The notes below the pieces were generated by a model. It saw only the letters and a list, made by a program, of their open reading frames with translations. It had not been told where the DNA came from and made no database searches. DNA of 64,000 bases from Tricholoma matsutake (taxonomy: Eukaryota > Basidiomycota > Agaricomycetes > Agaricales > Tricholomataceae). The stretch covers positions 12,780,337 through 12,844,336 of the forward strand of contig AP026538.1 in the NCBI GenBank assembly GCA_026075535.2. Reading direction: 5' to 3'. Below are positions 1-64,000 of the stretch, piece by piece. A program made the translations under genes and the position numbers. The stretch's first letter is position 1. Every line of letters begins with the position of its first letter.

Positions 1-533
1 AGTCAATTATACATCGACTGAGGTGAGCATCATTTAGCAGAACATTATCTATATGATTACTTACAGTACCGGTATTTTACTTCTTATCTGTCTAGGTACT
101 GTTCACACAAATATAGTCAATTATAAGGGTTGTTCACAGTAGCCATTCTTGGGCCATTTTCGGCTCATTTTCAAACTCATTTTTGGCTCATTTTCGTGTA
201 TTTGGCAGAGGAACAAACAAAAGGGAACGAAAAATGGAATGGAAAATGACATGAAAAATGGTTACCATGAACACCCTGGGAAGGAAATTTTTAAAAAATG
301 GAGCAAAAATGCATTTTTCGGTTCCCTTTTTACAAAAGCAAGGGTAGGGTTCTATTTTACATTCATTTTACATTCATTCTCAGTTCCATTCTTGAGAAAA
401 ATGGAATAAAAATGAGTGAAAAATGAACCAAAAATGCCAACCATGAACAACCCTATACATCAGCTGAGTTTACTTCTTATCTGTCTAGGATTGATTCTCT
501 ACAGTTTATGGGCCACTTCCTGTTGAATGAGCC
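1..533 (+). mobile_element. Copia LTR end and primer-binding site, remnant
   Basis: Tail of a Ty1/Copia LTR. It holds two imperfect direct repeats starting AGTCAATTATACATC (position 1, and again around the MITE at 112-460), each followed by ACTTCTTATCTGTCTAGG. The LTR-like sequence ends TCTACA at 503 and is followed by GTTTATGGGCC (504-514), one base off the primer site of Copia C2 (GGTTATGGGCC at 32952). No gag follows; C1 begins in the opposite orientation. I read it as a 5' stub of a plus-strand Copia related to C2. Confidence 0.55.
126..454. mobile_element. MITE, 329 bp, 3-bp target duplication
   Basis: The ends are inverted repeats of about 40 bp starting AGGGTTGTTCA and ending TGAACAACCCT, flanked by ATA on both sides (123-125 and 455-457). 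The neighbouring undisrupted repeat at 1-15 shows the empty site AATTATACATC, which supports insertion with an ATA duplication. A 3-bp duplication and GGGTTGTT-type ends fit a PIF/Harbinger-type MITE. An open frame across it (149-409) is chance reading of the repeat. It carries no transposase. Confidence 0.65.
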
Positions 534-552
534 AATGGTGTATTGAGGTGAC

Positions 553-749
553 ACCTATTGAAATAATGCTAGATACTCTGTAAGTAAGGTGACTAGTAAG
601 TAATAAAAGAACAATGTACTGCTCAGCATTGTTGAAGAACAACCACTGAGTGTGACAGTAATGGTAATGACTGTAATCAGTATGCTGGCGAGGTCTACTA
701 AACGAGAATGTAAGTACTCAAATATCTACAATATTAGTCCATTCCAACA
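553..749 (-). repeat. C1 3' LTR
   Basis: On the minus strand it begins TGTTGGAATGGACT directly after the purine tract that follows the RNase H stop. It matches 6125-6316 over about 192 bp. Its distal end (below 553) does not match the other LTR, so it is truncated or diverged there. Confidence 0.75.
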
Positions 750-3700
750 CTCCCACTCATTCGTGGTTTCAGTCCAAGCATAGAAACAAAACACCTGTGA
801 TTTTCACCAGTCAAACCTTTTGTGAGTCCATCAGCAACCATGCTCCAAGTTGGCACATAGTCAAGCAACATTTGACCATCAGTAATCGCAAAATAAATGA
901 AATGATAATGAAGTTGAATGTGTTTTGTGCATGGATGGTCTCCAGGGTTTTTGGCAAGTGCAATTGCACCTTGATTGTCTCCCATAATCTTGGTCGGCAT
1001 TGTCTGCTTGTACCCAAGCTGTTCAAGAAGTTGTTGCAACCAAATTGCTTCTTGTGCAGCATGTGTACAAGCCATGTATTCAGCTTCAGTTGATGAGAGT
1101 GCAGGGGACAGTTGAAGTTTACTGCTCCATAAAATGGCAGCTCCACAAGCCAAAAATACAAATCTACCAGTTGATCTGTGCATATCCAGGTCTCCAGCCC
1201 AGTCTGAATCTGTATAGCCAAGAATGAATGATGACAAGTTGATGCCCATGCTTCTGTCATAGACAAGGCCAAGATCCTTTGTTCCAGCAAGATAGTGAAG
1301 TACATACACTGCCTCAGTCCTGCCTGGATTTGAACTGTATTTGCTAAGTGCACCCACAGCAAATGCAATATCAGGACAAGTTCCAAGCATGGAATACATG
1401 AGGGTTCCAATGAGGCTTTGGTATGGATAAGCTTTCATTGCATCAATGTCAGTAGCAGTTTGTGGACAGTCAGCCTTTGTGAGTTTTGACCCAGAGCTGA
1501 GAGGAGTAGGATGTGTACATCCATCATCAAGACCATAATGTTCGAGGGACTGCTGGATGTACTGAGACTGTGAAAGCTGTAAAATTCCATTTTCATGGTC
1601 ATACTCAATTGCCAAACCAAGTAGTCGTGAAATGGGTCCAAGGTCTTTGATTTTGAATACCTTTCCAATTTCCTTCTTTTGCTTCTCCATAAATGTGAGA
1701 TTGTTGCAAAACAGTCCCATGTCATCGACATAGACTGCAAGGAAGCAGATGTCATTTCCAACACGAAGAATGTAGATGCAGTAGTCTGCAGTGATGCAGT
1801 GGAAACCAAGCTTTGAGAGTTTGATGTCAAGGAGTTGGTTCCATACTTGGGAGGCTTGTTTCACACCATAGATTGACCAAAGCAATCAAACTATTTTTTC
1901 AGAATGGCATCCAATCCCTTCTGGCATCCGCATATAGATTTCTTCTTTGAGAGTCCCATTGAGAAAAGCAGTGTCAACATCAAGGTAGTGAAAGTGGAGA
2001 TTGAGGAGTGTGGCAAGGGCACAGAGAATGCAGACTGAGGTGAGCTTTACCACAGGAGCAAATTTCTCATCGAAATCTATTCCAGGAACTTGATTAAACC
2101 CTTTTGCAACTAAACATGCTTTGAAGCGCTCAATGGAGCTGTCATTGTGGCACTTGACACAAAAAACAAGCTTGGAGTCAACAGCTTTACGTCCACTGGG
2201 TAGCTTGTCGACAACTTCAAAAGTGCCCATGTCTTCAAGCAATTTTACCTCAGTTTCAATAACTTCCCTCCACATGTTAGCATCAGGACTGTCCAAAGCC
2301 TCCTTGAGAGTGAGTGGATCAGTGTACCCAGGAGAGGAAGCAGAGGAAGCAGCAAAGGTGAAAGCAATCTCTGCCATGGCTTCATCATCTATGTGATGTT
2401 CCTCTTCATTCACTGGAGCATCAGGAACTGGTGGAGGGGGATCCTGCCTATATTGTTCTGGTGGGCATTGTACACGTGGTCCATTGATAACAGGAGGTTC
2501 ACCCAGAAGTTCCAGTTCTGTGCGACGATGGTGATGAGGTGGAGGAGGAGGAGAATTAAGAGGTGGTTCAATTGATGAATGATCTGAAGCAGATGGAGAC
2601 TCCTCATCAATGTCGGTAGTTATATCAGCTGTAGGATGAGCAGGTGCAGTGGATGGAGGAGTGGGGTCCTAGTCTGATTCATTCCATGCATCTCCCACTT
2701 GGGTGATGCCTTCAATACCATCTCCAGGTAACTCACCATTCCAGAGGAGTTCAGAGAGATCAACCTTTGGTTCTGGTGGTGCAGGAGGATTTGGACGTTC
2801 ATCAAAGATGACATCCCATGAAATGATAACTGATGGTGCTTTTGGATCCCAGAGGTGATAGGCTTTTGTACGTGGCTTGTAACCAAGCATGACACACTTT
2901 TTTGACTTGGGGGCAAGTTTTGTGTGTTTGGCTTTGGGAATATGCTGGACAGCCAAAGGGTCAGAACCATGCAATGATAGCTTTGACACCAGACCAGGCT
3001 TCTTCAGGAGTTGAATTGTGCATATGAGTGACTGGTGACTGGTTCATAAGGTATACAGCACAGCAGAATGCATAGACCCAGAAGTAGGCTGAGAGATTTC
3101 ATTCATAAACCATGCAACAGCTACATTCAACAATGATATGGTTGAGGACTTCTGCAACACCATGTTGTTCTGGAGTATAGGGCACTGTTTTCTGATGGAT
3201 AATCCCACAGGTCTTCAGAAAGGCTTCAAATTCAAGAGATGTGAATTCTCCCCCTGTCAGTGCAAAAAACTTTGATCTTGAGACCAGTTTGTAGTTTGAT
3301 GAGTGCTTTGAACTCTCTGAATTTGCTGTAGGCCTCAGACTTGGTGTGCATAAAATAGATCCAGACTTCATGAGTGTTGTCATCACAGAACGTAATGAAG
3401 TAGCGGAATCCCTTGAAGCTGACAGGTAGTGGTCCACAGACATCAGAGTGGACAAGGTCCAGTTTGTGTGGAGCACATTTTCCATATTGTGGAAATGGGA
3501 ATCTATGTTGTTTGCCATGTACACATGCCTCGCAAAATTCTATACAACCTCCCACTGAATCAACATCTTCTACCATGCCTTTAGTGACTAGTCATTTGAT
3601 GTTGTCATAGCTGAGATGACCTAGGTGATGGTGTAGGACATTAATATCAACATGGTGAGAGGTGTGAACAGCATTTGCATACTCCTTGGATGTCATAGGG

Positions 3701-4243
3701 TGAGCAATTAGCCTGTAGAGGCTGCCACTGGTTTTATAAGCAGTGGCAATGCAGCAGACCGATCGCTTTGAGTTGATGAAACAGTCATCATCGTCGAAGG
3801 TGAGACAATGTTTGCTTTGATCTGTAAAGCGTGTGACAGAGAGGAGTGAGGCAGTGAGTTCCAGCACATAAAGAGCATCGGGAATGGTGGTGGGAACAAT
3901 TCCATTTGGTGTATTCATGAGATAGCAGAGAGAACCTTTACCAATGGCTTGGATGACTGAGGCATCTCCAAGGTGTACCCTAACCGGTTTCTCAAGAGTG
4001 GTGTAGGTGCTGTCCAAGAAAAATCCGCGATGTGAGATGGTGAGAGCAGCCTGAGTCGATGTAGGTCTCGTCCTTCAATTCTTGAGAGAGGAGGGCAATG
4101 ACATCTGAAGCTATGAAGACATGGACATCTTTGTCGTCAGATGGGAATTCGTTGAATGCACATGCGATATGTGCAGATTCGGTAACCTCAGACTTAGGCT
4201 CCGCACTTGTTGAGCCACCCTTCTTTTTCCCCTTTTCCTTCAA
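734..4243 (-). pseudogene. C1 pol (protease-integrase-RT-RNase H), broken
   Basis: Copia polyprotein in several frames. The protease motif YIDSGCSHHLT is near 4050. The GAG-pre-integrase block ending HHLGHLSYDN is near 3600. The integrase core has DVCGP (first Asp), FCTDRG (second Asp) and EQHGVAE (Glu), and a frameshift near 3240 splits it. RT runs 2413-1886 (LVAKGFNQVPGIDF) into 1885-734, with intact active site YVDD at about 1721-1732. RNase H follows with SSTEAEYMA and a terminal KHIQLHYHFI block. At least five frame breaks make it non-functional. Many open stretches on the other strand are shadows. Confidence 0.85.
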
Positions 4244-4261
4244 GTTCTTGCCATTGTCATT

Positions 4262-5116
4262 CTCCTGATCCCCCTTTTTCTTCTGACATTCATCCTCAGT
4301 ATGACCTTGCTTCTTGCAGTAACTGCATCAACAGTTGGCCTTTTTCAAAGAGCCAGCCTTTTTTCCAGAATGAGCAGCGAGAGCAGAGTCTGTGTCATTA
4401 CCATTTAGGCAACGGTACTCTTGCATGAGATGCGTCATGACATCGGTGGTCATGAGGGGTTTGTCATCAGAGGTGGATTGGAGCAGAACTACAACTAGAG
4501 TTTCCCAAATAGACTCTCGTGGGAGGGACATGAGCATGACTTGCACAAGGAAGTCATCATCAAAGCCCTTTTTGCTAAGTTTTCAATTCTCCATGGTGAG
4601 GAAATTTAGGTGTTCATGCATATCTTCTCTGTCAGTGTATTTCTTCTTGAGTATGGCAAGTTTCATGTAGAACACAGACAGACCAGTGTGAATGCCCTTG
4701 TGTCTCGTAACGAGAGTGTCCCAGACCTCTTTCACAGACTTGTTGTCGAGGCCCTCATACTGCAAAGCTTCAATGTGAGTCTTGATCATCCCAACAGCCT
4801 GGTCATTACAACAGCAGGCAGACTCATAGGCCCATACTTCCTCTTGGTGGTTCTGTTGAAGGGCAATCCTCTCCAAGATTGTCGCACAGTCAGGAATCAA
4901 CACAATAGGGTGAGCAGATGGGACTGACTCATCACCTGTGCACATACACCAGATGCCAAGCCGTTGAAGTTCAGCAGTCATCCGAGGCACCCAGGTATGG
5001 TAGTTCCTGTGAGTCAATTTGGCAAAATCGTCAGTTGTTGATGACGTGGCTGATGTCATCGTGGCAGATGGGGTTATCTCATGAAAGATGGAGGACTTAA
5101 GGGGTTGCAAAGGCAT
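4262..5116 (-). pseudogene. C1 gag, broken
   Basis: Copia Gag. It starts at 5116 (MPLQPLKSS) and shows the UBN2-type core with FAKLTHRNYHTW and VKEVWDTL. Breaks occur near 4583 and 4550, and an in-frame TGA lies directly upstream of the zinc knuckle. The knuckle CSYCKKQGHTEDEC (near 4290-4330) has CX2CX4HX4C spacing and would bind element RNA during particle assembly. Confidence 0.75.
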
Positions 5117-5196
5117 CTATGTTCATGAATGAGAGGCTGTAAAGTGAGAGACTTGAAGCAGAGGATTTTGTGAGTGATTTTTGTGAGGACTGGAAC

Positions 5197-6034
5197 TAGT
5201 GTTTAAAGGTCCAGTCCAGTCTGGTTTTTGACTTCCAAATGGGGCAACCAGCAACCGCAACCGGTCTAGGACCGACCTAGATATTGGAGGACCGCAACTG
5301 GACCCTTTAGGACCGGTCCTAATCGGTCCATGGACCAAAAAAAGACTGGTTCAGACCAGTTTTTTGTCGTAAAATTGATTGTGCCAAATAACCCATATGT
5401 ATCTCAACAAATATGACCATCACCTCATATATATTACATTAATGGATAGAGATTGTAATGCTACGTAGACTGATCTAACATTTAAGCAATTCCGTCAAGA
5501 TTTGACTGAGATATGGCCAAAACCGAAAGGACATGCATTCAAGTTGCAGTTTGTAGTTTGTAATTTGTAGTTTGTAGTTGCACTCATTTGGGCTGTTGTA
5601 TAAATAAAATCCCATGGTACAGATGATTAGGTGTGTTGTTGTTACCTTTATGATGCTATATAGCTGTACAAAAAAAATTATAGCTCAGGTAATAAGCAAT
5701 GCAATCAAAGTTGTTCTGATACAACAAAATACTCGTACAAAAATGTTTTTGGTCATATCTCAACCAATTCTTGACTGTTTTTGATGATCGAGGGACCGAA
5801 AATGAAGGAAATATGTGTGGGAGTAAGGTCTAACACACGTTGGAACGAGAGACCGGTTGCAACCAGTTTTAACCGGTTTTTCATCGGTCCTACTATATTT
5901 TTCAAAATGAAAGACCAGCAACTGGACTGAAAAAGACCGGTCCATAAATAGACCACTGGTCCGGTCCTAATCGGTCCAGTTCAGTTCAGTTTCGGTCTTT
6001 TGTTTGGTCCTACAGACTGGACCTTTAAACACTA
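5197..6034. mobile_element. hAT-type MITE, 838 bp, inside C1
   Basis: It starts TAGTGTTTAAAGGTCCAGTC and ends with the exact reverse complement. The first five bases TAGTG fit the hAT terminal consensus YARNG. The flanks are ACTGGAAC (5189-5196) and GCTGGAAC (6035-6042), an 8-bp duplication with one mismatch. Subterminal ACCGGTCC-type motifs recur near both ends, as expected for transposase-binding repeats. No coding potential is seen inside. Confidence 0.8.
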
Positions 6035-6062
6035 GCTGGAACAAGTTCACAGGGTGAGACCA

Positions 6063-6074
6063 GGGCTCATAACC
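6063..6074 (-). promoter_or_regulatory. C1 primer-binding site (tRNA-iMet internal type)
   Basis: The minus strand reads GGTTATGAGCCC, complementary to an initiator-tRNA anticodon stem-loop (GGGCTCATAACC). This is the half-tRNA priming mode known from Drosophila copia and Ty5. Confidence 0.65.
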
Positions 6075-6075
6075 A

Positions 6076-6325
6076 TTTGAAATAATGTGCTCAGTGTTGT
6101 TGAAGAACAACCACTATATTAAGTACCTATTGAAATAATGCTAGATACTCTGTAAGTAAGGTGACTAGTAAGTAATAAAAGAACAACCTACTGCTCAGCA
6201 TTGTTGAAGAACAACCACTGAGTGTGACAGTAACGGTAATGACTGTAATCAGTATGCTGGTGAGGTCTACTAAACGAGAATGTAAGTACTCAAATATCTA
6301 CAATATTAGTCCATTCAAACAACAC
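6076..6325 (-). repeat. C1 5' LTR
   Basis: It matches the 3' LTR from 6125 to 6316. About 50 further bp separate the matched part from the primer site at 6063-6074. The outer end reads TGTTGTTTGAATGG on the minus strand, against TGTTGGAATGG in the partner, so the exact border is uncertain by a few bases. Confidence 0.65.
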
Positions 6326-7529
6326 TGACACTTACATGACCAATGCGCCCACAGATTATTAATAGTGGGGAATTCTAATTACTGATTATGATTACCGATC
6401 AACACATCAGTAGGTTACATGAATATTTATCATACATAGTTTGTGTTAGGGCAACACCCACTATCTGCTAGCTAAGACTGTGTGGGTTCTCTCTACAAGA
6501 AGGGGGCAGGATGTGTGGGTGGGATGGGGGAATTGATGGTTTTGATGCGAGGATTTATTAATAGAAGTATATCAGAACAATAAAGCGAGACTAGAAAGGG
6601 TGAATATAACACATGATGAAGAAATAATAAGAAAGAATAGCTAAAAGTGGACTGTCCTTGTTATAAATTGAATAAAACATCGGAAACTGTTTTGAGCGGA
6701 TTGTATGCATGCAGATGCAGTCGAAATGTGTTCGATATACTCAAGATAGTGTCCCATGTGTCCAGCATGCATCTGAAGATCGTTCGAATAGAAAATACTG
6801 TGTCTGAAGATGTTTTTCGAGGTTCGATGTTTTTTGAAGATTTTCGAAGATTCTTTGGACTTCGTTCGTGGCCCGATATCGGTGAGATACTGTTTGACAA
6901 TGGTAGGGGATATGTCTGGCATGTGTGCAATGACCATTCGGATAGCGATTTACTGTCCGATGTTGATTTTCGATGTTCAATGATTTTCGAAGTCAGTCGA
7001 GGAAATATCAGACTTGTTCAAAGGCTGATATTGCTGCGATATTGCTTGAAACTGGTTTGGAACCCATCGACAATGTTCCAAGTGTATATCCTGAGCTGTA
7101 CAAAGGTCAGGGGAATTGTATTATGGCAGCCGAAGGCATACAAAGAATTTCGAGGTGTCATGAAGAATTTCGAAGCATTCTCATGACTTTGTAGAAGTTC
7201 GTAGAGCTTCGACAACAATCATAGATGTATTTTCCGAGCTTGAACGACAAGAAGGACCTATCACTGTTTGGACTGAGCTAGGAAATTTACTGGCAGAAAA
7301 GCCTGCTAAATTTCTGTTCCTAGTCCAAGTTCAGTCTGAATGGAGTCTGAGTGGAGTTCAAGCAACAGTGCTCAGACTAGGATTTCCTAGCCTGGAGTCT
7401 GCTAGGACTCCGCACAGAAACCACATGGAACATTAAGAACATGAGGAACAGACTGAACAGACTCTGAGTCAGTAGTCAGTCCTTATTACATATTATTACA
7501 TGATAGGTAGGAAAAAGAAATGTTTGCAC
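6326..7529. other. Intergenic, no recognisable gene
   Basis: AT-rich sequence. 6650-7220 is dense in TTCGAAG/CGAAGA words and resembles, in reverse orientation, parts of the X insertion (42300-42500); GGGCAACACCC at 6451 also recurs inverted near 42476. 7250-7400 has repeated GTCTGAGTGGAGT-type words like the subterminal parts of H3, and an imperfect inverted repeat (CTAGGAAATTT...AAATTTCTGTTCCTAG). Open frames here are not conserved proteins I recognise. Confidence 0.4.
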
Positions 7530-7595
7530 AACGGATCGAACACTGACACTCACAGTTACAAATATGTAAGTAACATTCTACCACTAGGCTATAAG
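7530..7595 (-). repeat. tRNA-like module (A box, B box)
   Basis: The minus strand has an A-box match TAGCCTAGTGGTAG (7578-7591) and a B-box match GTGTTCGATCC (7533-7543) at normal spacing. It does not fold as a full tRNA by eye, so it is a tRNA-derived Pol III-type module like those in the H elements. Confidence 0.5.
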
Positions 7596-7647
7596 GTCTT
7601 GTTAACTGCATAGGCCTTTAGTACTGTCAGGCCCAACCTGGTTTAGG

Positions 7648-8085
7648 GTGGGTAAACACAGCCTGGCCACACGTCCCTCATCGCCACATCACCATCCACA
7701 TCTCTTATCACCACCATCACCCACATCCATCCCCCACTTTCAACGTCTCACCACCACCTCGATATGCAAACCTGAGCCAATACCAACACCACTCCGAGGA
7801 CAAAAAGTGGTCTGTGCTGCAATAGCTCACCCCCACCATCAACTGCATCGACAATGCGCAAGCATGCCATGTCAGCAGCCAATGCTGGTGCCACAGCAAC
7901 AAAAAAACCAAACGATGGCTACAAATGATGAAATTGATGGAGCAACAGGTGAAAAGAAGGGAGGAAAGAAAGGAACGAAGGGAGGGAAGACACCAACAAA
8001 GAAGATGAAGGCGCCCAGGCAAGTGCCCTCCTCCATCACCCCTTCCCTTGCTGACCCTGAACCTTGCTTCCCCATCCCTTGCTGA
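7648..8085 (+). CDS. Hypothetical ORF, Pro/His-rich then Lys-rich
   Basis: An open frame of 145 codons. The N-terminal half is Pro/His/Ser-rich, and the last 50 residues read TGEKKGGKKGTKGGKTPTKK, a basic stretch that could bind nucleic acid. A GC-rich repeat of CCCTTGCTTCCCTG follows (8040-8180). Possible splice signals (CTATAG at 8188, TTTACAG at 8307) would connect it to the downstream acidic ORF, but I cannot settle a model. No family recognised; it may not be a gene. Confidence 0.25.
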   Translation: MGKHSLATRPSSPHHHPHLLSPPSPTSIPHFQRLTTTSICKPEPIPTPLRGQKVVCAAIAHPHHQLHRQCASMPCQQPMLVPQQQKNQTMATNDEIDGATGEKKGGKKGTKGGKTPTKKMKAPRQVPSSITPSLADPEPCFPIPC

Positions 8086-8443
8086 CCCCATCCCTTGCTT
8101 CCCTGTTGCTTGCTAACCCTGTCCCTTGCTTCCCTGTTGCTAGCTGACCCCTTCCCTTGCTGCCCTGTCCCTTGCTAATCTATTCTATAGGAAAACCACA
8201 GCTGCTTGAGCTTGTGAAGATGCGGCTGCCAGCACACCAACTCACCTCACACCATGAGTTTTTTTTTTTCTTCTTTTTCTGAAAAACTACTATTTTATTT
8301 TTTACAGGACTGAGCAAGTGCTCACTGATAGCGGGGTCCCTATTGCTCCACCCAAATGCACACACTCCATAAAAACAAGCTTCATGCCTCCATGACCCAC
8401 CAACTCCAGCTCCTGAACACACCAATCAGACAACAAATCTGCT

Positions 8444-9175
8444 ATGGACAAGCCAGAGCCCAACAAACAAATGAGCAAGAACCAGGACAACAGCGGCAAA
8501 GACAATGACAAAGACAAAGATGAAGATGAAGACAAAGACAAAGACAAAGATGAAAACAAAGACAAAGATGACAATAATGAAAACGATGACCACAAAAATG
8601 ATGGCAACAAAAATGACGACAACAAAGCCCATGACAATGACAATGACAATGACAATGATGAAGCCAACAATGACAATGAAGCCACCGACGACAAAGTCAA
8701 TGCCAAGGACAATGATGAAGATGAAGATGAGGATGAGGATGATGAGGACGAGGGCAACAAGGGTGAGGGCAACAAGGGTGAGGGTGATGAGGGCAACAAG
8801 GGTGAGGGTGGCAAGGGTGGCAAGGGCAAGGAGGACGATGACCAAAAGGAAGGCACCTGTGACTATGATGAGGGCACAGGCAACTACGATGAAGCTGCCA
8901 ACCACAGCACTACTGCCACCAATGCCAATAACACCTGGGCCAACACCACCAATGCCACTAGCAAGCCCAATGAAGGTGCCAAGGATGCTATGAACACCCC
9001 TGCTGCCAACACTGCACTGCAAACTACTGCCACCACTGCCACTATCCCCAACTCTATGCAACCCGCTGCTGGGACCAGTGAGGTTTCTAATCAATGTACA
9101 GGTTTTTATTATTATTATTATTATTATTATGTTGTGCTTATGTATTACATTATAATTTATAGTCAACAAAGGTAG
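8444..9175 (+). CDS. Hypothetical acidic low-complexity protein
   Basis: 243 codons. Residues 15-140 are almost entirely Asp, Lys, Glu and Asn (DNDKDKDEDEDKDKD), residues 140-230 are Thr/Asn/Ala-rich, and the C-terminus has eight tyrosines encoded by a TTA/TAT microsatellite at 9103-9128. The DNA is a degenerate GACAAAGAT/GATGA repeat, which opens several frames on both strands. It could be a real disordered protein or simply an expanded repeat. The Tyr tract argues against a conserved C-terminus. Confidence 0.3.
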   Translation: MDKPEPNKQMSKNQDNSGKDNDKDKDEDEDKDKDKDENKDKDDNNENDDHKNDGNKNDDNKAHDNDNDNDNDEANNDNEATDDKVNAKDNDEDEDEDEDDEDEGNKGEGNKGEGDEGNKGEGGKGGKGKEDDDQKEGTCDYDEGTGNYDEAANHSTTATNANNTWANTTNATSKPNEGAKDAMNTPAANTALQTTATTATIPNSMQPAAGTSEVSNQCTGFYYYYYYYYVVLMYYIIIYSQQR

Positions 9176-9428
9176 GTCAAATATGTTTTTAACACATTTA
9201 GGTTATAATGTAAATGTTATCAATCTAGATGTCAATGTTCTGATGGCGAGTCCTCCAACCAGTCCACCTCATCATGCATTGCAAGGTGCTTCATGTATGA
9301 CAGATGGAGTATTTCATGGTAGAGCATGGGAAAATGTTTTTAATCATGCAGATATGGATGCTATGCTTGAGCCTGGCCCACGTAAGGGTAGGGTGCATGT
9401 GTATATCTCACATTGCAATCTGGAGGCT
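9176..9428. other. Spacer before G1, nothing identified
   Basis: AT-rich, then an open frame (9183-9449) that runs into the G1 LTR. No family recognised. Confidence 0.3.
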
Positions 9429-10008
9429 TGTCAAGACCAATTCTTCTGACCAGACTTCCGATCATTTTCCACCCCCTTCCTGGCTGCCTTACATCACAGC
9501 CCACCTCCTATCAGCAGCACTGCCTAGAGGCAAAATTCCCTCATGTCCAATTAGGTGAAACAGTTTCAGGAATTGCCTCGGAGGCCAGATTTCATATTAA
9601 CCACAGCCTCGGAAACTCCAACCTTAGTATTTAAGCTAGCTACTTTTGTTTTGTATCGCCAGTTTGTAAATCAACCAAGTCTCCCACTTAATCCTATCCT
9701 CTTTAAACTCCAATTACATTCTTAAGTCATTCTCGAACTCTTACTCATCCTTTCCAGAAATTCTCCAGACCTCTGGTCATCTTCCTTACCCTGGCCTTGA
9801 AATTAGGACACTTGACGAGGAGAGGGTGCAACTTCTTATAAGTTGAAGCCAAGTCCTTTCTGCTCCCCCACTTGGTATGACACATCAAGTAAACCCTGCC
9901 CCGGATTCCCATAGGATTCCCTGTCTTACTCAATCCATCCTCTACAACTTCTATCGTCTGGGTATGACCGGAATTCTGATGACTTCCTCTCAAGTTCAGT
10001 ACTTAACA
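9429..10008 (+). repeat. G1 5' LTR
   Basis: It starts TGTCAAGACC and ends ACTTAACA, matching the G2 LTR landmarks TGTCACGATCC, the TATA-like TAGTATTTAAGC (9627-9638), GAAATTAGGACAC and AGTTCTTAACA. About 580 bp, against about 697 bp in G2. Confidence 0.75.
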
Positions 10009-10575
10009 ATATTTACAAACTCTCACTTCTCTTGTCAAAACCATCCCATTTTTACTTATGACTCCTACTGAGTCACAAACCCAACGAACTACAAGAAACT
10101 CCTGCCATACTGGCGCGGTACCAGGATTATCAGCAATACACTGATCCATACTTCCTTCCCCTAGACATGCTTCAACTTTTGGTGCATCCACCAGACCATC
10201 CAACATCTTCAGGAAAATCAGTTCTGGAGCACCCTCCATCAGTGCTAACATCATGTCTCAACCTCCAGAGACCCCTTGGAATACGACTCCACTTGAGTAC
10301 GTAGAGAATGTTGGGCAACCCAACCCCTTCGACAAGGAAGGTACAGGAAAAGAGGACAGACTTCCCAGTGGACCTGACGACCCTAGCGGTCCTGATGGCC
10401 CTGGGGATGACTCCAATCCTGATGACCCTGATGACCCTCTACCTCCCGTTGGCAGAAATCCTGATCCAGGAGATAGGTTTCTTGATGCTCTCTTTGAGCT
10501 CTCGGATAGTCTCCGAACCCTCCGGCAGAACCAAGCACCTAAGACCAAGAAGATCAAAGTTCATGATCCTGACAC

Positions 10576-11001
10576 TATAAGGGCAACCTAAGCCTCTAGC
10601 AAAGGGAAATCCGAAGTTCAAATTATGCTACATAATACAGGGATTGGGGGTGCACCTAGCAAAGGGAAATCCGAAGAGAAAACTGTAAGGATCCCCTTGC
10701 TGATGCCCAGTATATGTGAAAACGACAAAAATCAAATATAACCTAAAAATAGAAAAAGGCGGAAATAGGCGGATCAAGGCTGCCGAATGACATCATACCA
10801 AGGGGTATGTGTCAGAAGGGGTACTCCGCCTCTAAATATAAAAGTGTCAACATGTACAAACATGATAGCAAGGGAAAATTAGTAATAAAATCCGGAAAAA
10901 TCATAGAAAATGAAGAATAGAAGGAAATGAGGTGGGGAAAAATATAGGATGAACATAAAAAATAGGAAAAACACACAGGGCACCCCCCTAGTCCCCTTAC
11001 A
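10576..11001 (-). mobile_element. Solo LTR copy 1, 426 bp
   Basis: On the minus strand it starts TGTAAGGGGACTAG and ends GCCCTTATA. GACAC is duplicated on both sides (10571-10575, 11002-11006). It is nearly identical to 30038-30464. It has a TATA-like TTTATATTTA, and CTTCGGATTTCCCTTTGCTAG-like words occur twice near its end. No internal region of this family is present. It ends in TA rather than CA. Confidence 0.85.
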
Positions 11002-11885
11002 GACACTTTTGATGGGGCTAATCCCCAGAAACTTCGGGACTTCCTAGTCTCGTGCAACCTTCACTTCCATGATCATCCTCAGGTATTTGCCTCCGACAAA
11101 AAGAAAATTCTATTCATCCTTTCCTACCTCAAAGGGTCAGCTCTTAGCTGGTTTGAACCTGGACTCAATGACCCAACAAATTCCGCCCATTGGATGTGGA
11201 ACTATGAGGTATTCCTTAGTGAGTTGGAAAGTAATTTTGGTCCTCATGACCCTGTCGGGGACGTGGAAAAGGCTTTCTCAGAACTCATGATGAAGAAAGG
11301 TGGAAGAATAGTGAAGTATAATGTGGACTTCTGGGAACTGGCTTCCTGGGTCAACTGGAATGAGGCTGCTCATTGTGACCAGTATTTCTGCAGTCTTCTG
11401 CTCCATCTCCACATAGAAGTCTTACAGGGGGGACGACCCAAAACTCTAGCATCCCTATGTCTTAAAGCCCAGGATGCTGACAACATCTATTGGATGCAGG
11501 AAGAAGAAACCCACTTAGAAACAAAGACCCCCAGAAATTCCGCACACACCGGAAAGAAGGAATCTAAAGGTTCTCCTAGCTCCAATTCCAACACTCAGTC
11601 CAAACCCCAGCCCTCATCCAGCACCAACCACACCAACCAATCCTCGTCCGGCAGCTCCTCTGGGTCAAAGAACAACTTCCAGAAGGACAAGCCAAAAAAC
11701 TCTATTTCTGACAAGTTGGGGAAAGACGGTAAACTAACCGGAGATGAGCGAGAATGCTGCATGAAGGAAGGACTTTGCCTCTACTGTGGCAAGAAAGGAC
11801 ATGGAGCCGGGAATTGTCCAAAGTCCAAAGCGGCCAAAGCCTGTGCTGCAGCAGTCACTGAGTCCAAGCCGGACTCTGCGGACCC

Positions 11886-11895
11886 AAAAAAATAG
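11886..11895 (+). promoter_or_regulatory. Candidate -1 frameshift site, G1 gag-pol
   Basis: In gag frame the sequence is CCA AAA AAA TAG, giving the heptamer A_AAA_AAA directly before the gag stop. Protease-pol continues open in the -1 frame (IVHNPREHAIGAEGC). G2 has the same arrangement with GAA AAA TAG. Confidence 0.5.
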
Positions 11896-14864
11896 TCCAC
11901 AACCCTCGGGAACATGCCATTGGGGCTGAGGGTTGCGTTGACCTTTCCCAACTGGCTGCTTACATCCGTCTCAATGTGTCCGCTCTTTCTGATCCTGAAT
12001 CCCTTACCATCCTGTTATCCCTTTCCAAACAATCCCTAAAAATCCAAACTCTTATCGACTCTGGTTCCTCACATTGTTTCCTTGATTCATCATTTGTGCG
12101 GGACAACCAACTTAGTACCAAAACCATTCCTCCAATCGGACTCTGACTATTTGATGGAACTTGTAACTCCACCATAACTCAAGTTGTGGAACTCCCAGTC
12201 ACTTTTCCATCTGGTGAAGTGTTCAATCTGACATTTTATGTAACCTTGCTGGACTCTTCCTGTTCTGCAGTACTTGGTCATAACTGGCTGAAGCAATACA
12301 ATCTGTTGATTGACTGGTCTTCAGGCCAAATAAATTTCCATTCTGCAGTTCAAAGAGGTCCTGCCCCCTCGATGTCCTCTGACTCTCCTATCTTGTGTGA
12401 GTCACCTTCACCTCTGAACCTTCCAGCGGAAACCCGCGAAAACCCCATAATCACTAAACCCTCGAAACTTGTACCTCCTGAGATCTCTTTCATCAATGCC
12501 ACCGCTTACATGTGTGCAAGCAAACTTCCTGGGGCTGTTGCCTTTCAGATGACATTCTCCCCGGAAGGACTGGCAGCTAAATCCTTGGCAGTGTCCGGAA
12601 ATCCCCTGGACCTTTCTGATGTTCCAGAATAATATCATGAATTTGCAGATGTTTTCAATAAACAAAAAGCCAACACCCTTCCTCCACACCGTCCCTATGA
12701 CCTCAAGATAGAGACAGAGAATAATGCTCCCCCACCTCCAGGTTGCATGTACTCCCTCTCTCCCTCTGAGCTTGAGGCCCTCCAAATATTCATTGAAGAA
12801 AATGTTTGTTCAGGCTTCATCTGCCCCTCCAAATCCCCTCATGGCACTCCTATACTCTTTGTCAAGAAAAAGGATGGGAGTCTCCGACTTTGCATCGACT
12901 ACCGGGGACTCAATTGCATCTCGAAAAAGGACTGCTACCCACTTCCTCTAATCTCGGATCTCCTGGACTCTCCGGGAAAGGCACATGTGTTCACCAAAAT
13001 TGACCTCTGGCATGCTTACCACTTAGTGCGCATTGCTGAGGGAGATGAATGGAAGACCACTTTCTGCACGCACTATGGTTCTTTCAAGTGGCTGGTAGTT
13101 CCTTTCGGACTCACCAATGCACCTGCTGCCTTCCAGCACCTCATGAACGACATCTTCAGTATTAGATGTCAGTGTCATTGTCTATCTCGATGATATCCTA
13201 ATCTACTCCAATGACATGAGTCAACACAAGGCTCATGTCAAGGAAGTCCTCTGGAGACTCCGGAAGAATGGCCTCTAAGCTGCTCCGCAGAAATGCGAGT
13301 TCCATAAAGACAGCATGGAATACTTGGGGTTCATCCTCTCTCCAGATGGGCTCCGGATGTCCAAAGATAAAGTCAAAACCATCCTCGACTGGCCCAAACC
13401 TCAAAAGGTTAAGGATATCCAATCCTTCCTGGGATTCTGCCACTTCTACTGATGGTTCATCCATGGGTATTCCAACATCGTCATTCCGCTCACCAGACTC
13501 ACCCAGAAACATATGCCTTGGGACTTTGGCAAGAAATGTGAAGAAGCCTTCAACAAACTAAAAGAAGAATTTACTCATGCCCCAATACTCACTCAATGGC
13601 TACCGGATTCCCACATTATCTTGGAGACAGACACCTCAGATTATGCCTTAGCAGCAATCCTTTCCATCTATACCTCGGATGGAGAAATCCACCCAGTTGC
13701 ATTCCACTCTCGTTCCTTCAACCCGGCTGAATTAAACTATGACACCCACGATAAGGACCTTCTTGCTATCTTTGAAGCTTTCAAACACTGGCGACAGTAC
13801 CTAGACGGTTCCAGAAATCCAGTAGATGTGGTCACGGATCACAAAAACTTGGAATACTTCAGTACCACAAAGCTCCTTACTTGTTGTCAAGCTCGGTGGT
13901 CAGAATACCTTTCACAGTTCAACCTCGCCATCCGCTTCCACCCTGGTAAACTAGGGGCTAAACCTGATGCGCTCACTAGATGCTGGGACATCTACTGCAA
14001 AGGGGGAAATAGCGACTTCACCTTGGTAAATCTGAGCAACTTCCATCCAGTCTTTACTCAAGAACAACTCACATCCTCCCTCCAAGCCACATTCCTTGCT
14101 ACTCCTATCCTCCATCAAGCCGTCCTCATGGACATTGAAAAACTCCACAATGATATTTGATCTTCACTTCCTCTTGATCCCATCTCCTCCTCACACCTTC
14201 CTTCACCATCCACCTCAGATTGGTCACTAGATGACAGTGGACTTCTCCACCACTTTGACCAGATTTACATTCCAGATGTTGCAGACCTCCGTCTTAAAGT
14301 CTTACAATACAAGCATGACCACATCCTCTCAGGTCACTATGGGCAAAACAAGACTCTTCAGCTTATCTGACGGGAATATGTTTGGCCCAATCTCCACACC
14401 TTTGTGCAGGACTTTTGCAAGTCTTGTACTACCTGCAAACACTCCAAATCTCCCCAACACAAACCCTACAGATTTCTGAAGCAACTTCCGGTCCCGGAAA
14501 GGCCTTGGAACTCAATTTCCATGGACTTCATTGAACGATTACCGGACTCCAATGGTCACACTACCATCCTAGTCATTGTAGACTGACTCTCCAAACAGGG
14601 TATCTTCATCCCCACACAAGACTTTGCACTCCCCCCCGTATTCCTATCGGAGTTCTAGGAGTCCGAGTTTTCCGATAGGAGTCGTACTAGTCCGATACTA
14701 GTCCTAGGAGTCCAATCGGAATGTATCTTGATGACCATGTGCTCTTATTTCCAAGAAATTCCCAGTAAATTCTGAGTAAAGTCCTATGCAATTCCAACAG
14801 GTAGTCAGAATACCACACCATTTCGGAAGACTTAACTTTGGTGAAAGTGCTTACAAAATAAATG

Positions 14865-14951
14865 GGCAGAACAGGGATTGAACCCCAGACCTTGGGATAT
14901 ATAAGCCACATGACCACCAAACAAGTGCTCAACCAGTTGAGCCACAGGAGC
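14865..14951 (-). repeat. H1 left tRNA-like module, copy 1
   Basis: The minus strand has A box TGGCTCAACTGG (14933-14944) and B box GGTTCAATCCC (14874-14884), preceded by GCTCCTG. It faces the left terminus. Confidence 0.7.
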
Positions 14952-15290
14952 ATTACTAAACATGTAATATAAAGTCCATTTATAGCACTTAGGATTACTT
15001 CACTTATTGAGCCCTCACGTCTGTGCGAGGGAGTAGCCCCCGTATTCCTATCGGAGTCCTAGGAGTCCGAGTTTTCCGATAAGAGTCCGATCGGAATCCG
15101 ATAGGAGTCCTACTAGTCCGACACTAGTCCTAGGAGTCCGATTGGAATGTATCTTGATGACCATGTACTTTTATTTCCAAGAAATTCCTAGTAAATTCCA
15201 AGTAAAGTCCTATGCAATTCCAACAGGTAGTAGTCGGAATACCACACCATTTCGGAAGACTTAACTTGATGAAAGTGCTTACAAAATAAA

Positions 15291-15376
15291 TGGGCAGAGC
15301 AGGCATTGAACTCTAGACCTTGGGATATAAGTGACATGACTACCAAACAAGTGCTCAACCAGTTGAGCCACAGGAG
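15291..15376 (-). repeat. H1 left tRNA-like module, duplicated copy 2
   Basis: Second copy from the internal duplication. The A box TGGCTCAACTGG is kept, while the B box has drifted to GTTCAATGCC. Confidence 0.6.
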
Positions 15377-15784
15377 CATTAATAAATATGTAATATAAAG
15401 TTGATTTAAAGCACTTAGGATTAGTTCACTTATTTTTAACCTCTCTCACAAGAGCTCGAAAAAAAATTGTTGAGCCCTCGCATCTTCGTGAGGGAGTAGA
15501 TAACTAATATAGATTTAAAAAAAAAACCCCACGCAAATGCAAGGGGGAGAATTAATTATACTATTTAATTATACTATTTTAAATTCTACAAAAAAAACCC
15601 ACCCCCCCACGAAATGGGGGGGAGGGGGTGGTGGTGCATCGTGTTGGCTGTCTCGTCAGCCCTGTCCCGTCATTTCCCCTCCCTCTTGTCTCTGTCATGT
15701 CTTGCCGCCCTCACCTCGCCTCCCCCGTGGCTTCCCTCCCCTCCCTCATCTCCCCTCCCTCGTCATTCCACCCACCGTCCACCC

Positions 15785-16132
15785 CATGAGCAGTTGCTCA
15801 TGAGGCTGGTGGTGCGTGGTGCGTCGTATGTTGGTGGCAGTGTTTGTCCATTGTCTCCCCTTCTGGTCGTCATTTCCCTTTCCCCTTGTTGTTTTGTCAC
15901 CCTTGTCATTCATCCCCCTTGTCATCTGCACCCACAAACCACCCTACGGGCAGCTGCTCGTAGGCATGTCATTTGGTGCCGTCGTCGTCCCTCGACGCCG
16001 TTCCCATGTTCTCACACCCCATATACACCCTGCAAGCAGTCGCTCACGGTGGTGATGGGGGGTGCTGGATGTCATTGGTGTCGTGGGGGGTCCATGCACT
16101 CATGATCCACCCTACGAGCAGCAGCTCGTAGG
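15785..16132 (-). repeat. H1 GAGCA stem-loop array
   Basis: Stem-loops at 15785-15802 (CATGAGCAGTTGCTCATG), 15943-15964 and 16111-16132 (arms CCTACGAGC / GCTCGTAGG), plus a weak one at 16030-16047. Each sits beside CACCC/GGGTG. The outer pairs differ between stems but remain complementary. Confidence 0.7.
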
Positions 16133-16366
16133 CATGGGGTGGGTGCATTGTCAGTTTGTCAGTGATGTGGCTCGAGGGGAGGGGTCAGGTGGTGCTTACT
16201 GGGTGGGTATTCCCCTTCTGGGGTCTCCTGGTGTTGCTCCCCGTGCTCCTGACCATGATCGATACCCTCACATCCCGTTTTGATGGGGAGGAGGGGGGTT
16301 GCCAGGGGCATCGTTGGGTGTGGGTTTGGCTTGCGTCAGTCCATCGTTACTCATGTAGATTAGAAC

Positions 16367-16465
16367 CTAGAAACAAAACAAATGAATTTGTTAGTTTACA
16401 AAAGTAAAAAATGAATGAAAAAAAAAAACTTACTACAGCCCAAATGACGATTGCATCGTCTGGGC
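16367..16465 (-). other. H1 intron and adjoining GCCCAA stem-loop
   Basis: The minus-strand intron 16433-16367 (67 nt) has donor GTAAGT, branch-like AACTAAC and acceptor TTTCTAG. Immediately upstream in transcript sense is a stem-loop (16438-16465; arms GCCCAAATGACG / CGTCTGGGC). Confidence 0.65.
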
Positions 16466-16716
16466 ATCATTCGGCGTCGAAACCAATCGTTTCCGGTCTT
16501 GGGGGCTCATCTAGAGATGGGGGTGAAGTGGGAGTGGTGGGAGTTGCTGGGTTGAGGTGGTTGAGGTGGGGGGGATGGAGGTGGTGTGCTTGTCGTCGTC
16601 GGTGGTGGTGGTGGGAGTTGATGAGCTGGCAGGTGTGATGACGTGGCTATGTGCTTTGTCATCACACCCATGGGAATGGTATGTAGTGTAGTATGATCAC
16701 TTACCTGTAATGACTG

Positions 16717-16784
16717 TTTAGCCTAATGGTATTGTTGTCGGTTTACACTTACATAATCTTCTGTAGTCAAGTGTTCAATTCTCA
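16717..16784 (+). repeat. H1 right tRNA-like module
   Basis: A box TAGCCTAATGGT (16719-16730) and B-box-like TGTTCAATTCT (16772-16782) on the plus strand, facing the right terminus. Confidence 0.6.
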
Positions 16785-18175
16785 TGTGTGCATTTAATTT
16801 TTCATACTATATTACTAAGCAAGGCTGCTTTCATTCGTATCGGAATCCTATGTTGTCTGATGTCTTAGCATAACTTTGGACTAGTCCTATGTGATTTCTA
16901 TGATCGGAAACTCCTAGGAAATTCCAATAGTCCGATTGGAATCTGATCGGACTACATCGGACTGGACTAGGACTAAATGTGCCATTTCATGTCAATTTGG
17001 CTGATGAAAATGACATCAGAATATGGTTGGATTCCAATCGGAGTCCGATCAGAATCATCGGAATCATTGGATTCCTATAGGAATATGGGGGGGAGTGTAA
17101 AGACCTCTCCCCACAGTAAATGAAATCACAGCACAAGAACTTGCTAATCTCTTCATCATGCATATCTTCTCCAAACATGGTGTTCCATCCCACGTCACCT
17201 GCGACCGGGGTTCTGAGTTCATTTCCCATTTCTTCCGCTCTCTCGGGCAAGCCCTGGACATGAAAATCCATTTCACTGTGGGTTACCATCCAGAAGGTGA
17301 CAGACAAATTGAATGCCTCAAACAGACCCTTGAACAGTACTTGCAGACCTTCTGCAACTACCAACAGGACAACTGGTCCCAGCCTTTACCCTTAGGGGAA
17401 TTTGTGTACAACAATGCTCCCTCAGCTTCCACTGGAGTTTCACCCTTCTTTGCCAACAAGGGTTACCACCCAAACATCATGGTTTTTCCGGAGCGTGAAC
17501 TAGCCTTGCAATGCACATGCCATTTTGTGGTTGACCCTGATGATCTCCACCAGGAACTCCGGAAGCAACTCTCAGAAGCACAGAAGCGCTATCAAGGTCC
17601 TGCAGACAAACATTGGGCACCTGCTCCTGACTTCAAAATCGGTGAATACACTTTCGTCAAAGGCGAGCACCTACACACTACAAGACCCTCCAAGAAGCTC
17701 TCAGAAAAGTTCTATGGCCCTTTTGAGATCATTGCCCGTCCGGGTACTCACTCGGTTACCCTTTGACTTCCGGATCACCTCCGGGGTGTCCACCTGGTAT
17801 TCCATCTCTCCCAACAAGAAGAAGACACTCCAACACAATTCCTAATCGTATTCAACCTCCACCTCCTCTGGTCATTATAGACAATGAACTGGAGTACGAG
17901 ATTGTGGAAATCCTCGATTCAAAGATTGACAACCACTGTCGATGCAAGTTACTCTATTTCGTACGGTGGGAAGGTTACCAAGGAACTGACAAAGAAACCT
18001 CCTGGCTTCCAGCTACAGAACTTGATCACGCCCAGGAACTTGTTATAGACTTCCACACTCGTTACCCAGGGAAACCCGGACCTCTTTCCACTTAACGCCC
18101 TTCATTTTCAAACAAGATCCTCAAAAATTATTATTAGAAAATTTAAAAGAAAACTCCGGATTCCCCGCCCATTTC

Positions 18176-18990
18176 CTACTCCTCCCCTACTCCCTCACCC
18201 CCTGCTTCATCAGTGAGTCCCAGCAGCTCCCCTTGTACCTCCAACTCCTCTTCACCCTCTTCTTCTTCATCCTCTTCCTCCTCAGACTCCTGGTTCCACT
18301 CCAGATCCAATGCCACTAGGATGTCCCCCATAGTTTCTTGGATGCCGATCACACCTTCACTTATCACCCAGAGCTCCCGGAGTTCCCGCATTTCTTTCTT
18401 CACCCCCTTTACCGCCCCCACCAACTCCTTAAGCAACTCCATCACTCCCTCATTCTTCCCTAGCCTGGGTCCTGCCTGCAACACCTGGCCCTCCCACACC
18501 ACCTCGTCACACTTGTGCTTCACTTTTGTGCAGGGCTTGCAGGCCTGACCCCGGGTTCCCATCTGGAAACACGACAACTTTTGATTTGAACATGTACTAG
18601 GAGTCAGCATACAAGGGCAACAAGAATAAAAAGCAACTCACCTTTTGCATGAAATAGCGGCTTGTAGCCGCAAGGGGACTTCATTCTTGGGCACCTCCAC
18701 CCTCGCCTTTCCTTTCGCCTTCTTCTTGGGGGGGAGCTCCCTTCAGCCTCTTCAGGCTCCACTTCTCCGGCTTTCCTCTTCTTTTCTGCCCTCTTAGTGG
18801 CAGCGGTCTTCTTCCGTTCCTCCTCTGTAGCCTTTTTCTTGGCCTCCAACCTAGCCACCTCCACTTTTGCAGCCTCCTCAGCAACCCTGTGCTCCTCAGC
18901 CTCCTTCGCTTTTTCCTTGAGCTGGAGCTCCTCCATCAACTTTTCTTGCTGGGCCCTGAGGGCTGCAATCTTCTCCGCATGCGAGGACAT
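18176..18990 (-). pseudogene. G1 antisense gene, coiled coil plus Zn2Cys6-like cluster
   Basis: It lies antisense between G1 pol and the missing 3' LTR. It starts MSSHAEKIAALRAQQEKLM (18990), then a long Ala/Glu/Lys coiled coil and a basic tract (PPRRRRK). A frameshift occurs before LRLQAAISCK. An intron 18641-18597 (45 nt; GTGAGT, CTGAC, CCTAG) separates the first Cys pair region from CSNQKLSCFQMG and ACKPCTKVKHKCDEVVWEGQ. The C-terminal part is acidic (EEEEDEEEEGEEE), ending near 18176. The same architecture and intron occur in G2, so this is a conserved accessory gene and not a shadow. Its job is unknown; DNA binding is inferred from the cluster. Confidence 0.6.
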
Positions 18991-19277
18991 GTTAGAGGTG
19001 GTGGCCTAGTAAATTCCGAGCAGAATAACAAGACTTTGCACTCCCCCCCGTATTCCTATTGGAGTCCTAGGAGTCCGATCGGAATCCAATAGGAGTCCTA
19101 CTAGTCCAATACTAGTCCTAGGAGTCTGATAGGAATCCGATTGGAATGTATCTTGATGACCATGTACTCTTATTTCCAAGAAATTCCTAGTAAATTCCGA
19201 GTAAAGTCCTATGCAATTCCAACAGGTAGTCGGAATACCACACCATTTTGGAAGACTTAAGTGCTTACAAAATAAAT

Positions 19278-19365
19278 GGGCAGAGCAGGGATTGAACCCC
19301 AGACCTTGGGATATATAAGCCACATGACCACCAAACAAGTGCTCAACCAGTTGAGCCACAGGAGC
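19278..19365 (-). repeat. H2 left tRNA-like module
   Basis: The minus strand has A box TGGCTCAACTGG and B box GGTTCAATCCC, as in H1 copy 1. It faces the left terminus. Confidence 0.7.
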
Positions 19366-19735
19366 ATTAATAAACATGTAATATAAAGTCCATTTATAGC
19401 ACTTAGGATTACTTCACTTATTGAGCCCTCACGTCTTCACTAGGGAGTAGATAACTAATATAGATTTAAAAAAAACCCCCCACACAAATGCAGGGGCAAG
19501 AATTAATTATACTATTTAATTATACTATTTTAAATTCTACAAAAAAAAACCACCCCCCCGCAAAACAGGGGGGAGGGGGTGGTGGTGCATCATGTTGGCT
19601 GTCTCATCAGCCCTGTCTCATCATTTCCCCTCCCTCTCGTCTCCATTGTGTCTTGCCTCCCTCACCTTGCCTCCCCTGTGGCTTCCCTCCCCTCCCTCGT
19701 CTCCCCTCCCTCGTCGTTCCACCCACCATCCACCC

Positions 19736-20158
19736 CATGAGCAGTTGCTCACGAGGCTGGGGGTGGGTGGTGCGTCGTATGTTGGTGACAGTGTTTGTCC
19801 ATCGTCCCCTCCCTCCCCCTCCCCTTAAACACCCTATGAGCAGATGCTCATAGGTGTGCGTGGGGCGGGTGTCGCCATCGTCTCCCCTTCTGGTCATTGT
19901 TTCCCTTTCCCCTTGTCATTTTGTCACCCTTGTTGTTCATCCCCCTCGTCATCTGCACCACGAACCACCCTATGGGCAGCTGCTTGTAGGTGTGTCGTTT
20001 GGTGCCGTTGTCGTCCCTCCACGCCATTCCTGTGTTCTTGCACCCCATATACACCCCACAAGCAGTCACTCATGGTGGTGATGGGGGGTGCTGGATGTCA
20101 TTGGTGTCATGGGGGGTCCATGCACTCATGATCCACCCTATGAGCAGCAGCTTGTAGG
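19736..20158 (-). repeat. H2 GAGCA stem-loop array
   Basis: Stem-loops at 19736-19753, 19833-19854 (arms CCTATGAGCA / TGCTCATAGG, perfect), 19969-19990 and 20137-20158 (CCTATGAGC / GCTTGTAGG), plus a weak one near 20056-20072. The arms vary in concert compared with H1. Confidence 0.7.
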
Positions 20159-20392
20159 CATGGGGTGGGTGCGTTGTCAGTTCATCAGTGATGTGGCACA
20201 AAGGGAAGGGTCAGGTGATGCTTACCAGGTGGGTATTCCCCTTCTGGGGTCTCCTGGTGTTGCTCCCCGTGCTCCTGACCATGATCGATACCCTCACATC
20301 CCATTTTGACAAGGAGGAGGGGGGTTGCCAGGGGCGTCGTTGGGTGTGGGTTTGGCTCGCATCAGTCCGTCATTACTCATGTAGATTAGAAC

Positions 20393-20490
20393 CTAGAAAC
20401 AAAATAAATGAATTAGTTAGTTTACAAAAGTAAAAAACAATTGAAAAAAAAAACTTACTACAGCCCAAACAACGATTGCGTTGTTTGGGT
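20393..20490 (-). other. H2 intron and adjoining GCCCAA stem-loop
   Basis: The minus-strand intron 20458-20393 (66 nt) has GTAAGT, ACTAACTAA and TTCTAG. Upstream in transcript sense is the stem-loop 20463-20490, arms GCCCAAACAACG / CGTTGTTTGGGT. Confidence 0.65.
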
Positions 20491-20735
20491 GTCATTCGGC
20501 ATCGAAACCAGTCGTTTCTGGTCTTGGGGGCTCATCTAGAGATGGGGGTGAAGTGGGAGTGGGAGTTGCTTGGTTGAGGTGGTTGAGGTGGGGGGGATGG
20601 AGGTGGAGTGCTTGTCGTCATTGGTGGTGGTGGGAGTTGATGAGCTGGCAGGTGTGATGACACGGCTATGTGCTTTGTCATCACACCCATGGGAATGGTA
20701 TGTAGTGTAGTATGATCACTTACCTGTAATGACTG

Positions 20736-20812
20736 TTTAGCCTAATGGTATTGTTGTTGGTTTATTGGTTTATGCTTACATAATCTTCTGTAGTCAAGTG
20801 TTCAATTCTCGT
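20736..20812 (+). repeat. H2 right tRNA-like module
   Basis: A box TAGCCTAATGGT (20738-20749) and B-box-like TGTTCAATTCT (near 20799-20810), facing the right terminus. Confidence 0.6.
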
Positions 20813-21164
20813 GTGTGCATTTAATTTTTCATACTATATTACTAAGCAAAACTGCTTTCATTCGTATCGGAATCCTATGTTGTCTGATGTCTTAGCATAA
20901 CTTTGGACTAGTCCTATGTGATTTCTATGATCGGAAATTCCTAGGAAATTCTGATAGTCCGATTGGAATCTGATCGGACTACATCGGACTGGACCAGGAC
21001 TAAATGTGCCATTTCATGTCAATTTGGCCAGTGAAAATGACATCGGAATCATCGGATTCCTATAGGAATACAGGGGGGAGTGTAAAGACCTCCAGAATAA
21101 AGAACTTAATAAATAATTGTTTTTTTGACAAGTCAATATGTATAAAATGTATTGTCCAAAGCAA

Positions 21165-21235
21165 GGCTTGAACCCACAACCTCATGACACATAATCACAA
21201 CTTGCAACACAACTACTAACTATGCCACATAGGCT
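21165..21235 (-). repeat. Hp tRNA-like module
   Basis: The minus strand has A box TGGCATAGTTAG (21216-21227) and B box GGTTCAAGCC (near 21174-21184). The spacing is tRNA-like. It could alternatively be a degraded tRNA gene, but a complete cloverleaf is not apparent. Confidence 0.6.
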
Positions 21236-21783
21236 TAATTGGAGCCTATTAATATGTTTACTTATTATCTATTTACAAATTGTGATGTAAAAAAATAAAT
21301 CAGCACCGCTCATTTCAAGTGACGGTGTCCAAATAAGAGAAAACAAACCCCCCATTACAGAGGGGGACTACTAAGGCTGCCGCCTCGTTGGGGAGCAAGG
21401 CAGTGGGTTGTGCATACATTTTGCCCTCCCCTCCCACCACTCCTCATTCCTGTCCCTGCCTCGTTGCATTCCCGCTTCATTGTCATGCCTCCCTCATGGT
21501 TGCATGTCTGCCTCATTGCTGTCCCTGCCTCATTGTTGTCCCTGCCAGTTTTGTCATCTGGTCTTGCTGCCCTCGTCTTCTGGCTGTCCCTCGTCTTTTG
21601 GCTCTCCTCCTTGTCTGGTCCCCCCTTGTCGTCTGGCCCTCCTTGTTTGTAGCACCCATGGTCCACCCTGTGAGCAGTTGCTCACAGCGGTGTGGGCAGG
21701 GGCTGGGCACTGGGTGCCTTGCATTGTCCCCGCTGTGTCCTCATCCTCTCCCCTGGATTGTTGTTGTCATCAGTAGTTAGTAT

Positions 21784-21877
21784 CTAAAAAAAAGTTTGTT
21801 AATAACATAAAAAAAATGAAATGAAAAAGAAAATAATTTACCTACAGCCCAAGAGGTGTCGACGACGCCTCTTGGGC
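21784..21877 (-). other. Hp intron and adjoining GCCCAA stem-loop
   Basis: The minus-strand intron 21841-21784 (58 nt) has GTAAAT donor, TATTAAC branch-like site and TTTTTAG acceptor. The stem-loop 21847-21877 has arms GCCCAAGAGGTGTCG / ACGCCTCTTGGGC. Confidence 0.6.
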
Positions 21878-22156
21878 CTTTTTTCATTTCCTCGTTGTTC
21901 CCCTCACTCCCCCATCTCAATGGGGTTGTTGTTCCCCTGTCTGTTCTTCTTGTCATCGTCCTGGTTGTTCCCTGTCCTTGTTCTCTCATGCCCATCGTTG
22001 TTGTCCCCTCGTCTTTCCCATCATCCCTATCCTGTTGTTGTTGTCCATTAGCACCCACTTTCCCTCATGCGAGCAGTTGCTCGCACGATAGGGGTGGGTG
22101 CTGGGGTCATTGTCCTTGTTTGTTGTCTTGGCTGTTCTTCCCTCCTGGTCCTAGCC

Positions 22157-22739
22157 GCTGATGATGCTCAACCCAGAAACTCAACCAAAACCAACTAAAC
22201 TGGTCTTAGGAGATATAACGTGAGTCAGAGGAAGGTTGCGAGGTGGTACCAAATATCACCATGCTAACCAAAGGCCATAGATGTACTATGAAGCTCTATG
22301 AAGCAATGCAAAGTCCTGCGAAGCCATACAAAGTAGTATGAAACACTACGAAGTGTTTCAAAATGATACAAAAGAATTTAGCTGTGGTGCCAAAGAATTT
22401 GAAAAGCCTTGGAATGGTTTTGAGGAGCTCAGGAGATGGTGACAATAGGTGAAGACGATGTAGAAGATGACAACAAAGTAGATGGACAATTGGTGATAGT
22501 TTTGAGAGACTAAGTAGCAAAACGACAAAGTTTGTGGAATACTTTTGGACTAAAACTGAGCTAAGACTCGAGAGTAGAACCCTTAAGTCACACGATATGC
22601 AATATAGGAAGACGATTTCTTGTGTGCCAAGACAGTAAATACACCAAACTATATATGTTTTAGAGAGATAGTACTAAAAAGGTAAAAGGCCATGAGGCAA
22701 ACATGTGGTAGACATAAGGCAGTGAAAAAGGTGTCAAAA
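22157..22739 (-). repeat. X-family repeat, partial
   Basis: It begins TGATGATGCTCAACCC and shares AGTCAGAGGAAGG and later words with the reverse complement of insertion X (42145-51063). It stops where the C3 5' LTR begins, so C3 probably inserted into it. Confidence 0.5.
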
Positions 22740-22955
22740 TGTTGGGATAGTCAATCCTAGCGCAATACATTAGCACATCACAAGCACAACACTAGCACAT
22801 CATGTATAAAAATAGAACACAATGTATTTATAGATCACAACATATGTACATCGTAGTATAGGAGAATATGAGACATTCTACCTTGTCCTGAACTCCCATC
22901 ATTTTATCCCTTCGAACTTCTCCTTCACACCATAATCCCAATAGGTTATGGGCCC
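22740..22955 (+). repeat. C3 5' LTR and primer-binding site
   Basis: The LTR starts TGTTGGGATAG and ends near 22943. It is followed by GGTTATGGGCCC (22944-22955), complementary to the initiator-tRNA anticodon arm. The LTR-end CA is degenerate (AATA). Confidence 0.65.
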
Positions 22956-23000
22956 TGGCCTTTTTCATTTTAAATAACTCATTCTAGACTTGGACATACT

Positions 23001-24161
23001 ATGTCAGATCACCTCGTTGAACTGGAAGAGCCTGAGGAAGACGCACCCTCAACCCCTATTCAAGCCAGCAGAGTTTACACCTCTAATGCCTCTCGACAAT
23101 GGCAACAGACAGTAGCTCAACCAGTAATCGAATTAATTCGGATGAAAGAATATTCAAATGTGAACAGAATCACTGAATGCGATCACTTAGCGGACAAGAA
23201 TTAGCACCAATGGAAGGAGAGAATGAAAAGGGTATTTATCAATTGTGATATAACTGGATTTACTACTGGCAGTGTGAAATGACCAGATGAAACCAAAGAT
23301 CCCGTTAACACAAATAACTGGGACAAGAATGACTCTTGGGCGCAACAAGTAATCATGCATAATGTCACCTCCTCTCAAATGAATCACGTCGGATTGAAAA
23401 CATCAACTGAAGCAATGTATTCAGTGCTTACGGTCACTCACAAGAATAAGGCACATCAAACAGTAAATCATATACAGTGCCTGTTATATGAGACCAAGAT
23501 ACAAGAAGTGGATGATCTCCCAAAGCACCTTGACATGCTTAAATCATATTGTGATGGCATCAATAAATTCCCCAACACAGAATTCCATGTTTCGTACACG
23601 TGCTTCAAAGCGATTATTTCGGCGTCTTTACCTTTGTCTTGGCAGACTTATGTCGAACCCTATAATGGGAATGCCAATGATCCCAATGATCCGGACCCCA
23701 AATGGAGAATGTCCTCAGATTCCTTTATTGGTTTATTATGGGAGGAATATAAAATTCATCTGACACGCTCACATAACAAGTATACTAATAGTTCTAGCAC
23801 AAACCTGGTTAATACCCAGAAGAATAGTGGAACTACCAAAACTTTGGAAGAGTGCATCGATCATAAATCCTCCAACAAACCTGATTGCGAACATTGTAAG
23901 CAACCAGGACATTGGTCGAGTAAATGTTGCAAATATGCTGGTAACAAATGTTGGAACTGTGGAAAAATAGGACATAAAGAAAGAGATTGTTGGAGAACAA
24001 AGAAGGGAAAAGAGAGGAACAAAGAGAAGCAAAAAGAGGGATCAAAGAAAGGTACCGAAGATTCGAATGTGGGGGAGGAATTGATCACATTTCCAGTAAA
24101 TGAAGAACTTTACAATTTTGACACATACAAAGCCTGTAACCTTGATGGAAATGACAAGTGA
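23001..24161 (+). pseudogene. C3 gag, two stops
   Basis: Copia Gag starting MSDHLVELEEPEED. In-frame TAG and TGA occur near 23202 and 23280; then it is open from 23355 with the UBN2-type core (NHIQCLLYETKIQEVDDL). There are two zinc knuckles, CEHCKQPGHWSSKC and CWNCGKIGHKERDC (about 23880-23990), both CX2CX4HX4C. It has a Lys/Glu-rich tail. Double knuckles distinguish it from C1 and C2. Confidence 0.75.
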
Positions 24162-25022
24162 TTGATCTGGTATGACTGGTTAGCCGATTCAGCAACAACT
24201 TCGCATGTTACACATCAAAGAGAAGCCTTTATTGCATACACACCTGTGGAAAAATGTTCTGTAACAGGTGTAGGTGGTAAAGAAGCAAAAAGTGAGGGCC
24301 GTGGAACTGTTGAATTAATTTCGACATGTAATGGTCACAATTATATTTTGCACTTGGAGGACATACTCCACATACCTGAAACACGGAATAATTTGATTTT
24401 GTTCGGGCGATGGGATGCAGCTGGGGGAAGATATATAGGTGGAAAGGGAAGAATTACCCTTGTCACTAAGGAGGGAAGAGAATAGCACAAGGGAAGAAGG
24501 TTAACAACCACTTATACAAGATGGAATTAACTGTATGCGACCGACACCTGATGCTTACAATAGAAGACGCCGATCACCAATCATTCATCAATAATGATGC
24601 GGCACCCAATTGGGAAACTTGGCACAGGCGCTTCAGGCACGTCGGGTATTCCAGCCTGCAGAAATTATTGGATAGGAATTTGGTCGATGGATTTAACGTT
24701 CATAAACACAGTCCTAAACCAGACTGTATCACATGTACCGAGGCAAAGCAACACATAGAACCCTTTCCTAAAATATTGACGTGACAAACCGAACCCGGAG
24801 AATTGATGCATATTGACTTATGGGAAAAATACATGATCAAATCTATAAATGGAAATCAATATTACTTGTTATGTGTGGACAATGCAAAACACTACATAAC
24901 CGTCCAGTGTTTAAAAGAGAAATTGGACTCAACACAAGCAGTAATAAATTATTTGACACATCTAATAACTCAAGGTCAAAAACTGAAGGGGATCCAAATT
25001 GATTGGAGGAAAGAATTTGTAA

Positions 25023-25522
25023 CACAAGAGGCAGAGCAATATATTACCCTAGAGAAAATGTTGGGAATAATGGGAGAAAAAGACGCTTTTTCATTGGGGA
25101 AAAATAAAAGGAACCATCAGTAAAAATATGTTATTTTTCCACACTTTGTCCTTTTGGTTGCTGCAGGAAAACAACTAATCTGTTTCCAGGAGAAAACCTT
25201 GTGAACATTAGGGGGAAAAAGGTCATTTTCCCACATATTTCTGTGTGGAAAAATAACTAATCTGTTTCTAGGTGAAAAAACTGTGGAAGTCAGGAGAAAA
25301 AATGTTATTTTCACCAGATATAGAGAAAATGTGGAAAAAAAGATATATTTCCCCTCCATTTTCACCTGATTTTCTCCCGGGAATGGATGAGTTATTTTTG
25401 CTGAGCAAGAGCAAAGAGAAAAGTGTGGGAAAAACAAAAAAATTTTACTGATGGTTCCTTTTATTTTTTCCCTATTATTCCCAACATATTCTCCAGGGTA
25501 ATATATTGCTCTACCTCTTGTG
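25023..25522. mobile_element. PIF/Harbinger-type MITE, 500 bp
   Basis: Inverted repeats start CACAAGAGG(C/T)AGAGCAATA and extend about 100 bp, with a small indel in the left arm. TAA is present at both sides (25020-25022, 25523-25525), the TWA duplication typical of PIF/Harbinger. Removing it rejoins the C3 integrase frame. Its termini differ from those of the Harbinger at 36182, so a different transposase probably moved it. Confidence 0.8.
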
Positions 25523-25792
25523 TAAATGAGAAGTTGGAAAAATGGTGCAATGAACGCGGTATAAAAGTAAGACTAACTGCGCCATACTCACCTTCACAGA
25601 ATGGGGTTACAGAGTGAATGAATTGAACTCTTGTTGAATTATCATGCGCCATGATAACTGCCAACCAACTTCCTAAATTTCTTTGGGAATATGCAGTTTT
25701 ACATGCCGCTTACCTTCATAACCAATCATTTACAAAACATCTCCCGAAATCAACACCTTATGAAGGATGGCACAAAACAGAACCCAATGTAT

Positions 25793-26549
25793 CACATTTA
25801 TGGGAGTTTGGAAGCCACATATGGATACCACTACAAGGTCAAAAGAAACCCCGAAAAATGCTACCAAAAAGCATATGTCAGCTACGATGATGGTGCTGGG
25901 GCAGTAAAATATTACAATGCAGAAACTCGCAAAGTACTTACCTCATGCAACTTCCGGAGTATTACACCTACAGAAAAACTAACTCCTGATCATATTGAAA
26001 TTACACCCGATTTACTGCTGGGTGTAACCAATTCTGATGATACAACTCAGAATCTTGCGCCCAAGAAGCAAAAACGGAATGAAACACTGGAAGATATGGA
26101 TATTGACGAACCACGGAAGATGTGTGGAATTCATATTGATTATAAACACCTTCAAAATCCTTTTGGCTATGAGGACGATGACAATTTCTTACACATTTAT
26201 GGGAGTTTGGAAGCCATGTATGGATATTACTACAAGGTCAAAAGAAACTCAGAAAAATGCTACCAAAATCAAGGCGCCAAGCATATGTCAGCTATGATGA
26301 TGGTGCTGGGGCAGTAAAATATTACAATGCGGAAACTCGCAAAGTACTTACCTCACGCAACTTCCGGAATATTACACCTACGGAAAAACCAACTCCCGAA
26401 AATATAGAAATTACACCCGATTTACCGCGTGAGGGGGAGTCTGCAGGTAGCATGCCGCCAATGGGTGTAATGGATTCTGATGATACAACTCGGAATATTG
26501 TGCCCAAGAAGCAAAAATGGAATGAAACACAGGAGAGATGAACCGCGGA
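25793..26549 (+). repeat. Tandem duplication in C3 integrase linker
   Basis: Two head-to-tail copies of about 400 bp, each starting CACATTTATGGGAGTTTGG (25793 and 26192). The second copy is cut off near 26549 and carries a small insertion and an extra segment near 26430. Confidence 0.75.
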
Positions 26550-27492
26550 AGACCTGGAGTACCTCAAGATCCTTCTTCAGGACTTTGAAATAGCGCTGCC
26601 ATGCTTCGACAATAAGCTCATGCAGCTTGGTATGGTGTGGAATCATTGTTTCCTTTAGATCATTTTGTAAGAGAAGTAGCAAAGCCCTGAATTCACGACA
26701 TTCTATGACATTCAAGAACTGTGAAACATGGAATGATTCAAATGAGACAGTTACTCAGATGCAAAGGAGGGAAAGACGTATACCTGATCATTCACAATGA
26801 TGAACCTTAGCAGGTACTTGTGAAAGGTATGTTCATCAAATTTGTCGGGTTGTTCATCTGGTGTAGCTGGCACAGTTGCCTCCAACCGAGCTTGGGAAAC
26901 AAGCCCTGGCAGCAATATCTTCCAACCATGCTCTTTTGCTAACCTCTTATACTCTTCCAAATGGTATTTTTTGATGTGAGGCCTAAGTGATGTAGTCAAT
27001 GTTCCTTTTGAGTATATGTAGCATCTGCCACTTGGCCAACTTGCAGGGTTGTCATCATAGATCTTCCTATAAGCAACCTGATCTTCAGTCGATCAGAAAA
27101 ACCAAGAGCGGTGAAAAGCACCTACTTGCAGACTTTACAAACATTGCTGTCACCCTGTTGTTCGAAGAAGTGACAAGTATCAGCAGCTTTCTTTGAATCT
27201 TGGACTGGCATCGGGTCATTGATGTGTTGATCCACTTCAGTGACACCAGCACCAGCGGTTGCATCTTGAGCTTGTCTACGAGGCTGATGAGCTGGCGGGA
27301 CAGGCCCATCACTCTCGCTACCAGAGACATTGAGATCAAATAATTCACCATCCTCGGGAGCATTAGCTTCATCAGGTTGTCGGGTAGTATGAGAGCATGT
27401 GTTTGACTGTTTGTAGTGTCAGTTGGTTGGTCGGTAACTGTGTTAGGTTGTGGGCATACTTGTGTAGCTGGACAATTCTGACGCGTTGCCAT
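26550..27492 (-). pseudogene. hAT transposase N-terminal fragment with BED finger
   Basis: Reading on the minus strand from MATRQNCPATQ (27492). An acidic N-terminus precedes a BED-type finger: CKVCK, then after an intron (GTAGGT...ATCAG, about 27082-27037) the pair in LRPHIKKYH (HX4H). It continues FDEHTFHKYLLRFIIVNDQ, an intron (GTATAC...TTCACAG), then FLNVIECREFRALLLLL and IPHHTKLHELIVEAW, the segment that precedes the hAT catalytic core. The core and C-terminal dimerisation region are missing; the fragment ends where C3 sequence begins. It is not a source of active enzyme. Confidence 0.75.
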
Positions 27493-27917
27493 TGTAGGGC
27501 TCAATTTCTTGCAAGAAGAGTCGTGAATTGAACCACCTTCTTATACAACACTCCAAGGCTGTAAACAAATCCAGTAGTCAGAGTAATTATATTCAAAACA
27601 GGTATGTAGGAATCAACAATAATACAGAATCTGAAGATAAATCATGACAAGGATGGGACAAGAAACCTCGAGGCTCCGAAGATCACAGACTGGCAGTCAA
27701 TGATGTCACAATGAATAATCACTATGTCAGGGAAGGATAATGGCCAACACTCAAAGAAAAGATGGGTATTGTCATAAGACTCATAACCAAAGCTCAAGTA
27801 TAATCATCTGATGAAGGTTACTGACTGTTGCTGTTCAGCGAGCGATAGCTTACTCACTCCTGAGCATAAAATCAGAATTACACATCTCGAAGAAGAGAGC
27901 TATTACTAACCTCACTG
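27493..27917. other. Spacer between hAT fragment and FunK1 gene
   Basis: About 425 bp with no gene or repeat that I recognise. It would contain the 5' flank of the hAT gene and the 3' flank of the kinase. Confidence 0.4.
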
Positions 27918-30710
27918 TCATTCAGCCACCGTCATCTGGTCAGACCACTCAGAACCACCACCATCCGACCACGTCATTTCATCCATCTCTACGTCATCAC
28001 CCTTGTCTAATCCAACAACAAAAAATGTCGTATCCCATCCAGTCTTGATCACAGGATGAGGTAACGGTGTCTTGGTTTGGAACTCCTGCTTCACTGCAAT
28101 ATCATTCACTGGCCATGAAGCAGAATCTTGGAGCGCGACTTCAAAGAGTTGGATTGTATGCTGGTGGTCATTCAGCGCATCCATCTGTGTCCAATATGAG
28201 TAAGAGAAGATTGCCTTATGTGCCTTTGCAATCTTGGCGTTATCCAGGTCAGCTGCCATCACCTTCTTTAAGACATCGGCTATAGTCTCTTGGGCTGCAG
28301 TGGGCTTGTCCTCATATTGGACCACAAATAGGTCACCCAGCTGATTGATAAGATGATGAAGGGCGTGTTGGCCAGAAAAATTGATTTGTTACACAAATGT
28401 CCATGCTTTGAGAAAGTCTGCCTTGTTAAATCCACCAGTCTCTCTGTGAGGTTGAGGATCAAGGACACCAGACAAAAATGTTGGCACCCGATCTCTATCA
28501 GATGTCTCAGAATACATCAAGATCAGCCATAGCAACATGTAGATTGTCAACTTGAGATCATCCTGGAAGCTGTGCACCCCATCCAGTTGAGCAACTAATC
28601 TGGCAGACATAAATTGCCAGGTACCCTAGAGAGCAGTGTTAGTCAGAATCACAATACAAAAAGTTGGAATTTGGCACGCACAGTTTGTGTTGCACCTCGG
28701 AGTTTCTGACTTCCCAGCCAAAAGTTTTGACAAATCCCAATCGATGAGCAGTCCCTTGCCATCCACGGTGATGATGATGTTGCCAGGACTAAAGTTGCGA
28801 TGCAAGAACCTGGCTCTATAAGTATCAATAAGTGCTAAAATGCATGCATAGTCAGCTTCTGCCTCTCAGCTGCATCACAAAAGCTTACCTATAATTGCAT
28901 CATGTACAACAGATACCATTTCATAAGAAGATTGAAATGTTGTCAGGGAACGCCCAATGACATCCAAAGTGAGATGATAGTGTCGATGAGAAACAAAATG
29001 CGCAGTCAAATAGCAGGCCCATGGTGCATTGATATACTAAGTACTTACACGTGTTTGTAGTGTGGTACCAGGTTGTCAAGATACCTCCTGATGACAGACA
29101 GTCCAGAACATGGCGAACACCGGCTGCCTTCAATGTATTATATACAACCCTCCGCCCATATATCTGGTACATCCACATTCCATAAATCCTTCATGAACAC
29201 TGGCATGCATCATGAGATGTCGTATGCTGGGAATCCATGGGTAGCATGGCCTGGTGGGGTATAGGGGGTCACCCGAGGGCTAGCTGCAATATAATAGAGT
29301 GGAGAGCCATCCATGTTAGGGATTGGAAGCTTGACCAGGGGGACCGTGTTGTCCAGGTTCAAGGCTTGCCTAGCCATGACTGCTTCAGCTGGTGCTGGAT
29401 CCATTACAGACTTATCAATACCACGCATCTCTGGTGAGGCTTCTGAGTAGCGATGGAAAAACTCAGTGAGATAATGAGATTTATTGTATTTGATAGCTTC
29501 AGTCACAAGTGTGCCAGATCTGTCCCATCGAAGTATCCTTGCTGTATCCTTTACGATAAGGACAGAATAGATATGGGTACAAAATTGGGAGCCAAGTTGA
29601 GCAGCAGCATAAGCAGTAATCTGCCCTAGAGTGTCTTTAGCTGCTTTTGTGTCGTGAAGGAATGACTTAACAGTCTTGCCATCCTTGTCATGCGGATGTT
29701 CTACATCATACACATCATGGAACAGATCATCACTGGATTTCCACTTGCACTCAAGGAACATCTCTACTTTCAAAGAATCGGTCACCACCCCAGGGAATGA
29801 GTCGATGAAATAGACAGAGATATCAGGTTTGATCTTGAACGGAAAATTGAGTTGAGGATTATGATCGGGGATATCGGATGAATTGACAATTTTGAGTTTA
29901 GGAGCAAATACTTGAGTTGATTTTACCTTGAAGAAAAAAGTTGTGAGAGAACAAGCAAGTTATTAGGTAGCTGAAACTCACGAGGGGGTCGTATGCGTTT
30001 ATTTCTGATTTAGCTTGAATGGTAGTATTATAGTTGCTGTAAGGGGACTAGGGGGGTGCCCTGTGTGTTTTTCCTATTTTTTTATGTTCGTCCTATATTT
30101 TTCCCCACCTCATTTCCTTCTATTCTTCATTTTCTATGATTTTTCCGGATTTTATTACTAATTTTCCCTTGCTATCATGTTTGTACATGTTGACACTTTT
30201 ATATTTAGAGGCGGAGTACCCCTTCCGACACATACCCCTTGGTATGATGTCATTCGGCGGCCTTGATCCACCTATCTCCGCCTTTTTCTATTTTTAGGTT
30301 ATATTTGATTTTTGTTGTCTTCACATATACTGGGCATCAGCAAGGGGATCCTTAGAGTTTTCTCTTCGGATTTCCCTTTGCTAGGTGTGTCCCCAATGCC
30401 TGTATTATGTAGTATAATTTTAACTTCGGATTTCCCTTTGCTAGAGGCTTAGGTTGCCCTTATAGTTGCTGTGTTTGAATCGAGGAATATTAGAAAGATG
30501 GGGGAGTTTCTTGACTGGAAAGAAAGCATCCAGAAACTGTTGGACAGGCATTGGGCCAACAAGATATTTCTCCATCTCCACTGCCATCGCGGTACATGAT
30601 TCTATATGATATTTGTTATGGGTAGTAAAGGGAAGTGTTGTGGAACTATCGATCTTGATCGGAGTTGACTGGGGAAGTGGCAAAGTTGTATTTGGGGGAG
30701 TGGCAACCAT
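27918..30710 (-). pseudogene. FunK1-type fungal protein kinase, disrupted
   Basis: Multi-exon kinase of the FunK1 family expanded in Agaricomycetes. The N-terminal exon starts MVATPPNTTLP (30710) and has VGPMPVQQFLDAFFP. Next comes a conserved block VTDSLKVEMFLECKWKSS...VKDTARILRWDRSG (29788-29210). The lobe with VYNTLKAAGVRHVLDCL follows, then the catalytic segment FLHRNFSPGNI and LIDWDLSK, then FMSARL...FQDDL and a C-terminal FLSGVLDPQPH, ending 27918. Two lesions are visible: a 427-bp solo LTR (30038-30464) inside the first coding block between FKHSN and NTTIQ, and Asn (AAC, 28794-28796) where FunK1 proteins have the catalytic Asp of HRD. Intron signals are otherwise good (GTGAGT at about 29980). 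Confidence 0.8.
30038..30464 (+). mobile_element. Solo LTR copy 2, 427 bp
   Basis: It starts TGTAAGGGGACTAGG and ends GCCCTTATA. GTTGC is duplicated (30033-30037, 30465-30469). A TATA-like TTTATATTTA lies at 30198-30207. It is nearly identical to copy 1 in G1 gag (opposite strand), so the family moved recently. Confidence 0.88.
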
Positions 30711-31485
30711 GATGTGAGTCAACTTCAAGTCCTGACTCAAGTCGAGTTGTGACCAAATCAACCAGCTGTTTCCATCAGAAAGTGGCGCATGACTTGCACC
30801 AGCATGTGACCAACTTTGGCTTTCAAGTCAACTTTTAGCTGAGTCACGGCAACACTAATCCTCTCCAAGTTGTTGAAGGCCATTGACTCTATTGTTCCCA
30901 CCTGAACATTGAATGTGGTCACCATTGTCTTCCTTCTATGCCCTAATCACCTCCCACCGCAATGCATGGCTCCCATCCAGACCAACACCATGAGGCATTC
31001 TGGTGTCAACATATGGTCTGTTCTCAGGAGGTTAACTGCAACCTCCTGATTGATCTTGGTGGCACATTCTGGAGTGTGAGGACTGAATGAATCCTGTATT
31101 GCTTGTGTTTCAGCAGAATAGTATTTTTTACTGAGGTATGAGGTAGAAGGATGAGCCACAATAAGTATGAAGTTCTTTGCAGTCAAGGCCACTCACATCA
31201 TTTCATCACTTACAATCCCAAAGGCACAGGCTTTGTCAAGATAATCAAGGCCTTCTTCCTTTCCAAGAAGCAAGACAGCACCAAGTGCAACATAAAAGAT
31301 TTTGAAGTGACTATAGGAATTGACACTGATACATCACTGACAATGGATGAAGGATGCACTCGTCAAAGTCAGTCAGCTCTCTCCTGCAAAACTCTTCTAT
31401 CCTTCATAAGTTTTCATCACAGACTTGCTCTGTTCATGGTAGAGGATAATCTGTTGAAGCATTGATGGGCAAGGCCAAGAGTTGT
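30711..31485. other. Spacer with unassigned ORFs
   Basis: Minus-strand open reading 31192-30947 (KNFILIVAHPSTSYLSKKYY) and continuation toward 30780 (FNNLERISVAVTQLK) could be exons of an unrecognised gene. No domain recognised. Confidence 0.25.
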
Positions 31486-31953
31486 CTATGGACTTCTTCT
31501 GCATGGTGTGGGTTGGCCTGGATAATGAGTTGGTGGCAAGCCATGACATTGCAATGATACATAAGGATTTGTGCCAGCAGATAAAACATATGAACAAATA
31601 GAGTGGTATTGGCTATGGATCATAGAATGTCCCTCCCTGCAGGTAAGCTGGGAAGACACCATCTCTGTAGGTGCTTTAAACATGTACTCTAAGAGCCTGA
31701 CCACAGATGTATATCTGCCCCAGTGTAGGCCAGCCAATTGTAAATCATCTAAAGCCATTCTAAATGTGTCTCTAACAGATTCTAATGAAGTTTGATTATA
31801 AGAGTGATCATTAAATCCATTACAGATCTCTTCTAGCAAGTTACAGTTCATGCTACAAAAGGATTGTTTCCAGTGTGTTGGATTATTCCTCCAAAGTGAG
31901 TATAATATATCAGTAAGTTGACAAAAATATTTCCAGAGGTTTCTCAACCTCAA
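31486..31953 (-). CDS. Unrecognised protein fragment
   Basis: Open frame with a soluble, helix-rich composition (SLESVRDTFRMALDDLQLAGLHWGRY, abbreviated here to its ends: SLESVRDTF and LHWGRY). The part after KAPTEM is probably intronic or another frame. It lies between the kinase and C2. No family recognised; it could be an exon of a decayed repeat protein. Confidence 0.25.
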   Translation of the reverse strand: MRLRNLWKYFCQLTDILYSLWRNNPTHWKQSFCSMNCNLLEEICNGFNDHSYNQTSLESVRDTFRMALDDLQLAGLHWGRYTSVVRLLEYMFKAPTEMVSSQLTCREGHSMIHSQYHSICSYVLSAGTNPYVSLQCHGLPPTHYPGQPTPCRRSP

Positions 31954-32185
31954 AAACCTTGAAAAACATCAGAAAACCTTGGAAACTTGAATACCTGGAA
32001 ACTTAAGTCACTTTTTCTGGAAACCTCACTAGCAAGCATTATCTGGAAACCTCTGAAACTCTATGAAACCTCTAGAAACAAAGTGCACCCAAGAAAAAAT
32101 GCTTATTATAGTAAGTTTCTGAGTTTCCAAGTTTCCAAGTATTCAAAAACCTGGAAATGTGTGAAAACCAACTGAAATCTGAAAA
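31935..32185. repeat. Hairpin-forming repeat rich in GGAAACTT
   Basis: The left arm (AAACCTTGGAAACTTGAATAC) and right arm (GTTTCCAAGTATTCAAAAACC) are imperfect inverted repeats, with GGAAACCTC repeated between. It may be a MITE, but no target duplication is clear. Confidence 0.4.
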
Positions 32186-32379
32186 CTAAAATGTCATCTT
32201 CCTGATGTATAGTAAATACAGAACCATATGCACAGCTGTTATTACTCCATATTAAACCAGTGGGAGGTGAAATCTGAAATGTTGCACTACCATATGCCAT
32301 GTGAGCTGTATTGTGACTGAAGTTGAAAAGGATGAAAATTATGATCCATTTGAATTAGATGACTGATGTTCAGTTAACA

Positions 32380-32600
32380 ATATTATTTACAATTAGCAAT
32401 AGGCCCCAGTACCATTTACAATGATTAACAATGGGCCCCAGCACTATTTACAATGATTAACAATATATTACAATGGGTGCCAGTACCATTTACAATGATT
32501 AACAATGCCTGCCAGTACCATTAACAATATATTACAATTGGTTGTGGTACCATCTACAATCATTAACAATCATTAACAATATTATATACTACATCTATTA
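32380..32600. repeat. Minisatellite, unit about 30-45 bp
   Basis: Four to five imperfect copies of a unit containing CAGTACCATTTACAATGATTAACAATG with GGGCC or TATTA variants. Confidence 0.65.
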
Positions 32601-32646
32601 GATATCTACTACAATGTCATTGTAATAAAACACCGGTACTGTGCAC

Positions 32647-32951
32647 TGTTGAGAATGACACCATGAGCACATGCAAATGCTGTATTGCCAAATACAGATC
32701 TTGGCACATTAATTGATGTGTGTCCTATATTTAGTGCATCCCTTTGATGCGCATGTTTGTATCTGTGTCACGGATACCTTTATACCATTCTTCTTTATCT
32801 AACCTGACTCGTATATATACAGTAGACGGATACCAGATCACCTCAGTCACTTATACAGAGACTGAGGTGAGTAACGACTTATTATTTAGTAGTGATCGAT
32901 TACTTACTGTACTTATAGTTCACTCTTGTTGTACTAGGTTGATTTTCTACA
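32647..32951 (+). repeat. C2 5' LTR
   Basis: 305 bp, TG...CA. It differs from the 3' LTR mostly at sites where one copy has TG and the other CA. Confidence 0.9.
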
Positions 32952-32962
32952 GGTTATGGGCC
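32952..32962 (+). promoter_or_regulatory. C2 primer-binding site
   Basis: GGTTATGGGCC, complementary to the initiator-tRNA anticodon arm (GGCCCATAACC), directly abutting the LTR. Confidence 0.8.
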
Positions 32963-33169
32963 ACTCCCATCGCATTTAGACGATGGTAGAAAATCTCCTA
33001 GCCACTCAGTGTTTACCTACGCCATTTTTGATTGGACCCCTAGATCACTTAGATCTTGGATCACAACTTAATGGGATCAGACTACCCGACCCATCTCCCT
33101 CCCCTTTGTCTTCTTTGACATCACCCTACTGGATGCTCACCTGCCATTACCACTGCTGCTTTCTACACT

Positions 33170-34353
33170 ATGGTTGTGGAAACAAACCCACCTTCTATTT
33201 CTCTCATCAAGTTGTCAGTTCAGTACTCAGGGGGAAAGTTGGACAAACTTAAGTCTAATTACAAAGAATGGTGTGAGGAAATCACAATCGCCCTCTCGCT
33301 GAATGGACTCTATGAATATGTGACCGGTGATATTACCCCACCTACATCTACAGAAACCTGTGCTCTTGTGAACTGGGTGGCTAACTCGCGTCTCATGTAC
33401 ACCTTTCTTGCTTCCAGTGTTTCCCCATCCGAGCACCTATTCCTTGATATCAAGAAGGGCCCTGATGTAAATTGGAAAACTCTCCAAGATCATCATCAGA
33501 AGGAAGGCCCAGTCTGCCAGGTCCAATTGCTCCAGCAAGCACTTTCCATCCAGTGCTCAAAGGATGTGCCACTCCCCAAAACAGCGGAAAGGATTTGCAC
33601 TCTCATTGAATGCGCTTTTGCCATGGGGGACATAAAAGCCGACCTACTCTGTTGTATTGCCCTCCTTAATTCCCTTAGCAACAACTTCCCACATGCATGA
33701 TCCATTATATCCTGCGACATCGCTGCCTCGACTGCCAGTTCCCCATATGGGTCAAAGGACATCCACATGTTCCTGGAGAATGAACAGTCTCTCCTTGAGA
33801 ATGACCAGCGTCATGATTCTCGCTCCACCATTGCACTTACTGCTTGGACCAAACTAAACAAAGCGCCTAATGCGCCCACTTGTGGGAATCCTGTCTGTAA
33901 AAAACTGGGCATACTACAGAGTACTGCATCAAGCCTGGAGGCAGTATGGCTGGGAAGACCATTGATGAATCCAAAGCCACACGGAAGCTGGTGTTTGAGA
34001 AGAAAGCACCAGGTACTGCTAGTTCCAGGATCCCAATTATGGTAAAGGATGTCAATAGACATGCCTTCACGGTCATGGTCAATTCTGAATTCCCTGCACC
34101 CATCGCCTCCCGCCTGGAATTTGCTGGCCTTGCATGTGATCCCCTTCCCACTGCTTCCATAGAAGAGGTTGAATACAAGGGATGGATTGTTGTTGAGGAG
34201 GAGGCGTCTACGACTCTCAACTGGAACCAACATACATCCATGCATAATGATGGCGCATTCACCGTCAAACCACTTACTCAGACCCGTCGATCTCACCTTT
34301 CACTGGATGAGCATCCTTTTATTGTCGACTCTGGTGCAACTGTACATATTTCA
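33170..34353 (+). pseudogene. C2 gag and protease start, frameshifted
   Basis: Copia Gag starts MVVETNPPSISLIKLSVQYS. It has a UBN2-type core to 33700, a TGA after NNFPHA, a knuckle-like CGNPVCKK with a frameshift in an A run, then (in the next frame) PGGSMAGKTIDESKA, and the protease segment FIVDSGATVHI (DSG 34326-34334), where H3 is inserted. Confidence 0.8.
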
Positions 34354-34464
34354 GAGGTCTTTACACTCCCCCCCCCAATCCGAGCAGACTCCACTCAGAC
34401 ACTCGGACAGTCCTAGGACTGTCCGAGTTGCTTATATAATTGAATGAACAATCAGTGGCTACTG

Positions 34465-34532
34465 CAGGGATTGAACCCTCATAGTCACATGATAAAGTAC
34501 AATTAAGTCAGCAATATAACAGTTAGACTAAA
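34465..34532 (-). repeat. H3 left tRNA-like module
   Basis: The minus strand has A-box-like TAGTCTAACTG (34520-34530) and B box GGTTCAATCCC (within 34467-34478), facing the left terminus. Confidence 0.6.
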
Positions 34533-34673
34533 GCTTCATTACAGATAGGTAGTTATATCTCTCTATGTACCGCCCCGGCTGTGATGACAAATCAACACAG
34601 CCACGTCATCAACAACGCTGGCAATGGTGCCGCCTCCTCCTTACCTCCTACCCAAATAACCAACAATGGGAAT

Positions 34674-34773
34674 GAGCCCAAACAACGGCATTGTTGTTTG
34701 GGCTCACTTGTAAATCTTTTTTTACATGATTTCTGTTGTTTTGTTTAACTAACTGAATTTTCCTTAATGATAG
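34674..34773 (+). other. H3 unit 1: GCCCAA stem-loop and intron
   Basis: Perfect stem-loop 34674-34706 (arms GAGCCCAAACAAC / GTTGTTTGGGCTC), then an intron 34711-34773 (63 nt; GTAAAT, TTAACTAAC, GATAG). Confidence 0.65.
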
Positions 34774-35044
34774 ATTTTATCTATGTTATAACGATGCCAC
34801 AGCCTCAAATCCACAACAACGGCTGACACAGCCACCACCCTAGGACCCAGAACCACCGCCACAAGCAACTGCTTGCAGGGTGGGAATGGGTACAACTGCA
34901 AAATGGCAAGACAATGGCGATGCCAACTTGGCCAAACGGAACGACAACACAACAAGGCGACTTGAGACAACTGGGACTGGGAGATGGAATGACGAGGGGA
35001 TGAGCGGGAAACAACAAAAGGAAGGCAAAACACATGAAGAAAAG

Positions 35045-35125
35045 GCCCAAGAGACGTCGTTTGACGTCTCTTGGGCTGTTGGTAAGTTTTTTTTTCTTGT
35101 TTTTGTTACTAACAAACTTTTTTAG
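35045..35125 (+). other. H3 unit 2: GCCCAA stem-loop and intron
   Basis: Perfect stem-loop 35045-35076 (arms GCCCAAGAGACGTC / GACGTCTCTTGGGC), then an intron 35082-35125 (44 nt) with GTAAGT, exact TACTAAC (35107-35113) and TTTTAG. Confidence 0.7.
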
Positions 35126-35410
35126 GTATTATCTAGTACTGCTGATGACAATGACGACGACGAGCACTCAGAACCACTGCCGCGAGCAGCTGCTCACAGG
35201 GTGGGAATGGGTGCAACTTCAACAAGAATGGCTACTCACGCCCACCATGCAGGACACACCACCCACCTCCAGCCTCACGAGCAACTGCTCGTGGGGTGGA
35301 TGGTGGGTGGAATGATGACGATGGCATGGAACGATGACAGCACTCACTCCAGCCCTACAAGCCACTGCTTGTAGGGTGGACGATGGGTGGAACGATGATG
35401 ATTAGGGAAG

Positions 35411-35499
35411 ACCCAAGAGATGTCAACGTCTCTTGGGTCCTAGGTAAGTTTTTTTTTCTTTCCTCATTTCATTTTTCGATCCTAACTAACTTTTTATAG
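35411..35499 (+). other. H3 unit 3: ACCCAA stem-loop and intron
   Basis: Stem-loop 35411-35438 (arms ACCCAAGAGA / TCTCTTGGGT), then an intron 35444-35499 (56 nt; GTAAGT, CTAACTAAC, TATAG). The first pair is A-T here and G-C in the other units. Confidence 0.65.
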
Positions 35500-36012
35500 T
35501 TACAAACTACTACTGGCAATGATGACATTGATGACACCACCACCACCACTGCTGCGAGCCCCTGCTCGCAGCGTGGAAGGTGAGGGGGAAGAGACGAGGG
35601 GGAAGGAGATGAGAGGGAAGGGAGATGAGAGGGAAGGGAGATGACGATGAGAGTGGGGACACCCACGACAACACCCGCCCCATGCCTACGAGCATCTGCT
35701 TGTGGGGTGGTTTGGGGGGGAGAAGAATGGGGACAGGAGAGCGAGACAGCCAGGGGACAACCTGGGGAGAGACAAATGCCACCATGAGCAACTGCTCATG
35801 GTGGGTGTTTTTAATTTATTTTTATAATTGATAGTTACAGCCCCCTCCCCTCGAGCTTGTGAGGGGAGGGCTTAGTATTATACATATTAATTACGCATAT
35901 TAATTACCCCTCGCACAGATGCGAGGGGGTCAATTTAATAATCTATTCATGATATATAACAGATTAGATTTCAGTAATAAATAGATATAATGTATGTAAC
36001 TTTAAATGACTA

Positions 36013-36090
36013 CTTGGCTTAAGTGGTAGCGTGTGCATGTTTCGTTGTCATGTGATTGCTAGTCCAGAAGGCTGTTGGTTTAATTCCTGC
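36013..36090 (+). repeat. H3 right tRNA-like module
   Basis: A box TGGCTTAAGTGG (36015-36026) and B box GGTTTAATTCC (36077-36087) on the plus strand, facing the right terminus. Confidence 0.65.
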
Positions 36091-36304
36091 TGTGCACACA
36101 TCATTTTGTGAGACTTATAAGACTTTCTCTAAGACTGGAACTCCGACTTTACTTGGTCAGTACTTTAAAAGGTGTAAATAAGAGGGTGGTCAGCAACCCG
36201 AAACTGATAATTTTTCCCATGTCAAAACTTGGCAGAAGTTGAAATATTGTCACTCTACTTAAATAGGCAATTACTGATAGTCACACATTCTTCATCTTAT
36301 TATC

Positions 36305-37631
36305 ATGGATCATACTCAGAGACAACGGCTACTCATTCAAATTCTAGGCATATTTGTGAATACAATCATTGTTGCTCTGATCCTATTTGCAGCTCCATTG
36401 TATGATAAAGAAGCATACCATACATCAGCACTTTCTGGGGCTGCATGGGTCCTTGAGCTTCTGGAAGGTCACCCAGGGCATATCCATTGTGAACTAGGTG
36501 TATCCAAAGGAGTGTTTCGGTTCTTGGTTGCCTACCTACAACAGATGGGAATATCACACTCTAGGGGTATTCTTCTGGAGGAGCAGCTGGCCATTTTTTT
36601 GTATAGATCTGTCACGGGTATATCAGTGCGCCATGCTGGTGAAAGATTTCAACGTTCAAATGATACAATATCAAAGTAAGTTATCCTTGTCTAGATTCAC
36701 ATCTATACCTACTGGGCATCAGATATTTTTCAAAGATGCTTTATATCTTCTCATCTGAACCCTTCTACACTGACTTTGTCTGCCAGCCACAGAGCACAGA
36801 TCCCCCTTCTCCCTACATTGTTGACAACCCCAAGTTTTATCCTTACTTTGAGAATGCCATTGGTTGTCTGGATGGAAGTCACTATATTAGCTCTGGTACA
36901 GCAGAGGAGTGAGCCTTGGCACGTGATTGCAAAGGGCTTACCACTACAAACTGTCTTGCTGGATGTGATTTTGATCACAACTTCACATATCTCTCCACTG
37001 GTTGGGAGGGATCAGTTAGCGATTCAACAATGTTCTTTGATTCCCGTATAACCGATTTAAGGCTCCAGTCGGGTAAATTCTATCTTGCCAATGCAGGATT
37101 CCCAGTTGCCGATGCACTTCTTATACCATATCGAGGTGTGCAGTATCATCTGGCAGAATGGGGCCGTGCAGATCTTCGGTGTGTTGCCTTTCATTATAAA
37201 TATTGCCATGATGCTTATTCATTATTAGCCCAACCAATGCACAGGAGCTCTTTAATCTTCGCCATGCATCAGCTCGAAATATAATTGAAAGGATGTTTGG
37301 TATCCTAAAGAACCGGTTTAAAATCCTGCAACACAATCCTCATCTCACACCCACAGTACAAGCACATCTTCCTGCTGCACTTGCAGCGATACACAATGTA
37401 ATCTGGAAATATGACCCTGGTGAAATTGAGGATCGTATCAAGGAGTTAGAGGCTGAAGAGTTTTTGTTTGATGAATCAGATCTGCAAGGTGAGGAAGGCA
37501 CAGAGGGAGAGCTGGCAGAGGGACCACCAAAGCGAGCTGAGAAGCAAGATGCTGACAAGAGGAGGGATGACATTGCAGAACATATGTGGATCCAATATCA
37601 ACAGGTCCTTGAGGCAAGGGGAGAAAACTAG
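36305..37631 (+). pseudogene. HARBI1-like transposase (DDE_Tnp_4), one stop
   Basis: It starts MDHTQRQRLLIQILGIF. The helix-turn-helix region has GVSKGVFRFLVAYLQQMG. An intron lies at about 36676-36721 (GTAAGT...CATCAG), then YFSKMLYIFSSEPFYTDFV. The catalytic core has AIGCLDGSHY (first Asp), GWEGSVSDSTMFFD (second Asp) and, after a second intron (GTGTGT...GCACAG, about 37181-37248), ARNIIERMFGILKNRF (Glu). A TGA interrupts the frame after GTAEE near 36911. It ends 37631 with an acidic tail. Length and all three acidic residues fit the family; one reversible lesion is visible. It would cut and rejoin at TWA targets together with the Myb-like partner. Confidence 0.8.
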
Positions 37632-37792
37632 CATGTACTGGATGATATTGTCGAGTCATGGTGTCACAGGTGTTGAAATTTGAAAGGTACATGGCATTGT
37701 ACTATACATGTACAGTACATCATGCAAGGAATATGGAGAAATACAACATAATGGCTACAGTCAATTGAAACAAGATTAGCAAGACATTCCTT

Positions 37793-38672
37793 CTAAATCA
37801 AAGGAAACCCTAGGTCTTTCATCTGCCTCTGAACCCATGCCTTCCTCAGACCATCGCGCTTCATGCCATCAGAGGCATGCCCCCCATTAGATCCGTCGCT
37901 AGGGATACCATCTCCATGTCTCTCGAGGGGGTCGTCAATGCCAAGAGCATTATCATCAGGTGGATCTTGAGGGAGTGCGCTGAGTGTCGTGTTTGTGGCG
38001 CCATGAGTTCCTTGTCCAGGTCGATAGATGCTACAGCCCTTCACAAAGCTGGGCATGAGCAGGGACATAAGATCATAGAGCACGAAACCCTTGTGTGCGA
38101 ATACAGCACTCACAGGATGTTTCTATCAATTTTTATCAGATTCTGGATAGTAATTAATTATGAAACACACCGTTATGTACTCCTTCCACACTGACTGCTC
38201 TGCAACACCAATATTCATCCCCAACTCCATGGTATACTTGCATCCTATCCCAGAAAGGCCTTTCAGAGTGGTAACTATATTGTATTGAGTACGGAGCTGC
38301 CAAATGGTTAGTGAGTGGCGATCGGCAGAGATTAGTACATACATGGCCATATTTTGAGGAACATGCAGTTGAATTCTTGGCAAGACCCTTAACAGGAGGG
38401 ATCTTCGCCATCTCCTGGACGGCAGCAGTCCATGTAACTGGCTTGAAAGATCCACCGTCGCCAGCCTCAGACTTCTTAGACACAAGAAATGAGATTAAGC
38501 GCTCTTCTTCTGCAGGCATCCAGTGACACTTTTCTGCAGGTTTCCTGGCAGGGTCAGTTGTGGGATTAACTACTTTACGACCACGATTAGTACATGGCAG
38601 TGGTGGGGCTTCATTGCTGGGGCTTCGCAAGGTGCTACGAGTTTGCATGGTGAGGATTGTGGTGTCACACAT
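37793..38672 (-). CDS. Myb/SANT-like DNA-binding protein of Harbinger
   Basis: Start near 38672 (MCDTTILTMQTRSTLRS; the second Met is also possible). The domain CHWMPAEEERLISFLVSKKS, then EAGDGGSFKPVTWTAAVQEM and SKYGHVCTNL, is the Myb/SANT-like motif of the second ORF of fungal Harbinger elements, which binds subterminal DNA and brings transposase to the nucleus. Downstream of an intron the C-terminus (38113-37793; LPQDPPDDNALGIDD, WVQRQMKDLGFPL) completes it. Exon borders between 38300 and 38110 are not settled. It converges with the transposase gene. Confidence 0.7.
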
Positions 38673-38971
38673 GTGTCACAAAATGACCAATCCAGCTGCT
38701 CGGCAATGCAGCCAGAATACATGGGAAAAACTCTCAGTTTTGGGTTGCCGACCACCCTCTAAATGCACAATTGATGTTGTCCGAGCAAAGTCCGAGTGCA
38801 GTCTGAGTGCAGTCCTTGGACTTTACTCAGACAACTCGGACAGTCCTAGGACAGTCCGAGTGTCCGAGCAGAGTCCGAGCAGAGTCTGAGTGAAGTCCTT
38901 GGACAGTCCGAGTGTCCGAGTGTGTCCAAGCAGAGTCCACTCGGACTGGGGGGGGGGAGTGTAAAGTACTG

Positions 38972-41900
38972 CATATTTCACCTGACAGATCGGATTTCCT
39001 TACCCTTCGTCCGACTCAACCACATACCGTTAGAGGGGTGGGAGGTTCCTCAATAGCCGCCATGGGTGTCGGGGATATCAAACTCCAGATAGCCCGAGGC
39101 GCATCAATTCTCTTATGTAACACACTCTATATCCCAAACTCAACTGTCTGACTCATCTCCGTAGGAGTATTGGCCGACGACTCAAATGTTGCCACACACT
39201 TTGATAACACAGAGTGTTGGATTATGGACAAGTCCACCGGTGCACTGGTTGCATGAGGATCCAGACTCTCCAAGAAACTCTACTCACTCAACCTCCACTC
39301 TGCCGCTGTCGAGCATGCCTTTTCTGTACACAAATCCCCAAACTTGGAAACATGGCACCGCCGTCTTGGCCATGCCAACTACCAATACATCTGGGATATG
39401 GCCAAAAAGGGGACATTCACAGGTGCACCTCTTGTTTATTCACCAAAACCACCTAAGTGCAAATCATGTGTGCTTGGAAAACAGATGAAGATGCCTGTCC
39501 CAAAAAGACGTGAGGAGGGGCCTGGTCACAAGGCTACAAGGAAGTTGCAGAAAGTATGGGTTGATTTGTCGGGACTGCATGAAGTGAAGTCTCGTACCGG
39601 GAATTCATATGTAATGCATATAGTTGATGACTACACCTCCTTCCCTTGGTCAATACCACTTTGCAACAAATATGATTCTTTTCCCAAACTTAAAGCCTGG
39701 GAACTCGCCCAAGAAACTGAAATGGGTCTTAAAGTTGAAATCTACATCACTGATAATGGGGAGCTTAAGTTGCATGAAATGGAGGCCTGGTTGAAGACTT
39801 GGGGAACGGAACAATGATTTACCGCTCCCCATACCTCTGCACACATTGGGCGCGTCAAACGTATGCACAGGACACTCATGGCTAAGGCCTGTACAATGCA
39901 GATTTACTCTGGATTACCAGCATATTTATGGGACAAATTCTATTTAACAGCCTCCTATTTACATGCAAAAACCACTACTCGCTCCCTCAAAGGAACCACA
40001 CCTTGGGAACTATGGTACAAAAGAAAGCCTGACTATTCTTACCTGAAAGAAATCGGTTGCCAAGCCTTTGTCCTTATCCCCAGGAAGGACAACCCTAAAA
40101 TCTTCAAATGCTCCATTGAATGCGTATTGGTAGGGTATGATTCAAAATCGAAATTGTATCGATGCTATGACCGTGCAACACAAAAAATCCACAGTTCCTA
40201 CCACGTTAGATTCCTCAAAAGTCATGATGGTCACTCACCGGCACTGCCTATGCCTACCATGGAAAATGGGGGGATCGAGACTGAAGACTCTACATCAAAC
40301 TTCAGCCCCCTATCCCTGGATAATGAGGACAATGAAGACCCAGTCGTCGATTGTGACTCTCCAGACAGGGGCTCATGATACAGATGTACAACAAGTCCAA
40401 TCACTTACACCCCTCCTGCGTCGCTCTTCACACACATTCATTCCCACTGAGAAAAAGCCCAGTGGTGGTCCAACTATTACCAGAACTGCTGCTGCTGTCA
40501 AAACATCCCAGGAAAGTGCCACACGAGTTAAGGAAGCACGATGAGAACGACAAGCAGCAACATTGGCTGCCAGGACCGATCGCCCACCAGATTCCATGAT
40601 TGATCATGACTGTGATGTCATTGAGGAACTCCAACAATCACTCAATAACCTTGATCTTGGAGATCACGTGCATCAATTCCAGGCCCTGATCTCGGAGATG
40701 GGGGATTTTGATCCAGAATCACTTCAATTTGAAGATGATCCTTGAACATGGGAGGAGGCTAAGAACTCAGTTGATGCAGATCAATGGACAGAGGGATACA
40801 TAGATGAGCTTCAATCCTTGAAGGATACGGGTGTTTACAAACTGATTCCCCATGGTGACGTTCCCCAAGGAAAGCGGATCCGTAAAGGGAAACCGGTTTT
40901 CCATATTAAGTGTGATGAGACTGGGAAGGCTGTCAGGTGGAAGGTCCATCTGGTTTTCAAGGGTTTTGAACAAATCTATGGCAAATACTATACTAAGACT
41001 ACCTCACCGACTGCATGCATGGAATCATGGAGGATACTCCTTCATTTAGTGGCATCCCTTGGTTGGGATGCACAACAGATAGATGTCAAAATGGCATTCC
41101 TCTATGGGTTACTGCTGGATGACAAAGTGCAATACATGGAACAACCTGCTGGATTTTAGGAACCCGGTAAAGAGGACTGGGTTTGGCAACTACAACATGG
41201 TTTGTATGGCATGAAACAAAGTGGATGGATATGGAATCAAACCCTCAACAGCCAAATGATCAATTGGGGGTTCACTCACTTATCTTGTGAATCCTGTGTG
41301 TACTACCACAAGTCAGACTCCGGGACTATTATTGCAGCCATCCATGTTGATGACTATCTGTCCATTGCAGACTCCATGAGTGAAACTGAATGCTTCAAGG
41401 ATCAGATGAGGAAGGTATGGACAATTTCCAAGTTGGGCACAGCGCGTTTTATTGTCAGGGTTGCTGTCACCTGGGACAGGGCTAACAGAACTGTCGCCCT
41501 ATCACAGACAGCACTGATTGACAAAATTGTCAAACAGTTTGGTCAAAAAGATGCCCATCTGGTATCTGTGCCTTTAGAGCCTAGTACCAAATTATGCCAT
41601 GCAGATCGACAATCTATATGTCTGGACCTGGCTCAACTCAACAAGCTCCCCTATCAGTCACTAGTGGGTTGTCTACTCTATTTAGCCATCAGTACGCGCC
41701 CCGATATTTCCTATGCCATCCAGCAACTCTTGCAATACCTTGATTGTTTTTCCTTTGTGCATTAGCAGGCAGCCACTAGGCTAGTTCATTACATCAAAGG
41801 CACCAGGGACCTTCAACTTCATCTTGGTGGTGATCAACTCGTATCCCTCCATGCATTTAGTGATTCTGATTGGGCTAACTGCCTTGATACACGTTGCAGT

Positions 41901-42144
41901 GTAGGTGGATATATATGCTCCCTCAGTTCAGGTGCCATCTCATGGACAGCACGTAAACAAAAGGTCATTGCAACTTCATCCTGTGAAGCTGAGTATGTTG
42001 CTGCTTTTGAGACAGCCAAGGAGTGTATCTGGTTGTGAACATTACTTCATTCCATCAATCATCAGCAATCACCCCCAACAATAATCTACTGTGATAACTC
42101 TGCTACCAAGACCTTATCTGAAGACCCTCTCCTTCATTCCCACT
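38972..42144 (+). pseudogene. C2 pol, part 1 (protease end to RNase H)
   Basis: It resumes after H3 with VLHISPDRSDFLTLRPTQ and ends near HSH at the X insertion. The GAG-pre-integrase segment has WHRRLGHANYQYIWDMAKKG and CKSCVLGKQ. Integrase has VWVDLSG (Asp), YITDNGEL (Asp) and GRVKRMHRTLM, where the usual catalytic Glu is Lys (AAA, 39857-39859). RT has RWKVHLVFKGFEQ and active site HVDD (41343-41354). RNase H has AFSDSDWANC and ATSSCEAEYVA. Stops are mostly TGA (39150, 39816, 40543, 40743, 42037), with TAG at 41158 and 41763. Confidence 0.85.
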
Positions 42145-43254
42145 GATAGGTTGTCTCCTCAGCTCAAAGGCCGATTCACCACTTTAACCACATTCTAATC
42201 ACATCGGGTAACTCCTATGATGTCCCAGACACAGCACGACCCAGTCTATCGATCACAATATCATATTGACCACGTTGAAACATCACCAGTGACATTGATC
42301 GTACCGAGAAACCACATCACACAACCTTAGGACTACTTCTAAAGCCCCTAAGATCCCTCTAAATGAACATCGAACATCCCTGATCAACTTCGAACAACTG
42401 CCAATGCGATTGAACATCATCAACCATCATCGAGCATTATCGATCGATATTGAGAAACTACAAGAGACATTGGGTGTTGCCCTCGTTATCTAAATGGTGG
42501 AATACCATGCACCAGGAAGTATTCCAACTCATGCTCAAACCTGCTGATAGTAAGTCAGCCTTGTTCCAAGTCCCTATCGCATACAGAACCCACTGGATGG
42601 ATTATTGTGAGACTTAGTGCGGTTTATACACAAAGGACAGTCTCTTTTTAGTTCTATACCCTTTATTACTCTTTCATCATATGATATATCTCTTTCTTGT
42701 TTGGACTCCAGTCTCCTTTTTGGCCTCATGCCTTAACTCATATCTTTTGCCTCATGTTCTACACATGTTTCTTATACCATTTTAGGAAGTTTCTTTTAAA
42801 ACATATAAAACTCTGTAGTATCTACTTGGAAATAACAAGAAATTGTCTTCACCTATCGCCTTGTATAGAGTTCTAAGAATCCGATCTATTCTCTAAAGCA
42901 ATCTAAAGCTTCTACAAGGTTTCTCGATCGATGAGAAACCTCTGTGATCATCCTCGTCCTCGATCTTCCTTCGATCCTCTGATTGTTAGCACTAGCAACC
43001 ATTCCAACACTTCATAGCCATCAGCTATAGCCTTCCTATACTGTCGACCTATCGAAAGGTCCTCAGAATTCACACTTTGACCATCGATGATAAAACTCGT
43101 TCGCCATTGATCTGGTCGATCATCCTCGATATCGATCGATACCCCATCGGACTGCATCAAACACCTTCATCTCTTATAGAACTACCTTTACGACTAGTAC
43201 CAACTAGTTGTCCTCCCATAGGTTGGACCACAAACATTCGGAACGTCTCGCACC

Positions 43255-43951
43255 TGTCACGATCCGTTCCTCGCCCGCTCAGAACCCGCAACCTTCTGAT
43301 CTTTTCCGCTGTTCCTAACTCAACTCCTACCGCCTTTGTTCCGGCCCCCTTGCACTGCCCACACTGCTGTGCACCAGGCCGCCGTGTACAGCAACCACGG
43401 CTGCCTTCCAAGGCTGCTGTCTAGTTTTGCAAATTCAACTATGGATTCCTGTGTGGCCTCCGCTAGGCAATTTATCTACGCAGTTGAGACACTGCCGCAG
43501 TTTCTGTTTCTGTTCCGCTCTTGTTCCGGACTCTAGTATTTAAGCTTAGTTAGTTTCACTTTGTATTCCTCAGTTCGTATATCGACATAGACTCGACCTT
43601 ACCCTGTCAATCTAAAACCTCCTTCTACTCCAACTCCTGACCTCTAAAAGTCTGAACTCCATTCAACTCAACCTCTAGTTCCCCTCTGAAGTTCTAGTCT
43701 CATCTGAACTTAACCTAAGTCCCTCCGTACTCCTTCCCACATTTACCCGCACTCTCCCGCTCCTATCTCTAAAACCTCTACCCGAAATTAGGACACCAGA
43801 CAAGGTGAAGGGCGCAGCTTCTTACAAGCTGAAGCCAAGTCCTTTTCGTTACCCATCCGCATAATCTGCTACGACCCGACAATCTTCCGCTCTCAAACAC
43901 CTGCCGGGTCCAACCGGATTCCAACGAGCCCTTTCAGATCAGTTCTTAACA
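43255..43951 (+). repeat. G2 5' LTR
   Basis: 697 bp, with TATA-like TATTTAAG at 43537-43544. About 30 differences from the 3' LTR, nearly all CpG transitions. Confidence 0.92.
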
Positions 43952-43988
43952 GTATATACAAACTCACACTTCACTCGTCTCTTCTCCT

Positions 43989-45368
43989 ATGACCCCAACT
44001 GAAACTCACCAGCGCACAACCAGAAACTCTCAGTGCGCCGGTACCATTCCAGGGATCTCTGCAATTCAGCGATCCACACTTCCTAGCCCACGACCCACCT
44101 CAACATTTGGAGTAACTTCCAGACCTTCCAACATTTTCCGACAAATTGGTTTCGGAGCCCCATCAATCAGTGCAAACCTCATGTCTACTCAAGCTCAACA
44201 ATCTCCCGTGAATCTGGAAGATCCCCGACCCACGACTCCCCTTGAGTACGTAGGGGGCATCAACCAGCCTGAACCCTATGGGTTGGAAGATCGTGGTCTA
44301 GAGGACGGACCTCCTGGCGGACCCAACGACCCTAGTGGTCCAGATGGCCCTGGGGGTGACCCCGATCCCAATGATCCTGACGATCAACCTCCCATGGGGG
44401 GAAACCCTGATCCAGGGGATAGGTTCATAGATGTTCTTTACAACCTCTCGGAGAGTATCTGCACCCTCCGACAAAATAATGCACCCAAGACCGAGAAAAT
44501 CAAAGTTCGCGACCCTGACACCTTTGATGGCTCCAACCCAAAGAAACTTAGAGACTTCCTAGTCTCATGTAACCTTCATTTCTGTGACCGTCCGCACGTA
44601 TTTTCTTCTGATGAGAAAAAGATCATATTTATCCTTTCTTATCTCAAGGGATCAGCTCTCAGCTGGTTTGAGCCCGGTCTTAACAACCTGACCAATTCTG
44701 CACACTGGATGTGGGATTATGAGGCTTTTCTTGCTGAACTAGAGAGTAACTTCGGCCCGCATGACCCACTCGGGGATGCAGAAAAAGCTCTTTCCGATTT
44801 AGCAATGAAGAAAAGTGGTCGCATCACAAAGTATAATGTTGACTTTTGGGAATTAGCTTCTAGGGTCAACTGGAATGAGGCAGCCCTCCATGACCGCTAT
44901 TTCCGCGGTCTTCCACTCCGACTTCATATAGAAGTCCTTCGGGGTGGTAAACCCAACACCCTTGCAGGACTGCACTTGAAAGCGCAGGACTGTGACAATA
45001 TCTACTGGATGCAGGAAGATGAAACCTGGTTCGAAACTAAGAATTCCAGGAATTCTTCTAACCCTGTCAAGAAGGACAACCCCAAAGGTTCCTCCCAGTC
45101 CACCAATCAATCCTTGTCGAGCTCCCCTTGGGGAAACTTCTCCAACCAGCAGCCCTCCATGACAAAGAACACTTCCAAGTCGTCCATCTCTGACAAGTTG
45201 GGGAAGAATGGCAAACTTACTGCGGATGAACGAGAATGTCGCATGCGGGAAAGACTTTGCCTCTACTGCAGTGAAGAAAGGCACATAGCAGGAAACTGCC
45301 CGAAGTCTAAAGCTGCAAAAGCCCGCACATCCACTGTAATTCCCAATTCTGCGGACTCGGAAAAATAG
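43989..45368 (+). CDS. G2 Gag, intact 459 residues
   Basis: Uninterrupted. The N-terminal 90 residues are polar; an acidic Gly/Pro/Asp linker (GPNDPSGPDGPGGDPDPND) covers about 105-140; the capsid-like retrotransposon-gag domain covers about 170-330 (KLRDFLVSCNLHFCDRP, GSALSWFEPGLNN, GRITKYNVDFWELAS). A Ser/Asn-rich linker follows, then the zinc knuckle CLYCSEERHIAGNC near residue 430 (CX2CX4HX4C). It would form the particle shell and bind element RNA. The stop TAG overlaps the -1 frameshift site that leads to pol. Start chosen at the first Met after the LTR. Confidence 0.85.
   Translation: MTPTETHQRTTRNSQCAGTIPGISAIQRSTLPSPRPTSTFGVTSRPSNIFRQIGFGAPSISANLMSTQAQQSPVNLEDPRPTTPLEYVGGINQPEPYGLEDRGLEDGPPGGPNDPSGPDGPGGDPDPNDPDDQPPMGGNPDPGDRFIDVLYNLSESICTLRQNNAPKTEKIKVRDPDTFDGSNPKKLRDFLVSCNLHFCDRPHVFSSDEKKIIFILSYLKGSALSWFEPGLNNLTNSAHWMWDYEAFLAELESNFGPHDPLGDAEKALSDLAMKKSGRITKYNVDFWELASRVNWNEAALHDRYFRGLPLRLHIEVLRGGKPNTLAGLHLKAQDCDNIYWMQEDETWFETKNSRNSSNPVKKDNPKGSSQSTNQSLSSSPWGNFSNQQPSMTKNTSKSSISDKLGKNGKLTADERECRMRERLCLYCSEERHIAGNCPKSKAAKARTSTVIPNSADSEK
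45360..45368 (+). promoter_or_regulatory. Candidate -1 frameshift site, G2 gag-pol
   Basis: GAA AAA TAG in gag frame. Pol is open in the -1 frame (IVRNPQDTAIGAGG) from this point. The P-site lysine tRNA can re-pair after a one-base slip. G1 keeps the fuller slippery A_AAA_AAA. Confidence 0.45.
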
Positions 45369-48300
45369 TCCGCAACCCTCAGGATACAGCCATTGGGGCT
45401 GGGGGTTGCGTTGACCTTACCCACTTGGCTGCCTACGTCTGTCTCAATGCATCCGCTCTTTCCGACCCTGACTCCCTAATCATCCTCTTAACTATTCCTG
45501 ACCTTTCCACCCCTGTCCAAACCCTCATTGATTCCGGTTCATCCCACTGCTTTCTTGACTCCTCTTTCGTGTTGAATAACCAACTCAGCATGGAATCCAT
45601 TAACCCGATCGGTTTATGACTCTTTGATGGATCTTGCAACTCCACCATAACTCAAGTTGCCCAACTTCCAGTCACCTTTCCTACCGGTGAAATGTTCAAT
45701 CTGTCATTTTATGTAACCTCGCTAGACTCTTCCTGTTCTGCAGTACTTGGTCATAACTGGCTGAAGCAATACAATCCGTTGATTGACTGGTCTTCAAGCC
45801 AAATCACTTTCCGCTCTGCTGATCATAGAGGTTCAGCACCCCAGACGTCTCCTTTGTCCCCGAACCTTCTGGTAGAAATCCTTGAATCCTCCGCATTTTC
45901 TGAACCCCCCATTCCTCCTAAGTTTACACCTCCCAACATCTCTTTCATCAACGCTGCCGCTTATGCGTGTGCTAGCAAACTCCCTGGGGCAGTAGCCTTC
46001 CAGATGACCTTCTCTCCAGAAGGGTTATCCACCCGCTCGACCCATTCCTCAACCCCGCCGGATTTATCCGACATTCCCGCCGAGTATCATGAATTCACCG
46101 ATGTCTTTAATAAGAATAAGGCAGACACCCTTCCTCCACATTGTCCTTACGACCTCAAGATAGAGATGGAGGATAATGCTCCCCCTCCTCCGGGTCGCAT
46201 GTACTCCCTCTCTCCCTCCGAATTAGAAGCCCTACAAGTCTTCATTGATGAAAACGTCCACTCAGGCTTCATCCGTCCTTCTAAGTCTCCGCATGGAGCT
46301 CCTATACTTTTCGTCAAGAAGAAGGATGGTAGCCTCCGACTTTGTGTCGACTACCGAGGACTCAATCATCTTATGAAGAAAGACCGCTATCCCCTTCCTC
46401 TCATTTCCAACCTCCTTGACTCTCCCCGAAAAGCCCGCTTGTTCACCAAGATAGACTTGCGGCATGCTTATCATCTAGTCCACATCGTGGACGGTGATGA
46501 ATGTAAAACTACTTTCTGCACCCGCTACGGATCCTTCGAGTGGGTGGTGGTTCCCTTTGGACTCACTAATGCACCCACAGCGTTCCAGCGTTTTATGAAC
46601 GACATCTTCAGCGACATGCTGGATGTTTGTGTCATCGTGTACCTCGACAACATCCTGATCTATTCAGATGACAAGTCCCAGCATGGGACTCACATTAAAG
46701 AAGTCCTCCACCATCTCCGGAAAAATGGACTTTACGCCTCCCCACAGAAATGTGAGTTCCACAAAGACACCGTTGAATATTTAGGTTTCATCCTTTCACC
46801 GGATGGACTTCGGATGTCCAAGGATAAAGTCAAAACTGTGCTCGACTGGCCCGAGCCTAGGAAAGTTAAGGACATCCAATCCTTCTTAGGCTTCTGCAAT
46901 TTTTACCGCCGTTTCATTAACGGTTATTCAGACATTGTCATTCCACTTACCTGCTTGACGCGGAAATCCGCACCTTGGGACTTCAACAAGAAGTGCTGCA
47001 ACGCCTTTGAGAGGCTCAAACAAGAATTCACTCATGCACCCGTCTTAACCCAATGGGTACCCGACTCACAAATGGTACTCGAAACAGATGTTTCTGACTA
47101 TGCCCTAGCTGCTATCCTTTCGGTTTACACTGCGGATGGAGAAATCCATCCGGTCGCTTTTCATTCCTGCTCCTTCAATCCCGCTGAACTAAATTACGAC
47201 ACACATGACAAGGAACTCTTGGCCATTTTCGAAGCCTTCAAACACTGGAGGCAGTACTTCGAGGGTTCCGCAAACCTGGTTGATGTGGTCACGGACCACA
47301 AAAATCTTGAGTACTTCAGCACTACCAAGTTGCTCACCCACCGCCAGGCCCGTTGGTCTGAGTACCTTTCCCAGTTCAATCTCATCATCTGCTTCCACCC
47401 TGGGAAACTAGGGGCCAAGCCAGACGCACTCACTAGACATTGGGACGTCTACTGCAAAGGGGGAAATAGCGACTTCACCTCTGTAAACCCGACCAACTTC
47501 TGACCTGTATTCACACAGGAACAACTCTCCTCTTCCCTCCGCACCACTTATCTCGCCACACCCATCCTTCGACAAGCAGTAATCATGGATGTTGAGAAAC
47601 TCCACAATGACATCCACACCTCCCTTCCCCTTGACCCTATATCTTCTGTTCATCTCCCGACACCTGTTGACCCCAACTGGACCATAGATGAGGCAGGACT
47701 TCTCCGCCACTTCGACCAGATTTATGTTCCAGACGTTGCAGATCTCCGCCTCAAAGTCCTCCAATACAAACATGATCATATCCTCTCTGGCCACTTCAGA
47801 CAAAACAAAACCCAGCAGCTTGTCCGCCAGGAATACGTCTGGCCAAACCTCCGCACCTTCATCCAGGAATTCTGCAAATCCTGTACGACTTGCAAACAAT
47901 CCAAATCGCCTTGACACAGGCCCTACAGGTTCCTAAAGCAACTTCCGGTTCCGGAACGACCCTGGAATTCCATCTCCATGGATTTCATTGAACAACTACC
48001 CGACTCCGCTGGTCACACTGCTATCCTAGTCATCGTTGACTGCCTCACCAAACAGGGCATCTTCATTCCAACTGTCAATGAAATCACAGCCCAAGAACTA
48101 GCCAACCTGTTTGTCCTCCACATCTTCTCCAAGCATGGTGTTCCATTGCACGTCACTTGCGACCGGGGATCCGAGTTCGTCTCTCATTTTTTCCACTCTC
48201 TTGGAAAAGCACTCGACATGTGGATCCACTTCACTTCCAGTTATCATCCGCAAGGTGATGGTCAGACAGAACGACTTAACCAGACCTTGGAACAGTACCT

Positions 48301-49053
48301 CCGGATCTTCTGCAACTATCAGCAGGACGACTGGTCTCACCTCTTGCCCTTAGGTGAATTTGCCTACAACAATGCTCCTTCCGCCTCTACAGGCGTATCA
48401 CCTTTCTTTGCCAATAAAGGTTACCACCCGAACATTTCTGTCTTTCCAGAGCGCAACTTAGCTTCACAGCGTGCCCGCAAATTTGTCATCGATTTAGACG
48501 ACCTTCACCAGGAACTTTGGAAACAACTTATGGCCGCTCAAGAACGTTATCAAGGTCCTGCGGATAAACATAGGGCACCCGCTCCTGACTTCAACATTGG
48601 TGATTTCGCTTATGTCACTGTGGAAAATATCCACACCACCCGTCCCTCCAAAAAACTCTCCGAAAAGAATTACGGTCCTTTTGAAATCATCGCCCGCCCG
48701 GGAACTCACTCAGTCACCCTGTGGCTCCCGGATCACATGCGGGCTATTCACCCTGTTTTCCATGTCTCTCAACTAGAGATACACTCCCCGAACACAATTC
48801 CAAATCGAGTACAACCTCCACCTCCTCTGATCACCATCAATGACGAGCTCAATATGAGATCGCTGAAGTCCTCGACTCCAAAGTCGACAACCGACGTCGC
48901 TGCAAGATCCTCTACCTCGTCCGATGGGAAGGTTACCAGGTAACCGACGAAGAGACTTCCTGGCTACCTGTTACAGAACTTGACTGCGCCCAAGAACTCC
49001 TTGCGGATTTTCACACCCGCTACCCGCAGAAAATCGGACCGTTACCCGCTTAA
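45369..49053 (+). pseudogene. G2 pol, nearly intact
   Basis: The protease LIDSGSSHCFLD has DSG at 45530-45538. A TGA follows at GL-LFDG (45617-45619). RT-RNase H runs 45692-47503, with [19 protein letters not shown] and FGLTNAPTAFQRFMND, and an active site that reads YLDN (46640-46651) instead of YLDD. RNase H has VLETDVSDYALAA. TGA stops occur at 47501 and 47912. The integrase zinc finger (HDHILSGHF, CKSCTTCKQSK) is followed by the core MDFIEQLPDS, TCDRGSEF and GDGQTERLNQTLEQYL, so all three DDE residues are present. A one-base deletion near 48850 shifts the chromodomain (RCKILYLVRWEGYQVTDEET), which ends 49053. Confidence 0.88.
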
Positions 49054-49352
49054 AGACGATTCACGTTACTTATTCACTCAGTCCGAACTCAGAACAAACT
49101 TTATTGAAAAAAGAATTTTTTTTGGATCCAACCAGATCCCTACACTACCTCCGCTTCTCCCTCTCCATCTTCGTCATCCTCTCCTCCAACTTCACCACCT
49201 TCCTCTGCTTCTCCATCTTCCCCGCCTTCATCCTCCTCTTCCTCACCCTCGCCCTCCTCCACGTTGTCTGCCCGCCTTTTTTCCAAATATCTTTGGAATC
49301 CTGCCCAGTCATCTCCAGACTGGCGGATCCCACGCCTCTCCCATCGGGACTC

Positions 49353-50186
49353 TCATACTGCCTGCTCCACTTCCTCCTTGTCCTCGTCACTCTCCCCCTT
49401 GATACTTTCGTCCGCCTCCCACTCTGGGTCCATTGCATCCCAGATCTCCTCCATCGACTCCCTCACCACTGTCGCCACCTCCCCAAACCCTTTCCTCACC
49501 ACCTTCACCAGCTGCCGTAGCAGCTCCGCCACTTCTCCACTGTTCTCCGGCGGGCCCGCTGTTCCCACTCCGGACCTCGCTTTTCTTACTGTTGGGGCCT
49601 CCTGCCCCTCCCACACGACCTCCTCACACTTGTGCTTAATGCGCGTGCAGTTATTGCACACACGTCCCTTCGCACCCATCTTGAAGCATGAAATTTTTTG
49701 ATATTGGCACCTAAGCCACTTGTCAGTCCGAAAACATTGAAAGAAAACCAACATGCACCTTTTGCAGGGCAAGGCGGCCTGCACCCGCACTGGACTCACC
49801 GGTTCTTCTGACCTCACCCATGCCCTTGATGTGGCAATCTTCTTCTTCTTTGGGGACTTGCTCCCCTCGGCCTCGTCCTCCAAACCCGCAGCCACAGCCG
49901 CCCGCTTCTTCTCCGCACGTTTTGCGGCCAAAGCCTCTTTTTTCCACGCCGCTGCCTGGCACGCCTCCTCTGCCTTTGCAGCCTCCTCTGATGCCTTCTG
50001 TGCCTCCTGCACCTGACGTTCCTCCTCCCTTGCTGCCTCCTCCAATTCTCTCACCTCCCGCTCCATCTGTTCTTTCATCTCCCACTCCCTCTGTTCATAC
50101 TGAGCCTTCATTGCGGCCAATTTCAGTTGAGCGGAGCCTGCTGGGGGGGACATTTTGTGTAGGTGATGGAAGAAGGAAAACAACAA
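49353..50186 (-). CDS. G2 antisense gene, coiled coil plus Zn2Cys6-like protein
   Basis: Read against the element, between pol and 3' LTR. The start is MLFSFFHHLHKMSPPAG (50186; the Met at MSPPAG is the likelier start). A charged coiled coil spans residues 20-95 (EREVRELEEAAREEERQ), then a Lys-rich stretch (SKSPKKKK). A 48-nt intron at 49758-49711 has GTGCAT, ACTGAC and CTTAG. Its removal joins PCKR to CQYQKISC and gives CX2CX6CX9CX2CX6C, the Zn(II)2Cys6 spacing, ending CNNCTRIKHKCEEV. The tail is acidic. Without splicing the frame stays open with 16 extra residues. G1 has the homologue with an intron at the same point. The function is not known; DNA binding or regulation of the element is an inference. 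Confidence 0.7.
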   Translation of the reverse strand: MLFSFFHHLHKMSPPAGSAQLKLAAMKAQYEQREWEMKEQMEREVRELEEAAREEERQVQEAQKASEEAAKAEEACQAAAWKKEALAAKRAEKKRAAVAAGLEDEAEGSKSPKKKKIATSRAWVRSEEPVSPVRVQAALPCKRCMLVFFQCFRTDKWLRCQYQKISCFKMGAKGRVCNNCTRIKHKCEEVVWEGQEAPTVRKARSGVGTAGPPENSGEVAELLRQLVKVVRKGFGEVATVVRESMEEIWDAMDPEWEADESIKGESDEDKEEVEQAV

Positions 50187-50285
50187 AATTTTTCAACCAA
50201 TTGCCGCATTTGGGAGTCAACCAACTTCCTCATTTGGACTCGAACCTTCACGTGCCTCGTAGGCTCGGCACTAAGGGGGAAATAC

Positions 50286-50983
50286 TGTCATGATCCATTC
50301 CTCACCTGCTCAGAACCCGCAACCTTCTGATCTTTTCTGCTGTTCCTAACTCAACTCCTACCACCTTCATTCTGGCCCCCTTGCACTGCCCACACTGCTG
50401 TGCACCAGGCCGCCATGTACAGCAACCACGGCTGCCTTCCAAGGCTGCCGTCTAGTTTTGCAAATTCAACTACGGATTCCTGTGCGGCCTCCGCTAGGCA
50501 ATTTATCTACATAGTTGAGACACTGCCGCAGTTTCCGTTTCCGTTCCGCTCTTGTTCTGGACTGTAGTATTTAAGCTTAGTTAGTTTCGCTTTGTATTCC
50601 TCAGTTCGTATATCGACATAGACTCGACCTTACCCTGTCAATCTAAAACCTCCTTCTACTCCAACTCCTGACCTCTAAAAGTCTAAACTCCATTCGACTC
50701 AACCTCTAGTTCCCCTCTGAAGTTCTAGTCTCATCTGAACTTAACCTAAGTCCCTCTGTACTCCTTCCCACATTTACCCGCACTCTCCCGCTCCTATCTC
50801 TAAAACCTCTACCCGAAATTAGGACACCAGACAAGGTGAAGGGCGCAGCTTCTTACAAGCTGAAGCCAAGTCCTTTTCGTTACCCATCCACATAATCCGC
50901 TATGACCTGACAATCTTCCGCTCTCAAACACCCGCCAGGTCCGACTGGATTCCGACGAGCCCTTTCGGATCAGTTCTTAACAG
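50286..50983 (+). repeat. G2 3' LTR
   Basis: 698 bp. Same landmarks as the 5' LTR. Confidence 0.92.
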
Positions 50984-51063
50984 CACCCTTCCTCTGACTT
51001 GTGCAAATATCATCGGTTGCCTCATTGGCTGTTTTGGTGGTTTTCCCGGGTTGAGTATCATCA

Positions 51064-51232
51064 CCACATTAAGCATGTCGACATCAAATACCATGTCCTT
51101 TGTGAGCGTGTCCAATCAAATGAATTACAACTTAGATACATCAACACCCATGAGAATGTCGCGGACATGTTCACAAAGGCGCTAGATGTCAAACAATTCA
51201 CTTACCTATGTGGCTTCCTCGGCCTCCGCTAA
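51064..51232 (+). pseudogene. C2 pol, part 2 (RNase H C-terminus)
   Basis: It resumes after X with HIKHVDIKYHVLCERVQ and ends LRYINTHENVADMFTKAL...LCGFLGLR, the normal Copia Pol C-terminus, with its stop before the purine tract and 3' LTR. Confidence 0.85.
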
Positions 51233-51273
51233 CTCAATTCCATGCGAGGAGGAGTATTCACGGTGAGGAGGAG

Positions 51274-51634
51274 TGTTGAGAATGACACCATGGGCGCATG
51301 CAAACACCATATTGCCAAATATGGATCTCAGCATGTTAATTGATGTGTGTCCTATATTTAGCACATCCCTTTGATGCACATGTTTGTATCCATGTCACAG
51401 ATACCTTTATACCATTCTTCTTTATCTAACCTGACTCGTATATATACAGTAGATGGATACCAGATCACCTCAGTCACTTATACAGAGACTGAGGTGAGTA
51501 ACGACTTATTATTTAGTAGTGATTGATTACTTACTGTACTTATAGTTCACTCTTGTTGTACTAGGTACAGTACTAATACAGTCACTTATACAGAGACTGA
51601 CTTCACTCTTGTTGTACTAGGTTGATTTTCTACA
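51274..51634 (+). repeat. C2 3' LTR
   Basis: 361 bp. It is 56 bp longer than the 5' LTR because ACTTATACAGAGACTGA and TTGTTGTACTAGG are repeated near its end. Confidence 0.9.
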
Positions 51635-54297
51635 TGCACAATGGCCTATCAACTAGCACCGATAGATTGTTAACAATAATGCCAGCCATGACTCTATACC
51701 TCTCAACAGCAACAATCAGTTGCATCATTTTATCCTCTTTCCTCATCTTTCCTATCACAGTTTTTGACAGAATCTTCCCATCTATGTTGTATTGACGATG
51801 CCAGTTTTTCTGTAAAGTAAGGTTGGAATTAGTTAGCTGTTTAATTTTCCCTTTCAGCTCTGCCACATCAAGGATCAGTGTTACTGTGTCAATTTGTGCT
51901 TCTCGGGCGTCTAGTTTTCCCTTCCTCTCAACATCTGCTTTTCTCTTCTCATCCACCACCTGCTGATCATGCTGTGCTTGCTCCTCACACATCTGTTTTT
52001 TTGCTCCACTGCTCTCAACTCTCTGAGCCTCTTGTCTAAGAAATTTATGGCTTTGGGGCCCTAGCACACTTTGAACAAAACTACTAGTGTTGTTCTGTTT
52101 GTACAGCATCTGAGCATTGTATTGACCTATTGTCATGTTTGGTGCATGCTGCCAGGTCTGTTGCAAACTTCCTAGAGCACCCTCATTATGATCATTGGTA
52201 GCAGGAATGAACAGATAGTCTCTCTCAGCTTCTGACAGCTGAGAGATTTTCCCACCATCTGTAAATTCTGAAGAGAACTGTTCCCATGTTTCAAGTGCAC
52301 CTTTGAAAAATGCTATGTGGCAGGGTTCAGGATGTGGAAGTGAGTCAGCCATTCTCTGGACAGCATAGAACAACTCGGGCCATTCCCAGGGTTTGTCATC
52401 TAGTGCACCTGTTTTGAAGTCAACATCCGATGCTAGCAGACGCTGTGGAGTTTTGATGATAGCATGGCAGTGGACTTGTGCCTTCATATGCAAGGGTCCA
52501 AGCTCAACTGCATTCATCTGCCTCTTACCTGAGCCTCGAACCATGCACATGTATGGGTGGCTGATGGCTGGTGAATACAGAGCAAGCATGCAGAGTTCTG
52601 TAAGTGTGTGTATATCTTTCAGGCCATTGAAGACATTCACTTCTAGGTGGTTGAAATTTTGCCTCTCCTTCTTGTCATGGACAAGGAGGAGGAACTTGAG
52701 GTAGAACGGGAGATGTATAATGAGCTCAGTGGCTGCATTGCAGTGGGACTGAAAGTGGGTGTTACTTGTGTCTGGGAACCGAATTGCATAGCCCAGGCAA
52801 AGCTCAAAGAAAATTTGGAATGAATCTTGTTGTCCTTTCTTGTTGTCTTTGTGGTGTAGCAACATTCCAACCAACAGCATCAACCTCACAGCACCACCTG
52901 CTGAAACATCAAGAGTGCGTGCTTGTGTGGCTGAGGGACCAGCAGCTGCAGCTGCTGCAGCATTGTCTCAATTCATAAGCTTGATGGGTCTGACAACACC
53001 AGCAGTCTTCCAATACTCAGCCAATGCTTGTGCTCCACCCTTTACAGAGTTCATTTCCAGCATCCCACCCAGATGAAGAGCTGGACTTCATGTTGCTCCT
53101 CTGCTGTTAATGACTCGCATGGTTTCTCACTGAAATGTCGACATACATGCTCATATGTTTCATAATCTAGTTGATCCTTCTTGCTGTCTGGAAGAGCTTC
53201 CCATGCTTTGGACCCACCTGCCTCCTGTATTGAGTGTTGCTTCTCTTCCATCAGGATAGGGAGGAGCTCGATCATAGCAGTTCCTTGCATCAGCCTCTCC
53301 CCGTGAATTCGCAAAACACAGATCCAGTCCAAGAAAGTATGATGCAAACTCCACAGGATTTGCACAGGCAGTAGAGCCAAGTGGACTGTTGTTGTATGTT
53401 GAATAGTAGGTATCTCATGCTTTTTTCCATCCTTTGAGTTGCATTTCACTGGTATGGTTAGGTGCTGATGAACTTCCAAAGAATCGAGTAACAGGTGCTC
53501 CTTTGTTAGGTGAGGTGGGTGAGCTGTTTGACTTGTAGTCAGGAACTTGAAGTGATATGTGCTTTGACTCATAATTCAGGTGCTTTATGGTTGTCCAATC
53601 ACCACTTATTGTAAGGGCTGAACTATAGTTGTTACCATGTTGTACTGACATGAATAAAAAAAGACTAACCATTTGCATTTTCCACTTCATGTACAAGCTG
53701 GATTTGTGATGCAACCCATCCCTCCTGTGTAATTCGACCTATTGCCCTTGCACTCACATCATCCTTGACAGTGAGGCTGAAACCTTTTGCAACTGCATGT
53801 ACTACTGCATTAACCTTTTCGACCAGCACATTCAAGACCTGCAGCTCTTGCAGCATCTCTCGACAGTCCTCTTTGATGACCCCTTTTTCCTTCATATAAA
53901 AATTTCCTGGTCCAGTGGCAGCTTTCTTCAGTGCTCATGCAACTGCAAGCTGTTTCTGGTTCAGAACACGACTGGCTTGCATGCATGACATATGTGTGAG
54001 TTGGCATTTCTCAAGTCGAAGAAGATCTCTGGTGGTCTTGGCATGCTGAGCTTCACGTGCTTTGTTGTGTAGTCTGTGGGCATTGTCATCAGCCTGTGCA
54101 CACTGCTGTTCAAGCTCTATTTTCAATACAGCTGTTGAAGAGGTGCAAGGGTCACAATTCTCAGAATTTGATGTGTTGATCTTCTGCAGATTGTTTAGGC
54201 ACTGCACCTGCTGCAGTTGGGACTGCCGATGGCCCATCTGCAGCGGGGCAAGTGTTGGATTAGGCAGGCAAGGTAAAAGATGCATTGACCTTAGCAC
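51635..54297 (-). pseudogene. Transposase-like protein gene of Agaricomycete repeats, 3' end hit by C2
   Basis: Multi-exon, minus strand. An N-terminal coiled coil (54297-53935; LEQQCAQADDNAHRLHNK) is followed by MKEKGVIKEDCREMLQELQ, then LNYESKHISLQV and PNHTSEMQLKGWKKA. Next are the segment ending VQLFIWVGC (53572-53090), then a long exon 52889-51630 with HHKDNKKGQQDSFQIFFE, FPDTSNTHFQSHCNAA, TNDHNEGALGSLQQTW and a basic C-terminal coiled coil. I recognise these motifs from an abundant uncharacterised family in Agaricomycete genomes that behaves like a transposase, but I cannot name its superfamily. Several frame changes between exons suggest decay. C2 landed in the last codons: the stop now comes from C2 sequence. 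Confidence 0.55.
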
Positions 54298-54824
54298 GAC
54301 TCGATCATATTGGATTTCCTTTTTGGGTTATAAATTATGGTGTTTGGCATTTCACATTCCTTGGGCTTCCACAACACTTATTATGTTTGAATAAGCACTG
54401 GTATAGCTATTTTTTATGCTTGTGATTGATTTTCCCAGAACAGATTTTCTCAAAAGTTGCTTGTCTTGAGATATCATGTGTAAACAATCAACATTAGAAG
54501 AACAGCATGAATTTAAAAAAAAAAAATTCACTCTGGAGACTTTGATTACATTAATATTCCCATTATTTTTTCCCACCTAAACTATTGTCAGAAAGTAGTG
54601 TAGAGTGAGATAACTTCGACTACCACTTCTTATACTACTGTTGGAGTTTAAAATTGGAGGGCATTGCCTGACCCCAGGGGTAGGACAAGATTCAACAGTG
54701 TTCCTAGGGTATAATAACCATGAGGAGAATTCTGGAAGTTGGTATGAGGTGGTGTGATAGTTTGCGGAATGATATATAGGGCTATGACAGGAAATAATGT
54801 GACTTGTTTCATGTACAAAGCATT
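54298..54824. other. Spacer, nothing identified
   Basis: AT-rich 5' flank of the transposase-like gene. No gene or repeat recognised. Confidence 0.35.
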
Positions 54825-55260
54825 ATCTCAAAACTGAAAAGTGTTATGAGCATCAAATGACCATCATTACTCATTAGAGTCCTATGTATTACTAGAATAC
54901 ATGTAGGGTAGTATCCGGCCTGGGTGTGCCACCACTCCTTTATAATTCCAGTACCTCATCATAAATTTCCTTATTGGGAACACCAAGGAATATCTCCAAA
55001 CTCAAAAGTGTTATGAGCATCAAATAGCCATCATTAGAGTCCTATGAATAATGAATTGCTAGAGTACATGTAGGGTAGTATCTGGCTTGGGTGTGCCACC
55101 ACTCCTTCATAATTCCAGTACCTCATCAAAGATTTCCTTATTCGGCACACCAAGGAATATCTCCAAACTCAAAGTGTTATGAGCATCAAATAGCCATCAT
55201 TAGAGTCCTATGAATTACTAGAGTACATGTAGGGTAGTATCCAGCCTGGTTGTGCCACCA
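54825..55260. repeat. Tandem repeat, unit about 173 bp, 2.5 copies
   Basis: Copies start CTCAAAACTGAAAAGTG (54831), CTCAAAAGTGTTATGAGC (54998) and ACTCAAAGTGTTATGAGC (55172). Each contains CATGTAGGGTAGTATC and GTGTGCCACCACTCCT. Confidence 0.8.
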
Positions 55261-55500
55261 TTCCTGTGTATATTTGTAGTCTAAACGGTTGCTGGTTACT
55301 TAGGTGTACTATTAGTATGTTTTCCTCGTGTCCGCTCCCTCGCATATTTATATTGGGGTCCGTCTGATGTGACAGGCGGGAGCAAAGATCTGTCCACGAG
55401 ACGTGAAACAGCTGAAGGAAAATCCTGAAAGGAACAGAAGACACCCATCACTATTTTAAATTAGGTGGAATGGGATGATATCGTAATGAATGAGTCCCCT

Positions 55501-57444
55501 TCACCCCAAATTTACATGATCAGCTTGAAGGGGCTGTCGTTCCCCCAAACAGATTCGCAATGTTCGCAGTTCGGAACACATTTGATTCTGGGCTGGAGCG
55601 GCTTGAGTGCCCAGTTCGCTGACCTTATTTACATGTAAGCAACCAAGAGAGTGAAGTGGTTGTGTATCATACCTTACTCTCCTTGCAGATATGCCTCTTA
55701 CTCTCAGAAAAATCGATGAGACAGAACCCACCTCCACGAGCACGCGCGATATTCCAGGGTTCAAGGTCTCCATGTACTATTCCAGTACGATGAAGATCCT
55801 GTACCAACTTATATACTTGGGATCTGCAGGAAATCATGTTTCGTCAATCAGAACAACTACTTCGGCATGGTTGCTATCGCTTACCGCTCAGGAGCGGTGA
55901 GCTCTCCCCATTGATTCAGAGTGCCTTCACATAAATCAAGGATGAGAACATCCACATGATTGCCCTTAAATGCCCCATAGCAGCGCAGAGCAATGCGATC
56001 GCGTAATTGACCAGAGTGATACGCCCTGTCCAGGGTAAGGTAAACATTAAACTCGTTACGAAGTCGTTGTCGGCTGCTTGCATCAGATGGGCATAGCACT
56101 TCAACAACCTTGATAGCGAACAAGTCGTCACAGTTATCAAACCGACATTGCCAGACATTGCCAGTCGAACCCGATGCTACAAAGTGGGTAAGCCATAGGC
56201 GCTGTTTGCTGCTCTTAGTGCACTGAGGGAGAGCGAGCGTATTGTTCAACATGTTATAGAGATGCACCCATACTTGGAAATGTTCAGGCGAATTTAGGGG
56301 AGAAGAAGTAACCTAAGAGTAGATAAGCAACCCAAGCGATAAATATCGGCCAAGGAACAGATGAACCATTAGCCCAGACTCGGTAGTCCCATATTCACGG
56401 CTACGGGTGACTGGGTGGCTGGTGGTGGCCCTTCCGCCTGAACTACCCTGATACGCTCCAGAATCATCGTCGATGTCATCTTCAGGTAAGGGACCCTCGT
56501 CTTCTTCTTCCTCGATAATATCAAGTTCCATATCTGGACTGTATGCGCTACGCTCGACAGAAACATCCTTGACAACGGATAAAATGGCACCAAGGAAAGC
56601 TCGAAAAGGTTCCGATGAGTCTTTGATAGTAATTTCTGGCGAGTACGCAAAATAAGGGTGGTCGTCATCCCTCACAAGCCGGCACACGATCCAATAATTG
56701 TGGCAGGAAAGAAACAGCCATTCCATCTGTCTCAAGCCCAGGCACAATGCGGCCTGCATATCACTTTAAAACAGATGTTGAATGGACAGGGAATAGCGCA
56801 CTCCCCTTAGAAACAATTTTCGGCACCAAAGATTGACGGGAAACCCATTTCAACTCGATGCCACGCGGCAGGAGCAACTCACCAACTTTCTTCACGACAG
56901 ATGGTGATTTTGCCTCTAAGAGTGCCTTCGGTTCACTGTTCACTAGGGCATCGTAGTCAACCTTGGAACTGCCTCCTTCGACCGACTGTTCTTTAGCAGG
57001 TTCAAAGTAAGACTGATCATATTCTCCCAAACACCTGCGTGTGGCTTCGAAGAGCCCCTTGCCTAACAACGACCGACTCTGTGCCGACCTCAGTCCGAAT
57101 GAAGATCTAGAGTTCATTTAAATACCCACCTGAGCTTCACTTGGATTCGTAGCCCATGTTCTATCTTCTCTTCCACGCTCATCGACTTGTAATTGAGGCG
57201 AAAAACTTGCTAGGAGATAATTTTCAGCACCAGCTGCTAAAGGGGCGTCCCCGAGGATGTCCTTGAGAGTCTGGCAGAGCTTTTGAACGAGAGCATCGTC
57301 TCGCACGGCATGTCCAGCCTTCCACTCTCTCTCGAGCAATGCGACTTCAAATTTAGATATATCGGTAGTACCCGCAGTTCTATCTTCATTAGGAGGAGGA
57401 AATGGAAACTTTGCGTGTTCCACGAGAAAATCGTGCAGTTTCAT
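55501..57444 (-). CDS. Fungal protein kinase-like gene, multi-exon
   Basis: It starts MKLHDFLVEHAKFPFPPPNE (57444) and stops 55501. Introns with good signals: 57129-57079 (51 nt, joins SEAQ to SRSLLGKGLF), 55884-55824 (61 nt, GTAAGC...CTGCAG, joins APER to SQVYKL) and 55672-55619 (54 nt, GTATGA...GTCAG, joins KESK to the last exon). The N-terminal two thirds resemble the FunK1-associated region (ELLLPRGIELKWVSRQSLVP, WLFLSCHNYWIVCRLVRDDD). The kinase lobe has a Gly-rich loop ASGSTGNVW, a lysine in FAIKVVEV, catalytic HGDLEPWNI (55751-55774) and LIDFSES. HGD replaces HRD, as in atypical small-molecule-like kinases. Borders around 56760 and 56300 are not fixed, so one more intron or a lesion is possible there. 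Probably a host gene. Confidence 0.75.
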
Positions 57445-58628
57445 GACTGGAGATTATAGCTAATATGAACAAACAAGCCTGTGGCTGAATTTTTCAACTG
57501 TATACAAGCCACTGTTAGTATTACTATGTATATCATATGAAGTGACAGTCCCTTTGCTTCTTACTTTGACTTTCTCCTCTCACTATGCATCGAAATACCG
57601 CACTTGCGGTCGACACTTCCATGTCTGGCAATGAAATTCAGCACGGCATGCACGAACTGGCATACGATCTTTCTTCAATCTGTTCTGATATCAAGAAATC
57701 TGCACCTCTATCATTACCACCACCACCCTACTTGTTGGAATTCACTCCTCTGGCAGGTGATCTTTCTGGCCACATGTAGTTCACATTCTCTCGGACACAT
57801 AGTGCACCCTCAGTCTCGTATCACTGACTGAGGATTTACATTCATTAGTTTCCAACAGGCTATGGGCCTTGCAGCCCCTGCGGAGAGCAGCTGACCACCT
57901 ACGACGCTCGTTACCTCGAGAATTACATATCTACCAGATCCTGAGACTCAGCAGGCAGAACCTGCCTCACTTCATCCTCCCGAGAAGTTCATAACAAGCT
58001 GTAACCATGGCTTCCAGTATGACACCATCCATCATGCCATCACTGCACCCACCAACACTCAGGCTGGCCATATTCCCTGAGATGGAGGAAGAGGAGCACA
58101 AACACTGAAGCAGTTGCGAGCCCCGTCACCACATGCGCCACTTGACGATGACGACGAACACTGGACTCTCGAAAGAGATTGAGCAGTCATAATTCCAACC
58201 CTTACTATGCTTGCCTCATAAACTATCTGAGAGCAACTATGTAACCTGCATCAGCAAAAGTGTTGCTTCTATACCCGGCTAGGTAAGGTCATAAAAGGTC
58301 CACCTGATCCACCTGGTCCACCTAGATGTGACCCCACCTTACCTGGTAATACTCTAACAACATATACAGGTATAGCACAGTAAAATTGATGGCCACACAA
58401 AGTAATATCATATTGGACAATGTGGTAAGGTTTACTCATGTTGGTATAACCAGGTATTCAATGAAAGGGTCTACTTCACTAACTAAGGTTGCTCAAGTCG
58501 TATACAATCTTCTGAATTGGTTTGACATGGGTCATACAAATACATGTGAGTGAACGCATGTTAAATAAACAAAAGACATCAGTTGAAACCATGGTCAAGA
58601 TTTGAAAGGTGAGTGAAGAGTGCCACAA
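57445..58628. other. Intergenic with Copia LTR-end remnant
   Basis: 57760-57868 ends TTTCCAACA followed by GGCTATGGGCC (57858-57868), one base off the Copia primer site, so a Copia LTR end probably lies here. Downstream, 57870-58200, shows no recognisable gag. 58270-58340 repeats CCACCTGGTCCACCT-like words. No gene identified; the open frame 57585-57779 is not supported. Confidence 0.4.
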
Positions 58629-59106
58629 TCATGGAATAGAACTTTTTGTGGTCAAAGTTCCCATCATCGAGCCGCCAGTCCTCACCAGAAGAGAGGCACC
58701 AACAGAGCTGACCAGACAAATTAGTTCAAAGGAACATCGTACCTGAAGTGCAGCATAAGCAATTGATGTAGCACTGACAGAGTCCATTCCATTGAGTTTC
58801 ACCTGGCTTCCCGTTGTCTTCATGCGTCCATGCTCATCATGCATTGCAGAAGAAGGCAATGTGAAAATATGTTTAAAAAAAATCAGAAAACACTAATGAC
58901 ACATCTAGCAAGCACATGCTAATCATCTCACATACATGAAGAAGTAGAGGGCTACAAAGGAGTCCTGAGTCCCAATCATCAGGGTCAAAACTGTTGTTAG
59001 GGTAGAGAAAGTCCCTCCTGATTACCAGGGCAGAGGCATCCTGGAGTTTGTTCATGAACCTGACAATCAATGAGTATCCTCTGACACAGTACAATCGCAA
59101 ATACAC
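58629..59106 (-). pseudogene. DUF6698-like fungal protein fragment
   Basis: Two blocks: IRRDFLYPNNSFDPDDWDSG with LLCSPLLLHV (59106-58930), and KHIFTLPSSAMHDEHGRMK to SATSIAYAALQVR (about 58870-58720), separated by an intron-like AT-rich stretch. The pattern resembles fungal DUF6698 proteins that accompany repeats. The N-terminus is not found and the C-terminus ends abruptly at 58629. Confidence 0.4.
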
Positions 59107-59329
59107 CTACTCCTCTGGGTTAGCATCGAATCAGCTCAGATACTTCATGGGGCAAAGAAGGCATGCTAGAATGGGGTGATTGAAGCCCCATGCATCAGAC
59201 TTTTTAGCTTTGATGCCAATTGGTGGGAGTAGCACACCATCCAGTTGATTGACCACATAGGTAAGCTACATTGTATTGAATTATATGGCCTATCGAATGC
59301 ATACATTGTATTGAATGATACGGGTTCAA

Positions 59330-59880
59330 TGGATGCTGTCAAACTCACTATATAAAATCACTATACTATATTAACCAACAACTACATTGTACGCTGATTA
59401 TTATACCTTACAATAGATATGCATTAGGAATGTAATACAGACATTAGTAACATTTGAAATGCAATGGGCACAGACATGGCCACAGGGACAGCCATGGGGA
59501 CAGCCAGGGCATTGTGGGCATGGACATGGGAATGGGCAATATTAACCTATGAATACTATTGACTGTATACATTGTATTATCTGTTTCAATGGACACTGTT
59601 GAACTCACTATATATTTGTACATACTCTATTAATTAATCAATGACTACATTACTACTTTACTTGCTGTACTGTACAGATAGACGTGCATTAAGAACATAG
59701 TACAGACATTAGTAATGTTTGAAATGCAATTGCAGGGGACGGGGATGGGAGTGGGGATGGGGACTATTGACTGTATACATTGTATTATCTGTTTCAATGG
59801 ATGCCATCGAACTCACTATATATTTGTACATACTCTATTAATTAACCAATGACTACATTACTACTTTACTTGGGCAGGGA
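59330..59880. repeat. Tandem repeat, unit about 200-240 bp, three copies
   Basis: Each copy has ACTGTATACATTGTATTATC, AACTCACTATATATTTGTAC, CAATGACTACATTACTACTT and GACATTAGTAATGTTTGAAA-type words, with GGGGATGGGGA-like G-rich segments between copies. Confidence 0.75.
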
Positions 59881-59998
59881 CCGGGACTGGGATGGGGAAG
59901 CAGCACTGACATTGGGGCTTGACAGGACCACAAAAACAATGATATTACTATGTACAATGTACTACTACCCACAACACTATATATATGTACATGATGCA

Positions 59999-61605
59999 TT
60001 ATTCAATGTCAGTGTCCATCATCTCATCAGGGCTAGACAACCAAGTCTCATCAACATAACTGAAGCCTCCAGGAGTGTAGATCAGCAGAGTGAAGTCCGC
60101 AGGAAGGTAGGTTGGAAAAGTGAAATGAGAAGGAGTGGGGTTCTCTATCTGTGATGTGGTAATGGAATTTTCTACATCAGAATCGGCATCGGCATTGGAT
60201 TCACCATTAGATCCAGTCTCTGAGGATGACAGAAAGGCATCTGCAGCATCAGATGCAGTGGGGAAAGCAGCTGTATTTGAGGATGATAGGATGGCATCAG
60301 CCACATCTGTCGAAGGCTGGAGATGAGGAGGTAGAATTGGAAAGATAAAAGGGAGCAGCATCAAAGCCAGTCAGGGAACCTGTAGGAGAAGACAATGACT
60401 GATCATTGTCACCCTGCCATGCCATGGCTGCCTGAAAGGCGGTGGGCTGATCAGCATCCCTTGACGCATCATCTTTGCCTTGCCATGCCATGGCTGCCTG
60501 AAAGGCAGTGGGTTGATCTGTACTTGATGCATCATGCCAAACCATAGCAGCAAACAAGGCAGTGGGCTGGCCAGCTTCTGCATCAGGCAAGGCATCAGGG
60601 ATGGGAGCAGGAGAAGCAGCGGGGCTGGGAGTGGGGCTGGAGGTGATGAATTGTCTCCTCCATTGCCTGATACCGTGGGTGGTCGACCATAGGCATTGGA
60701 TGCAACTGTTGAGACCATTGGTGTGCTTGACCACACCTTTCTTCCCTTTGCACCATCAGGCAGAGACAACCAATACCCAGAATGCTGTTGTTTGCCCCTG
60801 CTCTTGGTCTTCTCATTAGCACCCAAAACATCATTTTCCATGATGTCGACACCCCAGATCCACTTGTAGCAGCCAGGGGGAAGGGACTTCAGCCACTCAA
60901 GTTCCACTTGTGCATTTGCTGCCACCAGTTCCGATTGTCTTCTTACCGCTGTTTGCCTTGAAGGTTGCACAGTGCGTTGAGGGGGTTTTGATCCTGTTGC
61001 CAAAGCCTGTGGTTCAGCCTGGAGCTCCTTCAGCAGGGCAAGCTCATGAACTTGGTGTAATGCTGCTGCTTTCCTGACATTGGCATTCAATGCAGCATCT
61101 GCCGATGATTCACAGCTGTCTATTAACTGAAGCATACTGCATGTTTCATGCAGCATATCATTCACGAGACCCCAGAGGTTGATGCAGGATTGGCAATCGG
61201 CAGCAGGAGTGGGAGCGGGAATGGCAATGGCTTGGGATGTGGGAGCAGGAATGGCTTTGGATGCAGGAGCGGGAATGGCTTTGGAAGCAGGAGCAGGTGA
61301 GTCATACTCAGTGAAGTACTGCTTATGGTGATCAAGGCACTGATCCAGGGTGTCAATGCCCATAATGCTGTCTGCTGCCGGTTCACTATGATGTCTCCAC
61401 CAATCCAGGGCACTAGACTGCTTGTAAGTTTGGGGGCAACGCCATCATCCAACATGGCCAAGAGGGATGGATGGAATCCAAGTGGTAGGTGGTCAAAGTT
61501 TACCTCAGCAAGACTGTCAGCCAACGAACAAAGCAGGATCAGCACCTCAAAAACCAGGCTGATTGATGTGGCAAAGCTGATTTGAGACATGATGCACAGC
61601 TGCAA
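59999..61605 (-). CDS. Unrecognised multi-exon gene, Ala/Pro-rich
   Basis: Open blocks on the minus strand: 61605-61370 (EVNFDHLPLGFHPSLLAML), 61363-60750 (MGIDTLDQCLDHHKQYFTEY, then repeated PAPASKAI, a Cys/Leu region and LEWLKSLPPGCYKWIWGVDI), 60734-60300 (repeats of QPTAFQAAMAWQG) and 60364-59999 (Ser/Asp-rich, ending MMDTDIE). The repeat FQAAMAWQG occurs three times. Splicing between blocks is likely, but I cannot fix it. No family recognised; position next to the KDZ gene may be coincidental. Confidence 0.35.
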
Positions 61606-61889
61606 TATTTTTCAGTGATGAATCTCTTACTTGATTCATAAAGGATCCTGCTTACAAGTTCACAATATAGAATCTTTTGCATCCATTTTTGCTATAAGAC
61701 ATTTGCCCCTTGCATGTGCAACAGGACTTGATGGAAACAGGACTCTGCATACCAAACAATCTGCTGTGTACACATTTGGAGTGGACCTTTTGGCCCTGAT
61801 TGTAAAGAAAAAGGGTTGAAGACTGAAAGACATTTATTTGACATGTTGATCATGGTTAGAGATCAAGAGGATCGAGTTTATGGAATAGA

Positions 61890-64000
61890 GGGTCATAGAG
61901 GGGAGATGTAATCAATGTTTGCTGATGTAAATGCAGTGTCAGCCCTGAACACTAATTCACGCCATAAAGCCTGCTGATGGTTAGCATAGGCTAGGGGGCC
62001 AGGCAAGGTATTCTCTGAGTGCGAGGCTGACTGCCACCATTCACTGTGATAAATGAAATACTGCACAGTCCACTGCATTTCATACGTGACCAGCAGAAAT
62101 TCCTCCTTCCATCTATGTCTCTGAGCCCGCGAGCGAAGCCAATGTACTCACCTGACTATCCAAGAAGTTCAGTGCAATCCAAATGAATAGCCACAAAATA
62201 GGCGTACATTCCCAGAATTGATCAGCGGGACCGGGAGCAGGGATGGTCCCAGGAGCAGTTACGGGAGTGGGTATGGCAGTGGCAGCGGCATCGGGGAAGG
62301 CAGTAACACCAGTCCGAATGTGAGAATTATGCCAAATCCAGGACAGACAAATATTAGTGGAGCCTGGCATATTCGGGTTCAGAATAGCTGTGCTAGTGTT
62401 GAGGTCATCCTTTTTTAACCACTGAGACATATTTAAGGTGTCAGTGTTACAATCCAGTGCCACCAATCTGCTTCGGCAATGGTTATACATTCAGGAATGC
62501 AGGGCAAGTTTTGTTAACCAACTCCTGGACAGTGGCTCATGCTCATGTGCAAACTACCTTTCTCGGGGCTGCTCAAATAATGTGTGAATATTGAAATGAC
62601 TTGTCCACAATGAGCTCCCACAGCCAATGCAGCAGTCGGCTTGCCTGATTCTTCCTGAGCTGAATCTCCACCTCTGCCAGAGGGCCATTAAATGGGAAGT
62701 ATACTTGTTGCTCCTGGACTGGAATAGCATTTCTGTCAGCTGGAAGATGTGAAGGCCCCAATGCTGTAGGTGTGTCTTTGTCTGAAGGGTCTAAGTCATC
62801 AGAGTTGTCAAAATTGTAATGGCTGATTTGTGACAGAGCAATGTCATGGTCGCCAACATTGGCAGCATTTTGTAAATCTGTTAAGGTTTCCATGTGGGAT
62901 GTGAGAGCTTCCCTTTCCCTTTCAACAGATTGCATCTCAGAAACATTTGGTGATGTACCAAGTTGGCAGACTTTGTCTCGAAATTCAATCCTGGTGTACG
63001 CCAACAATGGGTTGTGATATATGAGTATGTTAGGCAGTACTTACTGCATTTGTTGAATGATGATTGCAAAATCAATCCACTCCTCAACCGCAGATTGAAC
63101 TGGTGCCAGTGCCGCTCCCATTGCTGATGCCAGTGCCATTCCAACTCCCACTCCTGATCCCCAAGTGGCATAGATATCCATGGCCTTAACATCTGTCAGC
63201 CTGAGCGATTCTGCTGCAGTCACTTCATCCTCCCATCTTTCAACTGCCTGTTGACCAAATGATGCTGTAAGGTCAGCATGGTGCTTGCTGAGTTGTGTGG
63301 AGATCTCAAGGGCTTCTTGAGATTTTGCACACAGCATAGCGGTCATGCCAAGCATTTTCTTGTGATTTGAGTCCATAGTATGATCGTCAAGCATTTCTGC
63401 TGGATATGGCAAGGTCCCTGGTCCTGACTGTTGGGGAAATGGAATTCAGAGATGACCACAGGGACTCTAGTATTTCTCCTGCTATGATGCCAGAGCCTGG
63501 AATGAAAGATGGAGCATAGCGAAAAAGGCATTCATCCTTGTGACCATGTACATGCATAAGCCCAATGGCCTGGTCAATGGTCAGGTCAGCTGGAAGATGT
63601 GGACCAATGTGCTCTAGAAGGTAGATGATGTACTGGCAGACAATGTTGTAAATCAGCATTACTCCCTGTTGAGGGTCAACCCTGGTAGTCTTCAGGTTTG
63701 AAGGAAAGCAAAGTCAACATTCTTCTGCTGTTTTCCCTGGAACAAGTCTACCAATGCATTGGGTGCATAACATCCATGTTGTGCACATGCAATGGCAGCT
63801 ACTCCAGTCCTATCACATGCCTTCAATGCCAGAAAAGCATTCACAATGGCTAGGAATTCATTTTTGCAAGGTGCCTTCTGCAAAAGGGGCACAGATCAGA
63901 TCAGATTGGGAGTGGGCACAGGAATGGGGGCAGGAATGGCCACAGCACAGGAACAGCAGCAGCAATGGCAGCAGCAGCAGCGAGGGAAGTGTACTTACTG
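61890..64000 (-). pseudogene. KDZ transposase, C-terminal part, runs off the window
   Basis: Kyakuja-Dileera-Zisupton type transposase. From the window edge: RTGVAAIACAQHGCYAPN and KNVDFAF (second Asp region), an apparent one-base shift near 63695, then VMLIYNIVCQYIIYLLEHIG and HVHGHKDECLFRYAPSFIPG, with the Glu in GEILESLWSSLN. Next come a segment with MDSNHKKMLGM, the variable linker, AEVEIQLRKNQASRLLHWL, RSRLVALDCNTD, ICLSWIW, and the C-terminus with EMQWTVQYFIYHSEWW and AYANHQQALWREL, ending about 61895. Several introns are implied (for example near 62140 and 63020). The N-terminal CxC-type region and first Asp lie beyond 64000. KDZ elements are typical of basidiomycetes. Confidence 0.75.
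63900..63985. repeat. Gly/Ala-codon simple repeat
   Basis: GGAATGGGGGCAGGAATGG and GCAGCAGCAATGGCAGCAGC runs beside the KDZ exon, probably intronic. Confidence 0.4.

Follow-up and report, generated by a model that had tools for sequence, protein, structure and literature searches.

A hairpin, intron and hairpin-array programme common to gene-less DNA transposons and a hAT family in Tricholoma matsutake

Three transposable elements of one family, H1, H2 and H3, lie in the window, the 64,000-nucleotide stretch of the Tricholoma matsutake genome analysed here. They are best explained as non-autonomous DNA transposons that have terminal inverted repeats and, in most cases, 8-bp target duplications, and that would be moved by a transposase supplied in trans. 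Each H element has two outward-facing tRNA-type promoter units near its ends and, between them on one strand, one to three units of a hairpin with an intron-like segment just 3' of it, together with a GAGCA hairpin array and stems rich in C/G. A donor hairpin, an intron-like segment and a GAGCA array are also found in a hAT family that has a transposase and a TAGTG... terminus, and the module is therefore common to several transposon lineages and not an invention of H. Judged from its sequence, the programme would most likely function as a spliced non-coding unit kept for a cis benefit to the element.

Copies, termini and target duplications

The terminus CTTTRCACTCCCCC was found at 3,904 sites of the genome (T. 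matsutake TMA_r1.1) with one mismatch allowed, against 238 for a reversed-pattern control. The window contains six exact sites, which form an inward-facing pair at each of H1, H2 and H3 and bear out the matching 16-bp termini claimed for these elements in an earlier note on this DNA; with up to two mismatches the window also yields six, whereas shuffled sequences gave a mean of 1.01 and none of 100 reached six. The outer ends read GAGGT, CAAGA or GTAAA followed by CTTTRCACTCCCCC. The family comprises four divergent subfamilies, A to D, alignable only piecewise at about 60-75%. The earlier note had called for a genome-wide check of the terminus; on contig 1, each of the first eight exact sites listed can be aligned to an H subfamily. 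Copies lacking the modules would have spoken against it; GAGCA hairpins were seen at seven of these eight sites (1.5 kb visible).

The claim of 8-bp duplications stands for H1 and H2, but the word at H3 is 9 bp long (Table 1). A word common to both flanks was found at 27 of 30 H loci (L009-L038), and none at L029, L030 and L033. Among the 27, it is exactly 8 bp at eight loci (three being H1 and its duplicates), 8 bp plus one neighbouring base at ten, 9 bp at L037, 11-12 bp at two and only 6-7 bp at six. The extra length of H1 comes from its left ~400 bp, which are present in imperfect duplicate; the element also interrupts a reading frame that resumes on its other side (flanks translated separately) and that we take, by eye, to be gypsy-integrase-like. 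The earlier list of three elements was correct as far as it went but had missed a fourth relative, H4, with a tRNA-type unit, a C/G-rich stem, GAGCA hairpins and a hairpin with intron; the insertion site of H2 is the subterminal part of H4.

Table 1. Positions of the H elements and their modules in the window
Feature	Positions	Strand	Remarks
H1	14617..17107	programme on minus strand	subfamily A, 2.49 kb; target duplication TCCCCACA at 14609-14616 and 17108-17115
H1 left outward tRNA-type A/B box unit	14874..14944	-	exact boxes
H1 GAGCA array, four hairpins	15764..16150	-	15764-15823, 15924-15983, 16010-16069, 16092-16150; covariance model R1
H1 intron-like segment GTAAGT...CTAAC...CTAG	16367..16433	-	GCCCAA-type hairpin just 5', about 16437-16464
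H1 right outward tRNA-type A/B box unit	16718..16783	+	imperfect B box; read by eye
H2	19029..21092	programme on minus strand	subfamily A, 2.06 kb; target duplication CAGAATAA at 19021-19028 and 21093-21100
H2 left outward tRNA-type unit	19288..19358	-	exact boxes
H2 GAGCA array, five hairpins	19715..20176	-	covariance model R1
H2 intron-like segment	20393..20458	-	GCCCAA-type hairpin just 5'
H2 right outward tRNA-type unit	20736..20810	+	imperfect B box; read by eye
H4	21093..22158	-	truncated subfamily D relative, end ~22158
H3	34353..38971	programme on plus strand	subfamily B, ~2.0 kb without nested Harbinger; 9-bp repeat CATATTTCA at ends
H3 left outward tRNA-type unit	34467..34530	-	exact boxes
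H3 intron-like segment 1	34710..34773	+	donor GTAAAT; hairpin just 5'
H3 GAGCA array, seven hairpins	34839..35821	+	interleaved with introns 2 and 3; covariance model R1
H3 intron-like segment 2	35082..35125	+	hairpin just 5'
H3 intron-like segment 3	35444..35499	+	hairpin just 5'
H3 right outward tRNA-type unit	36015..36087	+	one mismatch per box allowed
Nested PIF/Harbinger in H3	36182..38759	broken frame	target duplication TAA at 36179-36181 and 38760-38762

The missing transposase

No transposase of H's own was found in the H copies read, in keeping with the earlier note's statement that none of the three elements encodes one; that statement had nevertheless overlooked an element nested inside H3. 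This element matches DDE_Tnp_4 (PF13359, E 1.6e-12) and has its own terminal inverted repeats and a 3-bp TWA-type duplication (TAA), the marks of PIF/Harbinger, although its frame is broken. Nine further copies, 96-98% alike over about query positions 180-1864, lie outside H3 and its duplicate. As a candidate for the enzyme of H it was rejected on account of these termini, this duplication and these outside copies, and its absence from other H copies, whose empty site shows an overlap of 3 bp.

The inward pairs of H termini listed include three about 8.2 kb apart, one at 10.0 kb, three at 4.5-4.9 kb and one at 3.8 kb, and two of these intervals were read for an autonomous H element. L069 (8.2 kb) was discarded on gypsy-like frames recognised by eye and ends without a common duplication, and L070 (3.8 kb) proved to consist of two elements, one of subfamily A and one of subfamily C.

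The termini of hAT elements carry a YARNG-type motif, and ends of the form TAGTG, TAGGG and TAAGG could be read at three of 30 hAT loci, TAGTG being found at one family end. The placing of H among the hAT elements, as the earlier note had it, fits only in the length of the target duplication: the H termini are unlike these readable ends, and a hAT gene lies inside none of the H copies read. In the right orientation, the H terminus was found at none of 30 PF05699 loci (about 1.5 kb visible, up to two mismatches); lookalikes with three mismatches are present at two hAT loci, L046 and L066. That H is a hAT family is unproven. Another superfamily with a duplication like that of H is KDZ (Kyakuja-Dileera-Zisupton), as Zisupton is described as generating 8-bp duplications (PMC12730594). 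This genome has many KDZ genes, with at least 165 matches (150 of 831 candidates scored), and none of the 11 KDZ matches listed on contig 1 within the span of the listed exact H termini is bracketed by such termini within 10 kb.

The internal programme

The module order proposed in the earlier note is confirmed when it is read on the minus strand of H1 and H2 and the plus strand of H3, and the modules recur in all four H subfamilies. Exact A and B boxes of the tRNA type occur three times in the window, all inside H1-H3 (null mean 0.025), and a looser box pattern (13 observed, null 8.4) is not significant alone. With mismatches allowed, boxes are present at both ends in 29/29 subfamily A copies, whereas for one such interval they were found in 25 of 290 shuffled copies. 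ARAGORN reported no full tRNA, and three Rfam hits with E values of up to 1, each below the gathering score of its family, were taken as chance. Such boxes are also a feature of tRNA-derived SINEs and megB1, the latter described as a dimeric Alu-like element of the genus Tricholoma (PMC10627285). Judged by description, H differs from both in its terminal inverted repeats, 8-bp duplications, two outward units and ~2-kb size. No account of this module-bearing family was found in the open-access literature searched.

A GCCCAA-type hairpin stands 4-6 nt 5' of a fungal-type intron, a pattern with 2,274 matches in the genome and none in the control. The donor, a branch-like site and the acceptor are kept while the length of the intron varies from 44 to 67 nt, and in the subfamily A consensus T makes up 61% of the intron and 10-15% of the sequence on either side of it. 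The single short intron formerly claimed for all elements holds for subfamily A, but B has three and C one or two. The distance between the intron module and the exact terminus on the sense side of the module is 507-1187 bp. L001 lacks the donor hairpin, as does one of the three introns of L073, and the donor itself reads ATAAGT in L070 and GTACAT in the hAT copies L044 and L066.

The GAGCA hairpins, about 60 nt long, lie 3' of the intron (6,401 genome matches, control 0), and of the 20 mixed clusters, 17 have introns ahead of hairpins. The covariance model R1 was built with one antisense row included, and the covariation count was redone on the 22 rows without it, giving 0.304 against 0.148 (sd 0.015) in shuffled alignments and 0.117 for the best slide. 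The donor hairpin gave 0.404 over 11 rows against 0.231 (sd 0.028) and 0.143, respectively; by one of five measures, the pair-type count, it is not above shuffles (99/500 reach the observed value). Both hairpin types covary beyond shuffled and slid controls, in line with the paired stems described in the earlier note.

The programme in a hAT family

The hAT family in which the programme recurs (L044, L045, L046, L054 and L066) has a PF05699 dimerisation domain and a YARNG-type terminus, as hAT membership demands, and carries the programme downstream of and antisense to its transposase. The one end that was read is marked by eight of 44 matches that stop at query positions 590-592, with the inward sequence TAGTGTTGCCACAGCTC, for which there are 699 genome matches with up to two mismatches (control 10). 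Most of the donor hairpin is absent in two of three aligned hAT copies, and no tRNA-type boxes were found in four hAT pieces. Moreover, an exact H terminus is no more than 2.2 kb away from just 49 of the 96 intron modules listed on contig 1, and from 28 of the 98 hairpins listed there. The programme can thus no longer be seen as a property of H, as the earlier note had treated it.

One way to read this distribution is a mobile gene for a spliced, structured non-coding RNA that would have spread among transposon families with different termini, with and without transposase, and would act for the transposons, for example against host silencing or by antisense control of the transposase; we consider this rather unlikely.

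Coding potential, selection and possible roles

That a captured or inherited protein gene supplied at least part of the modules as its exons appears very improbable. The intron-like segments and their T-poor flanks do resemble gene structure, and in the coding test, which covered the five copies of subfamily B alone among the four subfamilies, a frame of ~70 codons in the last part is open in 5/5 copies, with 8, 10 and 22 variable columns at codon positions 1, 2 and 3 (p 0.006 versus equal thirds). The phase of CpG sites, however, predicts 19:27:40, which nearly accounts for the third-position excess (p 0.34), the eight columns not of CpG type splitting 1, 1 and 6. Upstream frames in B do not persist in all five copies once the introns are removed, gaps within the alignment include ones of 1, 2, 5, 17, 29 and 37 bases, and a T-poor stretch is open by chance fairly often. 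The captured gene named in the earlier note as a possible source of the modules was not found; the ~70-codon frame of subfamily B may still be coding.

Copies in this genome lose CpG heavily, and the decay within subfamily A is neutral and of CpG type. In the stems of subfamily A, G-U and A-C decay is near-equal (334:287), so single copies are not constrained; over the hairpins, the G-U versus A-C strand test gave 42:30 (p 0.19), which is not significant and does not distinguish RNA structure from palindromes in DNA. These results do not support the earlier claim of modules under selection. They favour passive descent, in which ancestral filler would be amplified by rare master copies under no selection and the palindromes would be kept perfect by DNA-level template switching or gene conversion. 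The spacing of several hairpin arrays (70, 90 and 93 bp) suggests simple local duplication, and the broken donors and lost hairpins of some copies point the same way. Such descent is unlikely but a serious contender: set against it are the splice-like signals kept despite differences in intron length, the boxes and both hairpins kept across subfamilies of such divergence, and the presence of the programme in a second family with different termini.

The hairpins could also be small-RNA precursors or silencing decoys, a spliced hairpin-array RNA acting in trans to counter host silencing. H1, H2 and H3 have four to seven hairpins of ~60 nt each, and in most of those folded the small apical loop is conserved, as is a bulge of one base. 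MITE-derived microRNA loci of plants are likewise hairpins in non-autonomous DNA elements (PMC8862332); the hairpins of H differ in being internal, multiple, not made by the terminal repeats and arranged among introns and tRNA-type units in an order that is mostly fixed. A trans function would profit non-autonomous copies little, and the pairing changes lack a significant strand bias, leaving this proposal improbable. A role at the level of DNA, with the palindromes as protein-binding or cruciform-forming sites for transposition or replication, seems more improbable again. Palindromes pair on either strand, and R1 also matches many GAGCA hairpins on the reverse strand with lower scores, but the hairpins are not close to the termini; they neighbour splice-like signals, and their order is mostly fixed.

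The reading that we tentatively prefer, at somewhat less than an even chance, is an inherited, spliced non-coding programme that is common to several transposon lineages and would help the element in cis. The spliced, structured transcript of the earlier note gains from the shared modules, the introns and the paired changes in both hairpin types; that the programme would be transcribed and spliced is itself read from sequence features. Help in cis is suggested because elements without a transposase gene keep the programme through deep divergence. In its simplest form, such help would let the element stay transcribed and accessible in a genome whose copies suffer heavy CpG loss. The tRNA-type units may serve as chromatin boundaries, the strong introns would provide for clean splicing, and the hairpins could in addition give a stable or possibly processed RNA.

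Overall, a non-autonomous element would be expected to require nothing beyond its ends, yet H, a very large family of several divergent subfamilies, and the hAT family keep a common internal architecture. If functional, the programme would constitute a transposon-borne class of RNA gene and give access to the cis requirements of gene-less elements; if not, it would be a striking case of palindromes maintained without function. Either way, a hairpin directly 5' of a splice donor poses a testable question of RNA processing.

The H family in the genome

It is evident that the H elements represent a large family in the T. matsutake genome. The six exact termini lie in inward-facing pairs where an earlier note had placed them, and the 8-bp duplications that it described hold for H1 (TCCCCACA) and H2 (CAGAATAA), while that of H3 measures 9 bp (CATATTTCA). 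Across the 161,040,721 bases and 13 contigs searched (G000, the window being G000:C1:12780337-12844336), the 14-bp terminus occurs at 1,949 + 1,955 sites with at most one mismatch, and its reversed pattern at 119 + 119; provided that each element retains both ends, this would amount to roughly 1,800 elements. Among 30 subfamily A loci, the duplication is 8 bp, or 8 plus one neighbouring base, in 18; in the remainder it is 9, 11-12 or 6-7 bp or none. H1 interrupts a frame resembling a gypsy integrase, which resumes on the far side. Two more H1 copies (L010 and L011) bear H1's own duplication inside segmental duplications and thus do not count as separate jumps. The H1 and H4 stretches (14617-22158) recur inverted at C1:12.508-12.516 Mb (98-99% identity) and C1:19.067-19.074 Mb (97-98%), with the same H1 duplication at both; these recurrences are segmental duplications. 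The published telomere-to-telomere T. matsutake repeat table lists 40.9 Mb as unclassified and 2,342 'small RNA' repeats totalling 1.94 Mb (PMC10211490).

The interiors of subfamilies A, B and C are alignable in pieces only, at about 60-75% identity. Subfamily A, which includes H1 and H2, was represented by 40 scored of 3,290 first-look candidates (30 loci retrieved), and subfamily B, which includes H3, by 40 scored of 3,006 candidates (four copies read). Subfamily C comprises L001, L003, L004, L005/L006 (one element), L007, L008 and L070. Subfamily D comprises H4, which carries the H2 insertion, and L075, each seen in part, with the variant terminus ACTTTACTGTCCCCC (by eye, L075). H4 is cut at 22158 by another repeat starting TGATGATGCTCAACC, a start also present where a hAT copy in L076 is interrupted. 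Each of the first eight exact contig-1 termini listed, taken regardless of content, aligns to A or C, and the hairpin model finds GAGCA hairpins in seven of these copies (1.5 kb visible each).

H3 is composite, containing a nested PIF/Harbinger element whose DDE_Tnp_4 gene is split over frames, with additional reverse-strand ORFs. Copies of this element occur elsewhere without H (nine further copies, 96-98% identity over most of its first part), and in several other H-family copies the two flanks (query positions 1-182 and 2761-2972) meet directly, overlapping by 3 bp. With the nested element discounted, H3 proper spans ~2.0 kb, similar to H2.

Coordinates of the principal features (window positions unless a locus is named)
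Feature	Position	Description
H1	14617-17107	TIR element, subfamily A
H2	19029-21092	TIR element, subfamily A
H4	21093-22158	Truncated relative, subfamily D
H3	34353-38971	TIR element, subfamily B
~70-codon frame in H3	35600-35821	Spans last two GAGCA hairpins; open in five B copies
Nested PIF/Harbinger in H3	36182-38759	DDE_Tnp_4 domain, ~42-bp TIR, 3-bp duplication TAA
hAT-family right end	L077:1-889	Ends TAGTGTTGCCACAGCTC inward

An ordered programme of modules

The donor module runs in a fixed order: a GCCCAA...TTGGGC hairpin, a gap of 4-6 nt, GTAAGT, a T-rich segment, CTAAC, then YAG. The intron-like segments measure 44-67 nt across elements. By regular expression, it is present in 2/2 subfamily A elements, in 5/5 subfamily B elements at three per element (L073 having lost the hairpin at the third intron) and in six of the seven distinct subfamily C elements (L001 with the hairpin lost); L070, the seventh, carries the segment twice, in each case with ATAAGT as donor. 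Subfamily D carries the module with GTAAAT. The pattern TTGGGYN{4,6}GTAAGTTTTT matches the genome 2,274 times (control 0), and the GAGCA pattern AGCANCTGCTYRYRGGGTGG 6,401 times (control 0).

Thirty-nine GAGCA hairpins are found across 13 elements. Covariation reaches 0.304 for these hairpins (22-row alignment; shuffled 0.148, sd 0.015; slid <=0.117) and 0.404 for the donor hairpin (11-row alignment; shuffled 0.231, sd 0.028; slid <=0.143), in alignments that combine related copies and paralogous hairpins with structure taken from one row, such that the controls exclude relatedness only incompletely. Both-sided changes occur in 15 of the 22 GAGCA-hairpin pairs, and the number of pair types in the donor hairpin is not above shuffles, 99/500 of which reach it in the 11-row alignment.

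The 64-kb window holds three sets of exact A and B boxes with tRNA-like spacing, one each in H1, H2 and H3, against a mean of 0.025 and a maximum of 1 in 200 shuffles. With mismatches allowed, all 29 A copies have boxes near both ends, compared with 25/290 shuffles for one such interval. At one mismatch per box, a looser search that is weak alone, the sense-side unit is seen in 12/12 elements with the end visible and the antisense-side unit in 11/12 (absent in L004). The units face outward, and C/G-rich stems (by eye, partly by folding) complete the programme, whose anatomy, copy number, sharing and pairing are directly observed.

Selection and coding potential

Across subfamily A copies, 1,613 of the 3,509 consensus CpG cells are kept, 979 have become TG and 843 CA, a loss that fits methylation-type decay. 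Unpaired positions show C>T at 5.96% and G>A at 5.72%. Stem changes comprise 334 G-U and 287 A-C, both sides having changed in 89 cells (counted irrespective of relatedness among copies). Single A copies look neutral. As to the selection on RNA structure suggested earlier, the paired changes are clear; the G-U to A-C comparison does not single out RNA of one strand (31:25 and 11:5 across paralogous and subfamily hairpins, total 42:30, p 0.19).

With the intron-like segments removed, no frame spans all five B copies, whose internal gaps include 1, 2, 5, 17, 29 and 37 bases. The last part of B holds a frame of ~70 codons that crosses two GAGCA hairpins and is open in 5/5 copies; its variable columns fall 8, 10 and 22 at codon positions 1, 2 and 3 (p 0.006 against equal thirds). 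Most of these columns are CpG-type, the phase of CpG sites predicts 19:27:40 (p 0.34), and CpG phase may be the source of the third-position excess; the eight non-CpG-type columns divide 1, 1 and 6. Judged from the B copies alone, subfamily B could contain a short coding part. In subfamily A, T content is 10-15% in the flanking parts against 61% in the intron, and chance open frames are therefore common in those flanks.

Carriers beyond the H family

A hairpin-model scan of the window and 49/75 loci gave 171 matches (both strands counted), including matches in 8/30 hAT-domain loci. Five loci (L044, L045, L046, L054, L066) form one hAT family with GAGCA matches, into which an A element is inserted at L061. 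In four other copies, the transposase exon matches that of L045 at 92-96% identity, and codon position 2 has changed least. Behind the transposase in L044, on the opposite strand, lie a donor hairpin (GGCCAAACAACG...TGTTGTTTGGCC), a T-rich intron-like segment and four GAGCA hairpins; most of the donor hairpin is missing in L045 and L066. The alignment is continuous from transposase through array in L044, L045 and L066, and the array is therefore a component of the hAT family. The donors are GTACAT in L044 and L066 as against GTATGT in L045, making splicing there uncertain. A reverse-strand ORF beside the hAT copy (L066 and L077 joined, ~4139-4510) presumably resembles a Plavaka-type transposase.

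Among 44 matches to the right side of this family, eight stop at query 590-592 and seven at 551-553. Inward from 590, the end reads TAGTGTTGCCACAGCTC, which we take to be a hAT-type start; it occurs 699 times genome-wide with at most two mismatches (control 10). Since this end is unlike that of H, either a shared ancestor changed its ends, or the module was transferred from one family to another, or an H-like insertion behind the transposase lost its ends. Eight opposed TAGTGTTGCCACAGCTC pairs, 147-705 bp apart and three at 329 bp among the matches listed, suggest short MITEs of that hAT family.

Among the matches listed on contig 1, 49/96 intron modules and 28/98 GAGCA hairpins have an exact H terminus no more than 2.2 kb away; about half or more are accordingly in elements that are decayed or of another kind. 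Where a listed contig-1 cluster contains both modules, every intron comes before the hairpins in 17 of 20 cases. Of the eight matching hAT-domain loci, L059 and L068 hold module sets without a clear owner element. At L068:138-620, GAGCA hairpins accompany a neighbouring hairpin of very different sequence (CTGGGGCAT/ATGCCCCAG) by a decayed intron-like segment (by eye). Tandem GAGCA hairpins spaced 70, 90 or 93 bp, remote from exact H termini (C1:2706310-2706745 and similar), are possibly another carrier family.

Novelty and proposed role

There is nothing unusual in non-autonomous TIR transposons, hAT elements or nested insertions as such. In the open-access literature searched, we found no description of such an ordered programme common to families with different ends.

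We infer that the programme is transcribed, spliced and beneficial to its carriers. An element without its own enzyme would retain whatever aids it in cis, and paired outward tRNA-type units, together with a transcription unit that splices cleanly, could prevent it from becoming inaccessible in a silenced genome. This reading as a whole is credible, if slightly short of probable. In Cryptococcus, RNAi draws on the introns of transposons and on spliceosomes stalled there, which makes the quality of splice signals a plausible target. Moreover, the array lying antisense behind the hAT transposase leaves room for a part in controlling that enzyme.
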